From assembly GCA_029834535.1 (NCBI GenBank), contig JAQMWT010000019.1, positions 1-64,000 of the forward strand: DNA of 64,000 nt, written 5' to 3'. Below, in pieces: positions 1 to 64,000 of this stretch. Source of the DNA: Chrysophaeum taylorii (Eukaryota; Sar; Pelagophyceae; Pelagomonadales; Pelagomonadaceae). The position numbers were made by a program, and so were the translations under genes. The notes beneath the pieces are model-generated. The model worked only from the letters and a program-made list of their open reading frames with translations. It ran no database searches and was not told where the DNA came from. How positions within the stretch are numbered: the first letter of the stretch is position 1; every line of letters starts with the position of its first letter.

Positions 1-382
1 TCTCATTCTTCCCGCACCCGACACGTCCGTTCCCCAGATCCCCCTCCCGACCGCAATTCCTTCGCCTCCACCATTGACCCAATCCATCTACGCGCCGTCT
101 CCCTCCGTCAACTATCCCTCGTCCCGACACACGGACCCGGCCCCTTCCACCACACCCCCTCCTGCCTTCTTCATAGCCGACTCCCTCCAAACCCACTCAC
201 CCCAGCATCACACACCCCCGAGGATCGACACTTTCGGCTCATCCAGCCTTTGACGCGACTCGTCGCCCGCCCCAAGCTCTTCTCCGACCACAACCCTCTT
301 CGTGCTACTTCCCCGTCGTCGATTTTTCCTTTTTCGGACTTCTTGTCCAAGCTCCATCTCCCGAGTTCGCTCAGTGAGGGCG
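1..382 (+). mobile_element. X1 internal region, 3' end (partial)
   Basis: Proline/serine-rich low-complexity DNA that begins outside the window. It is similar to 63680-64000 (X3) and to the reverse complement of 42511-42900 (X2), so it is the tail of the internal region of the X family. It ends at a purine-rich stretch GTGAGGGCG that directly precedes LTR-like sequence starting TAGAG, as in X2, so that stretch is probably the polypurine tract. No conserved domain is seen. Confidence 0.75.
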
Positions 383-502
383 TAGAGGTTAAAATTGTCA
401 TATTTCGCCCTGACCCCCCCCTCCCCCTCCTACTCTATCGCTAACACACTACGTGCACCGCTCAAAAAGCCCATCACCTGACACTGTCACTGCTGTCCCT
501 GC
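383..502 (+). repeat. X1 3' LTR, first part (continues at 10840-10927)
   Basis: Starts TAGAGG and contains the C-rich tract typical of X LTRs. It is interrupted after 502 by G1 and resumes at 10840, ending CTCTA at 10927. Joined length is about 208 bp, against 209 bp for the X3 LTR. The last five bases, CCTGC (498-502), are the target duplicated by G1. Confidence 0.8.
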
Positions 503-822
503 TATGGCGGCAACTCCTGACCGCTAAGGCGCACCCCTCTTCTCGAGGCTTGAATACCCGTTCAAACGGAACGCCTTTCCTACCTTCCTAGTGACATCAT
601 ACCTCTCTCTTGTGAGAAGCATCTTGCAGTATTCTTGTAGCTTTCTTGCTATCATATACCATCTCTCCTCTTGTTGAGAGGGCTTGGTGAGCGTGAGCAA
701 GGTGTGTGGCGAGCATACCCACCCCGAGTCCGTGTTTTCCTCGTTCAGTGAGGTCTAGGACGAGTCGGTGAGTACCCCCTTTGTCACCCGGGGTCGTGAG
801 TGGTTTTTTCTGTGCCGCCATA
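503..822 (+). repeat. G1 5' LTR
   Basis: 320 bp, matching 10513-10834. Ends form an inverted repeat (TATGGCGGCA...TGCCGCCATA). The related primer-binding segment begins about two bases downstream with TGGTGG, as in G2 and G3, but the rest of it is degenerate in this copy. Confidence 0.9.
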
Positions 823-2013
823 CGTGGTGGTGAGAGTTGAGATCGGTGCGACTACATCGGTCGCCGACGAGCGAGTGCTGCCGCGTAATTGTATTACGTG
901 TCCGGATTTGTACGTGTGCCCTGATCAAGCACACGGAGTTCCATGGACCGGTTTGCGTTGAGAATATACGCGAACGGAACGTTGTTTGTGTTCGTGCATT
1001 CCGAGTGACGACGAACACGCGTGCGAGTTGAAAGTCGCAGCGCATTCTCCCGGGAATTGATTTTGGTATACTGACGGTGGAAGGGAAACTGCTGTTAGCG
1101 AGTGGGATCGCTACCCAGGGCATTTTTGAATTGCCAGCGGATTGGAATTCCGCGAGTGCTGTTTTTACAGCGACAGATAGGTTTGTTGGAATCAACGTGC
1201 ATTACTTCGCGAGTGATCGGATCCGGACGTGTTTCGAGATTCATGATCGATATTTTGATATAATATGAGACAGACGCAGACGTCGTGAGGAAGAGAAGAA
1301 TCTCCTCCAGTTCTTCCCGCCGCCCCTGAGATAGGCCGCGAGGAAGGTAATTAAGAGAGGCCGAGGCAGTCGACGTTGCTGACGTGCCCCCTGACGTGCC
1401 TCCGGATACTGCCATTTTTCGCCGTTGAGTCCCACGACCCCGGACCGTGGCGAGCGTGTTACGATTGAGCGCGGATCTGCAGCCCGAAGTCGACTTCGTG
1501 AGACCTCGAGCGGGGTAGACGTCGCGAAAATGAACGATTAGCTGAGCTTTTGCCCGTGAAAGGGCTGAAGCGAAAGAGGAAGCGGCTCGACGAGGAGAAG
1601 TTGATATGCTCATGATGCATTACAGCAAGAGATTGAGACTCGAAGACCCTACGTGAAGAGGTTGAACGATTTCGTCGTGAACGAGGTGATTGTTAGCCGA
1701 TCGTACGCGTCGTGGAGAGTAGCCGCGAACGACCCGTGAGTCGACCCGAACCGGAAACGCCCGGAGGCCGCCTGAACCGGAAAGGAACACTGAACGGGGA
1801 ATGAACCTCCGCCCCGAGTCGATACGGACTGAGGTAGGGCGGAAGCTGAGAATGAAGGTACGAAATTTTACGGGAATTATCGCGGGAATATCGCAGAGAC
1901 GTTGCCACGCCTTCGAAAGGGCAACTTGAGCCGATCCCGTCGACCCACTTCCAGTTTGAAGCCTGAACAAATTCAAACTCGTCATCGACGGCCGATATCA
2001 ACGGCAATTCAAT
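823..2013 (+). pseudogene. G1 leader and decayed gag N-terminus
   Basis: Leader sequence similar to those of G2 and G3 (for example the segment around 835-910). After about 1560 it resembles the coding DNA for the acidic, coiled-coil gag N-terminus of G2/G3, but no long open frame survives. I see no separate gene here. Confidence 0.55.
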
Positions 2014-3639
2014 TTGGATTCTGCGGCGATGATGCATACTTTAGCAGATGACCATTACTCGGTCGAGAAATTACGTTATTACTACGGTGCATCTACGGGA
2101 CCTGTTGCACCAATTTTTGAGGACCACTTGCAGAAATACGAGGAGCTCTGCGATGAGCTACCGCACGGTCCGTCGTTTTACTTGATTGGTGATGACGGTG
2201 AAGAGCATGGAGCCTCGGTTCGTCGCATCCGTCGTCTTAATAAGACGCATTGCGATAAAATTCTGGATTATTTTAGATCGACTTGCCGACCTCCGCGCAC
2301 GCAGCAGGAGCTGCTCGACAAGCTGCGGAAGGTCACCCAGGCTTCAGTTCCGAATAAGTCCGGGGAGCGGCACGTCCAGACGTATTGTACCAGATTCCAA
2401 TCGGAAGCCTTGGAGTTTTGTTCCGTGTCCAGCCGCACGATGGATGATGTCGATGTCCTCGACCAGCTTATCAGTGGGTTGACATCCAAGGAGTTGAGGA
2501 CCCGTGTGCGGACTATGAGGAGCGGACATCCTGATAGTTACTTGACTTTCAAGTCGATGGTGGCGCTTATCGCGCGGCTCGAGAACGACTTGCGAAAGTT
2601 GATGGAGGAGGAGAAGGACCAAGGCCCTCCTAATCCGAAATCGAATAAACCGCTGCGAGGGCGGGGAGGTCGAGCTATGGCCTCCGATCAACAAGCCAAG
2701 CAAGATGCGGATAAACCGTCTGGGAATACGGATCCGCTGATCTTACGAGATCCTTTTTTGTGGTGCAAGAGGACGTGCAAGGACTGCGGATTCTTCTGGA
2801 CCACCCATGATGAAGATGAACACGGAAATCGCGTGGTTTGCAACAGCGATCCGGATCGTTATTACTGTGTGATGTGGAAGCGATTTCGCAAGCAGAAGAA
2901 GCAACCCACATCGCGCTCCGATTGGGCGAAGCGTGACGATGCATCTCATGCGAACGCCACGCGCGGATCGGAGCCTTCTAATGAAATTCAAATGGCCCTC
3001 ACCGATCTTGGAACCACAATGGCGACCATGGTGAGCGAGGTCAGAGGCATCAAGGATAGCCAGTCGTCTTCTACACGACAGCGAGACGGACGATCACCTT
3101 CTAGACGATCGTCACGCCGACATCGAAGCCAGAGCCCTGATCGAAAGGCCAATACTCCTCGAACCAGCCCGAGTCCCCGTCGTCGCCGGAGTTCTAGTCG
3201 CAACTCGCGCCGGCGCCGACGTCATCGACATCACGATGACGAATACGACGGAGGCCGATATCAGGATAGTTCGGGACATTCGAGCGCAACTTTCGCGTTC
3301 CAATCTTTATGCGACGCGCCGCCATCGTCGGGAGTTGTCTTTTACCCGACGGCGCGCCCCGTTCGAGTCTCCGATGATGTTGTCGATGTCGCTGTGACGA
3401 GCAGCCATCGTTTGCAACAGGAGCAAAATACCACCAACGCTCGGATCGTTCGGTGGCCTTCTACATCGTATGTGGGAGCAATATCAGATGCTACTTTGGA
3501 TTCTCCGCACTACTGGGAAGACTCAGATTCGGAGACCGACGAGCCCATGCCGCAGGTTCCAGTGTCCCCCCATTCGTCAATGTGCATGTCTCGCAGGGCA
3601 GTTCACGACGATGGCGTTAGACCTTTTGAGTTGACGTAG
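2014..3639 (+). pseudogene. G1 gag (capsid, zinc-binding and RS-rich region), ends at a premature TAG
   Basis: Open frame with an in-frame ATG at 2029; the true N-terminus is lost. Capsid-type region at about residues 40-200. It is followed by a putative zinc site, C-x2-C-x6-H-x4-H (CKDCGFFWTTHDEDEH), where other gags carry a CCHC knuckle, and then an arginine/serine-rich tract (about 3080-3240) resembling an SR-protein RS domain. The TAG at 3637-3639 falls at the position where G3 reads a sense codon in an ELTSGTT context, and the same frame resumes beyond it, so gag and protease were one polyprotein. Expected role is nucleocapsid assembly and RNA packaging; the RS tract's role is unknown. 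Confidence 0.85.
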
Positions 3640-5340
3640 GGGACGACGTCTTCTTTTCCTACGGGGCCCCCCGAGACCGTTTTAGCCGATGTTTTAGCCG
3701 ATACAGTTTTGGTCGCAGCAGAGCAGACCACAGCGGCGCCGATGGAGGAGAAGTTGACGGGAATTACCGATTTGATGGACGAGAAACGACGATTGCCAGA
3801 AGAGATAGAGGAGGAAATATATGTGCCTCCGATTGAGAAGTGTCAGAATTTGTTGTCATCGAAACTGGGGAATGAGGAAGCAGCCGAAGCGGCGAGCGCC
3901 AATATAGATTCAGAGGCGAGATGTGGAACGCCAGATATGGCAGCGGTGACGATGCAGATGCCGGGCGATGCGAAACCGGAGATACGATGTCATCACACTG
4001 CACTTTCGCCGAGCGATGGGGAAAAGATCGAGCAAGACCTCATCACCATCGGTTGTTTGGACCCTGGTACACTTACGTTTATAGTTGGTCATATTTATAG
4101 ACGACGAGACGGGCCGGAGTTTGCAACGACTTTGGGCGTGGATGGAATGGCTGATGTCTCCTATATTTGTCGTGGGATGGTCGAAAAACTGGCAAAGGAT
4201 AGTATCATCCTTGACCGGGGCGATCTTCCAGTCGAGCGCACCTTGTACGGGTCAGGATTGAATAAGACGACTATCCACAAATGGGTCGCATTGCGGATTG
4301 CGCTCGCGGACGACGTGGCCGTTCCAGTTGTTGCCATTGTGGCCGATACTAATCATCTATTTTTGCTGGGAGCGGGCGATATTCGGGTGTTGGGAGCCAT
4401 AGTGGACTACCCGCGAAATCGCATTGCGTTTCTCCGTACACAAGTTGCTTATGGGCGCAAGAAGTTAAAGGTGCAGGATCGACGAGACGATTCTCCGATT
4501 TTGACGTTCAGAACAACTTATGACGAGCGCAACCCCGCGGTAGTTCAGGTTTATGGGCAACAGCACCATGCGATGCAAAAGAGCCTGAGCACAGTTGAGA
4601 GCCGAGTCTACGCTCGCTTGTGCAAGATTGAAGACCTCCAGCGTCCACCGCCGAAACGAGCGGGAGCTTCGACGACTTGGGGAGTCCCTACAGTTACGCC
4701 TTCTCAAAATTCGAACAGCGATGCTCATGAAGTGATAGCCTATGCTGCGCGCACGATGATGGTCGAGCCTGGGCGCACCTACTGCGTGCCAGTCGCTCTT
4801 TCAGAGCCCATGGAAACCGGGCAAGTTTTCGTTGCTACGTCTTCTGGGTACGAGCAACTCGGGGTCGTCGATGGAAGGTGTTCTTCTCCTGAGGATCATG
4901 ATAAGTTCGCAGCTCGAGTGGCGATATCCTCTACCCAGGATGTGCCGACCGTGATTACTCAAGGTGAAGTTCTCGCTTTGGGCGATATTGTTCGTTTTAA
5001 TGACGAGCTGAATGCTGAGACGGTCGACGATTTAACGAAGGATGGTGAAGCCGAATCTAACAAGGCTAACCTATCATTCACTGTTTCGGTCGCAAGCCAT
5101 CTGACTCAAGGCGGTGCGGCTCCTGAACCGATGCTTTTGAGCTCGGTGCAGAAGGCGCCTCCTTCTGCCGATAAGAAGAAAAATTATCGTCAAGAATTGT
5201 TCGGTAACGACGATTTCGACCGACGAACTGACGAGGAGGAAAAGAAACGCCGAGAAGTTACAGAAGGCGAGATTCGCCGAAGGTTTGAAAAGGTCCACTG
5301 GGTGCCGATCACGTATCGCAAGGTTGTGATGCTCTTTTAG
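3640..5340 (+). pseudogene. G1 aspartic protease and linker, up to methyltransferase motif I
   Basis: Same frame as gag beyond the TAG. The retropepsin-like segment lies at about 4050-4440. Its active-site region reads VDGMADVSYI, with D-G-M-A instead of the usual D-[ST]-G-A, and a later FLLGAGDIRVLGA segment matches the second half of the fold. Identical VDGMAD in G3 argues that the variation is not random decay. A long linker with a beta-rich section (EPGRTYCVPVALSEP) follows. The frame stops at 5338-5340 because of one extra T within methyltransferase motif I (VVMLF then stop; G3 reads VVMLCSGAGG). Confidence 0.8.
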
Positions 5341-6392
5341 CGGCGCCGGAGGAAGTACTTTAGGACTGCAACGAGGGAACGAGTTGTGCGGGGCGCCGTT
5401 TCGAGTCGTCCTTGCGCTTGACTCTTCAATAGCTGCCAACAAGGTTCATCAGAAGAATTTTCCGAAGATACCTGTTGTTCAACACACGCTCTGCGGACGA
5501 TATGACTCGACCCTCCGATTGATCAAGGCTTATGTGCCTGAAGCGGAATGGTCATAGTCGACGTGTATAGCGTCTCCATCCACCCTGCGTTCATTCAGCA
5601 CCTGCAACTTGACATCCAGAGATGTTGGAAGGGGTGTTACGGCCACTAACTGGACGATGAAGCTGTGCAAAATGGCTAGCTTCATGATGTGGCTGATTGA
5701 ACAGGAGGCGTCCATTATTTCTTATATAGCGCGTTTGCACCCTTATGTGTATGCCGTCAATTTCCATGATATCACGCCCACTCTGATGAGCTCTCGCGTG
5801 CGATTGTTGGTTTCCAGTCACCCACTGCATTTGCAAAAGGCACCGAAGACATGTTTGAACATGCAACAAAAATTTGCTGCAGCTTTAGGTTATGCTCATG
5901 AACGCCACCTGCTCCAGCCGAATAATCTCGGCTCGTCCCGAGATGCAACAGATACGGCTTACACCGTTACGCGAGTTCCTCTTCGTTTGGGACCGCATCG
6001 CTCGGACACTCAGCCTTTGACTCTCGAGATGACGGCCGAATTGGTCACGATGCCGGTGGATCATGATTGGGCTAGCTTGTCTAAGACAGACTCGTTCAAA
6101 CATTTAGCGTCTGTCGTCCCTCCAGACACTCTCGCGGTTTTAGCAGTCGATCTGCACAACTCCGTGACAAGAGGTTTCCACCAAAGTGGCGAAGTCCTGC
6201 CGACCGCGCTGAGCCCGACAGATCGATCCTTTGAGCAGTATTTGCGAATCTCCGACACCACCTTCGTCACGTACAGATTCCGCAGTTAAATCGTGTCGTT
6301 AAGTGGGTGTCAAAAGATGATCTCCAGGATTCCACTAAATGGGAACCGCCAGAAGTCCCTATGCTTCCGCTTCCAACAGATGCGCCGGGGAC
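5310..6392 (+). pseudogene. G1 C5-cytosine methyltransferase-like domain, inactivated
   Basis: Motif I is readable after a one-base shift as LFSGAGGSTLG. The segment equivalent to G3's PPPC catalytic motif (about 5560-5590) is disrupted by a stop and a small indel, so the catalytic Cys is lost. From 5609 the frame is open to 6289 and contains the IEQE segment (motif VI), SSRVRLLVSS (motif VIII) and the motif IX/X region (VPPD around 6115). A frameshift near 6265 precedes the LINE insertion. The family would methylate DNA cytosine; this copy cannot. Confidence 0.8.
6337..6392 (+). repeat. Target-site duplication, left copy (56 bp)
   Basis: Repeated at 6629-6684 with two mismatches in 56 bp. 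The two copies bracket the LINE fragment exactly, next to its (TAAC)n tail. Confidence 0.9.
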
Positions 6393-6628
6393 TAACTAAC
6401 TAACTAACTTCGGACCTCTCCCGGGCATGGGAGCCAGGCTGGGCCGGCAGTAGCCGGTCCAGGATCACAGAGCAAAAATCACACAGTTGGGGTAGAGGCG
6501 AGGGATGAAAGGGCGTGGATGGCGGACCGCCACTGCGCGCGGTCTTGTGCGAGGTCGTGCCACGAGTTGAAGGGGATGTCGCATTTCCGGAGTGCCTTGG
6601 CGAGCGACCTCCCGTACGTCATCTGCGG
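6393..6628 (-). mobile_element. S1: 5'-truncated LINE 3' end
   Basis: On the minus strand the insert ends in a (TTAG)n-type tail, seen as TAACTAACTAACTAAC at 6393-6408. Minus-strand translation gives a short C-terminus with WHDLAQDRAQWRSAI and a stop, a typical end of LINE reverse transcriptases of the w..lAqDR..WR type. The last about 70 bases before the tail match SINE copies S2-S5. It is flanked by a 56-bp duplication and lies between the methyltransferase-like and RT regions of G1. Confidence 0.85.
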
Positions 6629-6684
6629 AAATGGGACCCGCCAGAAGTTCCTATGCTTCCGCTTCCAACAGATGCGCCGGGGAC
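6629..6684 (+). repeat. Target-site duplication, right copy (56 bp)
   Basis: Second copy of 6337-6392; gypsy coding sequence resumes after it and continues to the C11 run. Confidence 0.9.
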
Positions 6685-6704
6685 GGCTCATGCTTTTTCT
6701 GCTG

Positions 6705-6715
6705 CCCCCCCCCCC
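6705..6715 (+). promoter_or_regulatory. C11 run at the -1 frame change in G1
   Basis: Eleven C residues. Upstream coding (…FSAAPPPDNQ) enters in one frame; the RT-IN frame (…VDVPPDPE) leaves in the -1 frame. G3 has the same run and the same shift at 51490-51500. Candidate recoding site. Confidence 0.6.
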
Positions 6716-8940
6716 GACAATCAAAAGTGGACGTTCCCCCGGATCCTGAACCTGAACAGGAGCCGAAAGTAAGGAGCGAGCCGAATGTGCGCGTCAAATG
6801 TGAAAAGATCAATAAGAGCCACCCTGAGGCGAGGTTCAAATACGAAGAAAAGCTCGATGTGCCATGGAAGGATGCGCCGCGCGATGCGGACGGTGTACCG
6901 TTGCCGCAGACTCCCGAGCACGTCAAGGACAATGGTGCGATGAAAGTCGTAATTCCGACGAAGGAAGAAGTCGAAAAGGTTGTTCGAGAACTGGGAATTC
7001 CCGACAACCCGCATCTGGATGATGATGCGAAGATGATGTTGAGCCACTGCGTGCAATACGCGTGGGCTTTCTTTGATCCGATTATGAGACCCGTGGACTC
7101 GCCACCGGTTTCTCTACGATTTAAAGACGCAAATCCACGGCCGATCAAGATGACGCCTTATAGGTTGACGCCAGCAAAGCTCGATTGTCTCAGAAAGCAG
7201 ACCACTGAGTGGTGTCGCGATGGAGTCATCCGACCGGCGAACTCTCCGTGGGGATTCCCAGTACTTATGCTGCCTAAGAAGGGAGCAGAGGCCGGGACGT
7301 CGAATGCTTTTCGTGCTGCAGTTGACTTGCGTCAGCTCAATGATCAGCTGGTCAATGACAGTTGGCCGAATATTCGTCAAGATGATGCTTTGGCTTATCT
7401 TGCCATGCGCCGTTGACGGACGTGCATTGATATTCGATGGGGTTATCATAACCTACGTTTGGACGCCGCTGCTCAGGACGCCGTTACGATGGTTAGTCCA
7501 CTTGGAGCCCATAGTTTCTTGCGCTTGCCTCTAGGGGTAAAAACAGCAGGAGCTCTCTTTTGTAAGCAGATGGCTAGCGATTTGTCCACATGGATGTATA
7601 AGGACTTGGTCGCGTTTGTCGACGATATTATGATGGGATCGGATGAACACCACCGACATTTGCAAGTTTTGATTGAAGTGTTGTGCTATTTAGCGCAGCG
7701 AGGATATAGTGGACGAACTTCGAAGTTCCACCTCCTCAAGGATGAAATCGAGTTTTTGGGACATATTCGACTCCGGAAGGCTTGAAGCCGAGTCCCAAGA
7801 CGTTAGAAGCGTTGCAGCAGATGCCGATTCCTGGTACGTTGCCTAATACGTCCCCGAAGACCCAGATTCGATCTTTCATTGGCATGAGCAACTATTGCCG
7901 CCGATATGTGAAGAATTATTCGAAGATTGTGGAGCCGCTTAGGTGATTGTGTCTTGAAGGCGTTAAGTTTGAGTGGACGCCTGAGTGCCAAAAGGCATGG
8001 GACACGATCATCGAAGCTCTGGTGGACTCTAGCGGAGTTAATCATCCTGACTACGATCTTCCTTTTCAGATCCGCTCGGATGCTTCCAAGGATGGTCTGG
8101 GCGCGTATCTTTTTCAACTCGTGGAAGTCAAGACGAAACCGGCAATGTGACACGAGAGGGGCGAGTAATTGAGCATTGGAGCCGAGCTGTGCCGAAAGAG
8201 ATGTGGAACTATGAGCCTCGCCGGCTAGAGCTCCTGGCAGTTATTCTTTCTCTTGAGCATTTCCGCTCTTATATCGAAGGTCACAAGACGACCCTTGAAA
8301 CGGATCGTCGCAACTTGACGTTTTTACGAAAGGCGAAGCACTCGTCTGGGCAGTTGGCTCGATGGGCGATGCGGCTCGCCAACTTTGATCCTGAATTGGG
8401 TTACAAACCAGGGAAGTCGCCGGGAATGAGTATCCCTGACTGTATCTCTCGCAATCCTATAGATCGTGTCATCGAGACGGACGAGTTTGGTGAACCCTTG
8501 AACCACGCGTATCTAGTGTGCCAAGAACTTCCTCGCCCTGTCGATGATGAAGGTGTACCTTTACCTGGGTGCCATGTCATTCTGTCGTTTGTTACGACTG
8601 AGTTGCTTGTGGAGGAAGAGGACGAGGACCTCGATGATCCGATGCAATTGGTCACGTCTCATGCTACGAAACAACGGCAGAAGCAACGTCTGCAGACCCA
8701 GCCTAGTATTTTCCGTGATGCCGATGATTACCAAGAGTACATCGACAAGATTCCGGATAATTTGACTTTGGAAGAGATAGCCAGAGAGCAGATCACGGAT
8801 GCTACATGCGAGGACATTCGTTATCGCATGGCTCAGGGCCATTCTCTTCGTCGGTACGGAGCCAATTATCGCTATCAAGTGGTGAAAGGAGTTCTCTACC
8901 GTGCCGCACCTGACTTGCACCCGATGATAGTCGCACAAAA
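6716..8940 (+). pseudogene. G1 reverse transcriptase and RNase H, broken
   Basis: RT motifs are recognisable: AAVDLRQLN, then LPLGVKTAGALFCKQM and the catalytic FVDDIMM around 7620. RNase H follows with IRSDASKDGLGA near 8090 and LETDRRNLTF near 8300. Lesions against G3 are a TGA for the first W of RRWWTCID (7414-7416), a one-base loss near 7768, a TGA near 7942 and a shift near 8140. Normally copies genomic RNA into cDNA; not functional here. Confidence 0.9.
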
Positions 8941-10455
8941 ACTTTACGGACGCGCATCATCCGATTGTACCATGACACACCGCTCAATGGTGGTCACATG
9001 GGTCGTCAAAGTACAGTGCAGTCGACACTTGAACGTTTTTGGTGGCCCCACATGTCTAGTGAGGTGGGTGCTTACATTGCTGGTTGCATTGTGTGCAAGA
9101 ATGCTCGTACGCCTGAACCAAAGAGAGCAGGTCTGCTTCAGCAACCGGTGTATAATGGTGATTGCGCCGTCCTTTGTGTGGATTTGTTCGGACCTTTGCC
9201 CAGTGCTGGTCCCGAGACATATCTGATCATCTTTTTTGATCCATTTTCTCATTTCTTGATTCTTTACGTACTACACCATAAGACTGCTGAGTCAATCCTC
9301 AGGTCTCTTGTCGCGAATATATTACTCAAAGGTTATCTACCTCAGAGGATTCGTACCGACAATGGGAAAGAGTTCGTCAACAAGTTGATGGAAGAGTTTT
9401 GTCATCTCTTCAATGTTCGGTATAGTACCAAGATTCCGCATCATGCTCAGGCTAATCCTGCGGAAAGGGTCAACCGCTTTATCAAGGCTTTCCTCCGTGC
9501 GTGCCTTCAAAACCGCAAGATCACGGAATGGCCCGAATTCGCGGAGTACATTGCTTTTTGCTACAATCGCAAGTTTATTCCGGGAACTCAGATCTCACCT
9601 TTCATGCTTCGTCTTAACCGGCAGCCTTTATTGCCAACCGATTACACGATTATGGATCTTGATGTCCGCCGCCTGCCGAAAACTCGCTCCGATGTTGTGG
9701 CAGAGACTCGCGAGAGGCTGAAGTTCTATACCGCTACGGTGAACGAAGCTCGTGAGAAGGTTATTCGTAAACAACGTCTCGCCTACAATGCGGACCATGT
9801 CGATGTGGAGTATGAAGAAGGTTCACATGTTCTGCTCTACATCCCTTTTCTTCAGAACAAGCTTCGACCGGAATGGCGCGGTCCATTCGTTATTTTGGAA
9901 CGCTTGTCCCCGGTCACTTACAGGATTGAGTCTCTTGATTCTCCTCCTGAACGCCGATGTGTTCATGTTAGCCAGATCACCCCTGTGGTGGTTTCTCCAG
10001 TGGTCGATCGAGCTGTGCCCAAGCCCGAGAAGACCTTTCGGGATGATTACAAGCATAGGAAGTTCGTTATCTTTCGGATTCCGGATAACAAACGGTCCGA
10101 TTGGCGAAAGAAGATTTACGTCGCTGAAGTTTATGAACCCTATGATTTTGTGAATGATCGAGTCGCTCTGCATTTCTATGCTGATCTTGGTCCCCATGAC
10201 AAGGTTTCTTATTACAAGCCTACCTCACATCTCTCTACTCGCAAGCTTAAGCCGGAATACAAGGACGTGGACGGTCGCAGTTTCACCGACAAGACCAAGG
10301 TCAACAACAGTACCACTCCTTGTGTCACCGACTTCGCCCCGCATGAGATCGATGTGTTGATTCCTAAGTTCACTTTGCGTGGTGGACGCGTTCCTGAACC
10401 TGTCGTTGAACGTGTCTACAAGAAGATTCGTTCCCGAGACGCTCATTCAGCCTAG
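8941..10455 (+). pseudogene. G1 integrase (C-terminal part of pol)
   Basis: Largely open frame after a shift near 8940. It contains the zinc-binding region (H…GGH…C-x2-C: CIVCKNAR), the DDE core (CVDLFGP, IRTDNGKEF, NPAERVNRF) and a GPF-type C-terminal module (LRPEWRGPFVI). About 200 further residues follow, shared with G3, with no chromodomain that I can recognise. Normally inserts the cDNA into host DNA. Confidence 0.9.
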
Positions 10456-10512
10456 GCTCGTGATTCTCGCCGGACTCGCTGAGGGCAGCTCGTATTCTCG
10501 CCAGGGGAGTCC

Positions 10513-10834
10513 TGTGGCGGCAACTCCTGACCGCTAAGACTTACCCTCCTTTCTCGAGGCTTAATGCCCGTTCAACGGGACGCCTTTCCCCACCTTCCTG
10601 GTGACATCATACCTCTATCGTGTGAGAAGCATTCTTGCGGTATTCTTGTAGCATTCTTGCTATCATATACCATCTCTCCATCTTGTTGAGAGGCTTGGTG
10701 AGCGTGAGCAAGGTATGTGGCGAGCATACCCGACCCCGAGTCCGTGTTTTCTTCGTTCAGTGAGGTCTAGGGCGAGTCGGTGAGTACCCCCTTTGTCACC
10801 CGGGGGTCGGGAGTGGTTTTTCTGTGCCGCCATA
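10513..10834 (+). repeat. G1 3' LTR
   Basis: 322 bp partner of 503-822, preceded by the purine-rich AGGGGAGTCCTG shared with G3 (polypurine tract region) and followed by the duplicated target CCTGC. Confidence 0.9.
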
Positions 10835-10839
10835 CCTGC

Positions 10840-10927
10840 GTCGAAGGAGACAGGACGCACAGAGGACAAGCACTTCTACCACTGCGACTAGGACTCCGCC
10901 AAGGTGACATCAAATTTTCTGTCTCTA
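10840..10927 (+). repeat. X1 3' LTR, second part
   Basis: Continues the X LTR interrupted by G1 and ends TTTTCTGTCTCTA. The same sequence is at 61976-62063 (+), 42288-42376 (-) and 45050-45140 (-). It marks the right edge of X1. Confidence 0.85.
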
Positions 10928-12039
10928 GTAAGGTTCACTCAGCGCCTTGTGAACGACACCACGGGGGGGACCTCCCGCCCATCCCGCTCGAGCGTGTGGC
11001 CCATGACACCAACACGAACGTGCACGCCGGCGCTCTCACTAAGCGGTCTCACAGTGGGCGAACGTGGAGGCCTTGCGCGCGCACTACATACTGAATATTC
11101 GTGATTTGACGCACTTTTCCAGCCTCTGAGAGGCCTTCGGAAATTTCTGGAAATGTCTGGAAATTTCCATTTCCAGGAATTTCCATTTTCTTTTCCGCGC
11201 GAGTCATATCCTCGAGATCGTGTCGCTCTTGCTGTTGCCCGCCGCGTCCGGCTTTGCTTCGATACTACCAGAAGACTCGACAACAACGGTGGGACCGAGA
11301 CCTCGTTCGCGGAAGTCCAAGGGGAGCTCCCGGCCCCGCTGACTCTGTGCGCCGGCCTCCCCTGGCCGGGTCCGCTTCCCTTCATTAACACATACTAACT
11401 GCCTGGCTGTTAGCGTCCACGACGGTCCGCTGCTTGCGGACGATGCTGCCATTTTCTTCTAACGATGCCTCGATGTCGCGTACGGGATCGTCCACCAAGT
11501 CCACGAAGTCACCAGCGCCCCGACACTCTTGGTCTTCTTCATCGTCAGCGGTCCCGCGTCAACTCCACTCAATCCCACAAACTCACCGAGCGGCCTGTAC
11601 GTGTCCACGCCGGCCGCAGCCATTTGATCGAAGTCGACATCGACTGCGTTACAATGCCGACTCCCCAGCGTCGGCGGCAAGTAGAATTTCCGTAGCACGG
11701 GCTGCGCCCTGGCGCCACGCGCTCGGCACGGAGACCAATGGTCACATCGACACGCGAGCGGCACTCTAAGTACTCTGGGCGCTGCGCCATCGCGCGACCA
11801 AGCGTAGGCGCGCCGTCAGCGCGACTCATCGCCTCCAAACGAAGGAAATCGCCACGAAATCGGAAAAAAAATGTGTAATTTAGTAATATAAAAAACTTGA
11901 ATCCGGCCCCTAAAGATTGTCCGGGAAACCTACATTTGGGATTTTACAGCACTGTAGGCTCAACGTCCTTTAGCCAAACGCGGGCATGTATTGTTAGATT
12001 TAGGCGCAGGTTTGGGGGGGGTGTTAGGGGATGCTGTGA
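10928..12039. other. Unassigned single-copy sequence upstream of chorismate synthase
   Basis: No repeat in the window matches this stretch. 11140-11200 has clustered GGAAATTTCC-like inverted words. Minus-strand open frames at 11459-11764 and 11569-11838 overlap, and neither resembles a family I know. A weak or partial host gene on the minus strand is possible but unsupported. 11860-12000 is AT-richer and may be intergenic promoter DNA. Confidence 0.4.
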
Positions 12040-12040
12040 A

Positions 12041-12078
12041 TGACGTCATCCATCCTCGGACCCTATCAGCGTGACTCA
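12041..12078 (+). promoter_or_regulatory. Two bZIP-type sites upstream of chorismate synthase
   Basis: TGACGTCA (12041-12048, CRE palindrome) and TGACTCA (12072-12078, AP-1/GCN4-type site) lie about 120 and 90 bases before the first in-frame ATG. A 14-codon upstream ORF (12040-12084) overlaps both. In yeast, Gcn4 binds TGACTCA at aromatic amino-acid genes; a parallel here is inference. Confidence 0.4.
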
Positions 12079-12161
12079 GACTAGGGTCTAGATTCAGACC
12101 TTGGGGTGTGCTGTTGTCCGTGGGTTCGTGTGGAAGTCGCTGTTTTTGTATCGTGTGTGCC

Positions 12162-13394
12162 ATGTTCATGTGGTTGGTGTTTGGGTTGGTGAGGTGTTTT
12201 GGTCGAAACTATCGGATTTCGACCTTCGGGGAATCACATGGTGTGGGGGTGGGGGTTGTCGTCGAGGGGTGTCCCCCGCGTGTCCCGTTGAGCGTGGGGG
12301 TGATCCAGCGCGAGTTGGATCGGCGTCGGCCGGGGCAATCACGGCTGACGACCCCCCGCAGCGAAGACGACGTCGTGGAAATTTTGAGTGGCGTTGTGGG
12401 AGGTCGGACGCTGGGGAGCCCGATTGGGTTGTTGGTTCGCAACACGAACCAGCGGTCAAAGGATTACGACGAGATGGGTCAGGCGTACCGGCCGTCGCAT
12501 TCAGATGCAACTTACGACGCCAAGTACGGCATGCGGGCTATCGCCGGTGGAGGACGGAGTTCGGCGCGCGAGACCATCGCGCGTGTCGCAGGCGCAGCGG
12601 TAGCGAAACAGATCTTGCGGATGTATTGCGGGTGCGAGATCGTCGGGTATGTTAAGCAGGTGCAAGACGTCAAGATGCCGGAGGACGTGGGGGGTATCGT
12701 CACTTTGGAGATGGTCGAGGCCTCGATCGCTCGGTGTCCGCATCCCGAAACGTCCGACCGCATGATTGCTCGGATTGATCAAATTCGGAAAACAGGAAAC
12801 TCGGTTGGGGGTGTAGTCGAGTGCGTTGCGACTCACGTCCCGCCGGGTTTGGGCTCGCCCGTCTTCGACAAGCTAGAGGCTGATCTTGCCAAGGCGTGCA
12901 TGTCGCTTCCCGCCGCCAAGGGCTTTGAGATCGGCTCGGGTTTTGATGGAGTATTTCTTACGGGGATTGAGCACAACGACGAGTTTTTTGTGGCTGAAGA
13001 TGGCCGTGTTCGTACCAGAACCAACCGAAGCGGCGGCGTTCAGGGAGGGGTCTCTAACGGCGAACCTATCGTCATCCGTGTCGCCTTCAAACCCACATCG
13101 ACAATCGGCAAACTTCAAAACACGGTTACTCGTGACGGCAAGCCGACTCAATTACGGGGCAAAGGCCGCCACGACCCTTGCGTCCTTCCTCGCGCTGTTC
13201 CCATCGTGGAGGCTATGGTTGCCTTAACGCTCGTCGACGCCCTCGCCACACACCACGCCCAATGCGGCCTTCTGCACTTTCCCGACGACCCAAATTTTCC
13301 ACCTCTCGGACAAAAACCGAAGCATTACCCAGGCCGAGTCCCACCACATATCCTACTCAATATCGATGAAGAAGACGCCAAAGACGACTACTAG
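12162..13394 (+). CDS. Chorismate synthase
   Basis: 410-residue enzyme converting 5-enolpyruvylshikimate-3-phosphate to chorismate, last step of the shikimate pathway, using reduced FMN. All three family signatures are present: [17 protein letters not shown] near the N-terminus, [18 protein letters not shown], and [17 protein letters not shown]. The FMN-site segment [10 protein letters not shown] is also present. [14 protein letters not shown] resembles plant and cyanobacterial enzymes, and no flavin reductase domain is fused. The first in-frame ATG after the upstream stop (12072) is 12162, leaving only about 13 hydrophobic residues before the conserved GRNYR. A plastid transit peptide, if any, would need an unseen 5' exon. 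No intron is visible in the body. It is the only clear host gene here. Confidence 0.93.
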
Positions 13395-13613
13395 CACTAC
13401 TTTTCAAATCGTGACACTACCACACCTCCGTATTTCTCTTCAGCTTCATGCGAGGAGGGGAACAGCTAACTCGGCAATGGGGAGGCGAGGTTTCTACCGG
13501 AGCCACCGACCCTATAACGCTGGTGTTTCCACTGGGGGCCGTAGAGGGCTAGTGAACGATTCGCGGTTCCACTGGAACCGCGATCCCGGCGGAGATAGTC
13601 CGTATCCTTCGTA
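13395..13613. other. 3' flank of chorismate synthase with a perfect inverted repeat
   Basis: About 220 bases without coding signal. 13562-13582 is a perfect 10-bp inverted repeat with a one-base centre (CGCGGTTCCA C TGGAACCGCG). Role unknown; it could be a protein-binding site. Confidence 0.5.
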
Positions 13614-13622
13614 TATCCGGGA

Positions 13623-13996
13623 TTTTATTCCTTACCCTGATCGCCGACTGCGGTTGCGATGGTGGACGGTGCCTCATGAATCCTGAGCCTTGCGAGGGCA
13701 TCCGCCCTCCCGGCGTAGGTTGGCACCTATTCGCCTCCCGGGCGGGCCGGTTGGCAGCCGGAACGTTCGCAGTGGGACGGGGTATGGCCGGGGGGCGAAG
13801 ACGGAAGGTTATCGGCGAGTTGGTTGTCAGTCACATCGCGGTCTCCTCGTCGCATTGCGACAAGCTTGATGGTCACTCTCCGCCGACCGACCTTTCGGCG
13901 CTCCTCGTCTACAGGCCCGTGATTCCGGACTGGCTCCTGTCGGTCCGGCCTGGCTCCCATGCTCGGGAGAGGTCTGAAGTTAGTTAGTTAGTTAGT
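13623..13996 (+). mobile_element. S2: SINE
   Basis: 374-bp member of a family also at 38250-38614 and 43124-43489, with a diverged relative at 60241-60646. It ends in a GAAGTTAGTTAGTTAG-type tail and is flanked by the 9-bp duplication TATCCGGGA (13614-13622, 13997-14005). The 3' about 70 bases match the LINE fragment S1, so mobilisation by that LINE is likely. I could not identify convincing pol III A and B boxes. A minus-strand 77-codon frame recurs in the copies but only reflects repeat identity. Confidence 0.85.
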
Positions 13997-14112
13997 TATC
14001 CGGGACCGATCATCGAAGGCACAGAATCTGATTGTGGCGGTAACCCTTACACCGCTTTCCTCACCCCTGTTTCTATCGAAGTCTCTACCCCGATTCCTGT
14101 TTACTGGAATCT

Positions 14113-14369
14113 AGGGTCGGATAAGAAAACGAGACTAGCCCGCGCCGCAACTATGGGTCCTACAACGCGTGGGCTTTTTCCTTTTTTTGCGTGAGGGGAC
14201 GAAAGGATGCCGACTTCACTATGGGGACTAGTTCCATCGCGACGATCTCGCGGCGTGGCGGCACATACTGCTTGAGTACAAATGAACATAGCTCAGCGAT
14301 CCGTTGAGTATGTCTTAGTACAAACTGAAACATAGTTAACGGCTCGTACGAACTTTCTTATCCGACCCT
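14113..14369. mobile_element. MITE-like element with 16-bp perfect terminal inverted repeats
   Basis: AGGGTCGGATAAGAAA at 14113-14128 is mirrored exactly by TTTCTTATCCGACCCT at 14354-14369; 257 bp, no coding capacity. If the element starts at GGG, the flanks are TA and TG, so a mariner-type TA duplication with one change is possible. Single copy in the window. Confidence 0.65.
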
Positions 14370-14861
14370 GACGCTGAGTCGTCGGCTTGGCACGCTCACG
14401 ATTTGCTAAGGAGAGTAAGGCCCGTTCTCTACCAGATCGAAGTTGGGGAATTGCTAAGTCCGTTTTTTGCAACTTTCGCGCACCCGTTCTCTACAGGGGA
14501 CGGCAAAGTAAAAGTGAAATGTTCATATCTGCTAAGTACTTCAAGCGCGCAAGTGGCGACGGCGAGCGGGAGAGGAGGCTCGAGCGGAAAAGGATGCTCG
14601 AGGCCGTCTTGCGAGTTATAAAGCATCGTCGCCTCATTGCGCTCGTGGATTGCGACGAGCGGGGCGCCGCGGCACGCCGCGGGCTCGCGCCACTGCCTGT
14701 TGTCCACCTAAACCCTGTGTGTCCGCCTAAACGTGCGAGCGCATACCTTTAAGGTACTTTTTTTCTGGTCAGGAACGGGAGTTCAGAAGGGCGCAGAGGC
14801 CAAGCGGGCGCATATGGGTGTGCAGGTCGGCAAACCTTTTCTTGATCGTGGTGGCGCTGGA
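14370..14861. other. Unassigned sequence between MITE and G2
   Basis: About 490 bases. An open frame of 121 codons exists (14387-14752, +), but it has no ATG start there and no recognisable similarity. I see no tRNA, repeat or domain. Confidence 0.4.
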
Positions 14862-15181
14862 TGTGGCGGCAACTCCTGCTCGCTGAGGTTTACCCCGCTC
14901 CTCAAGGCTTATGCCCGTTCAACGGGACGCCTTTTCTCACTTTCCTTCTGATGTCAGAGGATTTCGTCCTATTGACCCCACACTGTGCTCTCGAGAAGAG
15001 AGTATCTTGCTATCATAAATCAACTAGCCATCCTCAAGTTGAGAGGCATGGTGAGCGTGAGCAAGTGTTGTGGCGAGCGTATCCGACCCCGAGTCCGTAT
15101 TGACCTCGAGTAGAGAGGTCTCCGGCGTGTTGACGAGTTACCCCAGCGTCCGCGGGTCGAGAACGTTTTTAGTCCGCCACA
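14862..15181 (+). repeat. G2 5' LTR and adjacent primer-binding site
   Basis: 320 bp, TGTGGCGGCA...CCGCCACA, same family as the G1 LTR. Two bases downstream, TGGTGGAGTTTACGAGATCT (15184-15203) aligns with the G3 primer-binding site, whose complement ends in CCACCA like a tRNA 3' end. Confidence 0.85.
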
Positions 15182-15603
15182 AGTGGTGGAGTTTACGAGA
15201 TCTGAACGACTACATCGGTCGCCGACGAACAAGTGCCCGCGAGCACTACTATTGCGCGACCCGGATCCACGAGCACGCCCTGATCAAGCGTTCCGATTCC
15301 GGAAGGCCGAGTTGCGCTGGAAAGTTCAACGCGAAATTTGTTTCGTTCGTGCGTCCCGAGAGACGACGAACACGCGCGAGTCGGAAATCGCAGCGCGAAC
15401 CCCAGAATTTTGTGCTGAACGGCGGAAGCTGTTAGCGAGTGGAGTAGCTACCCACACGGCATTAATCGAATTGCCGAGCGGATAAGAGTTCCGCGACCGT
15501 TGTCCCAGATTTGGATTTGGCAGCGAAGGACCACGTCAATATCGAGGACGTGTGCTACGACGAGTGAGCGAATCCTAACTGGGCTTAGAGATTCATCATC
15601 GAC

Positions 15604-18600
15604 ATGGAGGAGCAAGCTGACGAGCATGAAGAAGAACAGCCACCAATGCCTCCCGCAGCCGCTGAAGTAAGCCGCGCAGAAGGAGAAATTCGCGACGACG
15701 AAAACTTCGACGCTATGGAAGTTCCTACAGAGCCTGCTATTTTTTCGCCGTTGATCACGGAAACCCCCGACCGCGGCGAACGCGCTACGATCGAGCAGGA
15801 GACGGACCGCTGAAGACGGATTCGAGAAGACCTCGAACGGATCCGGCGCGAGAATGAACGTTTAGCCGAACGATTCACCCGTGAAAGTGCAGAAGCAGAA
15901 GAACGAGAGCGTAATCAAGAACTTCTCGGGTTAAGGGAGGAGCTCCGCCAAGAACGCGAAGCCTACAAGGCCTTGCGCGAGCAGGTCGACCAGTTTCGAA
16001 GCGAACAGGAGGCGTTGGAAATCGAACGAGCAGCTCGACGATCGAGCAGCCACGAACCGCCCGCGAGACGACCACGCAGTACGGAGCGAGAGGGTCGATC
16101 ACCCGCGAGGCGGACCGAACCGGAAAGGAACATGGAATCTAGGGATGAACCCCGTTCCAGAACCGAAACGGGAACCGATGATAAGGCGGAACCCTATAAA
16201 TATGAGGAGCTATGCGACGAGTTAACGCACGCTCCGTCCTTTTATCTCAAGTTTGATGCGGACGACAAGGAGCGCGGGGTCGCGGTTCGTCCACTCTGCC
16301 GTCGGAATAAGCAGTATTGCGACAGCGCTCTATATTATTTCAGATCGACCTGCCGGCCGCCGAGCACGCAACAGGAGCTACTCGACAAGCTCAGGAAGGT
16401 CACCCAAGCTTCGGTCCCCAAGAAAAGTGGGGAACGGCATGTGCAAGCGTATTGCACGAAGTTCCAAACCGAAGCACTAGCATTTTGCTCCGAGTCCGGA
16501 CGCGCGATGGGCGACGTCGATATTGTCGACCACCTCATTAGCGGGTTCGCATCTAAAGACCTACGAACCCGGGTGCGAACTATGCGGAGCGGACATCCAG
16601 ATAGCTATCTGACGTTTAAGTCGACGGTGGCGCTCATTACGAGATTTGAAAACGACTTTCGGAAGTTAATGGAAGAGGAAAAGGACCAAGGAATACGGCC
16701 AAGCTCGAACCCGAAATCCAATAAACCGCCTCGAGGGCGGGGAGGTCGAGCTATGGCCTCGGATCAACAGAATGAGGATGATACGGACAAACCGCCAGGG
16801 AACGCAGCTGTACGAATCGAGCGCGATCCCGCTGGGTGGTGCCGGAAAACATTGCGGATTATTCTGGTCTACGCACGACGAAGATGACCATGGGAATCGC
16901 GTGATTTGCAACCGTGACCCGGATCCATATTATTGTGCTATGGTTAAGCGCATCAAGAAGAAGAAACCACCGACACCACGCACAGCTCGGGATAAGCAAG
17001 AAGACGCATCGAATGCGCATGCCACGCGCGGATCGGAGTCCAATCAAGAAATTCAAACTGCCCTCTCCGAGATCGGAACCGCGATGGCGACGATGATAAA
17101 TGAGGTCAGAAGCATGAAAGACGGCAAGTCGTCGTCTACAAGATCGGGAGACGGTCGGTCGTCTTCTACACGATCGTCGCGCCGACGCCGAAGTAGGAGC
17201 CCCGACCATCGGCTCAACAGCCGAACACCCAGTCCGAGCCCCCGCCGTCGCAAAGATAGCCGGAGCCCCAGTCGAATTTCGCGCCGGCGTAGGCGACGCC
17301 GACCGCGCGACGACGAATACGACGGAGGCCGATACCGAGATAGTTCGGGCCATTCGAGCGCGACTTTCGCGTTCCAAACCCCGTGCGAAGCGCAGTCACC
17401 GTTGGGAGTTGTAATTTACCCGACGGCACGCTCCGCCCGACCCTCCAATGATGTTGCCGATGCCGCAGTGACGAGCAGCCATCGCTTACAACCGGAGGAA
17501 ACTACCACCAACGCTCGGATCGTTCGGTGGCCTTCTACACCGTATGTGGAAGCAAGGATAACCGACGCTTTGGAATCTCCACGCTACTGGGAAGACTCAG
17601 ACTCGGAGACTGGTGAACCAGCGCTTCAAGATCCAGTGTCCCCTGAATTGTCAAATTGTGCGTCGTTCAGCGAGGGTCACGGCGACGACATCACGCCAAC
17701 CGAGTTGACGTCGGGGACGACGTCTTCTTTTCCTGCGCCCCCGAAACGGTTTTGGTCGCGGCAGATCAGACCACAGAGGCACCCATGGAAGAGAAGTGGG
17801 CAGAAACGCCCAACTTGACGGACGAGCGATTGCAAGAAACGTCCGATGAAACGAAGGAGGACGTGAATGTACCTCCGATTGAGAAGTGTCAGAGCTCGCT
17901 GCCGGTGACCGATGAGGACAGTCGAAGCGCCGATGAAGCTGACAAGGGCGCGAATGATCGATACGCGAGCTGGATGAAGTCATACAGCATTCGCGGAAAT
18001 AAGACGACTGGGGCTTTCAGCAATTGTGGACGAAGGCTCAGAGCTTCCTGCTGAATAAACCGCCCGAGCAAAAAAGGAGTCGATCGAGGAGCCGCAGCGA
18101 AGATGCCGCGAAGAACTGAGACCAGATTGGAATCGGAAGTGAGATCGACGACCCGAGGACGAGTCGATGGAAGCGTCGTGGGAAGACGAAATGACAGCCA
18201 TATTGGAGAACCCAGAGGCACCAGCGAAACTTGGAGATGAGGAAGCCGCTGAAGCGCCGAGCTCATCCAAGGTCGCGATAGATAATGAGAGAAAGCCACC
18301 AGACAAAGATATGGCGGCGGACGCCAATGTAGATTCGGAGGCGAGACGCGTGACACCCGAGATGGCAGCTGTGACGATGCAGATGCCGGGCGACGCGGAT
18401 CCGAAGGGGCGATGCCATCATACCGCCCTGTCGCCGCGCGATGGGAAAACGATCGAGGAAGACCTCGTTACCATCGGTTGTCTGGACACTGGCACGCTGA
18501 CGTTCATGGTTGGACATATTTACAAAAGACGAGACGGGCCGAAGTTTGCAACGCCATAGGTGTTGATGGAAAGGCTGATGTCTCCTATGTTTGCCGCGAG

Positions 18601-18637
18601 ATGGTCGCCAAGCTGGCGAATGACAAGATAATCTTCG
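15604..18637 (+). pseudogene. G2 gag-protease remnant
   Basis: ATG at 15604 starts an acidic gag N-terminus. A TGA at 15811-15813 interrupts it, and the same frame continues with a strongly charged coiled coil (about 15830-16050), then capsid (16200-16690). The zinc site is damaged (first C replaced: GKHCGLFWSTHDEDDH). An RS-rich tract follows at 17130-17300. Frame changes fall near 16850 and between 17760 and 18170. The protease active-site segment is VDGKADVSYV, close to G1/G3 VDGMAD. Ends by fusion to A2. Confidence 0.8.
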
Positions 18638-19850
18638 GGCTGCTTAAGTCCCTCCATGGACTCAGGCAATCTCCCTCTCTCTGGAATAAGGAGATCGACA
18701 AATTCGTCGGAGTCTTGGGCACAAGCGACTCCATGCGGACACTTGCCTATACGTTCGCACCTCCACTCGCGCTCGTTTTCTAATCTGCAGCCTCTCTGTG
18801 GATGATATCGTCATTGCTGCTAACGATGACACTCTGCGCACCGAACTCCAGAAGGCTCTACGCAAACAGTTTTCTGTGGAGCAATTCGAGCCAGTCTACA
18901 CACTTCTGGAAATGCGCGTCTGCAGAACGCCGGATGGATCAATCTCCTTAGACGTTCAAGCCAAACTCGATTCCTTGTTGGACGATCACCCTATATTGAA
19001 GACCCTCATACTTTTGAAGTATCCTATGTTGTCAACTTTCACCTACAAAGAGGGCTCTCATTCTACTGATCTGGAAATTTATATCCACAACCACTTCGCT
19101 CCATTGCTAGGCAAATTGGTATTTATGCAAGTCGCCTGCCGCCCAGATTTCTCGCAAGCTCTAGGGCGTTGTTCCAAAGGCATGCACTCTCCTACTTATG
19201 TGCATGTCCAGATGCTCTGCCACTTCCGAAGGTACCTCAGCTAGCCAGCAAACAGAGCCCTTCGCCTTTGGTTCCATCCCAAAGGCAACGCTATCGAAAA
19301 CCACCTACGCATCATCTCCTCAAATCGAATTGACCTATATACCATTGTCGACTATCAGGATAAAGATGTAGCAAAGGGCAAATTTGACCCACTGGTTGCT
19401 ATGGTCGATGCCGACAATGCTCCTTCGCTTGAACAGGACGACAGGAAGTCCACTACTGGCTTTGTCTTCTATTTGTTCAACTGTCTCATCGGCTGGAAAA
19501 GCAAATTACAGCCAATCGTTTTGTGTTCTACCCACGAAGCCGAGCTCATTGCGCTAAGCAATTGCGCTGACGAAGCTGTCTGGCTCCGTACACTCCTTGA
19601 GCTTTATTTTGTTGTTAATCCGACGTTCTACATTAATACGCAGGCAGACCCTCCATCTGATTTTGACGCAGACCACAATCCTATCGCAGAGGATATGCGC
19701 TTCATCAGGAGCCTACCTCTCTTGTCTGACAATGCTACCGCTGTCCATACTTCCAACAACCCTGATGGCTCCTCTCCTAGCATTGCCCTGTCTACGCGCT
19801 GGTTCAAAATTCGCGAGTACGTCGCATTGCAAAGGATTCGCGTCCATCAT
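18638..19850 (+). pseudogene. A2 fragment: copia A-type RT C-terminus and RNase H
   Basis: Begins at the LKSLHGLRQSPSLWN segment and aligns with copia A at about 29060-30290: LSVDDIVIA (YxDD region), MVDADNAPSLEQDDRKSTTGF and CSTHEAELIALS of RNase H. Stops and shifts near 18565, 18780 and 19243 make it non-functional. It ends at 19850 exactly where element B's LTR begins, so B probably inserted here. Confidence 0.85.
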
Positions 19851-20046
19851 TAGAGAACAGTAATTTCAACTGTGTTACCCTTCAGCAGAGTGAGGGCAGT
19901 GGTAGTCTGCCCTCGTATCTGTCTCCTATAACGAGGACAGCCGGTGTGAATAACACAACGTTTTTCTTATATCAAAAGGTGCTAAAAGTAAGAGAGCTAA
20001 CCCTAGGATAGGGGGTACTAACCCTAATTCGGATTTTCTATCTCTA
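19851..20046 (-). repeat. B 3' LTR
   Basis: 196 bp, minus strand TAGAG...CTCTA, preceded on the minus strand by GTGAGGGCG (polypurine tract region, same as in X). 19851-20012 matches 42121-42283 of the 5' LTR. Confidence 0.8.
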
Positions 20047-20088
20047 CGCCCTCACAGATTGCACTCGGTGAGCGAAATCTGGATCAAA

Positions 20089-20833
20089 CTAAGCAGGAAG
20101 CGACTGGCCATCGACAAGAACATAGAGAGTGTTCTGGACGGTGTCGTACGGTGAAAGAGTAGCAGAAAGAGTAACTTGATGAGATGGTGGTGAAGAAGAT
20201 GTAGAGTGAACACCATAGGCGTCTTTGAACTTGTGGAATAAATTGCGGGGAAGAAGCTTTGAAAAGTGATCGGCTGCCTGGCAGTGAGTAGGACACCAGA
20301 GAGGACGAATGACCGAGTTGGCCTGGTAGTCACGAATGCGAAATTCTCGTAAGTTGATATGACGAGAAGGAGCACTGACTTTAGGGTGATCAGCGACATG
20401 TAATGCGCTAGCGTTGTCAATAAGCAGGGGAATAGCGTGAGCTTGATCACGTGAAAACAGATAAGGGTGAGAGGAGAAGATCTTGTGGAACCATTGACAT
20501 TCATCAGCGGCTGCGCTAGCGGCGATGAGTTCGGCTTCCATGGTGCTTTTCGCAGTAAGAGTTTGGCGTTTGCTATACCAGAATGCGAGATTGCCAAATA
20601 CGAAAATACATGCACCATAATGAGATCTTAAGTGAGGGTCATAACGGTCAGCGAAACTGGCATCAGTAAAACAAATAATGGGCGAACGAAGGTGACGCAA
20701 TTCTGGGTAGTTTCCGATCAGATGCTGAAGAAAGGGCGTAATAGAGGGCTGTCGGATGAATAGTCGAGAGAATCATTCAGAGTACCCTTCAAATAGCGAA
20801 GTAAAGCATATAAGTGCAGAAGATGGGTCTGCT
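20089..20833 (-). pseudogene. B RNase H and end of RT
   Basis: RNase H residues appear in ITCFTDASFAD-like context (CFTDASFADRYD), TMEAELIAAS and LLIDNASAL, followed by the usual copia C-terminus ending at 20089. A frameshift lies near 20770. The first codons join directly across element A to the RT part ending at 32516: CYKGMHNP is continued by EQTHLLHLYALLRYLKGTL, the conserved stretch before RNase H. Confidence 0.88.
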
Positions 20834-20838
20834 CAGGG
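20834..20838 (+). repeat. Target-site duplication CAGGG of copia A, left
   Basis: Identical to 32516-32520 on the other side of A. Confidence 0.95.
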
Positions 20839-21152
20839 TGCAGAGAAATCTGCTGCCCCTTACCCTTATCCGTCCGTTGAGAACGTGATCTCTTCCTTGC
20901 CCTTCTTCTTCCTTTCTACACGATCAAATAGTCCTCTGATTTGTGCTTACGCTCATCATCATGGTCTAGCGCGTCCCGAGGTATTTAGCACTATACACTT
21001 TACCTTTCTCGTGTAGTTCTAGATGCCGCCTGTCGTGTTCTGTGGATATAGGGAACATACCTTTTCATTCCCCGAATTAAGTACTTCCAGACGTTTATGA
21101 TGAGACGGGGTGGTTTCCCAGGTGACTTACCACTGCTTGCTAATCCTCTGCA
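20839..21152 (+). repeat. A 5' LTR
   Basis: 314 bp, TGCAGAGAAAT...CCTCTGCA, 7-bp inverted ends. Confidence 0.95.
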
Positions 21153-21166
21153 GGTTATGGGCCCAG
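21153..21166 (+). other. A primer-binding site (initiator tRNA-Met anticodon stem-loop)
   Basis: GGTTATGGGCCCAG directly follows the LTR. Its complement CTGGGCCCATAACC is the anticodon stem-loop of eukaryotic initiator tRNA-Met, the primer type used by Drosophila copia (a 5' half-tRNA). Confidence 0.88.
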
Positions 21167-21674
21167 GCGGGTCCCTGAGAAACCATGTGTTAAAACGTGC
21201 ACGTAGCCTATGGGTTTTGAACTGTTACCGCGCCAGTTCAGCCTCGCCACGTAAACACACTTGTAAATACAACGCAATTACCATTGGGCTGTATATAATA
21301 CTTTTTTTGCACACGTGATCGTGTAACCTTGTGTGCACCTGTTCATAGCATCGTGTTGTCATGTCAATGTTGATGTGTGTGTAGTTGGCTAACCTGTACT
21401 CTTGCACACATGTTATGGAATATTTTGGGTACGTCCACTCGTACATTCCATGGCAATGCACTTAACAAGCTCCTTGAGAGCACCAAAACTAACCAGCTGC
21501 CCGAGTGACTACGCTTAGCGACACTACTCTGGACTCACAGCTTGCACAGTCGTCAAATATACATCTTTCCATCGAAAACGATGAGTGTACATAGACACCC
21601 ATAGACAGACCCCCTTATAATGTCTAGACAGTGTCAACTGCGTGACTGAACCCACAGGTTCCCCGTCAACTGCT

Positions 21675-23790
21675 ATGGCAGAACACGCAGCACGAGACGC
21701 ACCCAAGGCGATCACAGGTGCGGATATATTGAAGCTCGGAGCTCCTGTAGTTGAGTTTCTTAACGAAGGAAATCGATTTCAGCTTCAGACTCGCAAGGTA
21801 TCCTTGCAAATCAAGCACATTAAGCAATTGTTACGGTCCAGTCATGCCGATGCCTTCCTCGAGTACGACTCGTACGAAGCATATACTCGGTCATGCAAGG
21901 ACTAAGAGATCCTCCGGAATCAAGTTCTCGATCGCGTTTTCCTGGAATGGAAGACCGATAGGGCTGCTGATCTCCGTTTAGCTGTTGATGAATTGCCCCC
22001 TGAGTATCGGGAATGGCATTTCACCAACGAAGCTTTCCCCCACTTACCTGATGCATAAGTCGCTCAGCTAGCTACTGTCTGTTACGACTATGAAGTCAAG
22101 GCATTACGTCCTGAAATCAATGCCCGTTTCTTAGAAGAGGGACGAATCTTAAATCGCGCGCACCCGAAGGCATTAGCTTTCGACACCCGTGTTCGTTAGC
22201 TGCTGACTGGCACACTTATCAGAACACGTATGCTACATTCTTGCATACTTACTTCAATCTTGAAAGTGTTGGAAAACCAGCACCTGCGGCCTGGCCCGCC
22301 ATCAATGAGGTATATAACAAAAGTTATTTACCCAACAATGCTCGAACCATTATGCTCATCGCCTTTAGTCACTACGAGTCTGTTACGACTACTGATGTGT
22401 CCTATTTGAAGCAGCAATTTAACTCTGTTGTTTATAATCCTAACTGGTATGTCCATGTATTTATCGAAGCCGTCCTAGCATTTAGGCAAATCTCTTACCT
22501 ATTTAACCAGGAAGAGACTGACCTTCAATTCGACTTTGGCACTCTTTGTAGAAAAAATATATGAAGAGATACATCGGCATTGTGCCGATAATACCAGCAA
22601 CAATCGTTACTATCGTGGTTGGGTAGATTGGTGTTATATGTATGAAACCCGATCTTCATCTCGGCCTGTGCCAGAAGCTGAACGATTGTGTCACCCTACC
22701 AACCCTAGCTACATTTTATAATACGCATTAGACCTATACAATGTAGTATCAAATGGGTCGAACAAAAGACGCTTAGAACGCCCTGTTTCTTGCAAACCCA
22801 ATGTCGAAGGTTTATCATCTCAACCAAAGCCAAAGTTACTACTTACAAACACTCTGGCCTCAGCAGAGAAAAGTCTGACTCAAGCTGCTAACACACTCGC
22901 CTTCATCACTTCGTCCCAACCTGGTACATCTTCCACGTTTAATGCTAGACGCTTGCGTAACTCTAATGATGCTCGTCAGCCTTTCTCTCGCAGCGATTTA
23001 TCGTATTATCGTTCTGGTGATTCTTACGTCACCAAGACAACTACTGGACAGTCCCATGACCGTCCAATTTACCCCCGCACTTTTGACAGGTCCTCTCGGT
23101 CTAACATGAAATTATTAGACCGAACAAACCACACCTTAAACACACTGCGAGAACAGTGTAGTGAACTTACGAAGCATGTGACAGATAATGATACCACGGC
23201 TCAGCTACAACAGAATATCAACAAGTTATTTGAGACTCTATTACAATCAGCTGACATTCTGTCAACGACATATACTGAGGACAACAGTAGTTTACTTCGT
23301 CTAAACGAACAGCTCATGTTTGCAGAAGACATCATTTGTGATGTAGACGTTCATCTATCCTCGACCGAAAAGTCGTTAAACTACGTGGAGCCACAACACC
23401 ATACTGTTGTTACTGCTCCCACCCCAAAGGCAACTCCTCCTACTACAAACACACAGGGTAATCCTTCCAATACCGTGCCTAACATCTTTGCCGCTTCCGC
23501 CATCTCGGCTTTACCACCAGCATTATTGTCCTCGCTATCTTCACAGGTCCAATCTGCCCTCAACATACCATCACAAGCCGAAGCCAACAGGGATGCCGAT
23601 CGTACTTCGCTATCGTCATTTGATGAAAAGCACGGCATGGCTGATGAGGCTGACGAACCATCACCACCTGTTCAACCGATTATTATTCCAACGAATCTGT
23701 TATTGCTGGAGAGCTTCTTCACAGCCAGCCTCTCCACTACTTGCCCACATTCGGAAAACGCCTTCCTCACCAACTACATGAAGGTAAACA
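21675..23790 (+). pseudogene. A gag, decayed
   Basis: First in-frame ATG of the region at 21675 (MAEHAARDAPKAI). Stops at about 21905, 22060 and 22200 and several shifts break it. The best surviving part is 22953-23822, with a long amphipathic helical stretch (LLDRTNHTLNTLREQCSEL, about 23105-23165) typical of coiled coil. Near its end (23363-23383) lies the first copy of the T-x-x-S-L-N-Y motif, taken as the gag/protease boundary. No CCHC knuckle found. Confidence 0.7.
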
Positions 23791-24438
23791 GTGTCCCTCC
23801 ACTTTGCTCTTCTATATTTTGACTCTTGTGCTACCATCTCGTTGATGTCCACTTATGTTTTTGCAATACCCAATCATATAATTCCACTGGACTCCAAATA
23901 CGCACCGATTGTTATTCAGACGGTTACAGGACAACAACGTGCTTCACACATGATGTTAACACGCAACATTGTTGTTCCCCTACCAGATCATCCACAAGTT
24001 GGTTATGTTAAGATCGACTTCGCTTTATGTCTTCAGCCAGTGCATGACCGACATCTCGCTATCCTGAGCATGCTCGAGTGGAACCAGACGAACCTGACCA
24101 CTGTGTTCAATGATCGAGCTGAGCCAAAGCTCAGCGCTGTCACGAGCCGCATAGACAAAGATGTACGTATACCCATACACTATGTAGCAGCTAATTTACC
24201 TGCTCTCCCTTGTCTCACTTACAACATCGCGCGCGACAAGCGGCTCGAACTTCGTTCTCTCGCATTTCCCCTCAAGCGATACCATGAAAACAGGGATCTG
24301 CTGGCATACTACAACTACCTACTCCAAAGAGTTTTACCAGATCGCCCGTGGATTCGCCCTTTGGTTCCCAATATTCGGAAACAGAACAAATTAGTTCAGC
24401 AAAATACGCAGCCACTAACTTGACCACTTTCACGCCTA
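23791..24438 (+). pseudogene. A aspartic protease
   Basis: Open frame to 24423 with LLYFDSCATISLM near its start, equivalent to the D-[ST]-G-A catalytic motif but with Cys for Gly. It overlaps the gag frame by about 30 bases. Positioned directly before the methyltransferase-like region, as in B and G. Confidence 0.65.
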
Positions 24439-26344
24439 GTGTTTCTCTCACAAGAGTCCAATCTCCGCAAACCCTCTGTCATGTTACTTTGTTCTGGTTT
24501 GTCAACTCCGGCGTTCCTGTCTCAAGCCACTAATGACTTAGGCTTAAATATCAATGTAAAAGTTGTTGTTGAGTCTGAAGATACGCTTGTTCGTATGTTA
24601 CGCCACCGTTTTCGTACTGTAGTATTATTTGAATCTCTCCCCGCCTTTATTAACCACCTTCACCTAATCTCACCAGATGAAAGGCGCACATTCTATTGTG
24701 ATATGATTGAGCTCACTCCTCCCTGCACAAACAGGAATTTACTAAAACAGCATAAGACAGAAGACTTACACAGCCTGCTGGGCGATTCTCTTTTCGACAG
24801 CATGTTGTCTGTCATCAAGCTACCCCAGCCCTTGGTACTACTGGCGGAGATGACGCCTCCACAGAAGTACTGTCATCAAGACCACATCACAGTGGCCAAC
24901 CTTATCCATACTACACTTATTACTGTGTCGATGTTGTTTATAGGTTCCCGACCTACCTCTGTGGCGACTACCAATCTAGAGAAAGATGGATATGCATCGC
25001 ACGCAGATATTCTACTGGACCAATTAAATTATTGTCGCGGCCTATCCTCCATCCACGCCCCTTCCTAAAGATCGTGGATGATCTACAAGCTATTCCCAAG
25101 CGACTTTGGCTATCTATACACGTATCCAAAGACTGGATCCGGGTGTTCCCCGATCCTCCTTATATTCCCGTTCCTAAAGCGTTTGCACCTTACTCTCGCA
25201 CAGGTTCTGCTCAGCTTACTATGGCTGACCTTGAATCCCTCAATATGTTACTGCTTCGCCTTCACTCACAACAGGCTCACGAGCAACGTACTCACTCTGT
25301 TCAATCCGAGTGTACTTATCATCAGTTGTGCTTTAAACGCCCCTCTATGGAGCCGCTGCCCAATGCAACGTACCCTATACACGCCAAGGTTTTTACAATC
25401 CTCTATAACTTGTTTGCCAGCTTACGCACTAACTCACCCACTCCTGTGTCCTATTACATAACCGTTTTCGAAACTAACCAACCGTCACACAGGTTGTTAC
25501 TTACAACCTCATCAACATCACACGACTCCTACTTCTTAACTGGTGGCCACCATTCCGACGGCAACCTCACCATAGAGAACGCCACCACCAAATATCAGAG
25601 TTCCATCGACGCTTTTCGAAGCACGTATACGTTCACTACTTCCGACATCCCCCGCGACCGGGACAGGTCCATATATTTGGAGCCGTTTGTGGGTTACTTG
25701 TGGATAGTCCAAGCCCTTCCCCAAGTTGGCTCCGCTGCCACCTATGGCACCGCCATACAAAAACTTTTGTCCAGATGCTCTCTTGTGAGGCCTGGCTGCC
25801 TTACCTACAAGGCCACCGACAACTCTTTCGACTACAAGGACTCTCATTTTGCTCTTGAAGACCACCACTTATCTCATAGTCGCTATATAGGGTACCTTCG
25901 AGGAAGTGACCGCAAACTCGGCTCTAAAATCCACTCCATGCATGCTCCATTGCCCACCGTCCGAGGGTACGCCAATATCATCTTGCTCGACCCTCGCAAC
26001 GGGAAATTACGCTACCCCACTCGACCGGAGTTGATTCGTGCTAACAACCACACCAAACAACAGGAATCTTTCCTCTCTACGTCTCTACGCCATGACCTTT
26101 GCTGTGACATGCTCAGCAATGCTCTGCCTGCCGGTACGTACAGCACTCTGTACAAGCACCTTTCGCTCCTCGTTGCAGATATTAAATCCCTTATGTTGGA
26201 CCCTACCTTCCAACATACTGCTGCCGTGACGAAGAAATCCTATGTATCCAATTTCATGACCGTCGATCGAGCTTCCACCACGTGCAGCACAGATACCTTG
26301 TCTTTGGCACCATCGTTTATGATGTCTATTTCCAGCAACTGCTT
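24439..26344 (+). pseudogene. A C5-methyltransferase-like domain
   Basis: Two overlapping frames (24439-25068, then 25032 on) hold the motifs in order. I: SVMLLCSGLSTPAFLSQAT. II: VKVVVESEDTLVRM. IV: IELTPPCTNRN, with the candidate catalytic Cys at 24724-24726. VI: VLLAEMT, with Glu at 24847-24849, 41 residues later (38 in HhaI). VIII region: MLFIGSRPTSVATTN. A long target-recognition-like stretch follows. IX: LRYPTRPELIRANNH. X: MLSNALPAGTYSTLYKHL. The frame break near 25060 makes this copy inactive. More diverged than the B and G versions, so an inactive relative is possible, but motif order and spacing argue for the fold. Confidence 0.75.
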
Positions 26345-28513
26345 GACCGAAATGTCGTTAAACTATATATCTTCGTCCTACGAAGATACTCTCGCTCCTC
26401 GCGATGATGAGGATGCACCTCCAAGTGACCCTGCTGCGCACCAGGATGACGACGCACCGCCTCCCCCTGCCTTGGACACCGAACTCAAGTTCGATGTTCG
26501 GCGCAAACGTCATATTCCCGCTCATCCCATTTCTCGTAAGTCCTTCGCACACGGATCTACCGAATATCTCAATGCCAAAGAACGTGCCAATCGCTTCCAC
26601 CGGGTGCACCACTGCCCCGACAACGTCGCTGCCAAGGCCCCCAACGTACTTGCTCGCCCTGGATTCTCTGCTTCTGACATACCATATCGCGACTTATGCA
26701 CCGACTGCATCGCACACAACAAGCGCCACCCGCACAAGCATTTCAATGCGACCAAGCCTTCTTTTGAGCAAACTCACAAAGCCGGCGAAGTCTGGGCGTG
26801 CGACGGCGGCTATGTGACCATCCCATCCGAATGGGGAGGCTTCACACATATCATCGCCTTCAAGGAACTCATTTCCAAATTTCTCTTGGTGTACTTTGCA
26901 CGCACCACCAACGCCACGGAGTTCACTCAAGCTCTGGATTTTGTGTATGACTTTTGTCGTACACAACTCAACGTGCACATGCGCACCCTCTACTCCGATG
27001 CCTTTAAGCCCTACTTTAGCCAGCACATTACCTCCCCGTACCGCGTCGATAAGGGCATTCAACTCATCGCCTTCCCGCGCGGTACATGCACCACTTTAAC
27101 TTTGAAGTTGAGTCCGCCATCGGTTTCATCGCCTCCGCCTCCTCAACTCGCCTTCGTTCTCTCCTTAATGCTCACTATCAAGGCGCCAAGATCGTGGAAC
27201 CAGCCATAATGTTCCCGTGGACGGTGATACACGCCGTTCAAAGCTACAACCTTCTATCGAACGCCACGCTCGAGCGCATTCATCATGCTATCCTGAGTCC
27301 GCAACAGCTACTCTACAACCGACTCAACACTCCCCAACATGATACGCTCAAGATTTTTGGCGCTGAATGTTGCCTTCTATTGGAGCCCCATGAACACCAC
27401 AAGTGGGAACCGTGCCGCCGCAAATATTTATATCACTGTTGCGCCAACGCGCAAAACCCGCTCGTCTCCCCTCGCGTCGACCATCTCGCTGACGTCGTCC
27501 TCAACCCTGAAAACGGACAAATTCGTGTTTCGTCCAAGCTGCAATTCCTCTACATGCTTCAGCATCCTACTCCTGATCCTGAACTTGCTCCTCCGCATCA
27601 TGCTCCTCCCGCGCCTTTCTCGCTCACACCCCACACCGCTATCCCATACCATGTCACTCAGAGGGGGACACGGACTCCTCATCCTCAGAGGGGGCACTCC
27701 CCACCTCCTTCAGTTCCTTCTTCGTCCCCTACTCCTGCCTCTTCTCCCTCTTCTAACACTCTCGCCGACAATTCTGGCTCTATGTCACCGCCGCCCTTGC
27801 TTCCTTCTTACAAAAAACCTTTTTGCACAAGATGACCTCATTCTTGTCCCAGGTTCCAAACAGCCCAACACCCGCAAGGCCACTTCTATGAAAACTACCC
27901 AAGCCCGGTTACAAGCGTCTACTATTGGTGCTTACAAAGCCGCTGGTGGCAAACTCGCCGATTTCCGCTGGGATCTTCGCCACCACTTTCTTACGTTCAA
28001 GTCTCCCGCCCTCTCCGCCCTTCATCTCAGTGGTGGTATCCTCTGGTCTGCTATCTGCTCAGAGGGGGAACATGCGTTGTTAGCTCGTCTTCTTCTCCCG
28101 TTGTGCACTGACTTACTTGCCCGCTACCCGCACGTCGATGGTTACTTCGCCCACGCCAAGTGCGCATCCAGCATCCCAGCTGCGACCTTTTTAACTGCTG
28201 ATGGTTCACCTGCGTGCCCCATTCCTCAGCCCCTTTTATCTGCGTTCACTGAACACGCTGCTGCCATTGGCACTTCTTCCTTACAATATGCACTTACGTA
28301 CCTGGCGCCGACCAGCTTTATTGATCACAACTCCTCCGAGTTTGGCGCTACTTCTGCATCTCTGGCTGACTTTGAGGAATACCTTCTGGTCTCTACAGAG
28401 TATATCACCCAGGTCTTGCACACCGACCCTACTATCCATATTCAACTGGAATCTGCCCCTACTACTCCTACTGACGCTGTTTCCGCTTATCCCGAAGTTG
28501 CGCACACTGCCTC
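26345..28513 (+). pseudogene. A integrase
   Basis: Zinc-binding H…H…C-x2-C (HRVHH…LCTDCIAHN, about 26595-26720). The catalytic core follows: WACDGGY (26790), LYSDAFKPYF (26990), then after a frameshift near 27090 the Glu in EVESAIGF. Next comes the copia-typical segment LYNRLNTPQHDTLKIFGAE. A proline-rich acidic linker (27560-27830) precedes another shift. The domain is bounded by T-x-x-S-L-N-Y motifs at 26345 and 28514. Confidence 0.85.
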
Positions 28514-30440
28514 GACCGCAACGTCGCTAAACTATAATTCACCAGCCATTGTTGGTCCTGGCGAATATAAGGTCCAAGAAGCTGACGTTTCCATTGACGA
28601 ATATAAACTTAAGTGCCTCCACGGTTTGTCGCCTGAAAAACAGGCACGCCTACCTCAAGGCCATCGCCAAGGAACTCCACGACATTATCCGCTTTGGCTG
28701 CTTCAAACTTTCCTTACCCGACGGTGTCTCTCGTCCTATTGACAGCAAGATGGTGCTGAAGATTAAAACAGACTCTGCAGGCAAATACGTTAAGCACAAG
28801 GCTCGCCTCGTACTACGTGGCTTCCTAGCATCTCTTGGCGCCGATTTCTTTGGCACCTTCAGCCCCATGGCCACCATGACCGCAATCCGGGTACTACTAG
28901 CTATTGCAGCATACAAGCAATTGCCTGTCTACCATGCAGACGTCCCGAACGCCTTCGTTCAGTCTGACATTGATGCCAACGTATATGTTCAGCTACCAGA
29001 CGGCATCAAGCTTATCGACCCCGATGACGCTAAGTACAAGGGCCGACGTCTACCGAAACTGCTGAAGTCACTTTATGGACTTCGGCAATCACCATCTCTT
29101 TGGAACAAAGTGATCGACGGCTTCTTCCGTAGCCTTGGCTACAAACGCCTCCATTCGGACTCTTGCCTATATGCTCGAGTATCCGCACATGCTAAGTTCG
29201 TCGTATGCAGTCTGTCTGTAGACGACATTGTTGTTGTGTCCAATGATGACCCTCTTCGTACCGAGTTACAGGATGCTCTCAACAAACGGTATGCTGTAGA
29301 GCAGTTTGAACCTGTCCATACCCTCCTAGGCATGCGTGTGTGTCGCACATCTGACGGTTCCATTTCTCTGGACGTGCAAGCCAAGCTGGATGAACTCTTC
29401 ACTGATCACCCAGTCTTGCATCAACTGACCCCGCTTAAATATCCTATGTCATCGTCCTTCAAATATAAAGATGGCACTCCCAGCTCTGAAACATAGTTGT
29501 ACATCAATTCGCACTTTGCCACCCTCCTTGGCAAGCTGGTGTGTGTTCATGCAAGTTGCCTGCAGACCTGACTTCTCGCGAGCCTTGGGCAGATGTTCGC
29601 GTGGTATGCATGCACCCACGTATGTTCATGTCCAAATGCTAGAGCATTTGCTTCGCTACCTCAAGAAGCCGGATAACCGCTCACTTCGCCTCTGGTTCCA
29701 TCCTAAAGGTAATGCCATTGAAGCTCACCTTCGCACTGTCTCCGCTAATCGAATTGATCTATCCACTGTGGTCGACTACCAATCGCAGGATGTGTATACT
29801 GGACAGTTTGGCCCCTTAGTTGCCATGGTTGACGCTGACAACGCCCCTTCCTTAGCACAGGAAGATAGGAAATCTACCACCGGGTTTGTCTTCTATCTTT
29901 TCAACTGCCTTGTTGGTTGGAAAAGCAAATTTCGACCGATTGTCTCCTGCTCAACTCACGAAGCTGAGTTGATTGCCCTCAGTATTTGTGCGGATGAAGC
30001 TGTTTGGCTACGCAAGCTGCTGTTGGAACTCTCCTTTGTCGTCAACCCAACCTTCTACGTCAACAATGCTAATGGTGAGAACATCGCTGACCCTGTTGAC
30101 TTCGATGACAATGACAACCCAATTGCTGAAGATATGCCCTTCATCAGAAGCCTACCTCTATTGTCTGACAATGCTGCCGCTGTTCACACCTCTAATAACC
30201 CAGATGGGTCCTCTCGATCCAAGGCACTGTCGACCAGATGGTTTAAAATCCGTGAGTACATCTCGCTACAGAAAATACGAGTCCATCATGTTCCTGGCAA
30301 GCTGAACGTGGCGGGTGGTTTTACAAAACCACTTGCTGCTGAGTTCTCCACTTTCCGTTCTCCACTTTCCGTTCTCTACTCGGTATGCATCATGCTTCTG
30401 ACGACAAGCCTTTACAGAATTGAAGATGCCGAACTCTAGT
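28514..30440 (+). pseudogene. A reverse transcriptase and RNase H
   Basis: RT (28620-29495): SKMVLKIKTD, HKARLVLRGF, VYHADVPNAFVQSDI, LKSLYGLRQSPSLWN, and catalytic CSLSVDDIVVVSND near 29210. A frame change near 29480 leads to RNase H (29540-30340): MVDADNAP, CSTHEAELIALS, LLSDNAAAVH and HVPGKLNVAGGFTKPL. Apart from these shifts it is well preserved and typical of copia. Confidence 0.9.
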
Positions 30441-31388
30441 GACCGCAACGTCGTTAAACTAGCCCTGGCCCTACCTTCTTTTGCCACAAATTTGTTGTAC
30501 GCGTAGCGTCGCTCGTGCCTTTTTCTTGGCACTCCCGTGGCCGCGGCATCTCCCCAGTCGTTCGAAGGACAGTCCCGCGCTCGCTCTCCACGGCCGAACC
30601 TTCTCCCAGATTGTCGCAAAAGCGACAAACCATGATTGCTACTACTGCTACCTCACAGGCTGCTGTTGTTGCACCGACACCAGCCGAACATACCTTACCT
30701 CAATCGCTAACACTCCAGGACGGCCTCAGCGTCGATTATGCTCTGTTCGAGCGAGGAATCTCTCTCCTTGAGAACTTCCGTGTCCCTGTCACCCCATTTC
30801 TCTCTTCTTTTATGCGAGTGGAACTCACACTGACCTATGAGTCTACTGACTTTTCATTGTTTGTAGACCTGACCACATTCTTATCCATGCGCTTACCCAT
30901 TACTATACTTTGGGAAGCTGCTCCTGCTATTGCTTCTATCGGCTGCTACAGATGCCCCAAACGCGAACGTTTCATTTTGTCGCTTTCCTTTTTTTTACGC
31001 AGTGCCTCAATGATCGTGGACAACCGGACTTTCCTAGTCTCGACCACGTACAGTTCCAAGGCACAAGCACCTCGTGAACTCCCCACTGAAGTGCTGAGTC
31101 ACCTCAACACGGACGACCATAAGAAGAATGGTCACATCCCCATTATCACAACACCGACCAGTTTACTTGTGACTCGTGTTCGAACACAGAGTCGCACAGC
31201 TCAGGCTATACAAGCCATCCATTCAGCATTTGATTACTACTGTTGCTCGATCGCGTGTACAACATCTCGACGACACGCATCATCCTCTGATGATACAGAA
31301 CCGCTATCACTCCGGGATGTAATGTTCGGCCACACTTATGCTCAGGCAGAACATTAAGGCTTCCTGCACCCCTTTCTTTTTTAACGTT
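30441..31388 (+). pseudogene. A extra domain 1 beyond RNase H
   Basis: Open frame to 31357 with an ATG at 30632. The predicted protein (about 240 residues) has alternating hydrophobic and polar segments and several cysteines. I do not recognise it. It is flanked on both sides by the T-x-x-S-L-N-Y motif, suggesting it was once part of the polyprotein. I see no clear signal peptide or transmembrane helix pair, so I do not call it an envelope protein. Confidence 0.55.
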
Positions 31389-32192
31389 GACCGAAACGTC
31401 GTCAAACTACTCACACTCCACGCTAGACGCTACTCTGGAGATATCTTCGCCATCGTTACCTACGCCTTCTGCTTCGCTTGCTGATTTCGACGTCTTGTGC
31501 AAACAAGTCGACCAACTCCAGGAAACTCTTCGAATCTAGATTACCGAGGCTGCCGTTGCTTCAATCACCTCCCTGGAGAACCGGCTCTTCAATCCTACAG
31601 CCAACACCCACGTGTTACTTGTACACTGTACAAGATCACAGAGCTGTTGTCTCGCTTAACACTCACCGCTCATGACCAACATGCTACCAACCACTCCTCC
31701 CCGGACGATCACCTCCTTCATCTACGTGACAAGTTGCTCTCATGCTTCAGAGCATTCCGTCCGCTCTCATGTGAATCTGAAGACTCTTCTATCTTCGTTC
31801 GCCAAGTCCAACCTTTTTTTTTGGAAAACCAACTGGACACCTTTCAACTAGATTCTCTGTCGCCATCCATACTGAATGCTCTACTTGCACTCACCCTTCT
31901 CTTGGCACCACATCATTCAGCTATTGGTGTTCACCACCTTACAGCAGAAGCTGACGATGAATGATGATCCTAACACACAGTCTGTTGTATCTGTGTTTCT
32001 GAATGTTCAGTTCAAAAAAGGGTCAAATCGACTCTCAGCTCCACCAAGTCCAAGTCCAAGTCCTAAGACCCTTATATACTCTTGATGCCTCGTATGTGAC
32101 CTCTGTGACCATCAAGACTGTATTCCCTCCTTTTTCTTCATAATCATCTTTCTCAAGCGATGCTATACAGTCGCACCTTGCGCTTAAGACAT
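31389..32192 (+). pseudogene. A extra domain 2 (coiled-coil tail) and 3' untranslated region
   Basis: After the fifth motif the frame reads a Ser/Thr/Pro-rich stretch and then a helical segment (FDVLCKQVDQLQETLRI) ending at a TAG. A2 has the intact-looking counterpart at 61008-61210, with TENAELRSDL-type heptads. Later frames (31497-31964) are fragmentary. The purine run CTCGAGGGGG at 32193-32202 is the polypurine tract. Confidence 0.5.
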
Positions 32193-32202
32193 CTCGAGGG
32201 GG

Positions 32203-32515
32203 TGCAGAGAAATCTGCTGCCTCTTACCCTTATCCGTCCGTCGAGAACGTGATCTCTTCCTTACCCTCTCCTTCCTTTCTACACGATCAAATAGTCCTAT
32301 GATTTGTGCTTACGCTCATCATCATGGTCTAGCGCGTCCCGAGGTATTTAGCACTATACACTTTACCTTTCTCGTGTAGTTCTAGATGCCGCCTGTCGTG
32401 TTCTGAGGATATAGGGAACATACCTTTCCATTCCCCGAATTAAATACTTCCAGACGTTCATGATGAGACGGGATGGTTTCCCAGGTGACTTACCACTGCT
32501 TGCTAATCCTCTGCA
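32203..32515 (+). repeat. A 3' LTR
   Basis: 313 bp partner of 20839-21152; followed by the duplicated target CAGGG (32516-32520). Confidence 0.95.
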
Positions 32516-33954
32516 CAGGGTTGTGCATACCCTTGTAGCATTTGTTGCACAGAGTGGTGATATCTGGGCGACATGTGACAGACAAGTAAATACTAGTGCC
32601 ACAGTAGTGAGGAAAGTGCTTGCGTAGTATTTCCAAAGTGGGAGCCAAGTCGGAGAGAAGCTTAGCAAAAGGTTTTTGAGTGAGAATGTCCGAGTAGGGG
32701 ACGTCAGTAGTATCGAGGTTGAGTTTATGCTCGGCGAGCATCTTGTTTATCTTCGCGGCTACATTCATAGTGAGATGACCAGCGGAGACGTTGTGGTGTA
32801 CATCAATACCAAGGAAGGATCGGATGTTATCATGCCATGTACCATTGCCATATTCCTTATCCAGAGCGGCGCGTAGAGACGTGATTTTGGCTGTGTTGGC
32901 ACCAGTGATCAATAGGTCATCGACAGAGACGGATAGAAGACCCCATCTGTTGATAGATCGATCCCAACTGATATAGAGGCAAGTATCGACTTGTGAGCGT
33001 TCGAACTCGTGTTGTCGAAGAAACGAGTCGAGCTTAATGTTCCACAACAAAGCCGACTGTTTGAGACCATATTTAGCCTTGACGAGTCGGAGAGCCAACT
33101 TGGACTCTGGGTGGTTTTTCTGTATCTGCCGGATAAGGTTGTGCGAGACACGTGTTCCTCGAGATAAGTCTATCCATACCGGGCGATCGAGTGGCGATTG
33201 GATGAATGCCTGAGGAATGTCTGCGTGCGCGACCGGGAGCCTGTGCTCCACAGCGACTGAAATCTCTATTCCCGAAACTTATTAGAGGGTTCTTCTTTCC
33301 TTCATTCACGATTTCTTCATCATATTGCGCTGAGTATTTATTCCTCGCGGTCGGTGAAGACTTGGCATAAAAGTCAATGCCGACACGTGCCAAGAAACCT
33401 CGGGCAACTATACGAGATTTATAGCGGTCTGGGGTGCCGTCAGCAAAATACTCGATCTTCAGCACGAGTTTCGTCGAGATAGACGAACGGTCTGGCGGTA
33501 AAGGTTCGAGCTTAAAGACGCCGCTGGAGCACAAGCCATCAGTTTCTTTGCGAGTCGAAGCGATATGCTTGAGCTTGTCTTCTTCGCTGTGTCCTTTGAG
33601 TTCGACAATCTTCTCGGGTTCATAGACAATATCTTCAGCAGTCACGAGTTGTAACACGACATGGTCGATGTGCTGCAAGTCATAGTCCATGACTTCTTGG
33701 AGAATGTCTTGGTTCGGATCACTTTGACTTAGAAAGAGGTGTCCGAGTTCGCCAGAATCATGCATGAAGGCATGTCTGTGACGAGAAGCTAAGTGGTAGT
33801 GCTGATGCGCTGAGATGTCCCATAAGAGAGAGGAGCTCATACAACAGAATTCTTGGTTCCATTGACGCGCATAGTACTCTGCCAGTGACAGTTCGTCGTG
33901 GCACACATAGTTCTCGAGAACAGAGCTGTCGTTGTCCAGGTGGTCGACCAACAC
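32516..33954 (-). pseudogene. B reverse transcriptase
   Basis: Minus strand. STKLVLKIEYFADG and KSRIVARGFLARVGIDFY (RT start) are at about 33480-33380. An odd 80-90 bp segment with no RT similarity lies at about 33260-33345. RT resumes at 33251 with LPVAHADIPQAFIQS, KAKYGLKQSALLWN and catalytic SVSVDDLLITG. Cut by A inside the CRPDITTLCNKCYKGMHNP segment. Confidence 0.85.
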
Positions 33955-33963
33955 AGATGAGTG

Positions 33964-34983
33964 CTACGGCTTCCTTAGGAAGTCAACGTACAAGAGTTCT
34001 GCGTCGGTTTCTCTCTGCAGATCCAGTGCAGTGCAGCCCATGATACCATAGTCTTGGGTGGTGTTTGCTAGGAGACATCCTTTCGGGACATCATCTGGCG
34101 GCTTAGCGTCCCTTCTAATGTTGAGATCAGATGCGATGCTGACGGCATGGCCCTGGTGCAGAGCGCGGACGCTGATGAGGAACATAAATGTGCTGGACAT
34201 GTTGGCTGTGGCGCGAGCCGTGGGTTGCTCCTGGTGGTATTTCCAGTTGCGACCATACTCTGAAGCGACAATGCGTCTGGTGGAAAGTTTTCCATCGTCG
34301 ACACGTTTCACTATATAGAGTTGATCGTTGGGAATGCGGAATCCGCGCTCATCCTTGAGATCTGCCATGAGTTTGTCACTCTGGTTGCGATGTACGACAA
34401 CTGGAGTAAAACCTGAATCATAGAGAGCAACCTCTAGGTGATCCTTTCGTTTGGGCATCGGAATGCTACCGTCCGGCGGGGGGGGGCGGTTGAGGAACGA
34501 AAAGTCCTGTTCAGGTGTCTCGTCGCTGACGGGACTCGGATCAGCAGCGGAGGTTGGATCCGGTTCTTTGTGCTTGTCGTCATCGTCGGGTTTATCATCC
34601 TGGTCGTCATCACGAGTCTCGCCCTCATTTTTCGATTCCTGTCTAATTTCCGGCATTTGCTGTTCGCTTATAGCTGGAAGCGGGTCCTCTTGCCGGCCTC
34701 TGTTGGGATCTGCGTGAGTGCTTTGATCCGTTCGATCTCCTTGTTGCGGTTGACTGGCATGTCTGCATCAACGTGGAAGTCGTAAGAGGTGACGATTTTC
34801 CCATATCGCCCCTGATGTACAAGCAGGATAGAGCTATGAGCATCACGGACAAATCGGTCTGTGCCGGGGAGGTTCGGGTGGTAATTGTTGCTATGAAGAT
34901 AAGAGGCGGAGACGCTGGAGGGTTCCAATTTGTGACTGTGAGGATAGACAAAGGTGACAGGCTCACCAAAGGGAAGGAGCTTC
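33964..34983 (-). pseudogene. B linker between integrase and RT
   Basis: Two overlapping minus-strand frames. The upstream one (34643-35006) carries the integrase C-terminus-like sequence RFVRDAHSSILLVHQGRYGK. The downstream one (33964-34656) begins with a highly acidic Asp/Lys-rich stretch, typical of the variable copia linker. No function assigned. Confidence 0.6.
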
Positions 34984-35829
34984 AGGAGCGGTGCCATGGG
35001 TGACATGATGCGTCGGGGGGACGGTGCAGGTCATATTAATGCGCGAGGGCAGTCCATGAGAGCGCTGATTGTCGGCTTGGATCTTATGCAGCAGAGCAAA
35101 CGGGTGATAATACTCGGCGGCAATAGGCTTTCCTTCGATGTGGACACTGCGAAGGTCGAGGAGGCGGACTACAGTGCCTCGTGTGTTTTCCTTAATGATG
35201 TTTTCCGCGAAATTCTGCAGGTGTAGGCGGCGACCAATGATTTGAAGCTGGATGGCGAGTTGCACCTTGAGCGGATGAACAGCTTCGGAGCGGAAAGTGG
35301 AAAAGGCATCAGATGATATGATTTTCACACTTACATCGAATTCGACCTTAATAACATTGACCACGTAGAGGATGCCAGCCAGAACGTCCTGCGCGTCTAC
35401 TTTCCTCAGGAAGAATACCCATTTGTGTGCCGAAATAACACACACGAAATGCATGATGTAACGAAAGCCACCATAGCATTTGCTGATGCTCGGGTATGAG
35501 ACATCCATATGGCGATGTTGGCCAGGAGCATAGGCTAGTTCATCCTGTGACCAGGAAGTGTTCTTGTGACGGAAGCTGACATGCGATTGACAGCGCTTGC
35601 ATTCGCTGCAGTCTTGCAGATACCGATCATCACCTGGGCGGAGATTCGTTACATTGGCGGCAATCGTGCGGCGAAGAATCTCTGGTTGCTGGTGATGTAT
35701 GCGGTGCCAGCGAGTGACCAAAAGCACTCTTTTCGCGTGCTGAATGGTGCCGGGCGTGTGCAAGGGGGGGCAGAGCGGCAGTCGAAGCGCAAGGGGTGCT
35801 GGGTCGCTTGTCAACTCGGACTTTAGCAG
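34984..35829 (-). pseudogene. B integrase
   Basis: Minus strand. Zinc-binding H-x3-H…C-x2-C (HRIHH, then DCSECKRCQSH), core Asp in RHMDVSYPSISKCYGG, second Asp in VKIISSDAFSTF and Glu in LQNFAENIIKENTRG. A frame change near 35815 separates it from the methyltransferase frame. Confidence 0.82.
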
Positions 35830-38249
35830 CTGTTGCCTCGGCGAGTAGCGTCTCGATGTTTTTCGATTTGCTTGGCTTGCGGATCGCAGCATGGTGAGCA
35901 TCTGCTACGGCATTGAAGAGGGAGGTGAGGTTGAGGTCCTCCTCTGCTAAGAGACGGCTGGAGATGTTCAAGAAGAATTCTGCAACCTGATTGACGTCTC
36001 CGGGGCTGGGGATGCCATTGCGTATGGTTGCCCATTCGATGTGAAAGTTCACGTGGTGGTGCGATTCGTGGAGTGCGAGGACAGCGCTGTACTTAGCCTG
36101 CAGCATGCGGTGCGGGACGGCGCTGGCCAGTTCCTTAAACGCGAAGTACGGCGGGTGTTGTTGGAACAGACGGAGCAGTTCCGGGTCCGAGTGGTGTCCA
36201 AACTTTGCGATTTCGTTGAGGGTCGCATAGCGGATGTGGTCTGGAGAGATCAGCAGCAAGGCATTGGAGTAGCTCGCGTTGGTTGGGTACGAGCCGGTGA
36301 CCGAGTAGCACTTGGTGCTTTTCTGAAGCGTGTCTCCGATGTGGCCGACATAGTCCGCGTAAGTTGGACGTGCCTTGGACATAATGAGTCCCTTGGGGTC
36401 ATCGAGAGTAATTCGCCCTCGTGAGTCGATCGCGGCAAAGCCGGGATGCGAGCGATTCATGTAGTGGACCCACGTGGAGGGTCGCGAGCAGCTGTGAGCG
36501 GCGGCCAAAGAATTGGTATAGGCTACGACCAGAAAGGCGGTGCCCTTGGGGACATCCGTGGGAAAGGTGTGCGTTGGGGAGAAGACTGCGGGTTGGTGGG
36601 AACAGTCCAATATCCGAGGGGGCCTGGAATGGAGGGTAAGGGAGGCGCGCGGGAAGTAGCCACATGCGACGGCAGTAGCGACAGTGCCGGTGATGGCTCC
36701 ATCCAAATGGTAAGCACATTGTGACTCTGAGGCACGAAAACAGCGGAGGGTGTTCCAAGCGGCGAGAGTAGGATGTTGCGACAAGTGATTGTGCAGCAAT
36801 GTGAATGCCAAGAGATGGGAGATATCGGTCATCGAGGCATAGGGGGTGTCGTCGGCGTCGAGTCCTAAACCCGTGAAGGGCTTCTTCGAGCGTGCGAGCA
36901 TTTGGCAGATTCGTGCATTCTCGGAAATCGGGAGTTTGGAGACGTTGGTGGGTTTGTATGAGAAGGTGGCCTTGTTCTGGTAATACTCCAATGTGGAGCG
37001 GGTCAATGTGCCACGAAGGGTGGGGTTGGCGATCCAGAGATCGTCGCGGATAGTGTGACTGGGGTCCAGGAGGGGAACCATGCTCGGAGGAGATATTAAC
37101 CAAGGAGAAGCGGTTTTCTCGTGGTTGTAGCCGGTGAGCGGGTGTCGGGCATATACAGCGAGGTAGCGGGTCTTGCTTATTACGTCGCCAAAAGCGAAGG
37201 CATCGTAGACACCGGAGTGTCTGAAATAACCGATGCGCTGATAGCATTTGGCGAGTTCAGTGTACTCGTGATGAGTTCGGGGGTTGGGGAGTACATTCTC
37301 GACAATGGTGTATGTCGGGAGCGTGCAACGAACAAAGCGGGTTTGTTCTTTGACGAAAAGGTCGGCGGTCACCGGAATGGCATAACCGTCATATTCTTTC
37401 AGTACACTCCGATGTTGACATGGCAAGGTGAAGACTGCCAAGTCGAGTTGAGGTATTCGTGTTTTGCCGGTTTGCAGAGCGGCAGTGAGCTTTCTTAGGT
37501 CCGCATAATGCTGAGCGTGCGGGAAGAGTTGTTGCGCGCGGGCGCGCATACTAGGGCTAATTTCGCAGGTGACCACGACAGTAATGCGTTTGTCGAAGCG
37601 TTTGCGAAAAGAGTCAAAGCCTTCTTGGTGGAGTCCACCTGCAATAATGACTGCTTCTAGCGGAGGGAGTTGTGCTTGCACAGAGAGGTCCGCTGAGCCA
37701 GTGAATGCATATTGGACGACAGTACGCGGGAGGCTGATAGGCTCCGTCGAAAATATATAACGATGCTGTAATTTTGCGAAATCTAACATATGAGATTGCG
37801 AGCGTGTCTTCGCGACGTTCTGCGTGATGTGTGCGAGCTCATCCTTAAGTGACATTCTCGTTTCGGTGTGAAAACTAAGCACAGCACGGAATGTTTGCTT
37901 TGGATGGGATGGCAGGGACAATAGACCATTAGTTTGGCGGTTGGCGAGAACTACTGCGGTTTTGCCTACAAGCGTCTTATAATCGTGGGGATCTGCGGTT
38001 GACGTGTTCATAAGCTCATGTAAGTATGGTTCGAGTGGCAATGGCGGGTCTGTTGCTTGGACGTTCAGAGCTTCGAGCTGAGATGTCGCCATAACCTGTA
38101 GACCTTTTCTGAATTGCGCGACGACCAGAAAGACGAGGTATAAGACGTAACCTGTGGAGTCTTTGATATCCTTCGAGGAGAGACCTGCGGCCTGCAAATA
38201 CAACGGTTTGACACCGATGAAGTGGGTGGTTAAGGTGCCTCTTGCGATT
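35630..38249 (-). CDS. B protease C-terminus and C5-cytosine DNA methyltransferase domain
   Basis: Long open minus-strand frame (857 codons from 38203, open further to the S3 insertion). Motifs, residues counted from 38203: I VIIAGGLHQEGFDSF (185-199); II VVVTCEISPSMRAR (209-222); IV LDLAVFTLPCQHRS, catalytic Cys 262 (codon at 37418-37420); VI YTIVENVLPNP, Glu 302; VIII FGDVISKTRYLAVYARHP (338-355). After a long target-recognition region come IX IRYATLNEIAKFGHH and X ELASAVPHRMLQAKYSAVL. PCQ and ENV are the textbook forms, so the active site looks intact. It lies between protease (38623-38912) and integrase. Removing S3 (365 bp plus one 8-bp TSD) puts protease and methyltransferase in one frame. 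Would transfer a methyl group from AdoMet to DNA cytosine. Confidence 0.88.
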
Positions 38250-38614
38250 GACCCTTACCCTGATCGCCGACTGCGGTTGCGATGGAGGACGGTGCCTCAT
38301 GAATCCTCAGCCTTGCGAGGGCATCCGCCCTCCCGGCGTAGGTTGGCACCTATTCGCCTCCCGGGCGGGCCGGTTGGCAGCCGGAACGTTCGCAGTGGGA
38401 CGGGGTATGGCCGGGGGGCGAAGACGGAAGGTTATCGACGAGTTGGTTGTCAGTCACATCGCGGTCTCCTCGTCGCATGGCGACAAGCTTGATGGTCACT
38501 CTCCGCCGACAGACCTTTCGGCGCTCCTCGTCTACAGGCCCGTGATTCCGGACTGGCTCCTGTCGGTCCGGCCTGGCTCCCATGCTCGGGAGAGGTCTGA
38601 AGTTAGTTAGTTAG
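38250..38614 (+). mobile_element. S3: SINE inside B
   Basis: 365 bp, nearly identical to S2 and S4, GTTA-type tail, TSD TTGCGATT (38242-38249 and 38615-38622). It splits B's protease; excision with one TSD copy restores the frame. Confidence 0.9.
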
Positions 38615-38622
38615 TTGCGATT

Positions 38623-38912
38623 CGAATGGTGTGTTCGGGAATCCGGCGTATGGACTCGGGAACAAAATGTTGGATTGTTCGAGCGAAGCAAAATGATGCG
38701 CCACCGTCAATTAGAGAAATTTCAGTGCCGGGTCCATTGCATCCGTGTAGCGAGTTAGTCTTTGTGGGGGACTTTCCTGGAGTGTAAGTGGCACAAAGAA
38801 AATCGGCGACTCTGGGGGAAAGGGTTGATGAGGTCGGGAAATTCTTCATCGTGAGGCGTGGGGCCTGATTCGTTAATGTGTGGTTGGCGGCACAGGCGTC
38901 GTCGGCAACCAT
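38623..38912 (-). pseudogene. B aspartic protease, N-terminal part
   Basis: Contains EISLIDGGASFCFARTIQHF, with D-G-G-A in place of D-[ST]-G-A. The remainder of the domain continues beyond S3. Precedes the methyltransferase, as in A and G. Confidence 0.7.
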
Positions 38913-40133
38913 CAGCGAAAAAGCTGACTCTGGTGCAGAGCACGCATGTAGTCGCTGTGACGTTGTGCGTAATCTTCGGCGGAGTCGTCTTCATCATCTA
39001 TTTCGGGGATGGTGTCGTCGTATAGGCCTAGCTGTCCGTGGTCATTATAGAAACCGAGGTGGCCTTGGTCATCTTTTTCGTCAGCTTCGCCCTCATCGGG
39101 TGGATCATCTTTAGGATCGGACGATAGCACTCGAAGAAACACGGCGGCATCAGAATCGGCCTCGGAGAGAAGTATCTCATCGGAGATAGTGGTGATGAGG
39201 TTGATGAGCTTGGTCATGCGCTATGAGTTGGACGTGTGTTGACGACCGGCTTGGCTCAGGTTCCGTATGGTCTGGAGCTTGCGACGGACATCACGAAGAG
39301 GGACCTTGCATCGTTGGTCAGGAGTAGATGGCTTTGGTGGATGCGCTTGAATGGGAAAAGTGACCTTGCGAAGGTGTGGGTGCTCGCGTTCGTGTGGGGT
39401 GACAGGAGAAGCACGGGGGCTGTGCTTGTTCTTGGTTGGGGTGACAGGAGTGATCTTGGGCTTAGGGCTGTCATTGATGTCGTAGTACGACGGGGAGGGA
39501 GGATTTTGAGGTTTTTTGGTTGGAGGTTTCTTGGGGTGGCGTGAGAGTTGTTTCTTGCGATAGGCGTGAAGATGTTGGATGAGAGCAGTGTCGTCATCTG
39601 GATCGAGGTTGGCTTCCGTGAGAAAAACGGCAACAGGGTCGGTATCTTCAGGGGGTGCTTCATCAGGATCCGGAAGGATTTCATCTTCAGAGGGTGAGGT
39701 GCCATCATCATCTTCGGTGAAGTGGAGACCATGACGGCGGGAGCGAAAACGCGGATTATCTTTGTCTTTAGTCGGCAGACGACCAAAGTCAGTGACGAAT
39801 CGCAACGGCTTGAAGTTCAGAGTTGGATGAGGCTCGAGGTGAGCCCAATAGTTGCGCTCGAAGGTGGAGATAACCGTGATGCGGGCGATCAACTTGGGTA
39901 AATGGCTTATCGCTTCTTTGTCTTCGTCGAGTAACGGCGAGTCTTGGGGGGTGCGAAGACAATTGGCAAGGCGCGTGAAGCCCTTGAGGTGCGTTGGGGC
40001 GCGGGAGTCAAGCAAGCTTGGGGGGTAATTGAACCGGAGCATCTGGTGTATTTCCTTGAGGATCTTGTCGTCGGGAAGTTGGAGAGAGGCATCGTTTGTA
40101 ATTTGGCGAAGTTGTTGCTGAACGTGGCGCATA
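38912..40133 (-). pseudogene. B gag, C-terminal part
   Basis: Minus-strand frames 39221-40132 and 38912-39217. Helical capsid-like stretch (DKILKEIHQMLRFNY…HLKGFTRLANCL), an acidic segment (DDDGTSPSEDEILPDPDEAPPED), then a Lys/Pro-rich segment (KKPPTKKPQNPPSPS) that may bind RNA. No zinc knuckle. The N-terminus continues on the far side of H1 in the same frame. Confidence 0.7.
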
Positions 40134-41124
40134 TCTTAACTACTAATCGACAGATGTTTGTCTGTCTGTTTGTCTGTCTGTCCCTCGATTTAGGGTAAGG
40201 ATCAGGTAGGCGCGAGAGTAAGGATCAGGTAGGCGCGCGAGCCAGACAGTGATCCTCCAAGCCGTCTACGGCGACCTCGCAGACTATTTCCACGACCCGC
40301 GGCGGCTCTTTCAGCGCGCCATTCTCACGCCCCGTCGAAACGATGTTGTCGATGCTGACAACGCGCGCATGACCGCGGCCTTTTTTTCCCGGAGACGAGG
40401 CGTCGGAGTTCTTTTCGGCTGACTAGGCTGGGTCGGAAGACGACGCCTCGCTCTTTACAGTAGAGTTTTCAACTCCCTGACAACCAACGGGATGCTGACT
40501 TTGAGCGCGAGCTTAAGGTCTTCGAAACCTCGACCCGTCGCACGGCCACTGCAATGGTACCAGATACATGATGGATCGTGTCGTTGTCACCGAGGCTCCT
40601 CCAACCTGTATCGCTTAAGGCCCGCCTACGCCAAGCGATCAACAAGAGCCAGGGCCAGACGCCCCGCGAGGTCGGCGTCCTCTTGCCCAAGCCCGTCTTC
40701 TGTCACGTCCAGCTCTACGTGGCTCTCTGTCGATCAGCAACCCCGAGGATTTGCTCTTCTGGGTCGACGACTCCACCCTACCCCACACGTGCTGCGCAAT
40801 ACCGATATGCCCCCTCACGGCGTCTACACGCGCACTGTAGGTGAACTTACTGGGACCAGGTGAGCTTACTGGGGTTGGAGATTGGGACTAGGTGAGCTGA
40901 GTGACCAGAGGAACTAACTGGGACCAGGTGAACTTACTGGGGTGTTTAGAGTAAACTCAAGGGTTGGCGGCGCGTGCGGATCAAAGCAGCTTGGGTTGGC
41001 GGGGGTGAGAGCGATGAGCTCAAAGGAGAGTGGGGTGAGTGGGTGTGTGCACGAGTGGGTTTACGCCGAACTTACTGGGGTTAGAGATTGGGACTAGGTG
41101 AACTTACTGGCCTGCACTTGTAAT
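40134..41124 (+). mobile_element. H1: Helitron-like insertion with Pif1-helicase remnant
   Basis: Precise insertion in B gag: codons …HYID and MRHV… join in frame when 40134-41124 is removed. It starts TC, ends TTGTAA and lies between host A and T, as Helitrons do. Plus-strand remnants of the Rep/helicase C-terminus: YGDLADYFHDPRRLFQRAILTPRRNDVVD-type text near 40265-40350 and INKSQGQTPREVGVLL…QLYVALCR near 40640-40730 (Pif1 motif VI region), with shifts between. A minisatellite of GAACTTACTGGGG-type units follows (40845-41110). The 5' end has (GTCT)n. Confidence 0.75.
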
Positions 41125-42031
41125 CGATATAATGCGCAGGCTCGTGGATCTCCGCGTTGAACGGCGTTTCCAGGAAGGCATTATAAACATAATGCGCATG
41201 GTGGATGTGGTTCTGGCCCGTGTGCTTGTCAAGTGCGAGGCGAACTTGGAGCACAAATTAGAGTCCTATCGGGTGGGTTGATCCGAGTGCATCGATTTCG
41301 TCGTATGCTGGGTGCTTGACGGAGTCGCAACCAGCGTGCAGGAAACGGCGAAAAAGGGGGTGCACGGTCTCGCGGAGGTACACGATGAAGTCGGCTTCTT
41401 GTCCTTGGAGGTGAGGTTGTGTGATCGGATACAACTTTCCTTTGGTCGTATCGGTCGTGTCCTTGTCATGGTCTTTAAGTTCTTGGAGCTTAGGCGCGTA
41501 TACGTTCTCCAGGAAGTGTTTGCCGAACTTGCGGTAAACGCCCTTGTAGTAGACGTAGCGGCCTTGGGAATCTTGCGTGTTCCCGGCGGTAGCGTGGTTG
41601 TCGGGGTCCTTGTCGTATTCCTTGATGCAGTGTCTGAGAAGAGCGTCAGCTAGATCATTAGACCCACGTAAGACGGATTCCCACGTGTAGAAGCCCTGCT
41701 AGAAGTATTGCGTTATGCCTGTTTCAGGCATCGGATGTTCGACGAACAACTGCACAACGCGAAACGAGAGCATTTGGGGTGTGACTTGAGCGGAGTCCAT
41801 TGACTTGAGGACGGCGCTAGGGGGGTCAGTGAAGGTGTTTGGCTTGGTCTTGGGGTCTTGTGGAGCCGTGGGAGGAGCTGTCGCAGCGGCGACGGCAGGT
41901 GGTGGTGTGTTGGCTGACATCTGTGCGGCGACAGCGGCTGCGACCGCGGCTGCGATGCGAGTGTCCATCTCTGATCTCAGAGTTTGTATCTCTTGTCGCA
42001 GATCTTGGTTGCTTTGATTGCGAGTGGCCAT
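41125..42031 (-). pseudogene. B gag, N-terminal part
   Basis: ATG at 42031: MATRNQSNQDLRQEIQTLRS (coiled coil), then an Ala/Pro-rich linker. After a stop/shift near 41700 comes a capsid-like region (about 41690-41280) with YVYYKGVYRKFGKHFLENVY and EADFIVYLRETVHPLFRRFL. One TAA near 41262 interrupts it. Leads into H1. Confidence 0.7.
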
Positions 42032-42105
42032 CTTGTTTTTGTTGGTTCAGGAACGTCAGGGAGCGGAACTCGACTGGAAATCCTGGTACTCTGCTGATAC
42101 CGGGA

Positions 42106-42120
42106 CTGGTGCCCAATACC
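42106..42120 (-). other. B primer-binding site
   Basis: Minus strand GGTATTGGGCACCAG directly follows the 5' LTR end (CTGTTCTCTA). It resembles A's GGTTATGGGCCCAG but does not match initiator tRNA-Met exactly. Confidence 0.5.
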
Positions 42121-42287
42121 TAGAGAACAGTAATTTCAACTGTGTTACCCTTCTGCAGAGTGAGAGCAGTGGTAGTCTGCCCTCGTATCTGTCTCCTATA
42201 ACGAGGACAGCCGGTGTGAATAACACTGCGTTTTTCTTAAATCAAAAGGTGCTAAAAGTAAGAGAGCTACTCCTAGGATAGGGGGGT
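42121..42287 (-). repeat. B 5' LTR, main part
   Basis: Matches the 3' LTR 19851-20012, then is cut by X2 after GGGGT (42283-42287). The LTR resumes at 55771 (ACTAACCCTAATTC) as in the 3' LTR at 20017-20030, which confirms the nesting. Confidence 0.85.
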
Positions 42288-42510
42288 TAGAGACAGAAAA
42301 TTTGATGTCACCAGGGCGGAGTCCTTGTTGCAGTGGTAGAAGTGCTTGTCCTCTGTGCGCCCTGTCTCCTTCGACGCAGGGACTGCACTTTACAGTATCA
42401 GGTGACGGGCTTCTTGAGCGTGTACGTAGTGTGTTAGCGATATAGAGAGGGGGGGGGGGTCTGGTGGTGGTGGTGGGGGGGTCATGGCGAAATGAAAATT
42501 TCGACCTCTA
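42288..42510 (-). repeat. X2 3' LTR
   Basis: 223 bp; contains poly-C and CCA-repeat tracts (42447-42481). It preserves, uninterrupted, the sequence into which G1 (in X1) and G3 (in X2's 5' LTR) inserted. Confidence 0.88.
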
Positions 42511-43111
42511 CGCCCTCACAGAGCGAACACGGGAGAGTGGAGCACTGGACCAAGAAAGGTCGAAGAAGGAAAAGAGCGGACGGCGGGGAAGTAGCCGAAG
42601 AGGTTGTGGTCGTGAGAAGTGGGTTTGGTGGCGGGCGACGGAGTCGTCCAAAGTGGCTGGATGAGGCCGAAAGTGTGATTCATGGGGGGTGGGTGATGCG
42701 GGTGGTGAGGTGTTGGAGGGTGGATTCGGCTAGAAGAAGGCCTGGAGGGGTGTAGGTGGTACGGGGGCCGGGTCCGCTGTGTGGGAAGAGGGTATGTTCG
42801 AGGGGGGAGTCGGCGTAAGATGGGGGTGAGTGGCATGGTGGAGGCGAAGGAGTTCGGTCGGGAGGGGACTTGGGGAAAGGAGTGTCGTGTGCGGGAGAAA
42901 TGAGATGGTGTGAGGAGTCCGGGTTGCCGGGTCCGGGGCCGGGAAAGTGGAAGAGGGGTGGGTCGTGAGAGAGGTTGAGCGGGGTGACACCCTCAGAAGA
43001 GGAACGTGGGTCTGAAGGGAGAATCGGAGCGACAGTGGGTGCGGGAGCGAAAGGGGTCGGCGGTGAAGGAATAACTGGCGGCTGTGGTGCCGGTGGGGAT
43101 ATTGTGTCGGT
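42511..43111 (-). pseudogene. X2 ORF, C-terminal part (proline-rich)
   Basis: Similar to X3 at 63400-64000. Pro/Ser/His-rich with no recognisable domain. Frame differs between copies near poly-C tracts, so the true reading frame is uncertain here. Confidence 0.5.
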
Positions 43112-43123
43112 GCATGGGGGTGT

Positions 43124-43489
43124 TATCCCTTACCCTGATCGCCGACTGCGGTTGCGATGGAGGACGGTGCCTCATGAATCCTGAGCCTTGCGAGGGCATC
43201 CGCCCTCCCGGCGTAGGTTGGCACCTATTCGCCTCCCGGGCGGGCCGGTTGGCAGCCGGAACGTTCGCAGTGGGACGGGGTATGGCCGGGGGGCGAAGAC
43301 GGAAGGTTATCGGCGAGTTGGTTGTCAGTCACATCGCGGTCTCCTCGTCGCATTGCGACAAGCTTGATGGTCACTCTCCGCCGACCGACCTTTCGGCGCT
43401 CCTCGTCTACAGGCCCGTGATTCCGGACTGGCTCCTGTCGGTCCGCCCTGGCTCCCATGCTCGGGAGAGGTCTGAAGTTAGTTTAGTGA
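43124..43489 (+). mobile_element. S4: SINE inside X2
   Basis: 366 bp, nearly identical to S2/S3, with TSD GCATGGGGGTGT (43112-43123, 43490-43501). The empty site is present in X3 at about 63393-63412 (reverse complement). Confidence 0.92.
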
Positions 43490-43501
43490 GCATGGGGGTG
43501 T

Positions 43502-44438
43502 ACCAGGGTCGTAACCGTAGATGGAGTAGGTGTGGGGGGTGATACGAGGAGCATCCGGGTGGATAGGCGGTGGAAGGGAGTTGAGGATTTGGTGAAGAAC
43601 AGCGTCTTGGGATCGTTGGCTGTCGTGGAGGACCGCGAAGGAGGCTTCTTGGGCGGAAAGATGAGCTTTTGTTTGGGCGAGGTCAGACTTGGTTTCGTCG
43701 TGAGCGCGGGCTTCGGCGTCAAGGCGGGCGTTGGCGTTGGCGAGTGCGGTTTGAGTTGCGATCAATGCGTGGTAGAGAGCCTCGGGGTTCATAGAGGAGG
43801 GAGGAAGGGTGGTGTTGTCGGATAAGGTACCAGGGCTGTCACAACCATAAGTGGCGTAGTTGCGCGGGTGGAGGCGTTGGTCGTCGGAGAGGAGTGTGCC
43901 AGTGTACCGGGGTAATAATGGCAGTGGTGTCGGAGATGGGGACTTGAGTGTGGAGTGGTGGTGGTGTGTTCGACCTCGGTGGCGAGGAAAGCGAACAGGG
44001 TGACGGTGATGGGGTGGTGCCTGGAGAGGCAGACGAAGGTGGGGTTGTGGTTGGGGTGACGACCGGGATGGTCGGTGGGACGATCGGGACGGTCGGTGTT
44101 GTGACCGGGGTCGTCGGGGCTGTGGGTGAAGGTGTACTCGCTGGGGCGGGTGCAGGAGGGGTTCCGCCGGTAAGAGCGGCGAGCTGGTTCTGCAGCTGAC
44201 GAAGCTCGTCCCGAAGGTGTGCGCTCTCAGCGGCGTGGGCGGCGTGATCTTGCTTCAGTTGATCGATAGTTCGAGCGTGATCTTGCTTCAGTTGATCGAT
44301 AGTTCGAGCGTGATCGTGCTTCAGGTCATCGATATCTCGGGTGTGATCTTGCTTCAGTTGATCGATTTCTCGTCGCATTTCGATGGCGATTTTCGCGGCG
44401 AGTTCGTCGAGTTCATCATCGTCGAGTTTATCATCGTC
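43502..44438 (-). pseudogene. X2 ORF, central part (coiled coil and Pro/Thr-rich)
   Basis: Minus strand. Four nearly identical 33-bp units (44243-44372) encode an 11-residue heptad-like repeat (RTIDQLKQDHA). These are followed by a Thr/Pro-rich stretch and, in 43478-43792, MNPEALYHALIATQTALANA, matching X3. Small indels near 43905 shift the frame relative to X3. Confidence 0.65.
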
Positions 44439-44443
44439 GAGTG

Positions 44444-44766
44444 TATGGCGGCACAGGAATATCACTCCCGACCCCCTGGTGACAAAGGAGGCACTCACCG
44501 ACTCGTCCTAGACCTCACTGAACGAGGAAAACACGGACTCGGGGTCGGATATGCTCGCCACACATCTTGCTCACGCTCACCAAGCCTCTCAACAAGATGG
44601 AGAAATGGTATATGATAGCAAGAATGATACAAGAATACTACAAGAATGCTTCTCACAAGAGAGAGGTATGATGGCACTAGGAAGGTGGGGAAAGGCGTCC
44701 CGTTGAACGGGCATCAAGCCACGAGAAAGGGAGGGTAAACCTTAGCGGTCAGGAGTTGCCGCCACA
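44444..44766 (-). repeat. Solo LTR of the G1 gypsy family
   Basis: 323 bp matching the G1 LTRs in reverse orientation, ends TATGGCGGCA/TTGCCGCCACA, flanked by GAGTG on both sides (44439-44443, 44767-44771). The internal part was lost by LTR-LTR recombination. It interrupts the X2 ORF. Confidence 0.93.
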
Positions 44767-44771
44767 GAGTG

Positions 44772-45049
44772 CAGCGCCGTCGCTGGCATGGGCGTCGTCG
44801 CTGGCATGGTCGGCGGCGAAAGCGTCTTCGAGTGGCGCGGTCGCTTGGTGCGGATCTTGGTCGTGGGTGCGCGACATCTTGTGCTGCAAGTCGCTGGACG
44901 TGGTCGGGGTCTGTGGGTCTTGACTTGAGTTGGGGGGGTGGCGTCGAAGTGAACTTCGATGGCCTGTCGAGGTCGGGACGTCGAGCTAGCGATTGTCTCC
45001 GAGTAACGCGAGATTAAAGGACTCCGCGACAGTGACAAGGGCCCAAACC
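44772..45049 (-). other. X2 leader and start of its ORF
   Basis: ATG at 44877 (minus) starts MSRTHDQDPHQ, matching X3's ORF start at 62236. The leader starts at the LTR edge with GGTTTGGGCCCTTG (45036-45049, minus), a primer-binding-site candidate related to that of copia A. Confidence 0.7.
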
Positions 45050-45151
45050 TAGAGACAGAAAATTGGATGTCACCTGGGCGGAGTCCTTGTCGCAGTGGTA
45101 GCAGTGCTTGTCCTCTGTGCGTCCTGTCTCCTTCGACGCAGGGACAGCACT
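45050..45151 (-). repeat. X2 5' LTR, part (rest at 55643-55765)
   Basis: Split by G3 with target duplication GCACT. Joined length about 225 bp, as the 3' LTR. Confidence 0.88.
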
Positions 45152-45487
45152 TGTGGCGGAAACTCCCGCCACCTAAGGCTTACCCCTCTTCGAGGGCCCC
45201 CTCTTATCAGGGGCACCCTACTCCGTCATGATGATGTCAGTTTTCTTTATGACATCATCTTCCTTTTCCGTGACATGTGTCACCCTGGTTTCTGTGATTC
45301 GATAATATCTTAATCACAAAGCAACAGCCGAACCTCAAGTTGCGAGGACCAGGCACGGAGGTTGTTTGTGGTTGTGTGGCGGGAGAACGGCCATCCTCGT
45401 CCAGTGACTCCATCAAGGCCACGGACGCGAGCGGCGAGCCAGGATTCGAAGGCACGCCAGGTAGGCCTAAATTCTCCTTACGTCACA
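45152..45487 (+). repeat. G3 5' LTR
   Basis: 336 bp; an imperfect hairpin lies near its start (TGGCGGAAACTCCCGCCA) and a TGATGATGTCA...TGACATCATC pair at about 45230-45258. Confidence 0.93.
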
Positions 45488-45489
45488 GG

Positions 45490-45512
45490 TGGTGGAGGAA
45501 TACGAGATTCGA
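45490..45512 (+). other. G3 primer-binding site
   Basis: TGGTGGAGGAATACGAGATT then CGA, two bases after the LTR. The complement ends …TCCTCCACCA and contains TCGAATCTC, as a tRNA 3' acceptor plus T-arm does. The tRNA identity was not determined. Confidence 0.7.
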
Positions 45513-45949
45513 GCGACCATGTCGGTCGCAGCGGACGAGTGCATCTTGCATTCTCTACATGGTCCGGACAAGCCGTGCGCGCCCTGATCAAGCGCGCCGA
45601 CGAAGAGTTCCAGGAGGACCACTGCCGTGGGAAAGTTCCCCGGCCGGATACGTTAGTCGTCGGATGTGACGACGCGCGATTCGGTTCTAGCCGACGCGCA
45701 ACCCGGGTACCGCTGCCGCAGGCGAGCGGAGTGAGATCGCAACTCACTGAGGCATTGATTGCCGGGCAAAGACGAATTCTGCCGCCCGCCGGACTGATAG
45801 ATCGGTCGGTGGAAGACGCGCGCGACGACGATATTACGCGTGTCGTGGACGAGTAGAAGTCCCAGAGTCGAAGGAGCACGAGAACGACGACGACTCAACC
45901 ATTTTGGACCCGCTCTGATCTCGGCCGACTAGAACGAGCCAGAGCCGAT

Positions 45950-48900
45950 ATGGAAGACGATGATGCTGCCGACGAGCAGACGCGATACGACGAACCGCCA
46001 CGCCGTCAGGATGAGACGAGCGAGAGGAATGATGATGATGATGATGATGAAGAGCACGACACTGAAGTTGACAACGAGGAAGAAGAACTAGACTACAACA
46101 CCGGCGAACCGACGGAGAGACCGTCGGGAGGACGACCGACAGCCCCGTCAACGCGTGCACGACCCCCGGACGCAACGAGAATGAACGAGTTCTACGAGGC
46201 TCATTTGCGGGCGCTACGGGAAGAAAACGAACGTTCGCAGGAACGACTGTTACAACAAATAGCAGAAGAAAACGATCGAAAGGAACGGCTACAACGGAAG
46301 GAGGCCGGAGAATTAAGAGAGCAAGTGCGGAGGGCCAACGCTCGAGTAGACGACCTCCAAGATCAAGTAAATTCGCTGACCCGAGAAAGGGACGAGCTAC
46401 GTGCGCCGAGTCGATCGAGGCGAGCGAGCAGCCCGGGGTCCCGAGCTGAGGAAGAGCCGTCAACTACACGATCACGCGCGAAAGCTAGAAAGCCGCGCTA
46501 TGAAGACGACGATTACGAAGAAAAGGAGGAGACGCGTGGCGACGGAAGAATCAACAACCAAGAGTTTTTGATGGTTTTCACGGATCGGTTCGCCAGCGCG
46601 TTAGCCAAACACGATCGCAACAAGGATCGGCGATCGACCTCCGGATTAAAAATCGAAACTTTTAAACTTGTTCTTGATGGACGCGACCAGGACCAGTTCG
46701 ATTTAGATGCGGGCGCGGTGATGAGTACGTTAGCCGAAGACCATTTTAGCATGGAGAAGCTGCGGTACGCGGTACCTGTTGCCCGCGAGCCTGCGCGACA
46801 CAGTCGCACCAATTTTTCGAGAACACTTTAAGAAGTACGAAGACCTATGTAAAGATCTCGATCACCCAGCGTCTTTTTATTTACGTCGGGATATCGACTA
46901 CGAGGAGTATGGTTCAGTGGTACGACGATTACGACGACTGAATGAGAAGTACTGCCTCAAGATTATAAGATACTTCCGGGAGAGTTGCCCATTGCCGATG
47001 ACGGTAGAAGTATCGCTACGAAAATTGCAAGGCACGACCCAAGCGACCGTTCCGAAACGATCCGGGGAGCGCCACGTGCATACCTACTGCATAAAATTTC
47101 AGAAAGAGGCTATGGCGTACTGCTCTGTGGCCAACCGAGATCTCAGCGACGTAGAGATCATCTCTTACTTGATGCGTGGACTGGAGTCCAGCGAATTGAA
47201 ATCCCGCGTGCGAACCATGCGCAACGGGCACCCGACGACGTATGAGACGTTTACGTCTACGTTGTCATTGATTACACGGCTCGAGAACGATTTCGCAACC
47301 GCAATGGCGGAGAAGAACAGCCGAAATTCAACGAATCCGTCGGGCGGGAAGCCGCAGAAGCCACCGTCTGGACGCGGAGGACGGGCGCTCGCCTCGGGAA
47401 CGAAAGATAAAACGACGAAATATGAGGCACTGCGTCTCGAAGATAATCCGAAAAGGTGGTTCGAGAGCACATGCAAGGAGTGTGGGTTTTTCTTAACGAC
47501 CCACGACAAGGATGAACACGGGAACCGGGTCATTCGCAACCGCGAGCCCGACGACTATTATGTGGCGATGTGTAAGTATATCGAAGACGGAAAAAAGCCC
47601 ATCTCTCGGGGACGATGGGAAATCCGACAAAAGAAAAATAATCATTCGCGTGACGACGGCAGTTCCAATGCCACCCTCGGTTCGAGCGCTGCTCACGATA
47701 TTCAGAGCAGACTCAACGATATGGGCACGCAGCTGACCACGGTTATGGCTTCCGTGAAGCACTTGAAAGATGGACACGGCCGATCGTCTTCGACACGACC
47801 GGGCCGTCGAGATAGCCGGAGCCCCCGACGCCGCGACAAGAGCCGTAGCAGCTCGCGCCCGCGCCGACGGAAAGACAGCCGGAGCTCTAGCAGACATTCA
47901 CGCCGCCGCCGGCGACGAAGATCTCGCGATCGAAATTCGGACGATGGTCGTTACCGGGAAGACTCGGGACATTCGTCTGCAACGTTCGCGTTTACGACCC
48001 CTTGCGGTCAACAGTTACCATTAGGAGTGATGGTGTACCCGAACACGGACACCAGCACCGACGACGCAGCCGACGCCCTTGCCGCGGCCGCATTCGACGA
48101 TCTTACTCGCCCGCAGATGGACGAGCCACCCAACGACGTGCTGACCAATCGTCGGTCTTTGGCACAGATTTATGAGGAGATGTCGAGCGATGAACTCGAA
48201 GATTCGAGCGATGACCTCGAAGCTCCACGATACTGGGAAGGCGATTCAGATTCGGAAGATGAAGAAGCTACACCTTGTGAACCAGTGTCCGCGATAACGT
48301 TACTTGACGAGTCGTCCACGGACGACGCACCGTTTGTTTTTGACGAGGAAGCCCTCGGCGCTATCGGCTTATGTTTGGACCCTCCAGAGACGACCCTCAG
48401 CGGCCGAACTGTCTGTGAGCCAGACATGGATTTCTGCAGTGATAGCTCGGATGATCATTCGACGGACGAGACGATGACCATCGCGAGTGAAGCAGACGAC
48501 GATCTTACGATAGAGTTGACGTCGGGGACGACGCCATCTTTTCCTGCGGACCCCCCCGAAACGGTTTCGGTCACGACGGATCGAGCCACGGACACGCCGC
48601 CGGAAGAAAAGGATAGATTTAAGAAGAAGATTAGCAGCGTTATGGATTGGGACGAAGACGAGCCGACGTGGAACCTGCAAGATTGGTGGACGAGAACTCG
48701 GAACTTCTTGATAAAGAAGCCACCAGAACAACCGCTCAGCTACGGACTCGAAGCCGCAGCCGACACGGAACCGATCGCCGATGATGGTGATGATCAACCA
48801 ACGACGAATGAATCTACGGATGCGTTATGGAAAGACGAAATGGCTGAGTTATGCAAGAGGTCCTTTGCTTCCGAGAATAGCGAAGATCGGGATCCCCTAC

Positions 48901-51617
48901 CAGCACTGATTCCCTCCGAGCTTGTCTTGGAGGAAGAGCGGAAGCCGCCAGATAAAGAGGCTGCCGCGAGCGTTACGTCGATGACGCCAACAACGGATGA
49001 TACGAGAGCCCAAGCCACGGTATCGATGCCCAACCCCGGAGATGAGCGAGTCAGAGCCCAATGTGCTCACACTTCGTTGACGCCGCGAGATGGCAAGACG
49101 ATCGAAGATGATTTGATTACCCTGAGTTGTTTGGATACGGGTACTCTTACGTTTATGGCCTGTCACATCTACAGGAATCGCGACGGACCGAAATTCTCGA
49201 CGACAATCGGTGTCGATGGAATGGCAGATGTTTCTTATATTTGCCGAGAAATGGTCAGAAAGTTGGCCAAAGATAAGTTGATTTTCGATGAAGGCGAACT
49301 TCCGATTAAGCGTAAGCTGTACGGATCGGGGTTGAATACGACGACGATCTTTCGTTGGATCGCGATTCGGGTCGCCCTCGCCGACAACATCGCCGCTCCC
49401 ATTGTCGCTATTGTGGCCGATACAAACTATCCGTTCCTGTTGGGAGGGCGCTATATACGAGTTTTAGGAGCCGTCGTGGACTACCCCCACGATCGGATCT
49501 GTTTTTATCGAACCCAAGTCGTATACGGGCGCAAGAAGATTAAAGTCGAGAATGAACGAGTCGATGCACCCATCGTGACCTTTCGATCTATTCACGATCG
49601 AGACCCGATAACCGTGCCGAATTACAATCATCAACACGATGCCTTTCGGAAGAGTCTCGACCTGGTCAAGACTCGAGTTTACGCTCGTTTGAGCACGATT
49701 AAAGATCTCCGAAGCCCGCCGCCGGAACGAACGTTAGCCTTGGCTACGCGGGGACATGCTACGACGAAATTCTCCCCAGCTCCGGGAGAAGACGCGCGAG
49801 AAGTAGTGGCTTACGCTGCGCGCACGCTTCAAATCGAGCCCGGTCGAACTTACAATCTACCGGTTATTTTGTCGAAACCTATGGAAATGGGACAGGTTTT
49901 CGTCGCTACGTTTGCTGAGAACGAGCAGCTGGGAGTTGTCGAAGGAATGTGTTCTTCTTGCGAAGAGCACGACCGATCCGCTGCTCGGGTTGCGGTTACT
50001 GCCGCGGAAGAAGTGCCGACAGTCGTCACTCGAGGCGAAGTCCTTGCGATTGGCGATATCGTTAGGTACGAAGATGAGTTGAGCGTCTCTACGATCAACG
50101 AACTGACGAACGAATGTGAACAAGGATACGACAAGGGGAACCTTTCTTTCACCGTTTCCGTCGCTAGTCATTTGACGCATTGCGACACTTCTCCCCCGCC
50201 GATGTTGCTGAGAACGGCGCAGAAGGACGCTACGACCGCTATTGCGGACCAGTCCTCCCTCAAACGGCCCGAAGGCGACGACGATTTCGTTCGACGGTCG
50301 GAAGAAGATGAAAAGACGTGCCGCGAGATCACCGAAACAGAGATCCGCCGCCGATACGAAAAGGCTCGATGGCTTCCAATCACTTATCGCAAGGTGGTGA
50401 TGCTGTGCAGTGGAGCCGGAGGCAGTACTTTAGGTCTCCAACGAGCCAACGAAATGCGTGGGACGTCGTTTCGAGTTGTGCTAGCACTCGATGCGTCGGA
50501 TACCGCCAACCAGATCCACCACAAGAATTTTCCAAATACTCCCGTGGTGCAGCACACACTCTGTGGTCGCTATGGTACAACCTTACGGTTGATCGAATCT
50601 TATTTACCCTACGCGGAATGGTCGTCGTCGATGTGTATCGCGCCGCCACCCTGCGTACACTCCGCTCTGTGCAACTTGACTTCCAGAGATGTTGGGAAGG
50701 GAGTCACCGCGACCCACTGGACGATGAAATTATGCAAGATGGCTGGTTTCTTCATGTGGTTAATAGAGCAGGAGGCCTCGATTATTTCTTACGTTGCACG
50801 TTTGCACCCTTACGTGTACGTCGTCAATTTTGACGACATAACGCCCAGTTTGATGAGCTGTCGCGTGCGATTGTTGGTTTCCAGCCATCCGCTCCATTTG
50901 CGTGCAGTTCCAAAGACTTGCAAGAATATGCAGCAAGAGTTCGCCGCCGCGCTTGGCTACGCCGACGAACGACATTTACTTCAGATGAACAATTTAGGAT
51001 CATCACGAGCCGCGACAGACGCAGCTTATACCGTTACGCGTGTCCCGCTTCGCGTAGGACCGCACCGTTCCGATTGCAGATCTCCGAATCTGAAAATGAC
51101 TTCGGAGTTGCTGACAATGCCCCTTGATTTTGATTGGGCCGGCTTCTCCAGGACGACCTCGTTGAAACACTTGGCGTCCGTCGTGCCACCAGACACGATG
51201 ACCTTATTAGTTCTCGATCTGCACAACTCTGTGACCAAGGATTTTCACTTGAGCGGCGAAGCTTTGCCGTCGGCGTTGAGTCCTGCAGACCGACCGTTTG
51301 ATTATTTTTTGCAAATTGATGAAACCACCCTTCGTCACGTACAAGTTCCGCTGTTAAACACGCGCACACGTGTCGTAAGATGGGTATCTACTGATGATCT
51401 CCAAGATCGCACCAAATGGAAACCTCCAGATGTACCGTTGATTCCGCCTGCAACAGATGAGCCGGGGGCTTCTCATGCTTCTTCTGCTGCCCCCCCCCCC
51501 GACAACCAAATTTGGACGTTCCGCCAGATCCTGAGCGAGATCGGGAACAGAAGATTAAGAGCGAGGCGAGTGTTCGTGTCAAAGGCGAGAGGATCAACAA
51601 AAGCCACCCGGAAGTGA
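45950..51617 (+). CDS. G3 Gag-protease-methyltransferase polyprotein (one internal frameshift)
   Basis: ATG at 45950 (MEDDDAADEQTRYDE). Acidic N-terminus, coiled coil at about 46190-46420, then a one-base shift near 46770, after which the frame is open to 51617. Capsid (46800-47300), zinc-like C-x2-C-x6-H-x4-H (CKECGFFLTTHDKDEH, 47472), RS-rich tract (47780-47930), acidic linker. Protease at about 49080-49530 with VDGMADVSYI and FLLGGRYIRVLGA. A beta-rich linker (EPGRTYNLPVILSKP) precedes the methyltransferase domain. Normal role: particle assembly, maturation and probably DNA methylation. The C-terminal 40 codons after 51500 are read only if the ribosome does not shift at the C11 run. Confidence 0.85.
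50376..51330 (+). other. G3 C5-cytosine methyltransferase-like domain
   Basis: Within the polyprotein, uninterrupted. Motif I: KVVMLCSGAGGSTLGLQRA (CSGAGG at 50406-50423). II: FRVVLALDASDTANQIHHKN. IV: CIAPPPCVHSAL, catalytic Cys at 50652-50654, with V where Q is usual. VI: MWLIEQEASI, Glu at 50766-50768, exactly 38 residues after the Cys, the spacing of HhaI (Cys81-Glu119). VIII: SLMSCRVRLLVSSHP. IX: LKMTSELLTMPLDFDW. X: LKHLASVVPPDTMTLLVLDL. All motifs are in order at family spacing. PCQ to PCV and ENV to EQE changes may affect activity, but Cys and Glu are kept, and G1 keeps EQE too. Confidence 0.85.
51490..51500 (+). promoter_or_regulatory. C11 run at the -1 frame change in G3
   Basis: Upstream frame reads S-A-A-P-P-P-D-N-Q; RT-IN lies in the -1 frame (…DVPPDPERDRE). 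The downstream frame has no early ATG. Same run length and shift as G1 (6705-6715). Confidence 0.65.
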
Positions 51618-53527
51618 GACTAAAATATGAGAAAAAGTTTGATGTGCCATGGAAAGATGCGCCGCGCGATGCTGAGGGTGCACCGCTGCCGCAAACTCCT
51701 GAGCATGTCAAGGACAACGAAGCAATGAAAGTTCAAGTTCCTACGAAGGAGGAAGTTGACAAGGTTGTTCAGGAGTTGGGAATTCCTGACAATTCGCACT
51801 TAGATGACGATGCGAAATTGATGCTCCGTCACCGCGTGCAATATTCGTGGGCCTTTTTCGACCCGATTATGAGATCTGTGGACTCGCCTCCTGTGTCTCT
51901 ACGATTCAAAGACGCGAATCCGCGACCGATTAAAATGACGCCCTACCGATTGACGCCTGCGAAGCTCGATTGTCTCCGCAAGCAGATCAGCGAGTGGTGC
52001 CGAGATGGAGTCATTCGTCCGGCCAACTCACCTTGGGGCTTTCCTGTGTTGATGCTTCCGAAGAAAGGAGCTGAGATTGGAACGTCAAACGCGTTCCGTG
52101 CTGCAGTTGACTTACGTCAGCTCAACGATCAATTGGTCAATGACAGTTGGCCGAACATTCGACAAGATGATGCTTTAGCTTTTCTCGCTATGCGACGATG
52201 GTGGACATGCATTGATATTAGATGGGGATACCACAACCTTCGTCTGGATCCGGCACCGCAAGACGCTGTCACGATGGTTAGCCCACTTGGCGCTCATAGT
52301 TTCATGCGATTACCTCTAGGTGTGAAGACGGCCGGAGCTCTTTTCTGCAAGCAAATGGCGAGCGACCTTTCGAAATGGATGTATCGAGACTTGGTTGCGT
52401 TTGTTGACGATATTATGATGGGATCCGACGATCTTCATCGACATTTACAAGTTTTGATCGAAGTGATGTGTCATTTGGCACAGAGAGGGTACAGCGGTCG
52501 AACCGCGAAGGTCCACCTTCTCAAGGATGATATAGGATTTCTGGGACACATTTCGACCCCGGAAGGCTTGAAGCCGAATCCGAAGACGCTGGAAGCACTG
52601 CAGAAGATGCCGATTCCAGGTACTTTACCGAATACTTCCCCGAAGACCCAGATACGCTCTTTCATCGGCATGAGTAATTACTGCCGGCGATATGTGAAGG
52701 GCTACTCGAAGATCGTGGAACCGCTGAGACGATTATGCCTCGAAGGTGTAAAGTTCGAATGGACGCCCGAGTGTCAGAAAGCCTGGGATACGATTATTGA
52801 AGCTTTGGTTGATTCCAGAGGAGTCTACCACCCCGATTGTGATCTGCCTTCTCAGATCCGATCAGATGCTTCCAAGGATGGACTTGGAGCGTATCTCTTC
52901 CAGATTGTCGAAGTCAAGGACGATGCCGGAAGAGTGACTCGAGAAGAACGAGTGATTGAATATTGGAGCCGAGCTGTGCCGAAGGAGATGCGCAATTATG
53001 AGCCCCGTCGGTTAGAGCTGCTGGCAGTTATACTTTCTCTAGAGCACCTTCGAGCCTACATCGAAGGGCACCGTACTGTTTTGGAGACCGATCACCGAAA
53101 TTTGACGTTTTTACGTAAGGCGACGCACTCGTCTGGGCAGCTTGCTCGTTGGGCGATGCGCCTCGCCAATTTTGACCCTGAACTTGGTTACAAGCCGGGA
53201 AAGTCACCGGGGATGAGCATCCCTGACTGTCTCTCTCGCAATCCGATAGATCATGTCATCGAGACTGACGAGTTTGGAGAACTTTTGAACCACGCGTATT
53301 TGGTGTTCCAAGAGCTTCCCCGGCCTGTTGATGACAGAGGAATCCCCGCCTCCGTCTGCCACTTCACAATGTCGTTTGTTACGACCGAACTGCCGGAAGA
53401 CGAAGACGAAGACCCTGAAAAGGATCCGATGAAATTGGCTACGTCTCACGCTACGAGACAACGTCGGAAGAACCGTGCGCGCGATGAGCCGCAGATCTTC
53501 AAGGACGCAGCCGCTTACAACGATTAA
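51501..53527 (+). CDS. G3 reverse transcriptase and RNase H
   Basis: No ATG near its start; expression is expected by -1 shift at the C11 run. RT: YRLTPAKLDCLRKQ, SPWGFPVLMLPKKG, AAVDLRQLND, WTCIDIRWGYHNLRL, GVKTAGALFCKQM, catalytic LVAFVDDIMMGSD, FLGHISTPEGLKP, FIGMSNYCRRYVKGYS. RNase H: IRSDASKDGLGAYLF, RRLELLAVILSLEH, LETDHRNLTF. The frame ends at a TAA (53525-53527) where G1 has a Tyr codon in an EYIDKIPDN context, a single nonsense change. Confidence 0.93.
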
Positions 53528-55261
53528 ATCGATAAGATACCCGATAATATGACGCTCGCTGAGATCGCACGTGAGCAAGAATCTGATGCTACTTGCGAGG
53601 ATATTCGCTACCGAATGGCCCAAGGTCAGACGCCGCGACGTTCCCGAGCGAACGAACGATTCGAAGTTGTTAAAGACGTCCTTTACCGCATTTCTGCCGA
53701 TTTGCACCCGATGATTGTTGCACCTGCTACGTTGCGCAAGCGCATTATTCGACTCTGCCATGACACTCCGGTTAACGGTGGTCATATCGGACGTCACAGT
53801 ACGGTCCAGGCTATCCAAGAACGATTTTGGTGGCCCCACATGTCGAACGAAGTTGGAGTCTTCATTACTGAATGTTTAGTTTGCGAGAAAGCTCGTACGC
53901 CTGAGCCGAAGCGAGCTGGACTCTTGCAACAGCCCGTCTACGATGGTGATGGCGCTGTTCTCTGCATGGATTTATTTGGACCCTTGCTCAGCGCTGGTCC
54001 CGAGACGTATCTTCCAGTGTTTTTTGATCCGTTCTCGCATTTCTTGATTCTGGATGTTTTGAACGATAAGACTGCTGCGTCCGTCCTCGAGTCTTTTGTC
54101 ATTAACATCCTCCTCAAGGGCCACTTGCCCCAGATGATTCGCACCGACAACGGTAAAGAGTTCGTGAACAAGTTGATGCGCGAGTTTCGCCATCTCTTTA
54201 ACACACGATACCAAACTACGATTCCTTATCATGCCCAGTCGAATCCGGCTGAACGTGTTAACCGATTTATCAAGGCCTTCCTCCGTGCTTGCCTTCAGGG
54301 CCGGAACATCACGGATTGGCCCGACTTTGCTCATTATATTGCGTTTTGTTATAACGGCAAGTTTATTCCAGGCACGCAGATTTCTCCCTTTATGCTGCGC
54401 CTGAACCGCCAGCCGATGCTGCCTACTGACTACACGCTTATGGATTTTGACACGCGATTGTTGCCGAAGACTCGCTCTGATGCAGTCGCCGAAACTCGTG
54501 AACGATTGAAGTATTATACGAAGATCGTCCGCGAAGCTCGTGATAAAGCTTTGAAGAAACAACGACTGGCTTACAATGCTGATCATGTTCATGTTGAATA
54601 CAAGGAAGGATCGCACGTTTTGTTCTATATTCCTTTCCTTCAGAACAAACTTCGACCGGAATGGCGCGGCCCGTTTATTATCAAGGAACGCCTTTCCCCG
54701 GTCACCTATAGGATTGAGTCTCTCGACTCTCCGCCCGAAGAACGACGTGTTCATGTTAGTCAGATCACGCCTGTGATGGTACCTTCGATCGTTGATCAAA
54801 CCATCCGCAAACCCGAAGAAACCTTCCGTGATGATTATCAGCACGGCAAGTTAGTTGTTTTCCGGATTCCTGACCGGAAGCGCTCTGATTGGCGCAAGAA
54901 GATTTATGTTGCCGAAGTTTACGAGCCTTACGATTACCAGAATGATCGTGTTGCTCTAAATTTATATTCCGATTTGGGTCCGAACGATGATGTCGCTTAT
55001 TTCAAGCCGACCTCTCACCTTTCGCACCGCAAACTCAAGCCCGAGTTCAAGGGCGTCGAAGGTCGCAGTTTCACCGACAAGTCCCGGATCTCATCCAACA
55101 CAACTCCTTGTGTCACGGATTTCGCTCCGCATGAGATTGATGTGTTGATCCCCAAGTTTACTTTACGCAGTGGTCGAGTTCCTGAACCGATCATCACCCG
55201 CGTTTATCAGAAGATTCGTTCACGAGATGCTCGTGAGGCGAAGCCGCGCTCCTCGCGCTAG
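53528..55261 (+). CDS. G3 integrase
   Basis: Same frame as RT beyond the TAA. Zinc-binding region (LCHDTPVNGGHIGRHSTVQ…CLVCEKAR), DDE core (CMDLFGPL, MIRTDNGKEFVNKL, NPAERVNRFIKAFL) and GPF module (LRPEWRGPFIIKERL). About 200 C-terminal residues with FRIPDRKRSDWRKKIYVAEV, conserved in G1, may bind chromatin; I do not recognise a chromodomain. Ends in a basic tail just before the 3' LTR. Confidence 0.93.
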   Translation: MDKIPDNMTLAEIAREQESDATCEDIRYRMAQGQTPRRSRANERFEVVKDVLYRISADLHPMIVAPATLRKRIIRLCHDTPVNGGHIGRHSTVQAIQERFWWPHMSNEVGVFITECLVCEKARTPEPKRAGLLQQPVYDGDGAVLCMDLFGPLLSAGPETYLPVFFDPFSHFLILDVLNDKTAASVLESFVINILLKGHLPQMIRTDNGKEFVNKLMREFRHLFNTRYQTTIPYHAQSNPAERVNRFIKAFLRACLQGRNITDWPDFAHYIAFCYNGKFIPGTQISPFMLRLNRQPMLPTDYTLMDFDTRLLPKTRSDAVAETRERLKYYTKIVREARDKALKKQRLAYNADHVHVEYKEGSHVLFYIPFLQNKLRPEWRGPFIIKERLSPVTYRIESLDSPPEERRVHVSQITPVMVPSIVDQTIRKPEETFRDDYQHGKLVVFRIPDRKRSDWRKKIYVAEVYEPYDYQNDRVALNLYSDLGPNDDVAYFKPTSHLSHRKLKPEFKGVEGRSFTDKSRISSNTTPCVTDFAPHEIDVLIPKFTLRSGRVPEPIITRVYQKIRSRDAREAKPRSSR

Positions 55262-55301
55262 CAGCTCGCTGGTGCAGCTCGACTTCTTACCAGGGGAGTC
55301 C

Positions 55302-55637
55302 TGTGGCGGAAACTCCCGCCACCTAAGTCTTACCCCTCTTCGAGCCCCCCCCCTTATCAGGGGCACCCTACTCCGTCATGATGATGTCAGTTTTCTTTGT
55401 GACATCATCTTCCTTTTCCGTGACATGTATCACCCTGATTTCTGTGTTTCGATCATATCTTAATTACAAAGCAACAGCCGATCCTCAAGTTGCGAGGACC
55501 AGGCACGGAAGTTGTTTGTGGTTGTGTGGCGGGAGAACGGCCATCCTCGTCCAGTGACTCCATAAAGGGCACGGACGCGAGCGGCGAGCCAGGATTCGAA
55601 GGCACGCCAGGTAGGCCTAAATTCTCCTTACGCCACA
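55302..55637 (+). repeat. G3 3' LTR
   Basis: 336 bp; preceded by CAGGGGAGTCC (polypurine tract region), followed by GCACT duplication and then X2 5' LTR remainder. Confidence 0.95.
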
Positions 55638-55642
55638 GCACT

Positions 55643-55765
55643 TGACAGTATCAGGTGACGGGCTTCTCGAGCGTGTACGTAGTGTGTTAGCGATATAGAG
55701 AGGGGGGGGGTCTGGTGGTGGTGGTGGGGGGGGGGTCATGGCGAAAATGAAATTCTCGATCTCTA
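55643..55765 (-). repeat. X2 5' LTR, outer part
   Basis: Continues X2's 5' LTR beyond G3; ends CTCTA at 55765 (plus strand), followed by TSD GGGGT and B's LTR remnant to about 55790. Confidence 0.85.
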
Positions 55766-55811
55766 GGGGTACTAACCCTAATTCAAATTTTCCTTACTAC
55801 TAATTGGCAGA

Positions 55812-56110
55812 TGTTTGTCTGTCTGTCTTTAAAGGTCGACTGCTAAGAGGGGGGTGTGTGTGTGGTGCATGAAGGATGTGGGTGGTTTTGTGGGGTAGGA
55901 GGGATGTGCCTGACGGGCGTAGATAGGATGCGGGACCGTCTGTCTGTCTCCAAAGGTCGACTGCTAAGAGGGGTGTGTGTTTGTGGTGCATGACCGTCTG
56001 TCTGTCTTTAAATGTCGACTGCTAAGAGGGGGGTGTGTGTGGGGGGCATGAAGGATGTGGGTGGGTTTGTGGGGTAGGAGGGATGTGCCTGACGGGCGGA
56101 GATAAGTACG
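55812..56110 (+). repeat. Tandem repeats in the 3' UTR of R
   Basis: Three units starting at about 55814, 55936 and 55993, each opening with (GTCT)2-3 followed by AAAGGTCGACTGCTAAGAGG (AAATG in the third). The middle unit is shortened. On the minus strand they lie between R's stop and its (CAGA)n tail. Confidence 0.8.
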
Positions 56111-56116
56111 CGGGAC

Positions 56117-59100
56117 CTAGTCGGGGTCATCGCCGAGTCGTGGGGCAGGCGAAGAGAGGACGGGCCCCGCCCGTAGGTCGTACGCATGCTGCCGCCGGAC
56201 GTATGTGCGACGAAGGGTGACGTCCTGCTGGGATCGGGCGGCCTGGGTGGGGTTCCCCGAGGCGGCGACATGGGTGAGGGCGGTGAGGGCACAGCGAGCC
56301 CGGCCTAATGCGTTGGCGATCCCCCACTCACGGTAGATGCGGCGAGTTTGGGCCGCCTTTGCCTCTGTGAAGTTGGCGCAGCCGCTTGCCACCCAGGTTC
56401 GCGCAGCGATGCGCTCTGCGCATGTTTGGGCGAGAGCGTGGCACGCCGCGCTGGCCTCACCGAAGGCACCAAAGACGAGGCCGGCGACGGTGCCGTAGCT
56501 ACGTGGCCGCTGTTCGACAGGGCCCAAGAAGCCAGGCGGTGGTGCTGTACCCGGCTGGGGGATGATGGCGTCGATGCCGCGGGCGTGAGCGAGGTATTCG
56601 GAGTGGACTTGCGCTGCGCGCCGATCGACAGGCGACGGGTGGGAGGGATGGAGTGCGTGGGCGGTGTATAACGAACCCCAAGCGAGGGTTTTCATGTAGT
56701 AGAGTTGCTCCTTGTTGTCGAGCGTTATGAGGATGTCTGGGACGACGTGGCGACGGGCGAGATTGCCTCGGTACCGGCCGTAGAGGCGCGTGCGAATGGT
56801 AGGGGCGACGACGTCAGCAAAAATGCCGAAAACCTCGGACAGGGCTGGGATGCCGGCATCTTCGACGCTGCAGAGGACGCACTCGAGCTGGCCGTCATGC
56901 CAGGTGGTCCGCGCTCCTCCGCGGTTGACAAGGTTGGCCTGCGTGAGAAGCACCTTGCCGTGAGCGTCGAGAACGACGTCAGTGCCCAGAATGCGAGTGC
57001 CCACGAGGCCCGAACAAGCTGGAGAGGGGTAGCCAAAGTACTGGGCACACATCTCAGCCCAGCAGCGGTGGGATTTGAAGGGCGGAGCTGGGCCACGAGC
57101 TGATGAACGTGGTCGAGAAGCGATCCCATGAGGACGCCGCTACTCGAAGTGCATCGGTGATGGGAAGGGTGGCCGCAAAGCGCTGGAGTGCAGTGGCCCG
57201 AGCTGTCTCGCGCTGGGAGGTTAGAGCACGCTGGAGTTGGGGTATGAGCACGGGTGTCGAGATGGTGGGGTCGACGAGGACGCCCATGGAGACGAATTCG
57301 TGGGAGAGAGGACCGTCGACGAGATGAAGTTGGCCGGGTCGCCGGAACCAGCGCCGCCGTGGGAAGCCAGCGTGGTACGGAGATCAGCCCGAAGTCCGTC
57401 CCACGCAGTCTCGAGTGCTCGCCCCAGGCGGCAACCGGATGCGGGGAGGTGGTGCCAACGGTGCAACTCGTTACCTGTGCGAAAAGAAGTGGCACCCAGG
57501 ACCGAGGCGAGGCGGGGGAGGTAGCCAGGGACCTCCAAGGCACCCGTAGGATCGCGAAGGTCGACGAGGTGTGGGGGGGCCTGGGCCGCCGTGCCAACAA
57601 AGGCGGCGGGGCTGAGGTCGGCGCAGGAGCGAATGCCGCCACCCCCACTTCGAGCAGGAAGTCGGAGGCGTTGGAGGACGATGCCGGTGGAGTCAAAAAC
57701 CTGACGCGGCTCTGCGCCAAGTGCTGTGGCGACGAAGCTGAGGACGGCAACGTCGAAGCGGCGGAGCGCGCTCAAGGCATTGGCGGGGTAGCAGCGTTGC
57801 GCGATGTAGTCCATGCGCGGGGCGATGCAGTAGCGGCCCAACGAGTACATGCAGTAGAGGGAGACGTTCTGGACCTTGGTGCGAATGGTGCTCATGGAGC
57901 TCACCTGAGCGTCAACCTCGCGCTGCAAGGTAGCTTCGACATAGCCATCTCCGGCGTGTCCGGGGGAGCCGATGGGTACACCGTAGATTACGAGGCCGTC
58001 GGCGACAACGGGGATACCAGCAAGAGTACGCGTGCCGTCAGGCGCAACTTGGACGTGGTCGTGAACATCGGGGTGATCGAGAAGACCCATGCCAAGTGCC
58101 GGACAGAACGCCACGCACTTATCGAGGCGGAGCTCCTCGCCGCTAGCTTGGATGTCGCGGGCGTACTGCAGGAGGGCGTCGTCAACCTCACGAGGGGAAC
58201 CAGACATGACGCCGTCGTCCATGCCAAATCGTGCGTAGCCGGCACATGAACGTAAGCGGGTGTCAAGGGCCTGTGCCGCGTCATGCGCTGCCAGACAGTA
58301 CGCCGGTGGATAGGTGGGGTCGCCTTGCTGGCCGCCTTCTTGAGAGTCGAAGGGGGCGCGATCGAGGCCGGTGGGGCCATGGAGGGCCACCCAGGATGCC
58401 GGCCGTAATTGCTTGAACATAAAGTGGCCAAAGGCACGCAGCTTAGCGTTGGTGTGGTTTGCGAGTTTGTCCACGACGGTCCGGCGCTTGAGCTCGTTGA
58501 AGGCGCTGCGTTTGTCTAGCTTGATGATGACCTGGTCGGGGTAGTGCTCCGCGTGGGTGCGGACGCCAAAGACGAGGCGCGAGGGGCCGCCCTTGACCCC
58601 GACGGCAACGTTGATCGGGTACAGTGCCTCGGAGATCTCGGAGTGGAGGCTACGCACAAGGCACCGTCCAGTGGCACGGCGGCGGACGGTGCCAATGCCG
58701 ATAGGTCGAACGTCAGGTGCTTGGTTAGCGTCAGCGGCGCGTCGTTTCACCAACGGAATGAGGGTTACCGTGGTGGTGATGAAGTAATACCAGTCAGGAA
58801 GAGCTCCACGAACGAACAAGGTCTCAAGGTTGTCGATTTTGTCCATCGCCGAGCGTGCCTTGACGTTGCTCGGGAAGGGCTGGGCGAAAACGGAGAGGGA
58901 TTCATTGCGGCACTGGTCGGGGCCCACACCAGCCTTCGGCCGGAGCGTGCGGTAAGTTTCACGCAGGGCGACTGAGAGTGTGGCGAGCCCTTGCGGGTGG
59001 TCGGGGAAAGTGCGAAGGTCCTCCTTGCGAGCAGGATGTTTGGACACGAGTTGGCGCATGACGGCTGGGTGGCATGGGTCGGCGATGCCCAGGCTGGTGA

Positions 59101-59283
59101 GAATACGGCATGCCCGAGAGAGGTCGCCAGATTCAGCGAGTCGCAATGCACGAAGTGCGTCTGCGTCATCGTCGGGGGCCGCCCGTGAGCGTACATGGGA
59201 GCGCACGCGAGTCACGTCGTGGAGGTAGCCGTCAATGAGGAGGTCGTAACGCCCAGCGGCGAAGGCTGCAAAGCGGTCAGTGC
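56117..59283 (-). pseudogene. R: non-LTR retrotransposon ORF, RT plus PD-(D/E)XK-like C-terminus
   Basis: Minus strand. RT: PDVRPIGIGTVRRRATGR, motif A VIIKLDKRSAFNELKRR, motif B EGGQQGDPTYPPAYCLA, motif C YARFGMDDGVMSG, then VIYGVPIGSPGHAGDGYVEA. Frame shifts occur near 57323 and 57055. The last frame (56117-57052) holds VPDILITLDNKEQLYYMKTL and FGAFGEASAACHALAQ, which I read as the restriction-enzyme-like endonuclease region of this clade. No N-terminal ATG: the ORF is open to the very 5' edge (59283), so this copy is 5'-truncated, as target-primed reverse transcription often produces. Confidence 0.8.
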
Positions 59284-60240
59284 CCTCGATTTAGGGTAAT
59301 GATCAGGTAGGCCCGCGAGCCAGACAGTGATCCTCCAAGCCGTCTACGGCGACCTCGCAGACTGTTTCCACGACCCGCGGCGGCTCTTTCAGCGCGCCAT
59401 TCTCACGCCCCGTCGAAACGATGTTGTCGATGCTGACAACGCGCGCATGACCGCGGCCTTTTTTTCCCGGAGACGAGGCGTCGGAGTTCTTTTCGGCCGA
59501 CTAGGTTGGGTCGGAAGACGACGCCTCGCTCGCTCTCAAGAGTCGAGTTTTGAACTCCCCGACAACCAACGGCATGCTGACTTTGATCGCGAGCTTAAAG
59601 TCTTCGCAACCTCGACCCGTCGCACGGCGACTGCAACGGTATCAGATACATGATCGATCGTGTCGTTGTCACCGAGGCTCCTCCAACCTGTATCCCTTAA
59701 GGCCCGCCGACGCCAAACGACCACCAAGAGCCAGGGCCAGACGCCCCGCGAGGTCGGCGTCCTCTTGGCGAAGCCCGTCTTCTGCCTCGTCCAGCTCTAC
59801 GTGGCTCTCTGTCGATCGGCAACCCCGAGGATATCCTCTTCTTGGTCGACGACTCCACCCTACCCCACACGCGCTGCGCAATACCGATAAGCCCCCTCCC
59901 GGCGTCTACACGCGCACTGTAGATGAACTTACTGGGACCAGGTGAGCTTACTGGAACCAGGTGAACTTACTGGGGTTAGAGATTGGGACTAGGTGAACTT
60001 AGTGACCAGGTGAACTTACTGATACCAAGTGTGAACTTACTGGGGCTTTTAGAGCAAACTCAAAGCTTAGCGGCGTGTGCGGATCAAAGCAACTTAGATT
60101 GGCGGGGGTGAGAGCGACGAGCTCAAAGGAGAGTGGGTGTGGGTTTACGCCGAACTTACTGGGGGTAGAGATTGGGTTTACGCCGAATTTACTGGGGTTA
60201 GAGATTGGGACTAGGTGAACTTACTGGCCTGCACTTGTCT
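59284..60240 (+). pseudogene. H2 Helitron helicase remnant and subterminal minisatellite
   Basis: Plus strand. YGDLADCFHDPRRLFQRAIL near 59345-59405, then DNARMTAAFF, and after shifts NDTIDHV-like DNA and a SQGQTPREVGVLLAKPVF segment near 59730-59790, the Pif1-type motif VI region. The same layout and frame damage as H1. 59925-60235 is a GTGAACTTACTGGGGTTAGA-type minisatellite. Confidence 0.75.
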
Positions 60241-60646
60241 ACCCCTAACCCTGCGATCGCTAACCGTTGGTTGCGATGGAGGACGGCGCCTAACACGCTT
60301 GCTCCCAGCGGCGGCCCGGCCGTCCCGGAGTGAGACGGTGCCTGCTCGCCTCCCGGGCTGGCCGGTTAGCACCCGGAAAGTCCGCGCTGGGATGGGGTTC
60401 GCTCGGTTGGGCAGAACGCGACGGACAGGTCGATTGTTCGTGGAGCAACAAGTTTGCGGCCTGCGACGCTTTTGCACGACTTCGCACAAGACCGCGCGCA
60501 GTGGCGGTCCGTCATCAACGAGTCCTCGTCCCTCGCCTCTGCCCCAACTGCGTGATTTTCCTCTGTGATTCCGGATCGGCTCCTGCCTGTCCGGCCTGGC
60601 TCCCATGCTCGGGAGAGGTCTGAAGTTAGTCTGTTAGTTAGACTAT
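60241..60646 (+). mobile_element. S5: SINE-head/LINE-tail chimera
   Basis: 5' part (to about 60430) matches the head of S2-S4, diverged. The 3' part encodes LHDFAQDRAQWRSVI then a stop, as in LINE fragment S1, and ends with the shared hairpin-like segment and GTTAG tail. Possible TSD CTTGTC(T)ACC. Confidence 0.7.
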
Positions 60647-61854
60647 GCTTGTCACCGATTCTCCCCAAGTCCCCTATCCCTTAAACTTGAAATGCGTGAC
60701 CAGATTACATCTGGAACACTTGTCGTTTCTCGTGACGGTTGTACGTACCCATGCGAAGAAGCAGTGATTATCAAGACAGCTGCATATAAGCCATTTGTAC
60801 ATGTGGTTTCTCGCTCTCTCATTCTACACATTCCGAATACAATTCTCGTGTTGATGATGAAAAGCCGCCTTCTGTCTTCGAAGAGATGCAATATACTTAT
60901 AATACGTTCACCGATACTGAGCGAAAAGATTTTGCAAACCTGCTAGCCTCCAAATACCCTCAGCTTCACGCTGAGCTTGCTGCTGCGACCGAAGCGTCGT
61001 TAAACTACGCGCCAACGGCACCTATTGGCCCGGCACCAGCTACACCCTCCTACTCGGACATCGGCGTCTTATCATCCCATGTAACACGCCGCACACAGCA
61101 GGTTGAGACACTTCAGGTGTCACTTGATCAGCATACTCGACGACTTCACGCCCTAGCCACTGAGAATGCCGAACTACGATCTGATTTGGATAAGGCTGTC
61201 ACAAAAATGACATGGAGAATCGGCCATTCCCAGCTACTTCCAACACGAATATTCTCCTGGTGACCCTATTCAAAGTGTGCGAGCTACTAAACATACTCAT
61301 TCTCGCTCTGAATGATCAACATGATCTACCGTTTGGAGTGCCGATGATGCTCTCATTCAACTCAGGAATGAGTTAATTCGCACAACGCACCACCCATCTT
61401 TGCAACGAGCTGATTCGCTTTAAGACCCTGCTACTTCACCTCAAGGATCACCTAGATGAACAGCAATTGAGCAGTTTCATCACACAGATTTTGAATCAAA
61501 CCCTCGCTCTTACTCACCGACGTATACCTCAACACTGTTCCACCAAGAGCGTCAGTCCTTCCTCTGACTCACACCTCGAGGGTGATGACGTTCCCGCTAT
61601 ATGTGAGATCCCTGAGGATCTAGCTATATCTTCACCTCCACCTTCTACCTCACATTCGCTTCCTTTCAAAGCTCCTTTCTCTATCGCCAAAAGGATTCGG
61701 AGTGTTGCTTCTCTGACCAAGCCCAAGTCCGGACACTCTCCTCTCTGATGACCTCTGAGGTGTACTTCTTTTTCATCCCGATCTCGTCCTTCTTATCACA
61801 TTTCTCAAGAGATATCATGTTGCTCTGCCACAAGCTCGAGGGGGTGCAGAGAAA
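60647..61854 (+). pseudogene. A2 3' part: extra domains, polypurine tract and first bases of its LTR
   Basis: 60886-61263 contains a frame with the T-E-A-S-L-N-Y motif (60987-61007) followed by a coiled coil (about 61080-61200), equivalent to extra domain 2 of copia A. 61300-61750 is decayed Ser/Pro-rich coding sequence. CTCGAGGGGG then TGCAGAGAAAT (61844-61854) are the polypurine tract and LTR start of the A family, cut by X3. Probably the other half of the A2 fragment ending at 19850; about 0.75 kb is unaccounted for. Confidence 0.65.
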
Positions 61855-62063
61855 TAAAGGTGGAAAATTCCACTTTCGCCATGACCCCCCCCCCCCCTTC
61901 TCTCTCCATATCACTAACACATTAATTACACGCTCAAGGAGCCTGTCGCCTGACACTGTCAATTGCGGTCCCCGCGTCGAAGGAGACAGGGCGCACGGAG
62001 GACAAGCACTTCTACCACTGCGACAAGGACTCAGCCCAGGTGACATCAAATTTTCTGTCTCTA
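61855..62063 (+). repeat. X3 5' LTR
   Basis: 209 bp, TAAAGG...CTGTCTCTA, with a C14 tract near 61886. Followed by GGTTTGGGCCC (primer-binding-site candidate). Confidence 0.88.
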
Positions 62064-62235
62064 GGTTTGGGCCCTTTTCACAGTAGCGGAGTTCTTTAAT
62101 CTCGCGTTACTCGGAGACAATCGCACTAGTTCGACGTCCCGACTTCGACAGGCTATCGAAGTTCACGTCGACGCCAACCCCCCCAACTCAAGTCAAGACC
62201 CACAGACCCCAACCACGTCCAGCGACTCGCACACG

Positions 62236-64000
62236 ATGTCGCGCAACCACGACCAAGATCCGCACCAAGCGATCGCACCACTAAAAGACGATTTCGCCGC
62301 CGACCATGCCAGCGACGACGCTGCTCTCGACGACGATGAACTCGACGAACTCGTCGCGCGCCTCGCCATCCTCCAAGCCCGATCCGCTGCTCGCGACGCC
62401 GACCTCGGCCGGCTAGCCGCTGCTCGCGCTGCTCGCGACGCCGAACATGCCATGTTCATACAGCAAATGCAGACTCAAATCAACCAACTCGCCGCTCGCC
62501 TCGGGCGACCACTCCCCATCACCCCTCCAGCCGCCGCAGCTCCTCCCGCTATTGCCGCCGCTCCTGCTTCACCCCCACAAGCCCCGACCACTCCGGTAAC
62601 AACACCACAAGCCCCGACCACTCCGGTCACAACACCACAAGCCCCGCCCACTCCGGTCACAACACTACAAGCACCGACGACCCCGGTCACCACACCGACC
62701 GTCCCGATAGCTCCTCCAACTCTAGCCGCCCGCTTCTGCACGATCAACACCCCTGACCACTCCAGTCACACCACCCACGGCCACACCCACTCCGGTCACC
62801 ACCCCGCCCGTCCCGATCTTCCCACCGACCATCCCGATCATCACCCCAACCACAACCCCACCTTCCTCTGCCTCTCCAGGCACCACCCCATCACCATCAC
62901 CTTGTTCGCTTTCATCGCCACCGATGTCGAACACACCACCACCACTCCACACTCAAGTCCCCATCTCCGACACCACTGCCATTATTACCCGGTACATGGC
63001 ACACTCCTCTCCGACGACCAACGCCTCCACCCGCGCAACTACGCCGCTTATGGTTGTGACGGTCCTGGCAACTTCTCCGACAACACCACCCTTCCTCCCT
63101 CCTCTATGAGCCCCGAAGCTCTCTACCACGCATTGATCGCAACTCAAACCGCACTCGCCAACGCCAACGCCCGCCTTGACGCCGAAGCCCGCGCTCACGA
63201 TGAAACCAAGTCTGACCTCGCCCAAACAAAAGCTCAGCTTTCCGCCCAAGAAGCCTCCTTCGCGGTCCTCCACGACACCCAGCGATCCCAAGACGCTGCT
63301 CTTCAGCAAATCCTCAACTCCCTTCCACCGCCCATCCACCCGGATGCTCCTCGTATCACCCCCCACACCTACTCCATCTACGGTTACGACCCTGGTACAG
63401 CCCCATGCACCGACACAATATCCCCACCGGCACCACAGCCGCCAGTTGTTCCTTCACCGCCGGCCCCTTTCGCTCCCACACCCGCTGTCGCTCCGATTCT
63501 CCCTTCAGACCCACGTTCCTCTTCTGAGGGCGTCACCCCGCTCAACCTCTCTCACGACCCACCCCTCTTCAGCTTTTCAGACCCACGTTCCTCTTCTATG
63601 GCCGCAAACCCGCTCAACCTCTCTCACGACCCACCCCTCTTCAACTTTCCTGGCCCCGGACCCGGAACCCCGGACTCCTCACACCATCTCATTCCTCCCG
63701 CACACGACACTCCTCTCCCCAAGTCTCCTGCCGACCGCATTCCTTCGCCTCCACCATGCCACCCACCTGCATCTTGCGCCGACTCCCCACTCAAACATTC
63801 CCTATTTCCACACACGGACCCGGCCACATTACCCCCTACACACCTCCAGGCCTTCTTCTTGCCGAGACCACCCTCCAACACCTCACCACCCGTATCACCC
63901 CCCCCCCCCCCCCATGACTCGAACTTTCGGCCTCATATAGCCTCTACGACGAAGACTACGATTACTACAACGCACCTTTACCCGACCCTCCCCCTGATTC
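62236..64000 (+). CDS. X3 coiled-coil, proline-rich protein (gag-like), runs off window
   Basis: Uninterrupted frame from ATG 62236 to the window end (at least 588 codons; open upstream to the LTR as well). Asp/Glu-rich start, Ala/Arg-rich coiled coil (62320-62510), imperfect repeats of QAPTTPVTTP (62575-62700) and a His/Pro-rich part. A second coiled coil follows (SPEALYHALIATQTALANAN, 63110-63330), then a long Pro/Ser-rich tail with a duplicated DPRSSS…PLNLSHDPPLF unit. No enzyme domain. By position after the primer-binding site it should be the element's gag, but no known gag fold is recognisable. The frame is GC-rich, so lack of stops alone is weak evidence. Parts differ in frame from X2. 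Confidence 0.6.
   Translation, partial: MSRNHDQDPHQAIAPLKDDFAADHASDDAALDDDELDELVARLAILQARSAARDADLGRLAAARAARDAEHAMFIQQMQTQINQLAARLGRPLPITPPAAAAPPAIAAAPASPPQAPTTPVTTPQAPTTPVTTPQAPPTPVTTLQAPTTPVTTPTVPIAPPTLAARFCTINTPDHSSHTTHGHTHSGHHPARPDLPTDHPDHHPNHNPTFLCLSRHHPITITLFAFIATDVEHTTTTPHSSPHLRHHCHYYPVHGTLLSDDQRLHPRNYAAYGCDGPGNFSDNTTLPPSSMSPEALYHALIATQTALANANARLDAEARAHDETKSDLAQTKAQLSAQEASFAVLHDTQRSQDAALQQILNSLPPPIHPDAPRITPHTYSIYGYDPGTAPCTDTISPPAPQPPVVPSPPAPFAPTPAVAPILPSDPRSSSEGVTPLNLSHDPPLFSFSDPRSSSMAANPLNLSHDPPLFNFPGPGPGTPDSSHHLIPPAHDTPLPKSPADRIPSPPPCHPPASCADSPLKHSLFPHTDPATLPPTHLQAFFLPRPPSNTSPPVSPPPPPHDSNFRPHIASTTKTTITTTHLYPTLPLI

Follow-up and report, generated by a model that had tools for sequence, protein, structure and literature searches.

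Cytosine C5-methyltransferase homologues at the gag-protease/pol boundary of copia and Ty3 retrotransposons in a probable alga

Why do three distinct retrotransposon families of one genome carry a methyltransferase-like domain at the same place in their coding region, and how many times was it acquired? The question is raised by a stretch of 64,000 nucleotides (the window; positions 1–64000 of contig C19) in the genome searched here (70.8 Mb, 697 contigs). The host is probably an alga, a label based on a single ORF, recognised by eye as similar to FCP-type light-harvesting proteins, that adjoins a DNMT2-like gene. The window is crowded with retroelements, among them the Ty3 elements G1 and G2 and the copia elements A and B. 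In each of the families G, A and B the domain follows a protease-like motif and precedes the next enzyme of pol, as claimed in the initial annotation of this locus, and that claim is upheld by the assignment of all three domains as homologues of C5-methyltransferases (C5-MTases). The best explanation, to which we give a probability of roughly 0.6, is that such a homologue was inserted at the gag-protease/pol boundary, once in copia and probably separately in family G, and that the enzyme acts on element DNA. The protease assignments in the three families are short motifs recognised by eye; no Pfam protease match was obtained in the three pieces tested. Motifs of the methyltransferase domains are numbered as is customary for C5-MTases.

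Family G shows the Ty3 order of reverse transcriptase (RT), RNase H and integrase, paired LTRs and a flanking repeat. Element G2 (45152–55638, plus strand) is bounded by LTRs at 45152–45488 and 55302–55638 that are 95.5% identical by self-BLAST, and a 5-bp flanking repeat, GCACT, was read by eye from the LTR ends. An open frame of the ORF list (46734–51617, plus strand) comprises the gag region, the protease-like motif and the methyltransferase; PF00145 aligns with residues 1221–1274 of this frame at 15 bits, below the cut-off. The protease-like region (GVDGMAD ... FLLGGRYIRVLGAVVDY), found by eye, spans 49209–49484 (plus strand; motif at 49209–49253). The methyltransferase domain (50388–51209, plus strand) was delimited by motifs, PF00145 scans of the family and hhalign. 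It features motif I (VMLCSGAGG, 50397–50435), PPC (within 50622–50663) and RxR (50856–50885). RT and RNase H follow at 51461–53527 (plus strand; Pfam RVT_1 1.2e-11, RT_RNaseH 3.9e-24) and integrase at 53528–55261 (plus strand; Integrase_H2C2 7.4e-17, rve 4.1e-9). Domain and RT share one frame in 15 of the 24 usable G copies (31 examined, 24 with both motifs), so the frame offset in G2 is probably a lesion, and a programmed frameshift, considered for this family, was dropped. The older Ty3 element G1 (502–10838, plus strand; LTRs 502–826 and 10512–10838, 91.2% identical by BLAST) carries a broken domain at 5336–6154 (plus strand) with open pieces 5336–5554 and 5603–6154. The G1 and G2 domains differ by a dN of 0.13–0.17, with dS about 2 or saturated.

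Element A (20836–32515, plus strand) is a copia element with its RT (RVT_2) downstream of integrase and paired LTRs (20836–21152 and 32200–32515; 96.5% identity by self-BLAST), flanked by the 5-bp repeat CAGGG, also read by eye from the LTR ends. The protease-like motif YFDSCATIS (23815–23862, plus strand, by eye) is followed by an in-frame TGA (24421–24423, plus strand) and by the methyltransferase domain (24463–26170, plus strand), within which the frame changes in the window copy. Motif I is found at 24475–24525, TPPC within 24691–24732, AEM within 24829–24861 and the C-terminal motifs IX and X at 26007–26039 and 26106–26135. The integrase core (26646–27209, plus strand; rve E 0.021, below cut-off; WACDGG at 26793) precedes the RT (28711–29382, plus strand; Pfam 1e-42). 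Over 24475–25065, 13 diverged A copies (69–84% identical) share the frame of the window copy through the middle of the domain, and 12 of them have open frames of 212–216 aa. This common frame is perhaps an inherited frame change or the mark of a split-ORF subfamily.

Element B is a truncated copia element on the minus strand (about 32.5–38.7 kb) whose end adjoins the LTR of A; no LTR pair was found for it within the window. Its protease-like motif LIDGGASFCF (38670–38720, minus strand, by eye) is separated from the methyltransferase domain (36104–37654, minus strand, inside ORF 35630–38254) by a copy, at 38242–38616, of a repeat of about 370 bp. Two other copies of this repeat, about 98.6% identical by self-BLAST, are present in the window at 13619–13993 and 43117–43483. 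The domain displays motif I (37654–37616), LPCQ (37432–37406), ENV (37309–37283), SKTRY (37177–37142) and motifs IX/X (36235–36104), all on the minus strand. Integrase (34963–35904, minus strand; rve E 0.0043, below cut-off) is followed downstream, as expected of copia, by an RT in two overlapping open pieces (32490–33963, minus strand; RVT_2 3.5e-5, below cut-off), which is 32–41% identical to the RT of A. Of 30 B loci, 10 have the protease motif in frame, 5 of them without interruption between motif and domain.

Are these domains methyltransferases? By homology, they are assigned to the C5-MTases. A reference profile of 12 C5-MTases (ten bacterial or phage and two from the host) was matched with hhalign by B (E 4.9e-10 over 145 columns), by G (3.3e-9 over 78 columns, motifs I–IV only) and by A (2.9e-5 over 163 columns), the A profile consisting of five A/C rows and excluding the frame-shifted window row. 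None of 300 column shuffles reached the score in any of the three families. When domains were scanned singly, PF00145 matched 24 of 24 in G (best 1.8e-6), 12 of 13 in B (best 9.6e-9) and 1 of 11 in A (0.025). It is the family matched by most members in G and B; in A, PF00145 and UPF0259 each match a single member, and the window's own A and B domain copies have no Pfam match. The NCBIfam dcm model gave matches to one B copy (1.2e-7) and one G copy (0.0011), below its cut-off, and none in the A or C copy tried (C is a further copia lineage, described below). The A set comprised 11 of 14 loci (the motif was not found in L079 and L080, and L074 has no domain middle), the B set the window copy and 12 of 29 loci, the remaining 17 being left out for interrupted or short frames, and the G conservation set 23 of the 24 usable domains among 29 loci plus the window; L032, absent from this G conservation set, was included in the G set for dN/dS. 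PDB sequence searches with the domains returned only weak or unrelated matches, AlphaFold2 models of the G and A domains had a pLDDT of 28–29 from shallow alignments, and scans of IMG/VR with the G, B and A profiles yielded no confirmed relative.

The near invisibility of A to Pfam (1 of 11) and to the PDB profile search could suggest that one or more of the domains resemble methyltransferases by chance. This reading is largely refuted, and we give it hardly any credence: besides the shuffles of the whole profiles, none of 500 shuffles was as good as the second half of A, and the motifs occur in the right order and register and are kept between A and C across 45% divergence. The initial annotation had also allowed that a single one of the three domains might prove to be a methyltransferase, or that the loci might be unique misassemblies. 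Neither was found: the profiles of A, B and G all match that of the C5-MTases, and misassembly as the source of the domains is ruled out by the paired LTRs and 5-bp flanking repeats of G2 and A, as well as by the recurrence of the domains across many contigs.

The genome-wide count proposed at the outset was carried out and gave at least 141 places for G (964 first-look candidates), at least 140 for B with fragments counted apart (565), at least 150 for A (1028) and at least 150 for copia lineage C (877). A search with the G RT found at least 150 places. Among the best 150 copia RTs, at least 74 are preceded on their own strand by an A- or C-type domain. Median dN/dS within the domain sets is 0.21 in A, 0.22 in B and 0.20 in G, computed only from pairs with dS above 0.05 (55 of 55, 77 of 78 and 266 of 300 pairs, respectively), which points to purifying selection on the domains.

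Selection might act on something other than catalysis, the domains being inactive SAM-binding relics or structural modules that would serve, for example, in nucleic-acid binding or assembly. Conservation of the catalytic motifs makes this unlikely. The Pro-Cys of motif IV is conserved in the three families (P87 and C88 invariant in A; C87 invariant and P86 nearly so in B; P94 invariant and C95 nearly so in G), the glutamate of motif VI is kept in A (E129 M130) and B (E127 N128, both invariant), the motif reading EM in A and C and ENV in B, RxR is kept in A, and dN/dS is about 0.2. The relic reading draws on motif VI of G, where the glutamate position reads VNF in the alignment or IEQ by eye, on the weakness of motifs IX–X in G and B, and on the lack of a clear mutational footprint of CpG methylation (see below). 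For motifs IX–X in the C-terminal half, shuffles were as good in 0 of 500 cases for A, 26 of 500 for B (marginal) and 30 of 300 for G. The G domain is compact, with a very short target-recognition region. Its enzymatic activity is uncertain since the motif VI glutamate is seemingly lost or moved and the C-terminal motifs are doubtful, in addition to the short target-recognition region; PPC is kept.

How many acquisitions are required? The abundant copia lineage C (L085, L086; contig C483) is about half identical to A and has its own methyltransferase in the same slot. The A, B and C domains are collinear, with the same layout and spacing, and are alike outside the shared C5 motifs, as would be expected from capture by a copia ancestor; A and B are therefore probably not separate captures. 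RT and integrase of the three lineages are homologous. The compact G domain has no specific likeness to A or B and probably represents a second, separate acquisition. Two acquisitions thus look likelier than three. The initial annotation had envisaged repeated captures under strong selection. The low dN/dS (about 0.2) agrees with the selective part of this proposal, and the apparent homology that runs through much of the A, B and C domains speaks against three independent captures. The latter course, which we judge to be very improbable, has in its favour that the A and B domains are only 20–28% identical over the aligned parts, that the two elements do not resemble each other in the stretch preceding the domain, and that motifs VI (EM versus ENV) and IV (TPPC versus LPCQ) differ; it is opposed by the likeness of A, C and B beyond the C5 motifs, their common layout and spacing, and their homologous RT and integrase.

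The domain phylogeny called for in the initial annotation was also run. Among eukaryotic classes it took in the DNMT2-like and DNMT5 enzymes of the host alone, with no DNMT1 or DNMT3. The best tree places A, B and G together (82/47, not starred) and A with G (49/43), and tests rejected neither A+B (p-AU 0.476) nor B+G (0.15). Pairings with host classes gave p-AU values of 0.03 for B+DNMT5, 0.15 for A+DNMT5 and 0.29 for G+DNMT2. A single capture overall is conceivable, if a minority option: after a first entry into one retroelement, template switching or recombination would have carried the domain across the divide between copia and Ty3, and G would then have lost the long middle region. It would agree with the identical slot in all families, with the groupings of A+B+G and A+G in the best tree, and with the LCSG of motif I and PPC of motif IV that A and the window's G share by eye; the absence of a specific likeness between G and A or B led us to favour two acquisitions. 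On that preferred reading, the ancestor of copia A, B and C would have acquired the methyltransferase once, with vertical inheritance since, and Ty3 lineage G would probably have gained its domain separately. The common denominator of the A, B, C and G layouts is the gag-protease/pol boundary, and if this boundary is a permissive insertion point, the shared slot would be explained without exchange.

The position of the domain in A and C comes with a feature that is new here, an in-frame stop codon just before it. The stop precedes the SVML of motif I by 18 codons in 12 of the 13 A copies with the motif, the window's included (L077 is the copy without the stop), and in the one lineage C copy read a TGA precedes LLCSG by 24 codons. 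In A it is TGA in 11 of the 11 copies in which the codon was read, and CTA comes next in 5 of these 11. A CTA triplet after TGA makes a leaky stop context. The arrangement in A and C fits readthrough at the end of gag-protease, which would make the methyltransferase the first domain of pol; its expression as a separate ORF is a possible alternative. If UGA is read through in A and C, the enzyme would be the first pol product, would be released by the protease and could be packaged together with RT and integrase. Once packaged it would methylate the new element DNA (or, less likely, RNA), a modification by which the element would mark its own DNA, protect it or tune how it is expressed later. 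The accessible passages of PMC5890265 describe retrotransposon DNMTs able to methylate CG de novo and put forward a self-methylation of retrotranscribed DNA; by analogy, A, B and C could do the same.

Signs in the sequence that the elements are methylated are weak and mixed. The observed/expected CpG ratio is 0.92 in A (21153–32199), 1.06 in B (32516–40214) and 1.21 and 1.39 in the two G elements, as compared to 1.24–1.46 in three host stretches. A and B are thus below the host values, G1 is slightly below and G2 is within their range. TpG+CpA is a little raised (1.19 in A, 1.11 in B). The difference in CpG content between copia and Ty3 elements is small. Hypermutability of CpG, sought as a sign of self-methylation, was not seen: CpG is not the most frequent context of C>T singletons in any family, and in the BLAST alignments of LTRs only 1 of 13 transitions in G1, 0 of 7 in G2 and 1 of 8 in A occur at CpG. 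These observations could be due to methylation in other sequence contexts, to weak deamination or to low activity. The suggestion that DNA methylation is central to a conflict between host and elements was therefore not borne out by the mixed CpG ratios and the lack of a CpG excess in singletons and LTR transitions.

Genome places above the Pfam cut-off of PF00145 number at least 57, with 123 of 474 candidates scored. In a comparison with 129 of the 140 B places, 54 of the 57 coincided with the B list, and none of the 57 listed is G or A. The places outside the B list are the DNMT2-like gene, one further place and a DNMT5 whose best PDB match is 7r76 (E 3e-143); given the fraction of candidates scored, more host DNMTs may exist. 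In the 2086-aa open frame of the host DNMT5 (L002, contig C621) a RING-like stretch, seen by eye, follows the methyltransferase domain. A GTDB scan with the host DNMT2-like protein found no confirmed relative. DNMT5 is a maintenance-only enzyme in Cryptococcus. The host C5-MTases seen among the PF00145 matches listed are DNMT5 and the DNMT2-like protein, and on this draws the quite unlikely reading that de novo cytosine methylation comes mainly from the retrotransposon enzymes and that the host maintains a methylome seeded by its parasites. Two superfamilies would have come to this role independently, through the gag-protease/pol slot and, in A and C, by UGA readthrough.

Retroelements bearing DNMTs are a kind already known. 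The initial annotation had regarded the arrangement as new for this group; this holds in so far as the open-licence literature searched revealed no paper on copia elements with the present layout, and fails in that LINE, DIRS and Gypsy elements with a DNMT have already been described (PMC5890265) and some DNMT3s have been stated to reside in Copia elements (PMC12344493), as far as the passages available from these sources go. The closest case there is KnitGypsy-Dnmt3 of Klebsormidium nitens (de Mendoza 2018, PMC5890265), where, like here, a DNMT forms part of the pol polyprotein encoded by a Gypsy LTR element, with copies also under purifying selection (Ka/Ks <0.2). It is a recognisable Dnmt3, found in a charophyte in fewer copies than in Symbiodinium, whereas the domain here has diverged much further and copia provides a second lineage with a domain of its own. 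In Symbiodinium, the same passages describe hundreds of DNMTs within retrotransposons (SymbioLINE-Dnmt and SymbioDIRS-Dnmt3) and a host with Dnmt5, Dnmt6 and Dnmt2, no Dnmt1 or Dnmt3 being found among exon-rich genes. Unlike the present elements, its carriers are LINE and DIRS and its Copia elements are described without any DNMT domain; SymbioLINE-Dnmts have reduced CpG, while here A and B alone are clearly below host stretches (PMC5890265). The 2025 work (PMC12344493) mentions some DNMT3s “embedded within retrotransposon structures”, “LTR Copia and DIRS”, citing the 2018 paper, in which the LTR element is Gypsy; its available passages hold no copia structure like A, B or C. An opinion article (PMC6338049) reports, in its accessible part, DAM- and DCM-type methylases in Ty3/Gypsy and DIRS elements and retrotransposon cytosine and adenine methylases in many groups including stramenopiles and algae, and proposes a defence role; copia, which carries the domain here, has 0 occurrences in that part. 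An m6A demethylase domain in orchid Ty3/Gypsy elements (PMC9289625, in part) is likewise a nucleic-acid-modifying enzyme acquired by an LTR element, but it is a demethylase, in one superfamily, of a plant.

With the elements described here, the range of retrotransposon-borne DNMTs would come to include well-resolved copia elements and one more genome, in which two element superfamilies would share one insertion slot. With about 140 or more places per family and a constrained domain, a role in the element life cycle becomes testable. The A/B/C series suggests that Pfam cut-offs can miss divergent element DNMTs, and surveys may thus undercount them.

Other features of the window are an ORF at 12075–13394 that resembles chorismate synthase by eye, its clearest host-like gene, long open frames at 56117–59290 (minus strand) of an apparent non-LTR retroelement, also recognised by eye, and a repeat of about 0.9 kb with short internal repeats (family D16), present in two copies at 40215–41121 and 59293–60238 that are 88.6% identical.
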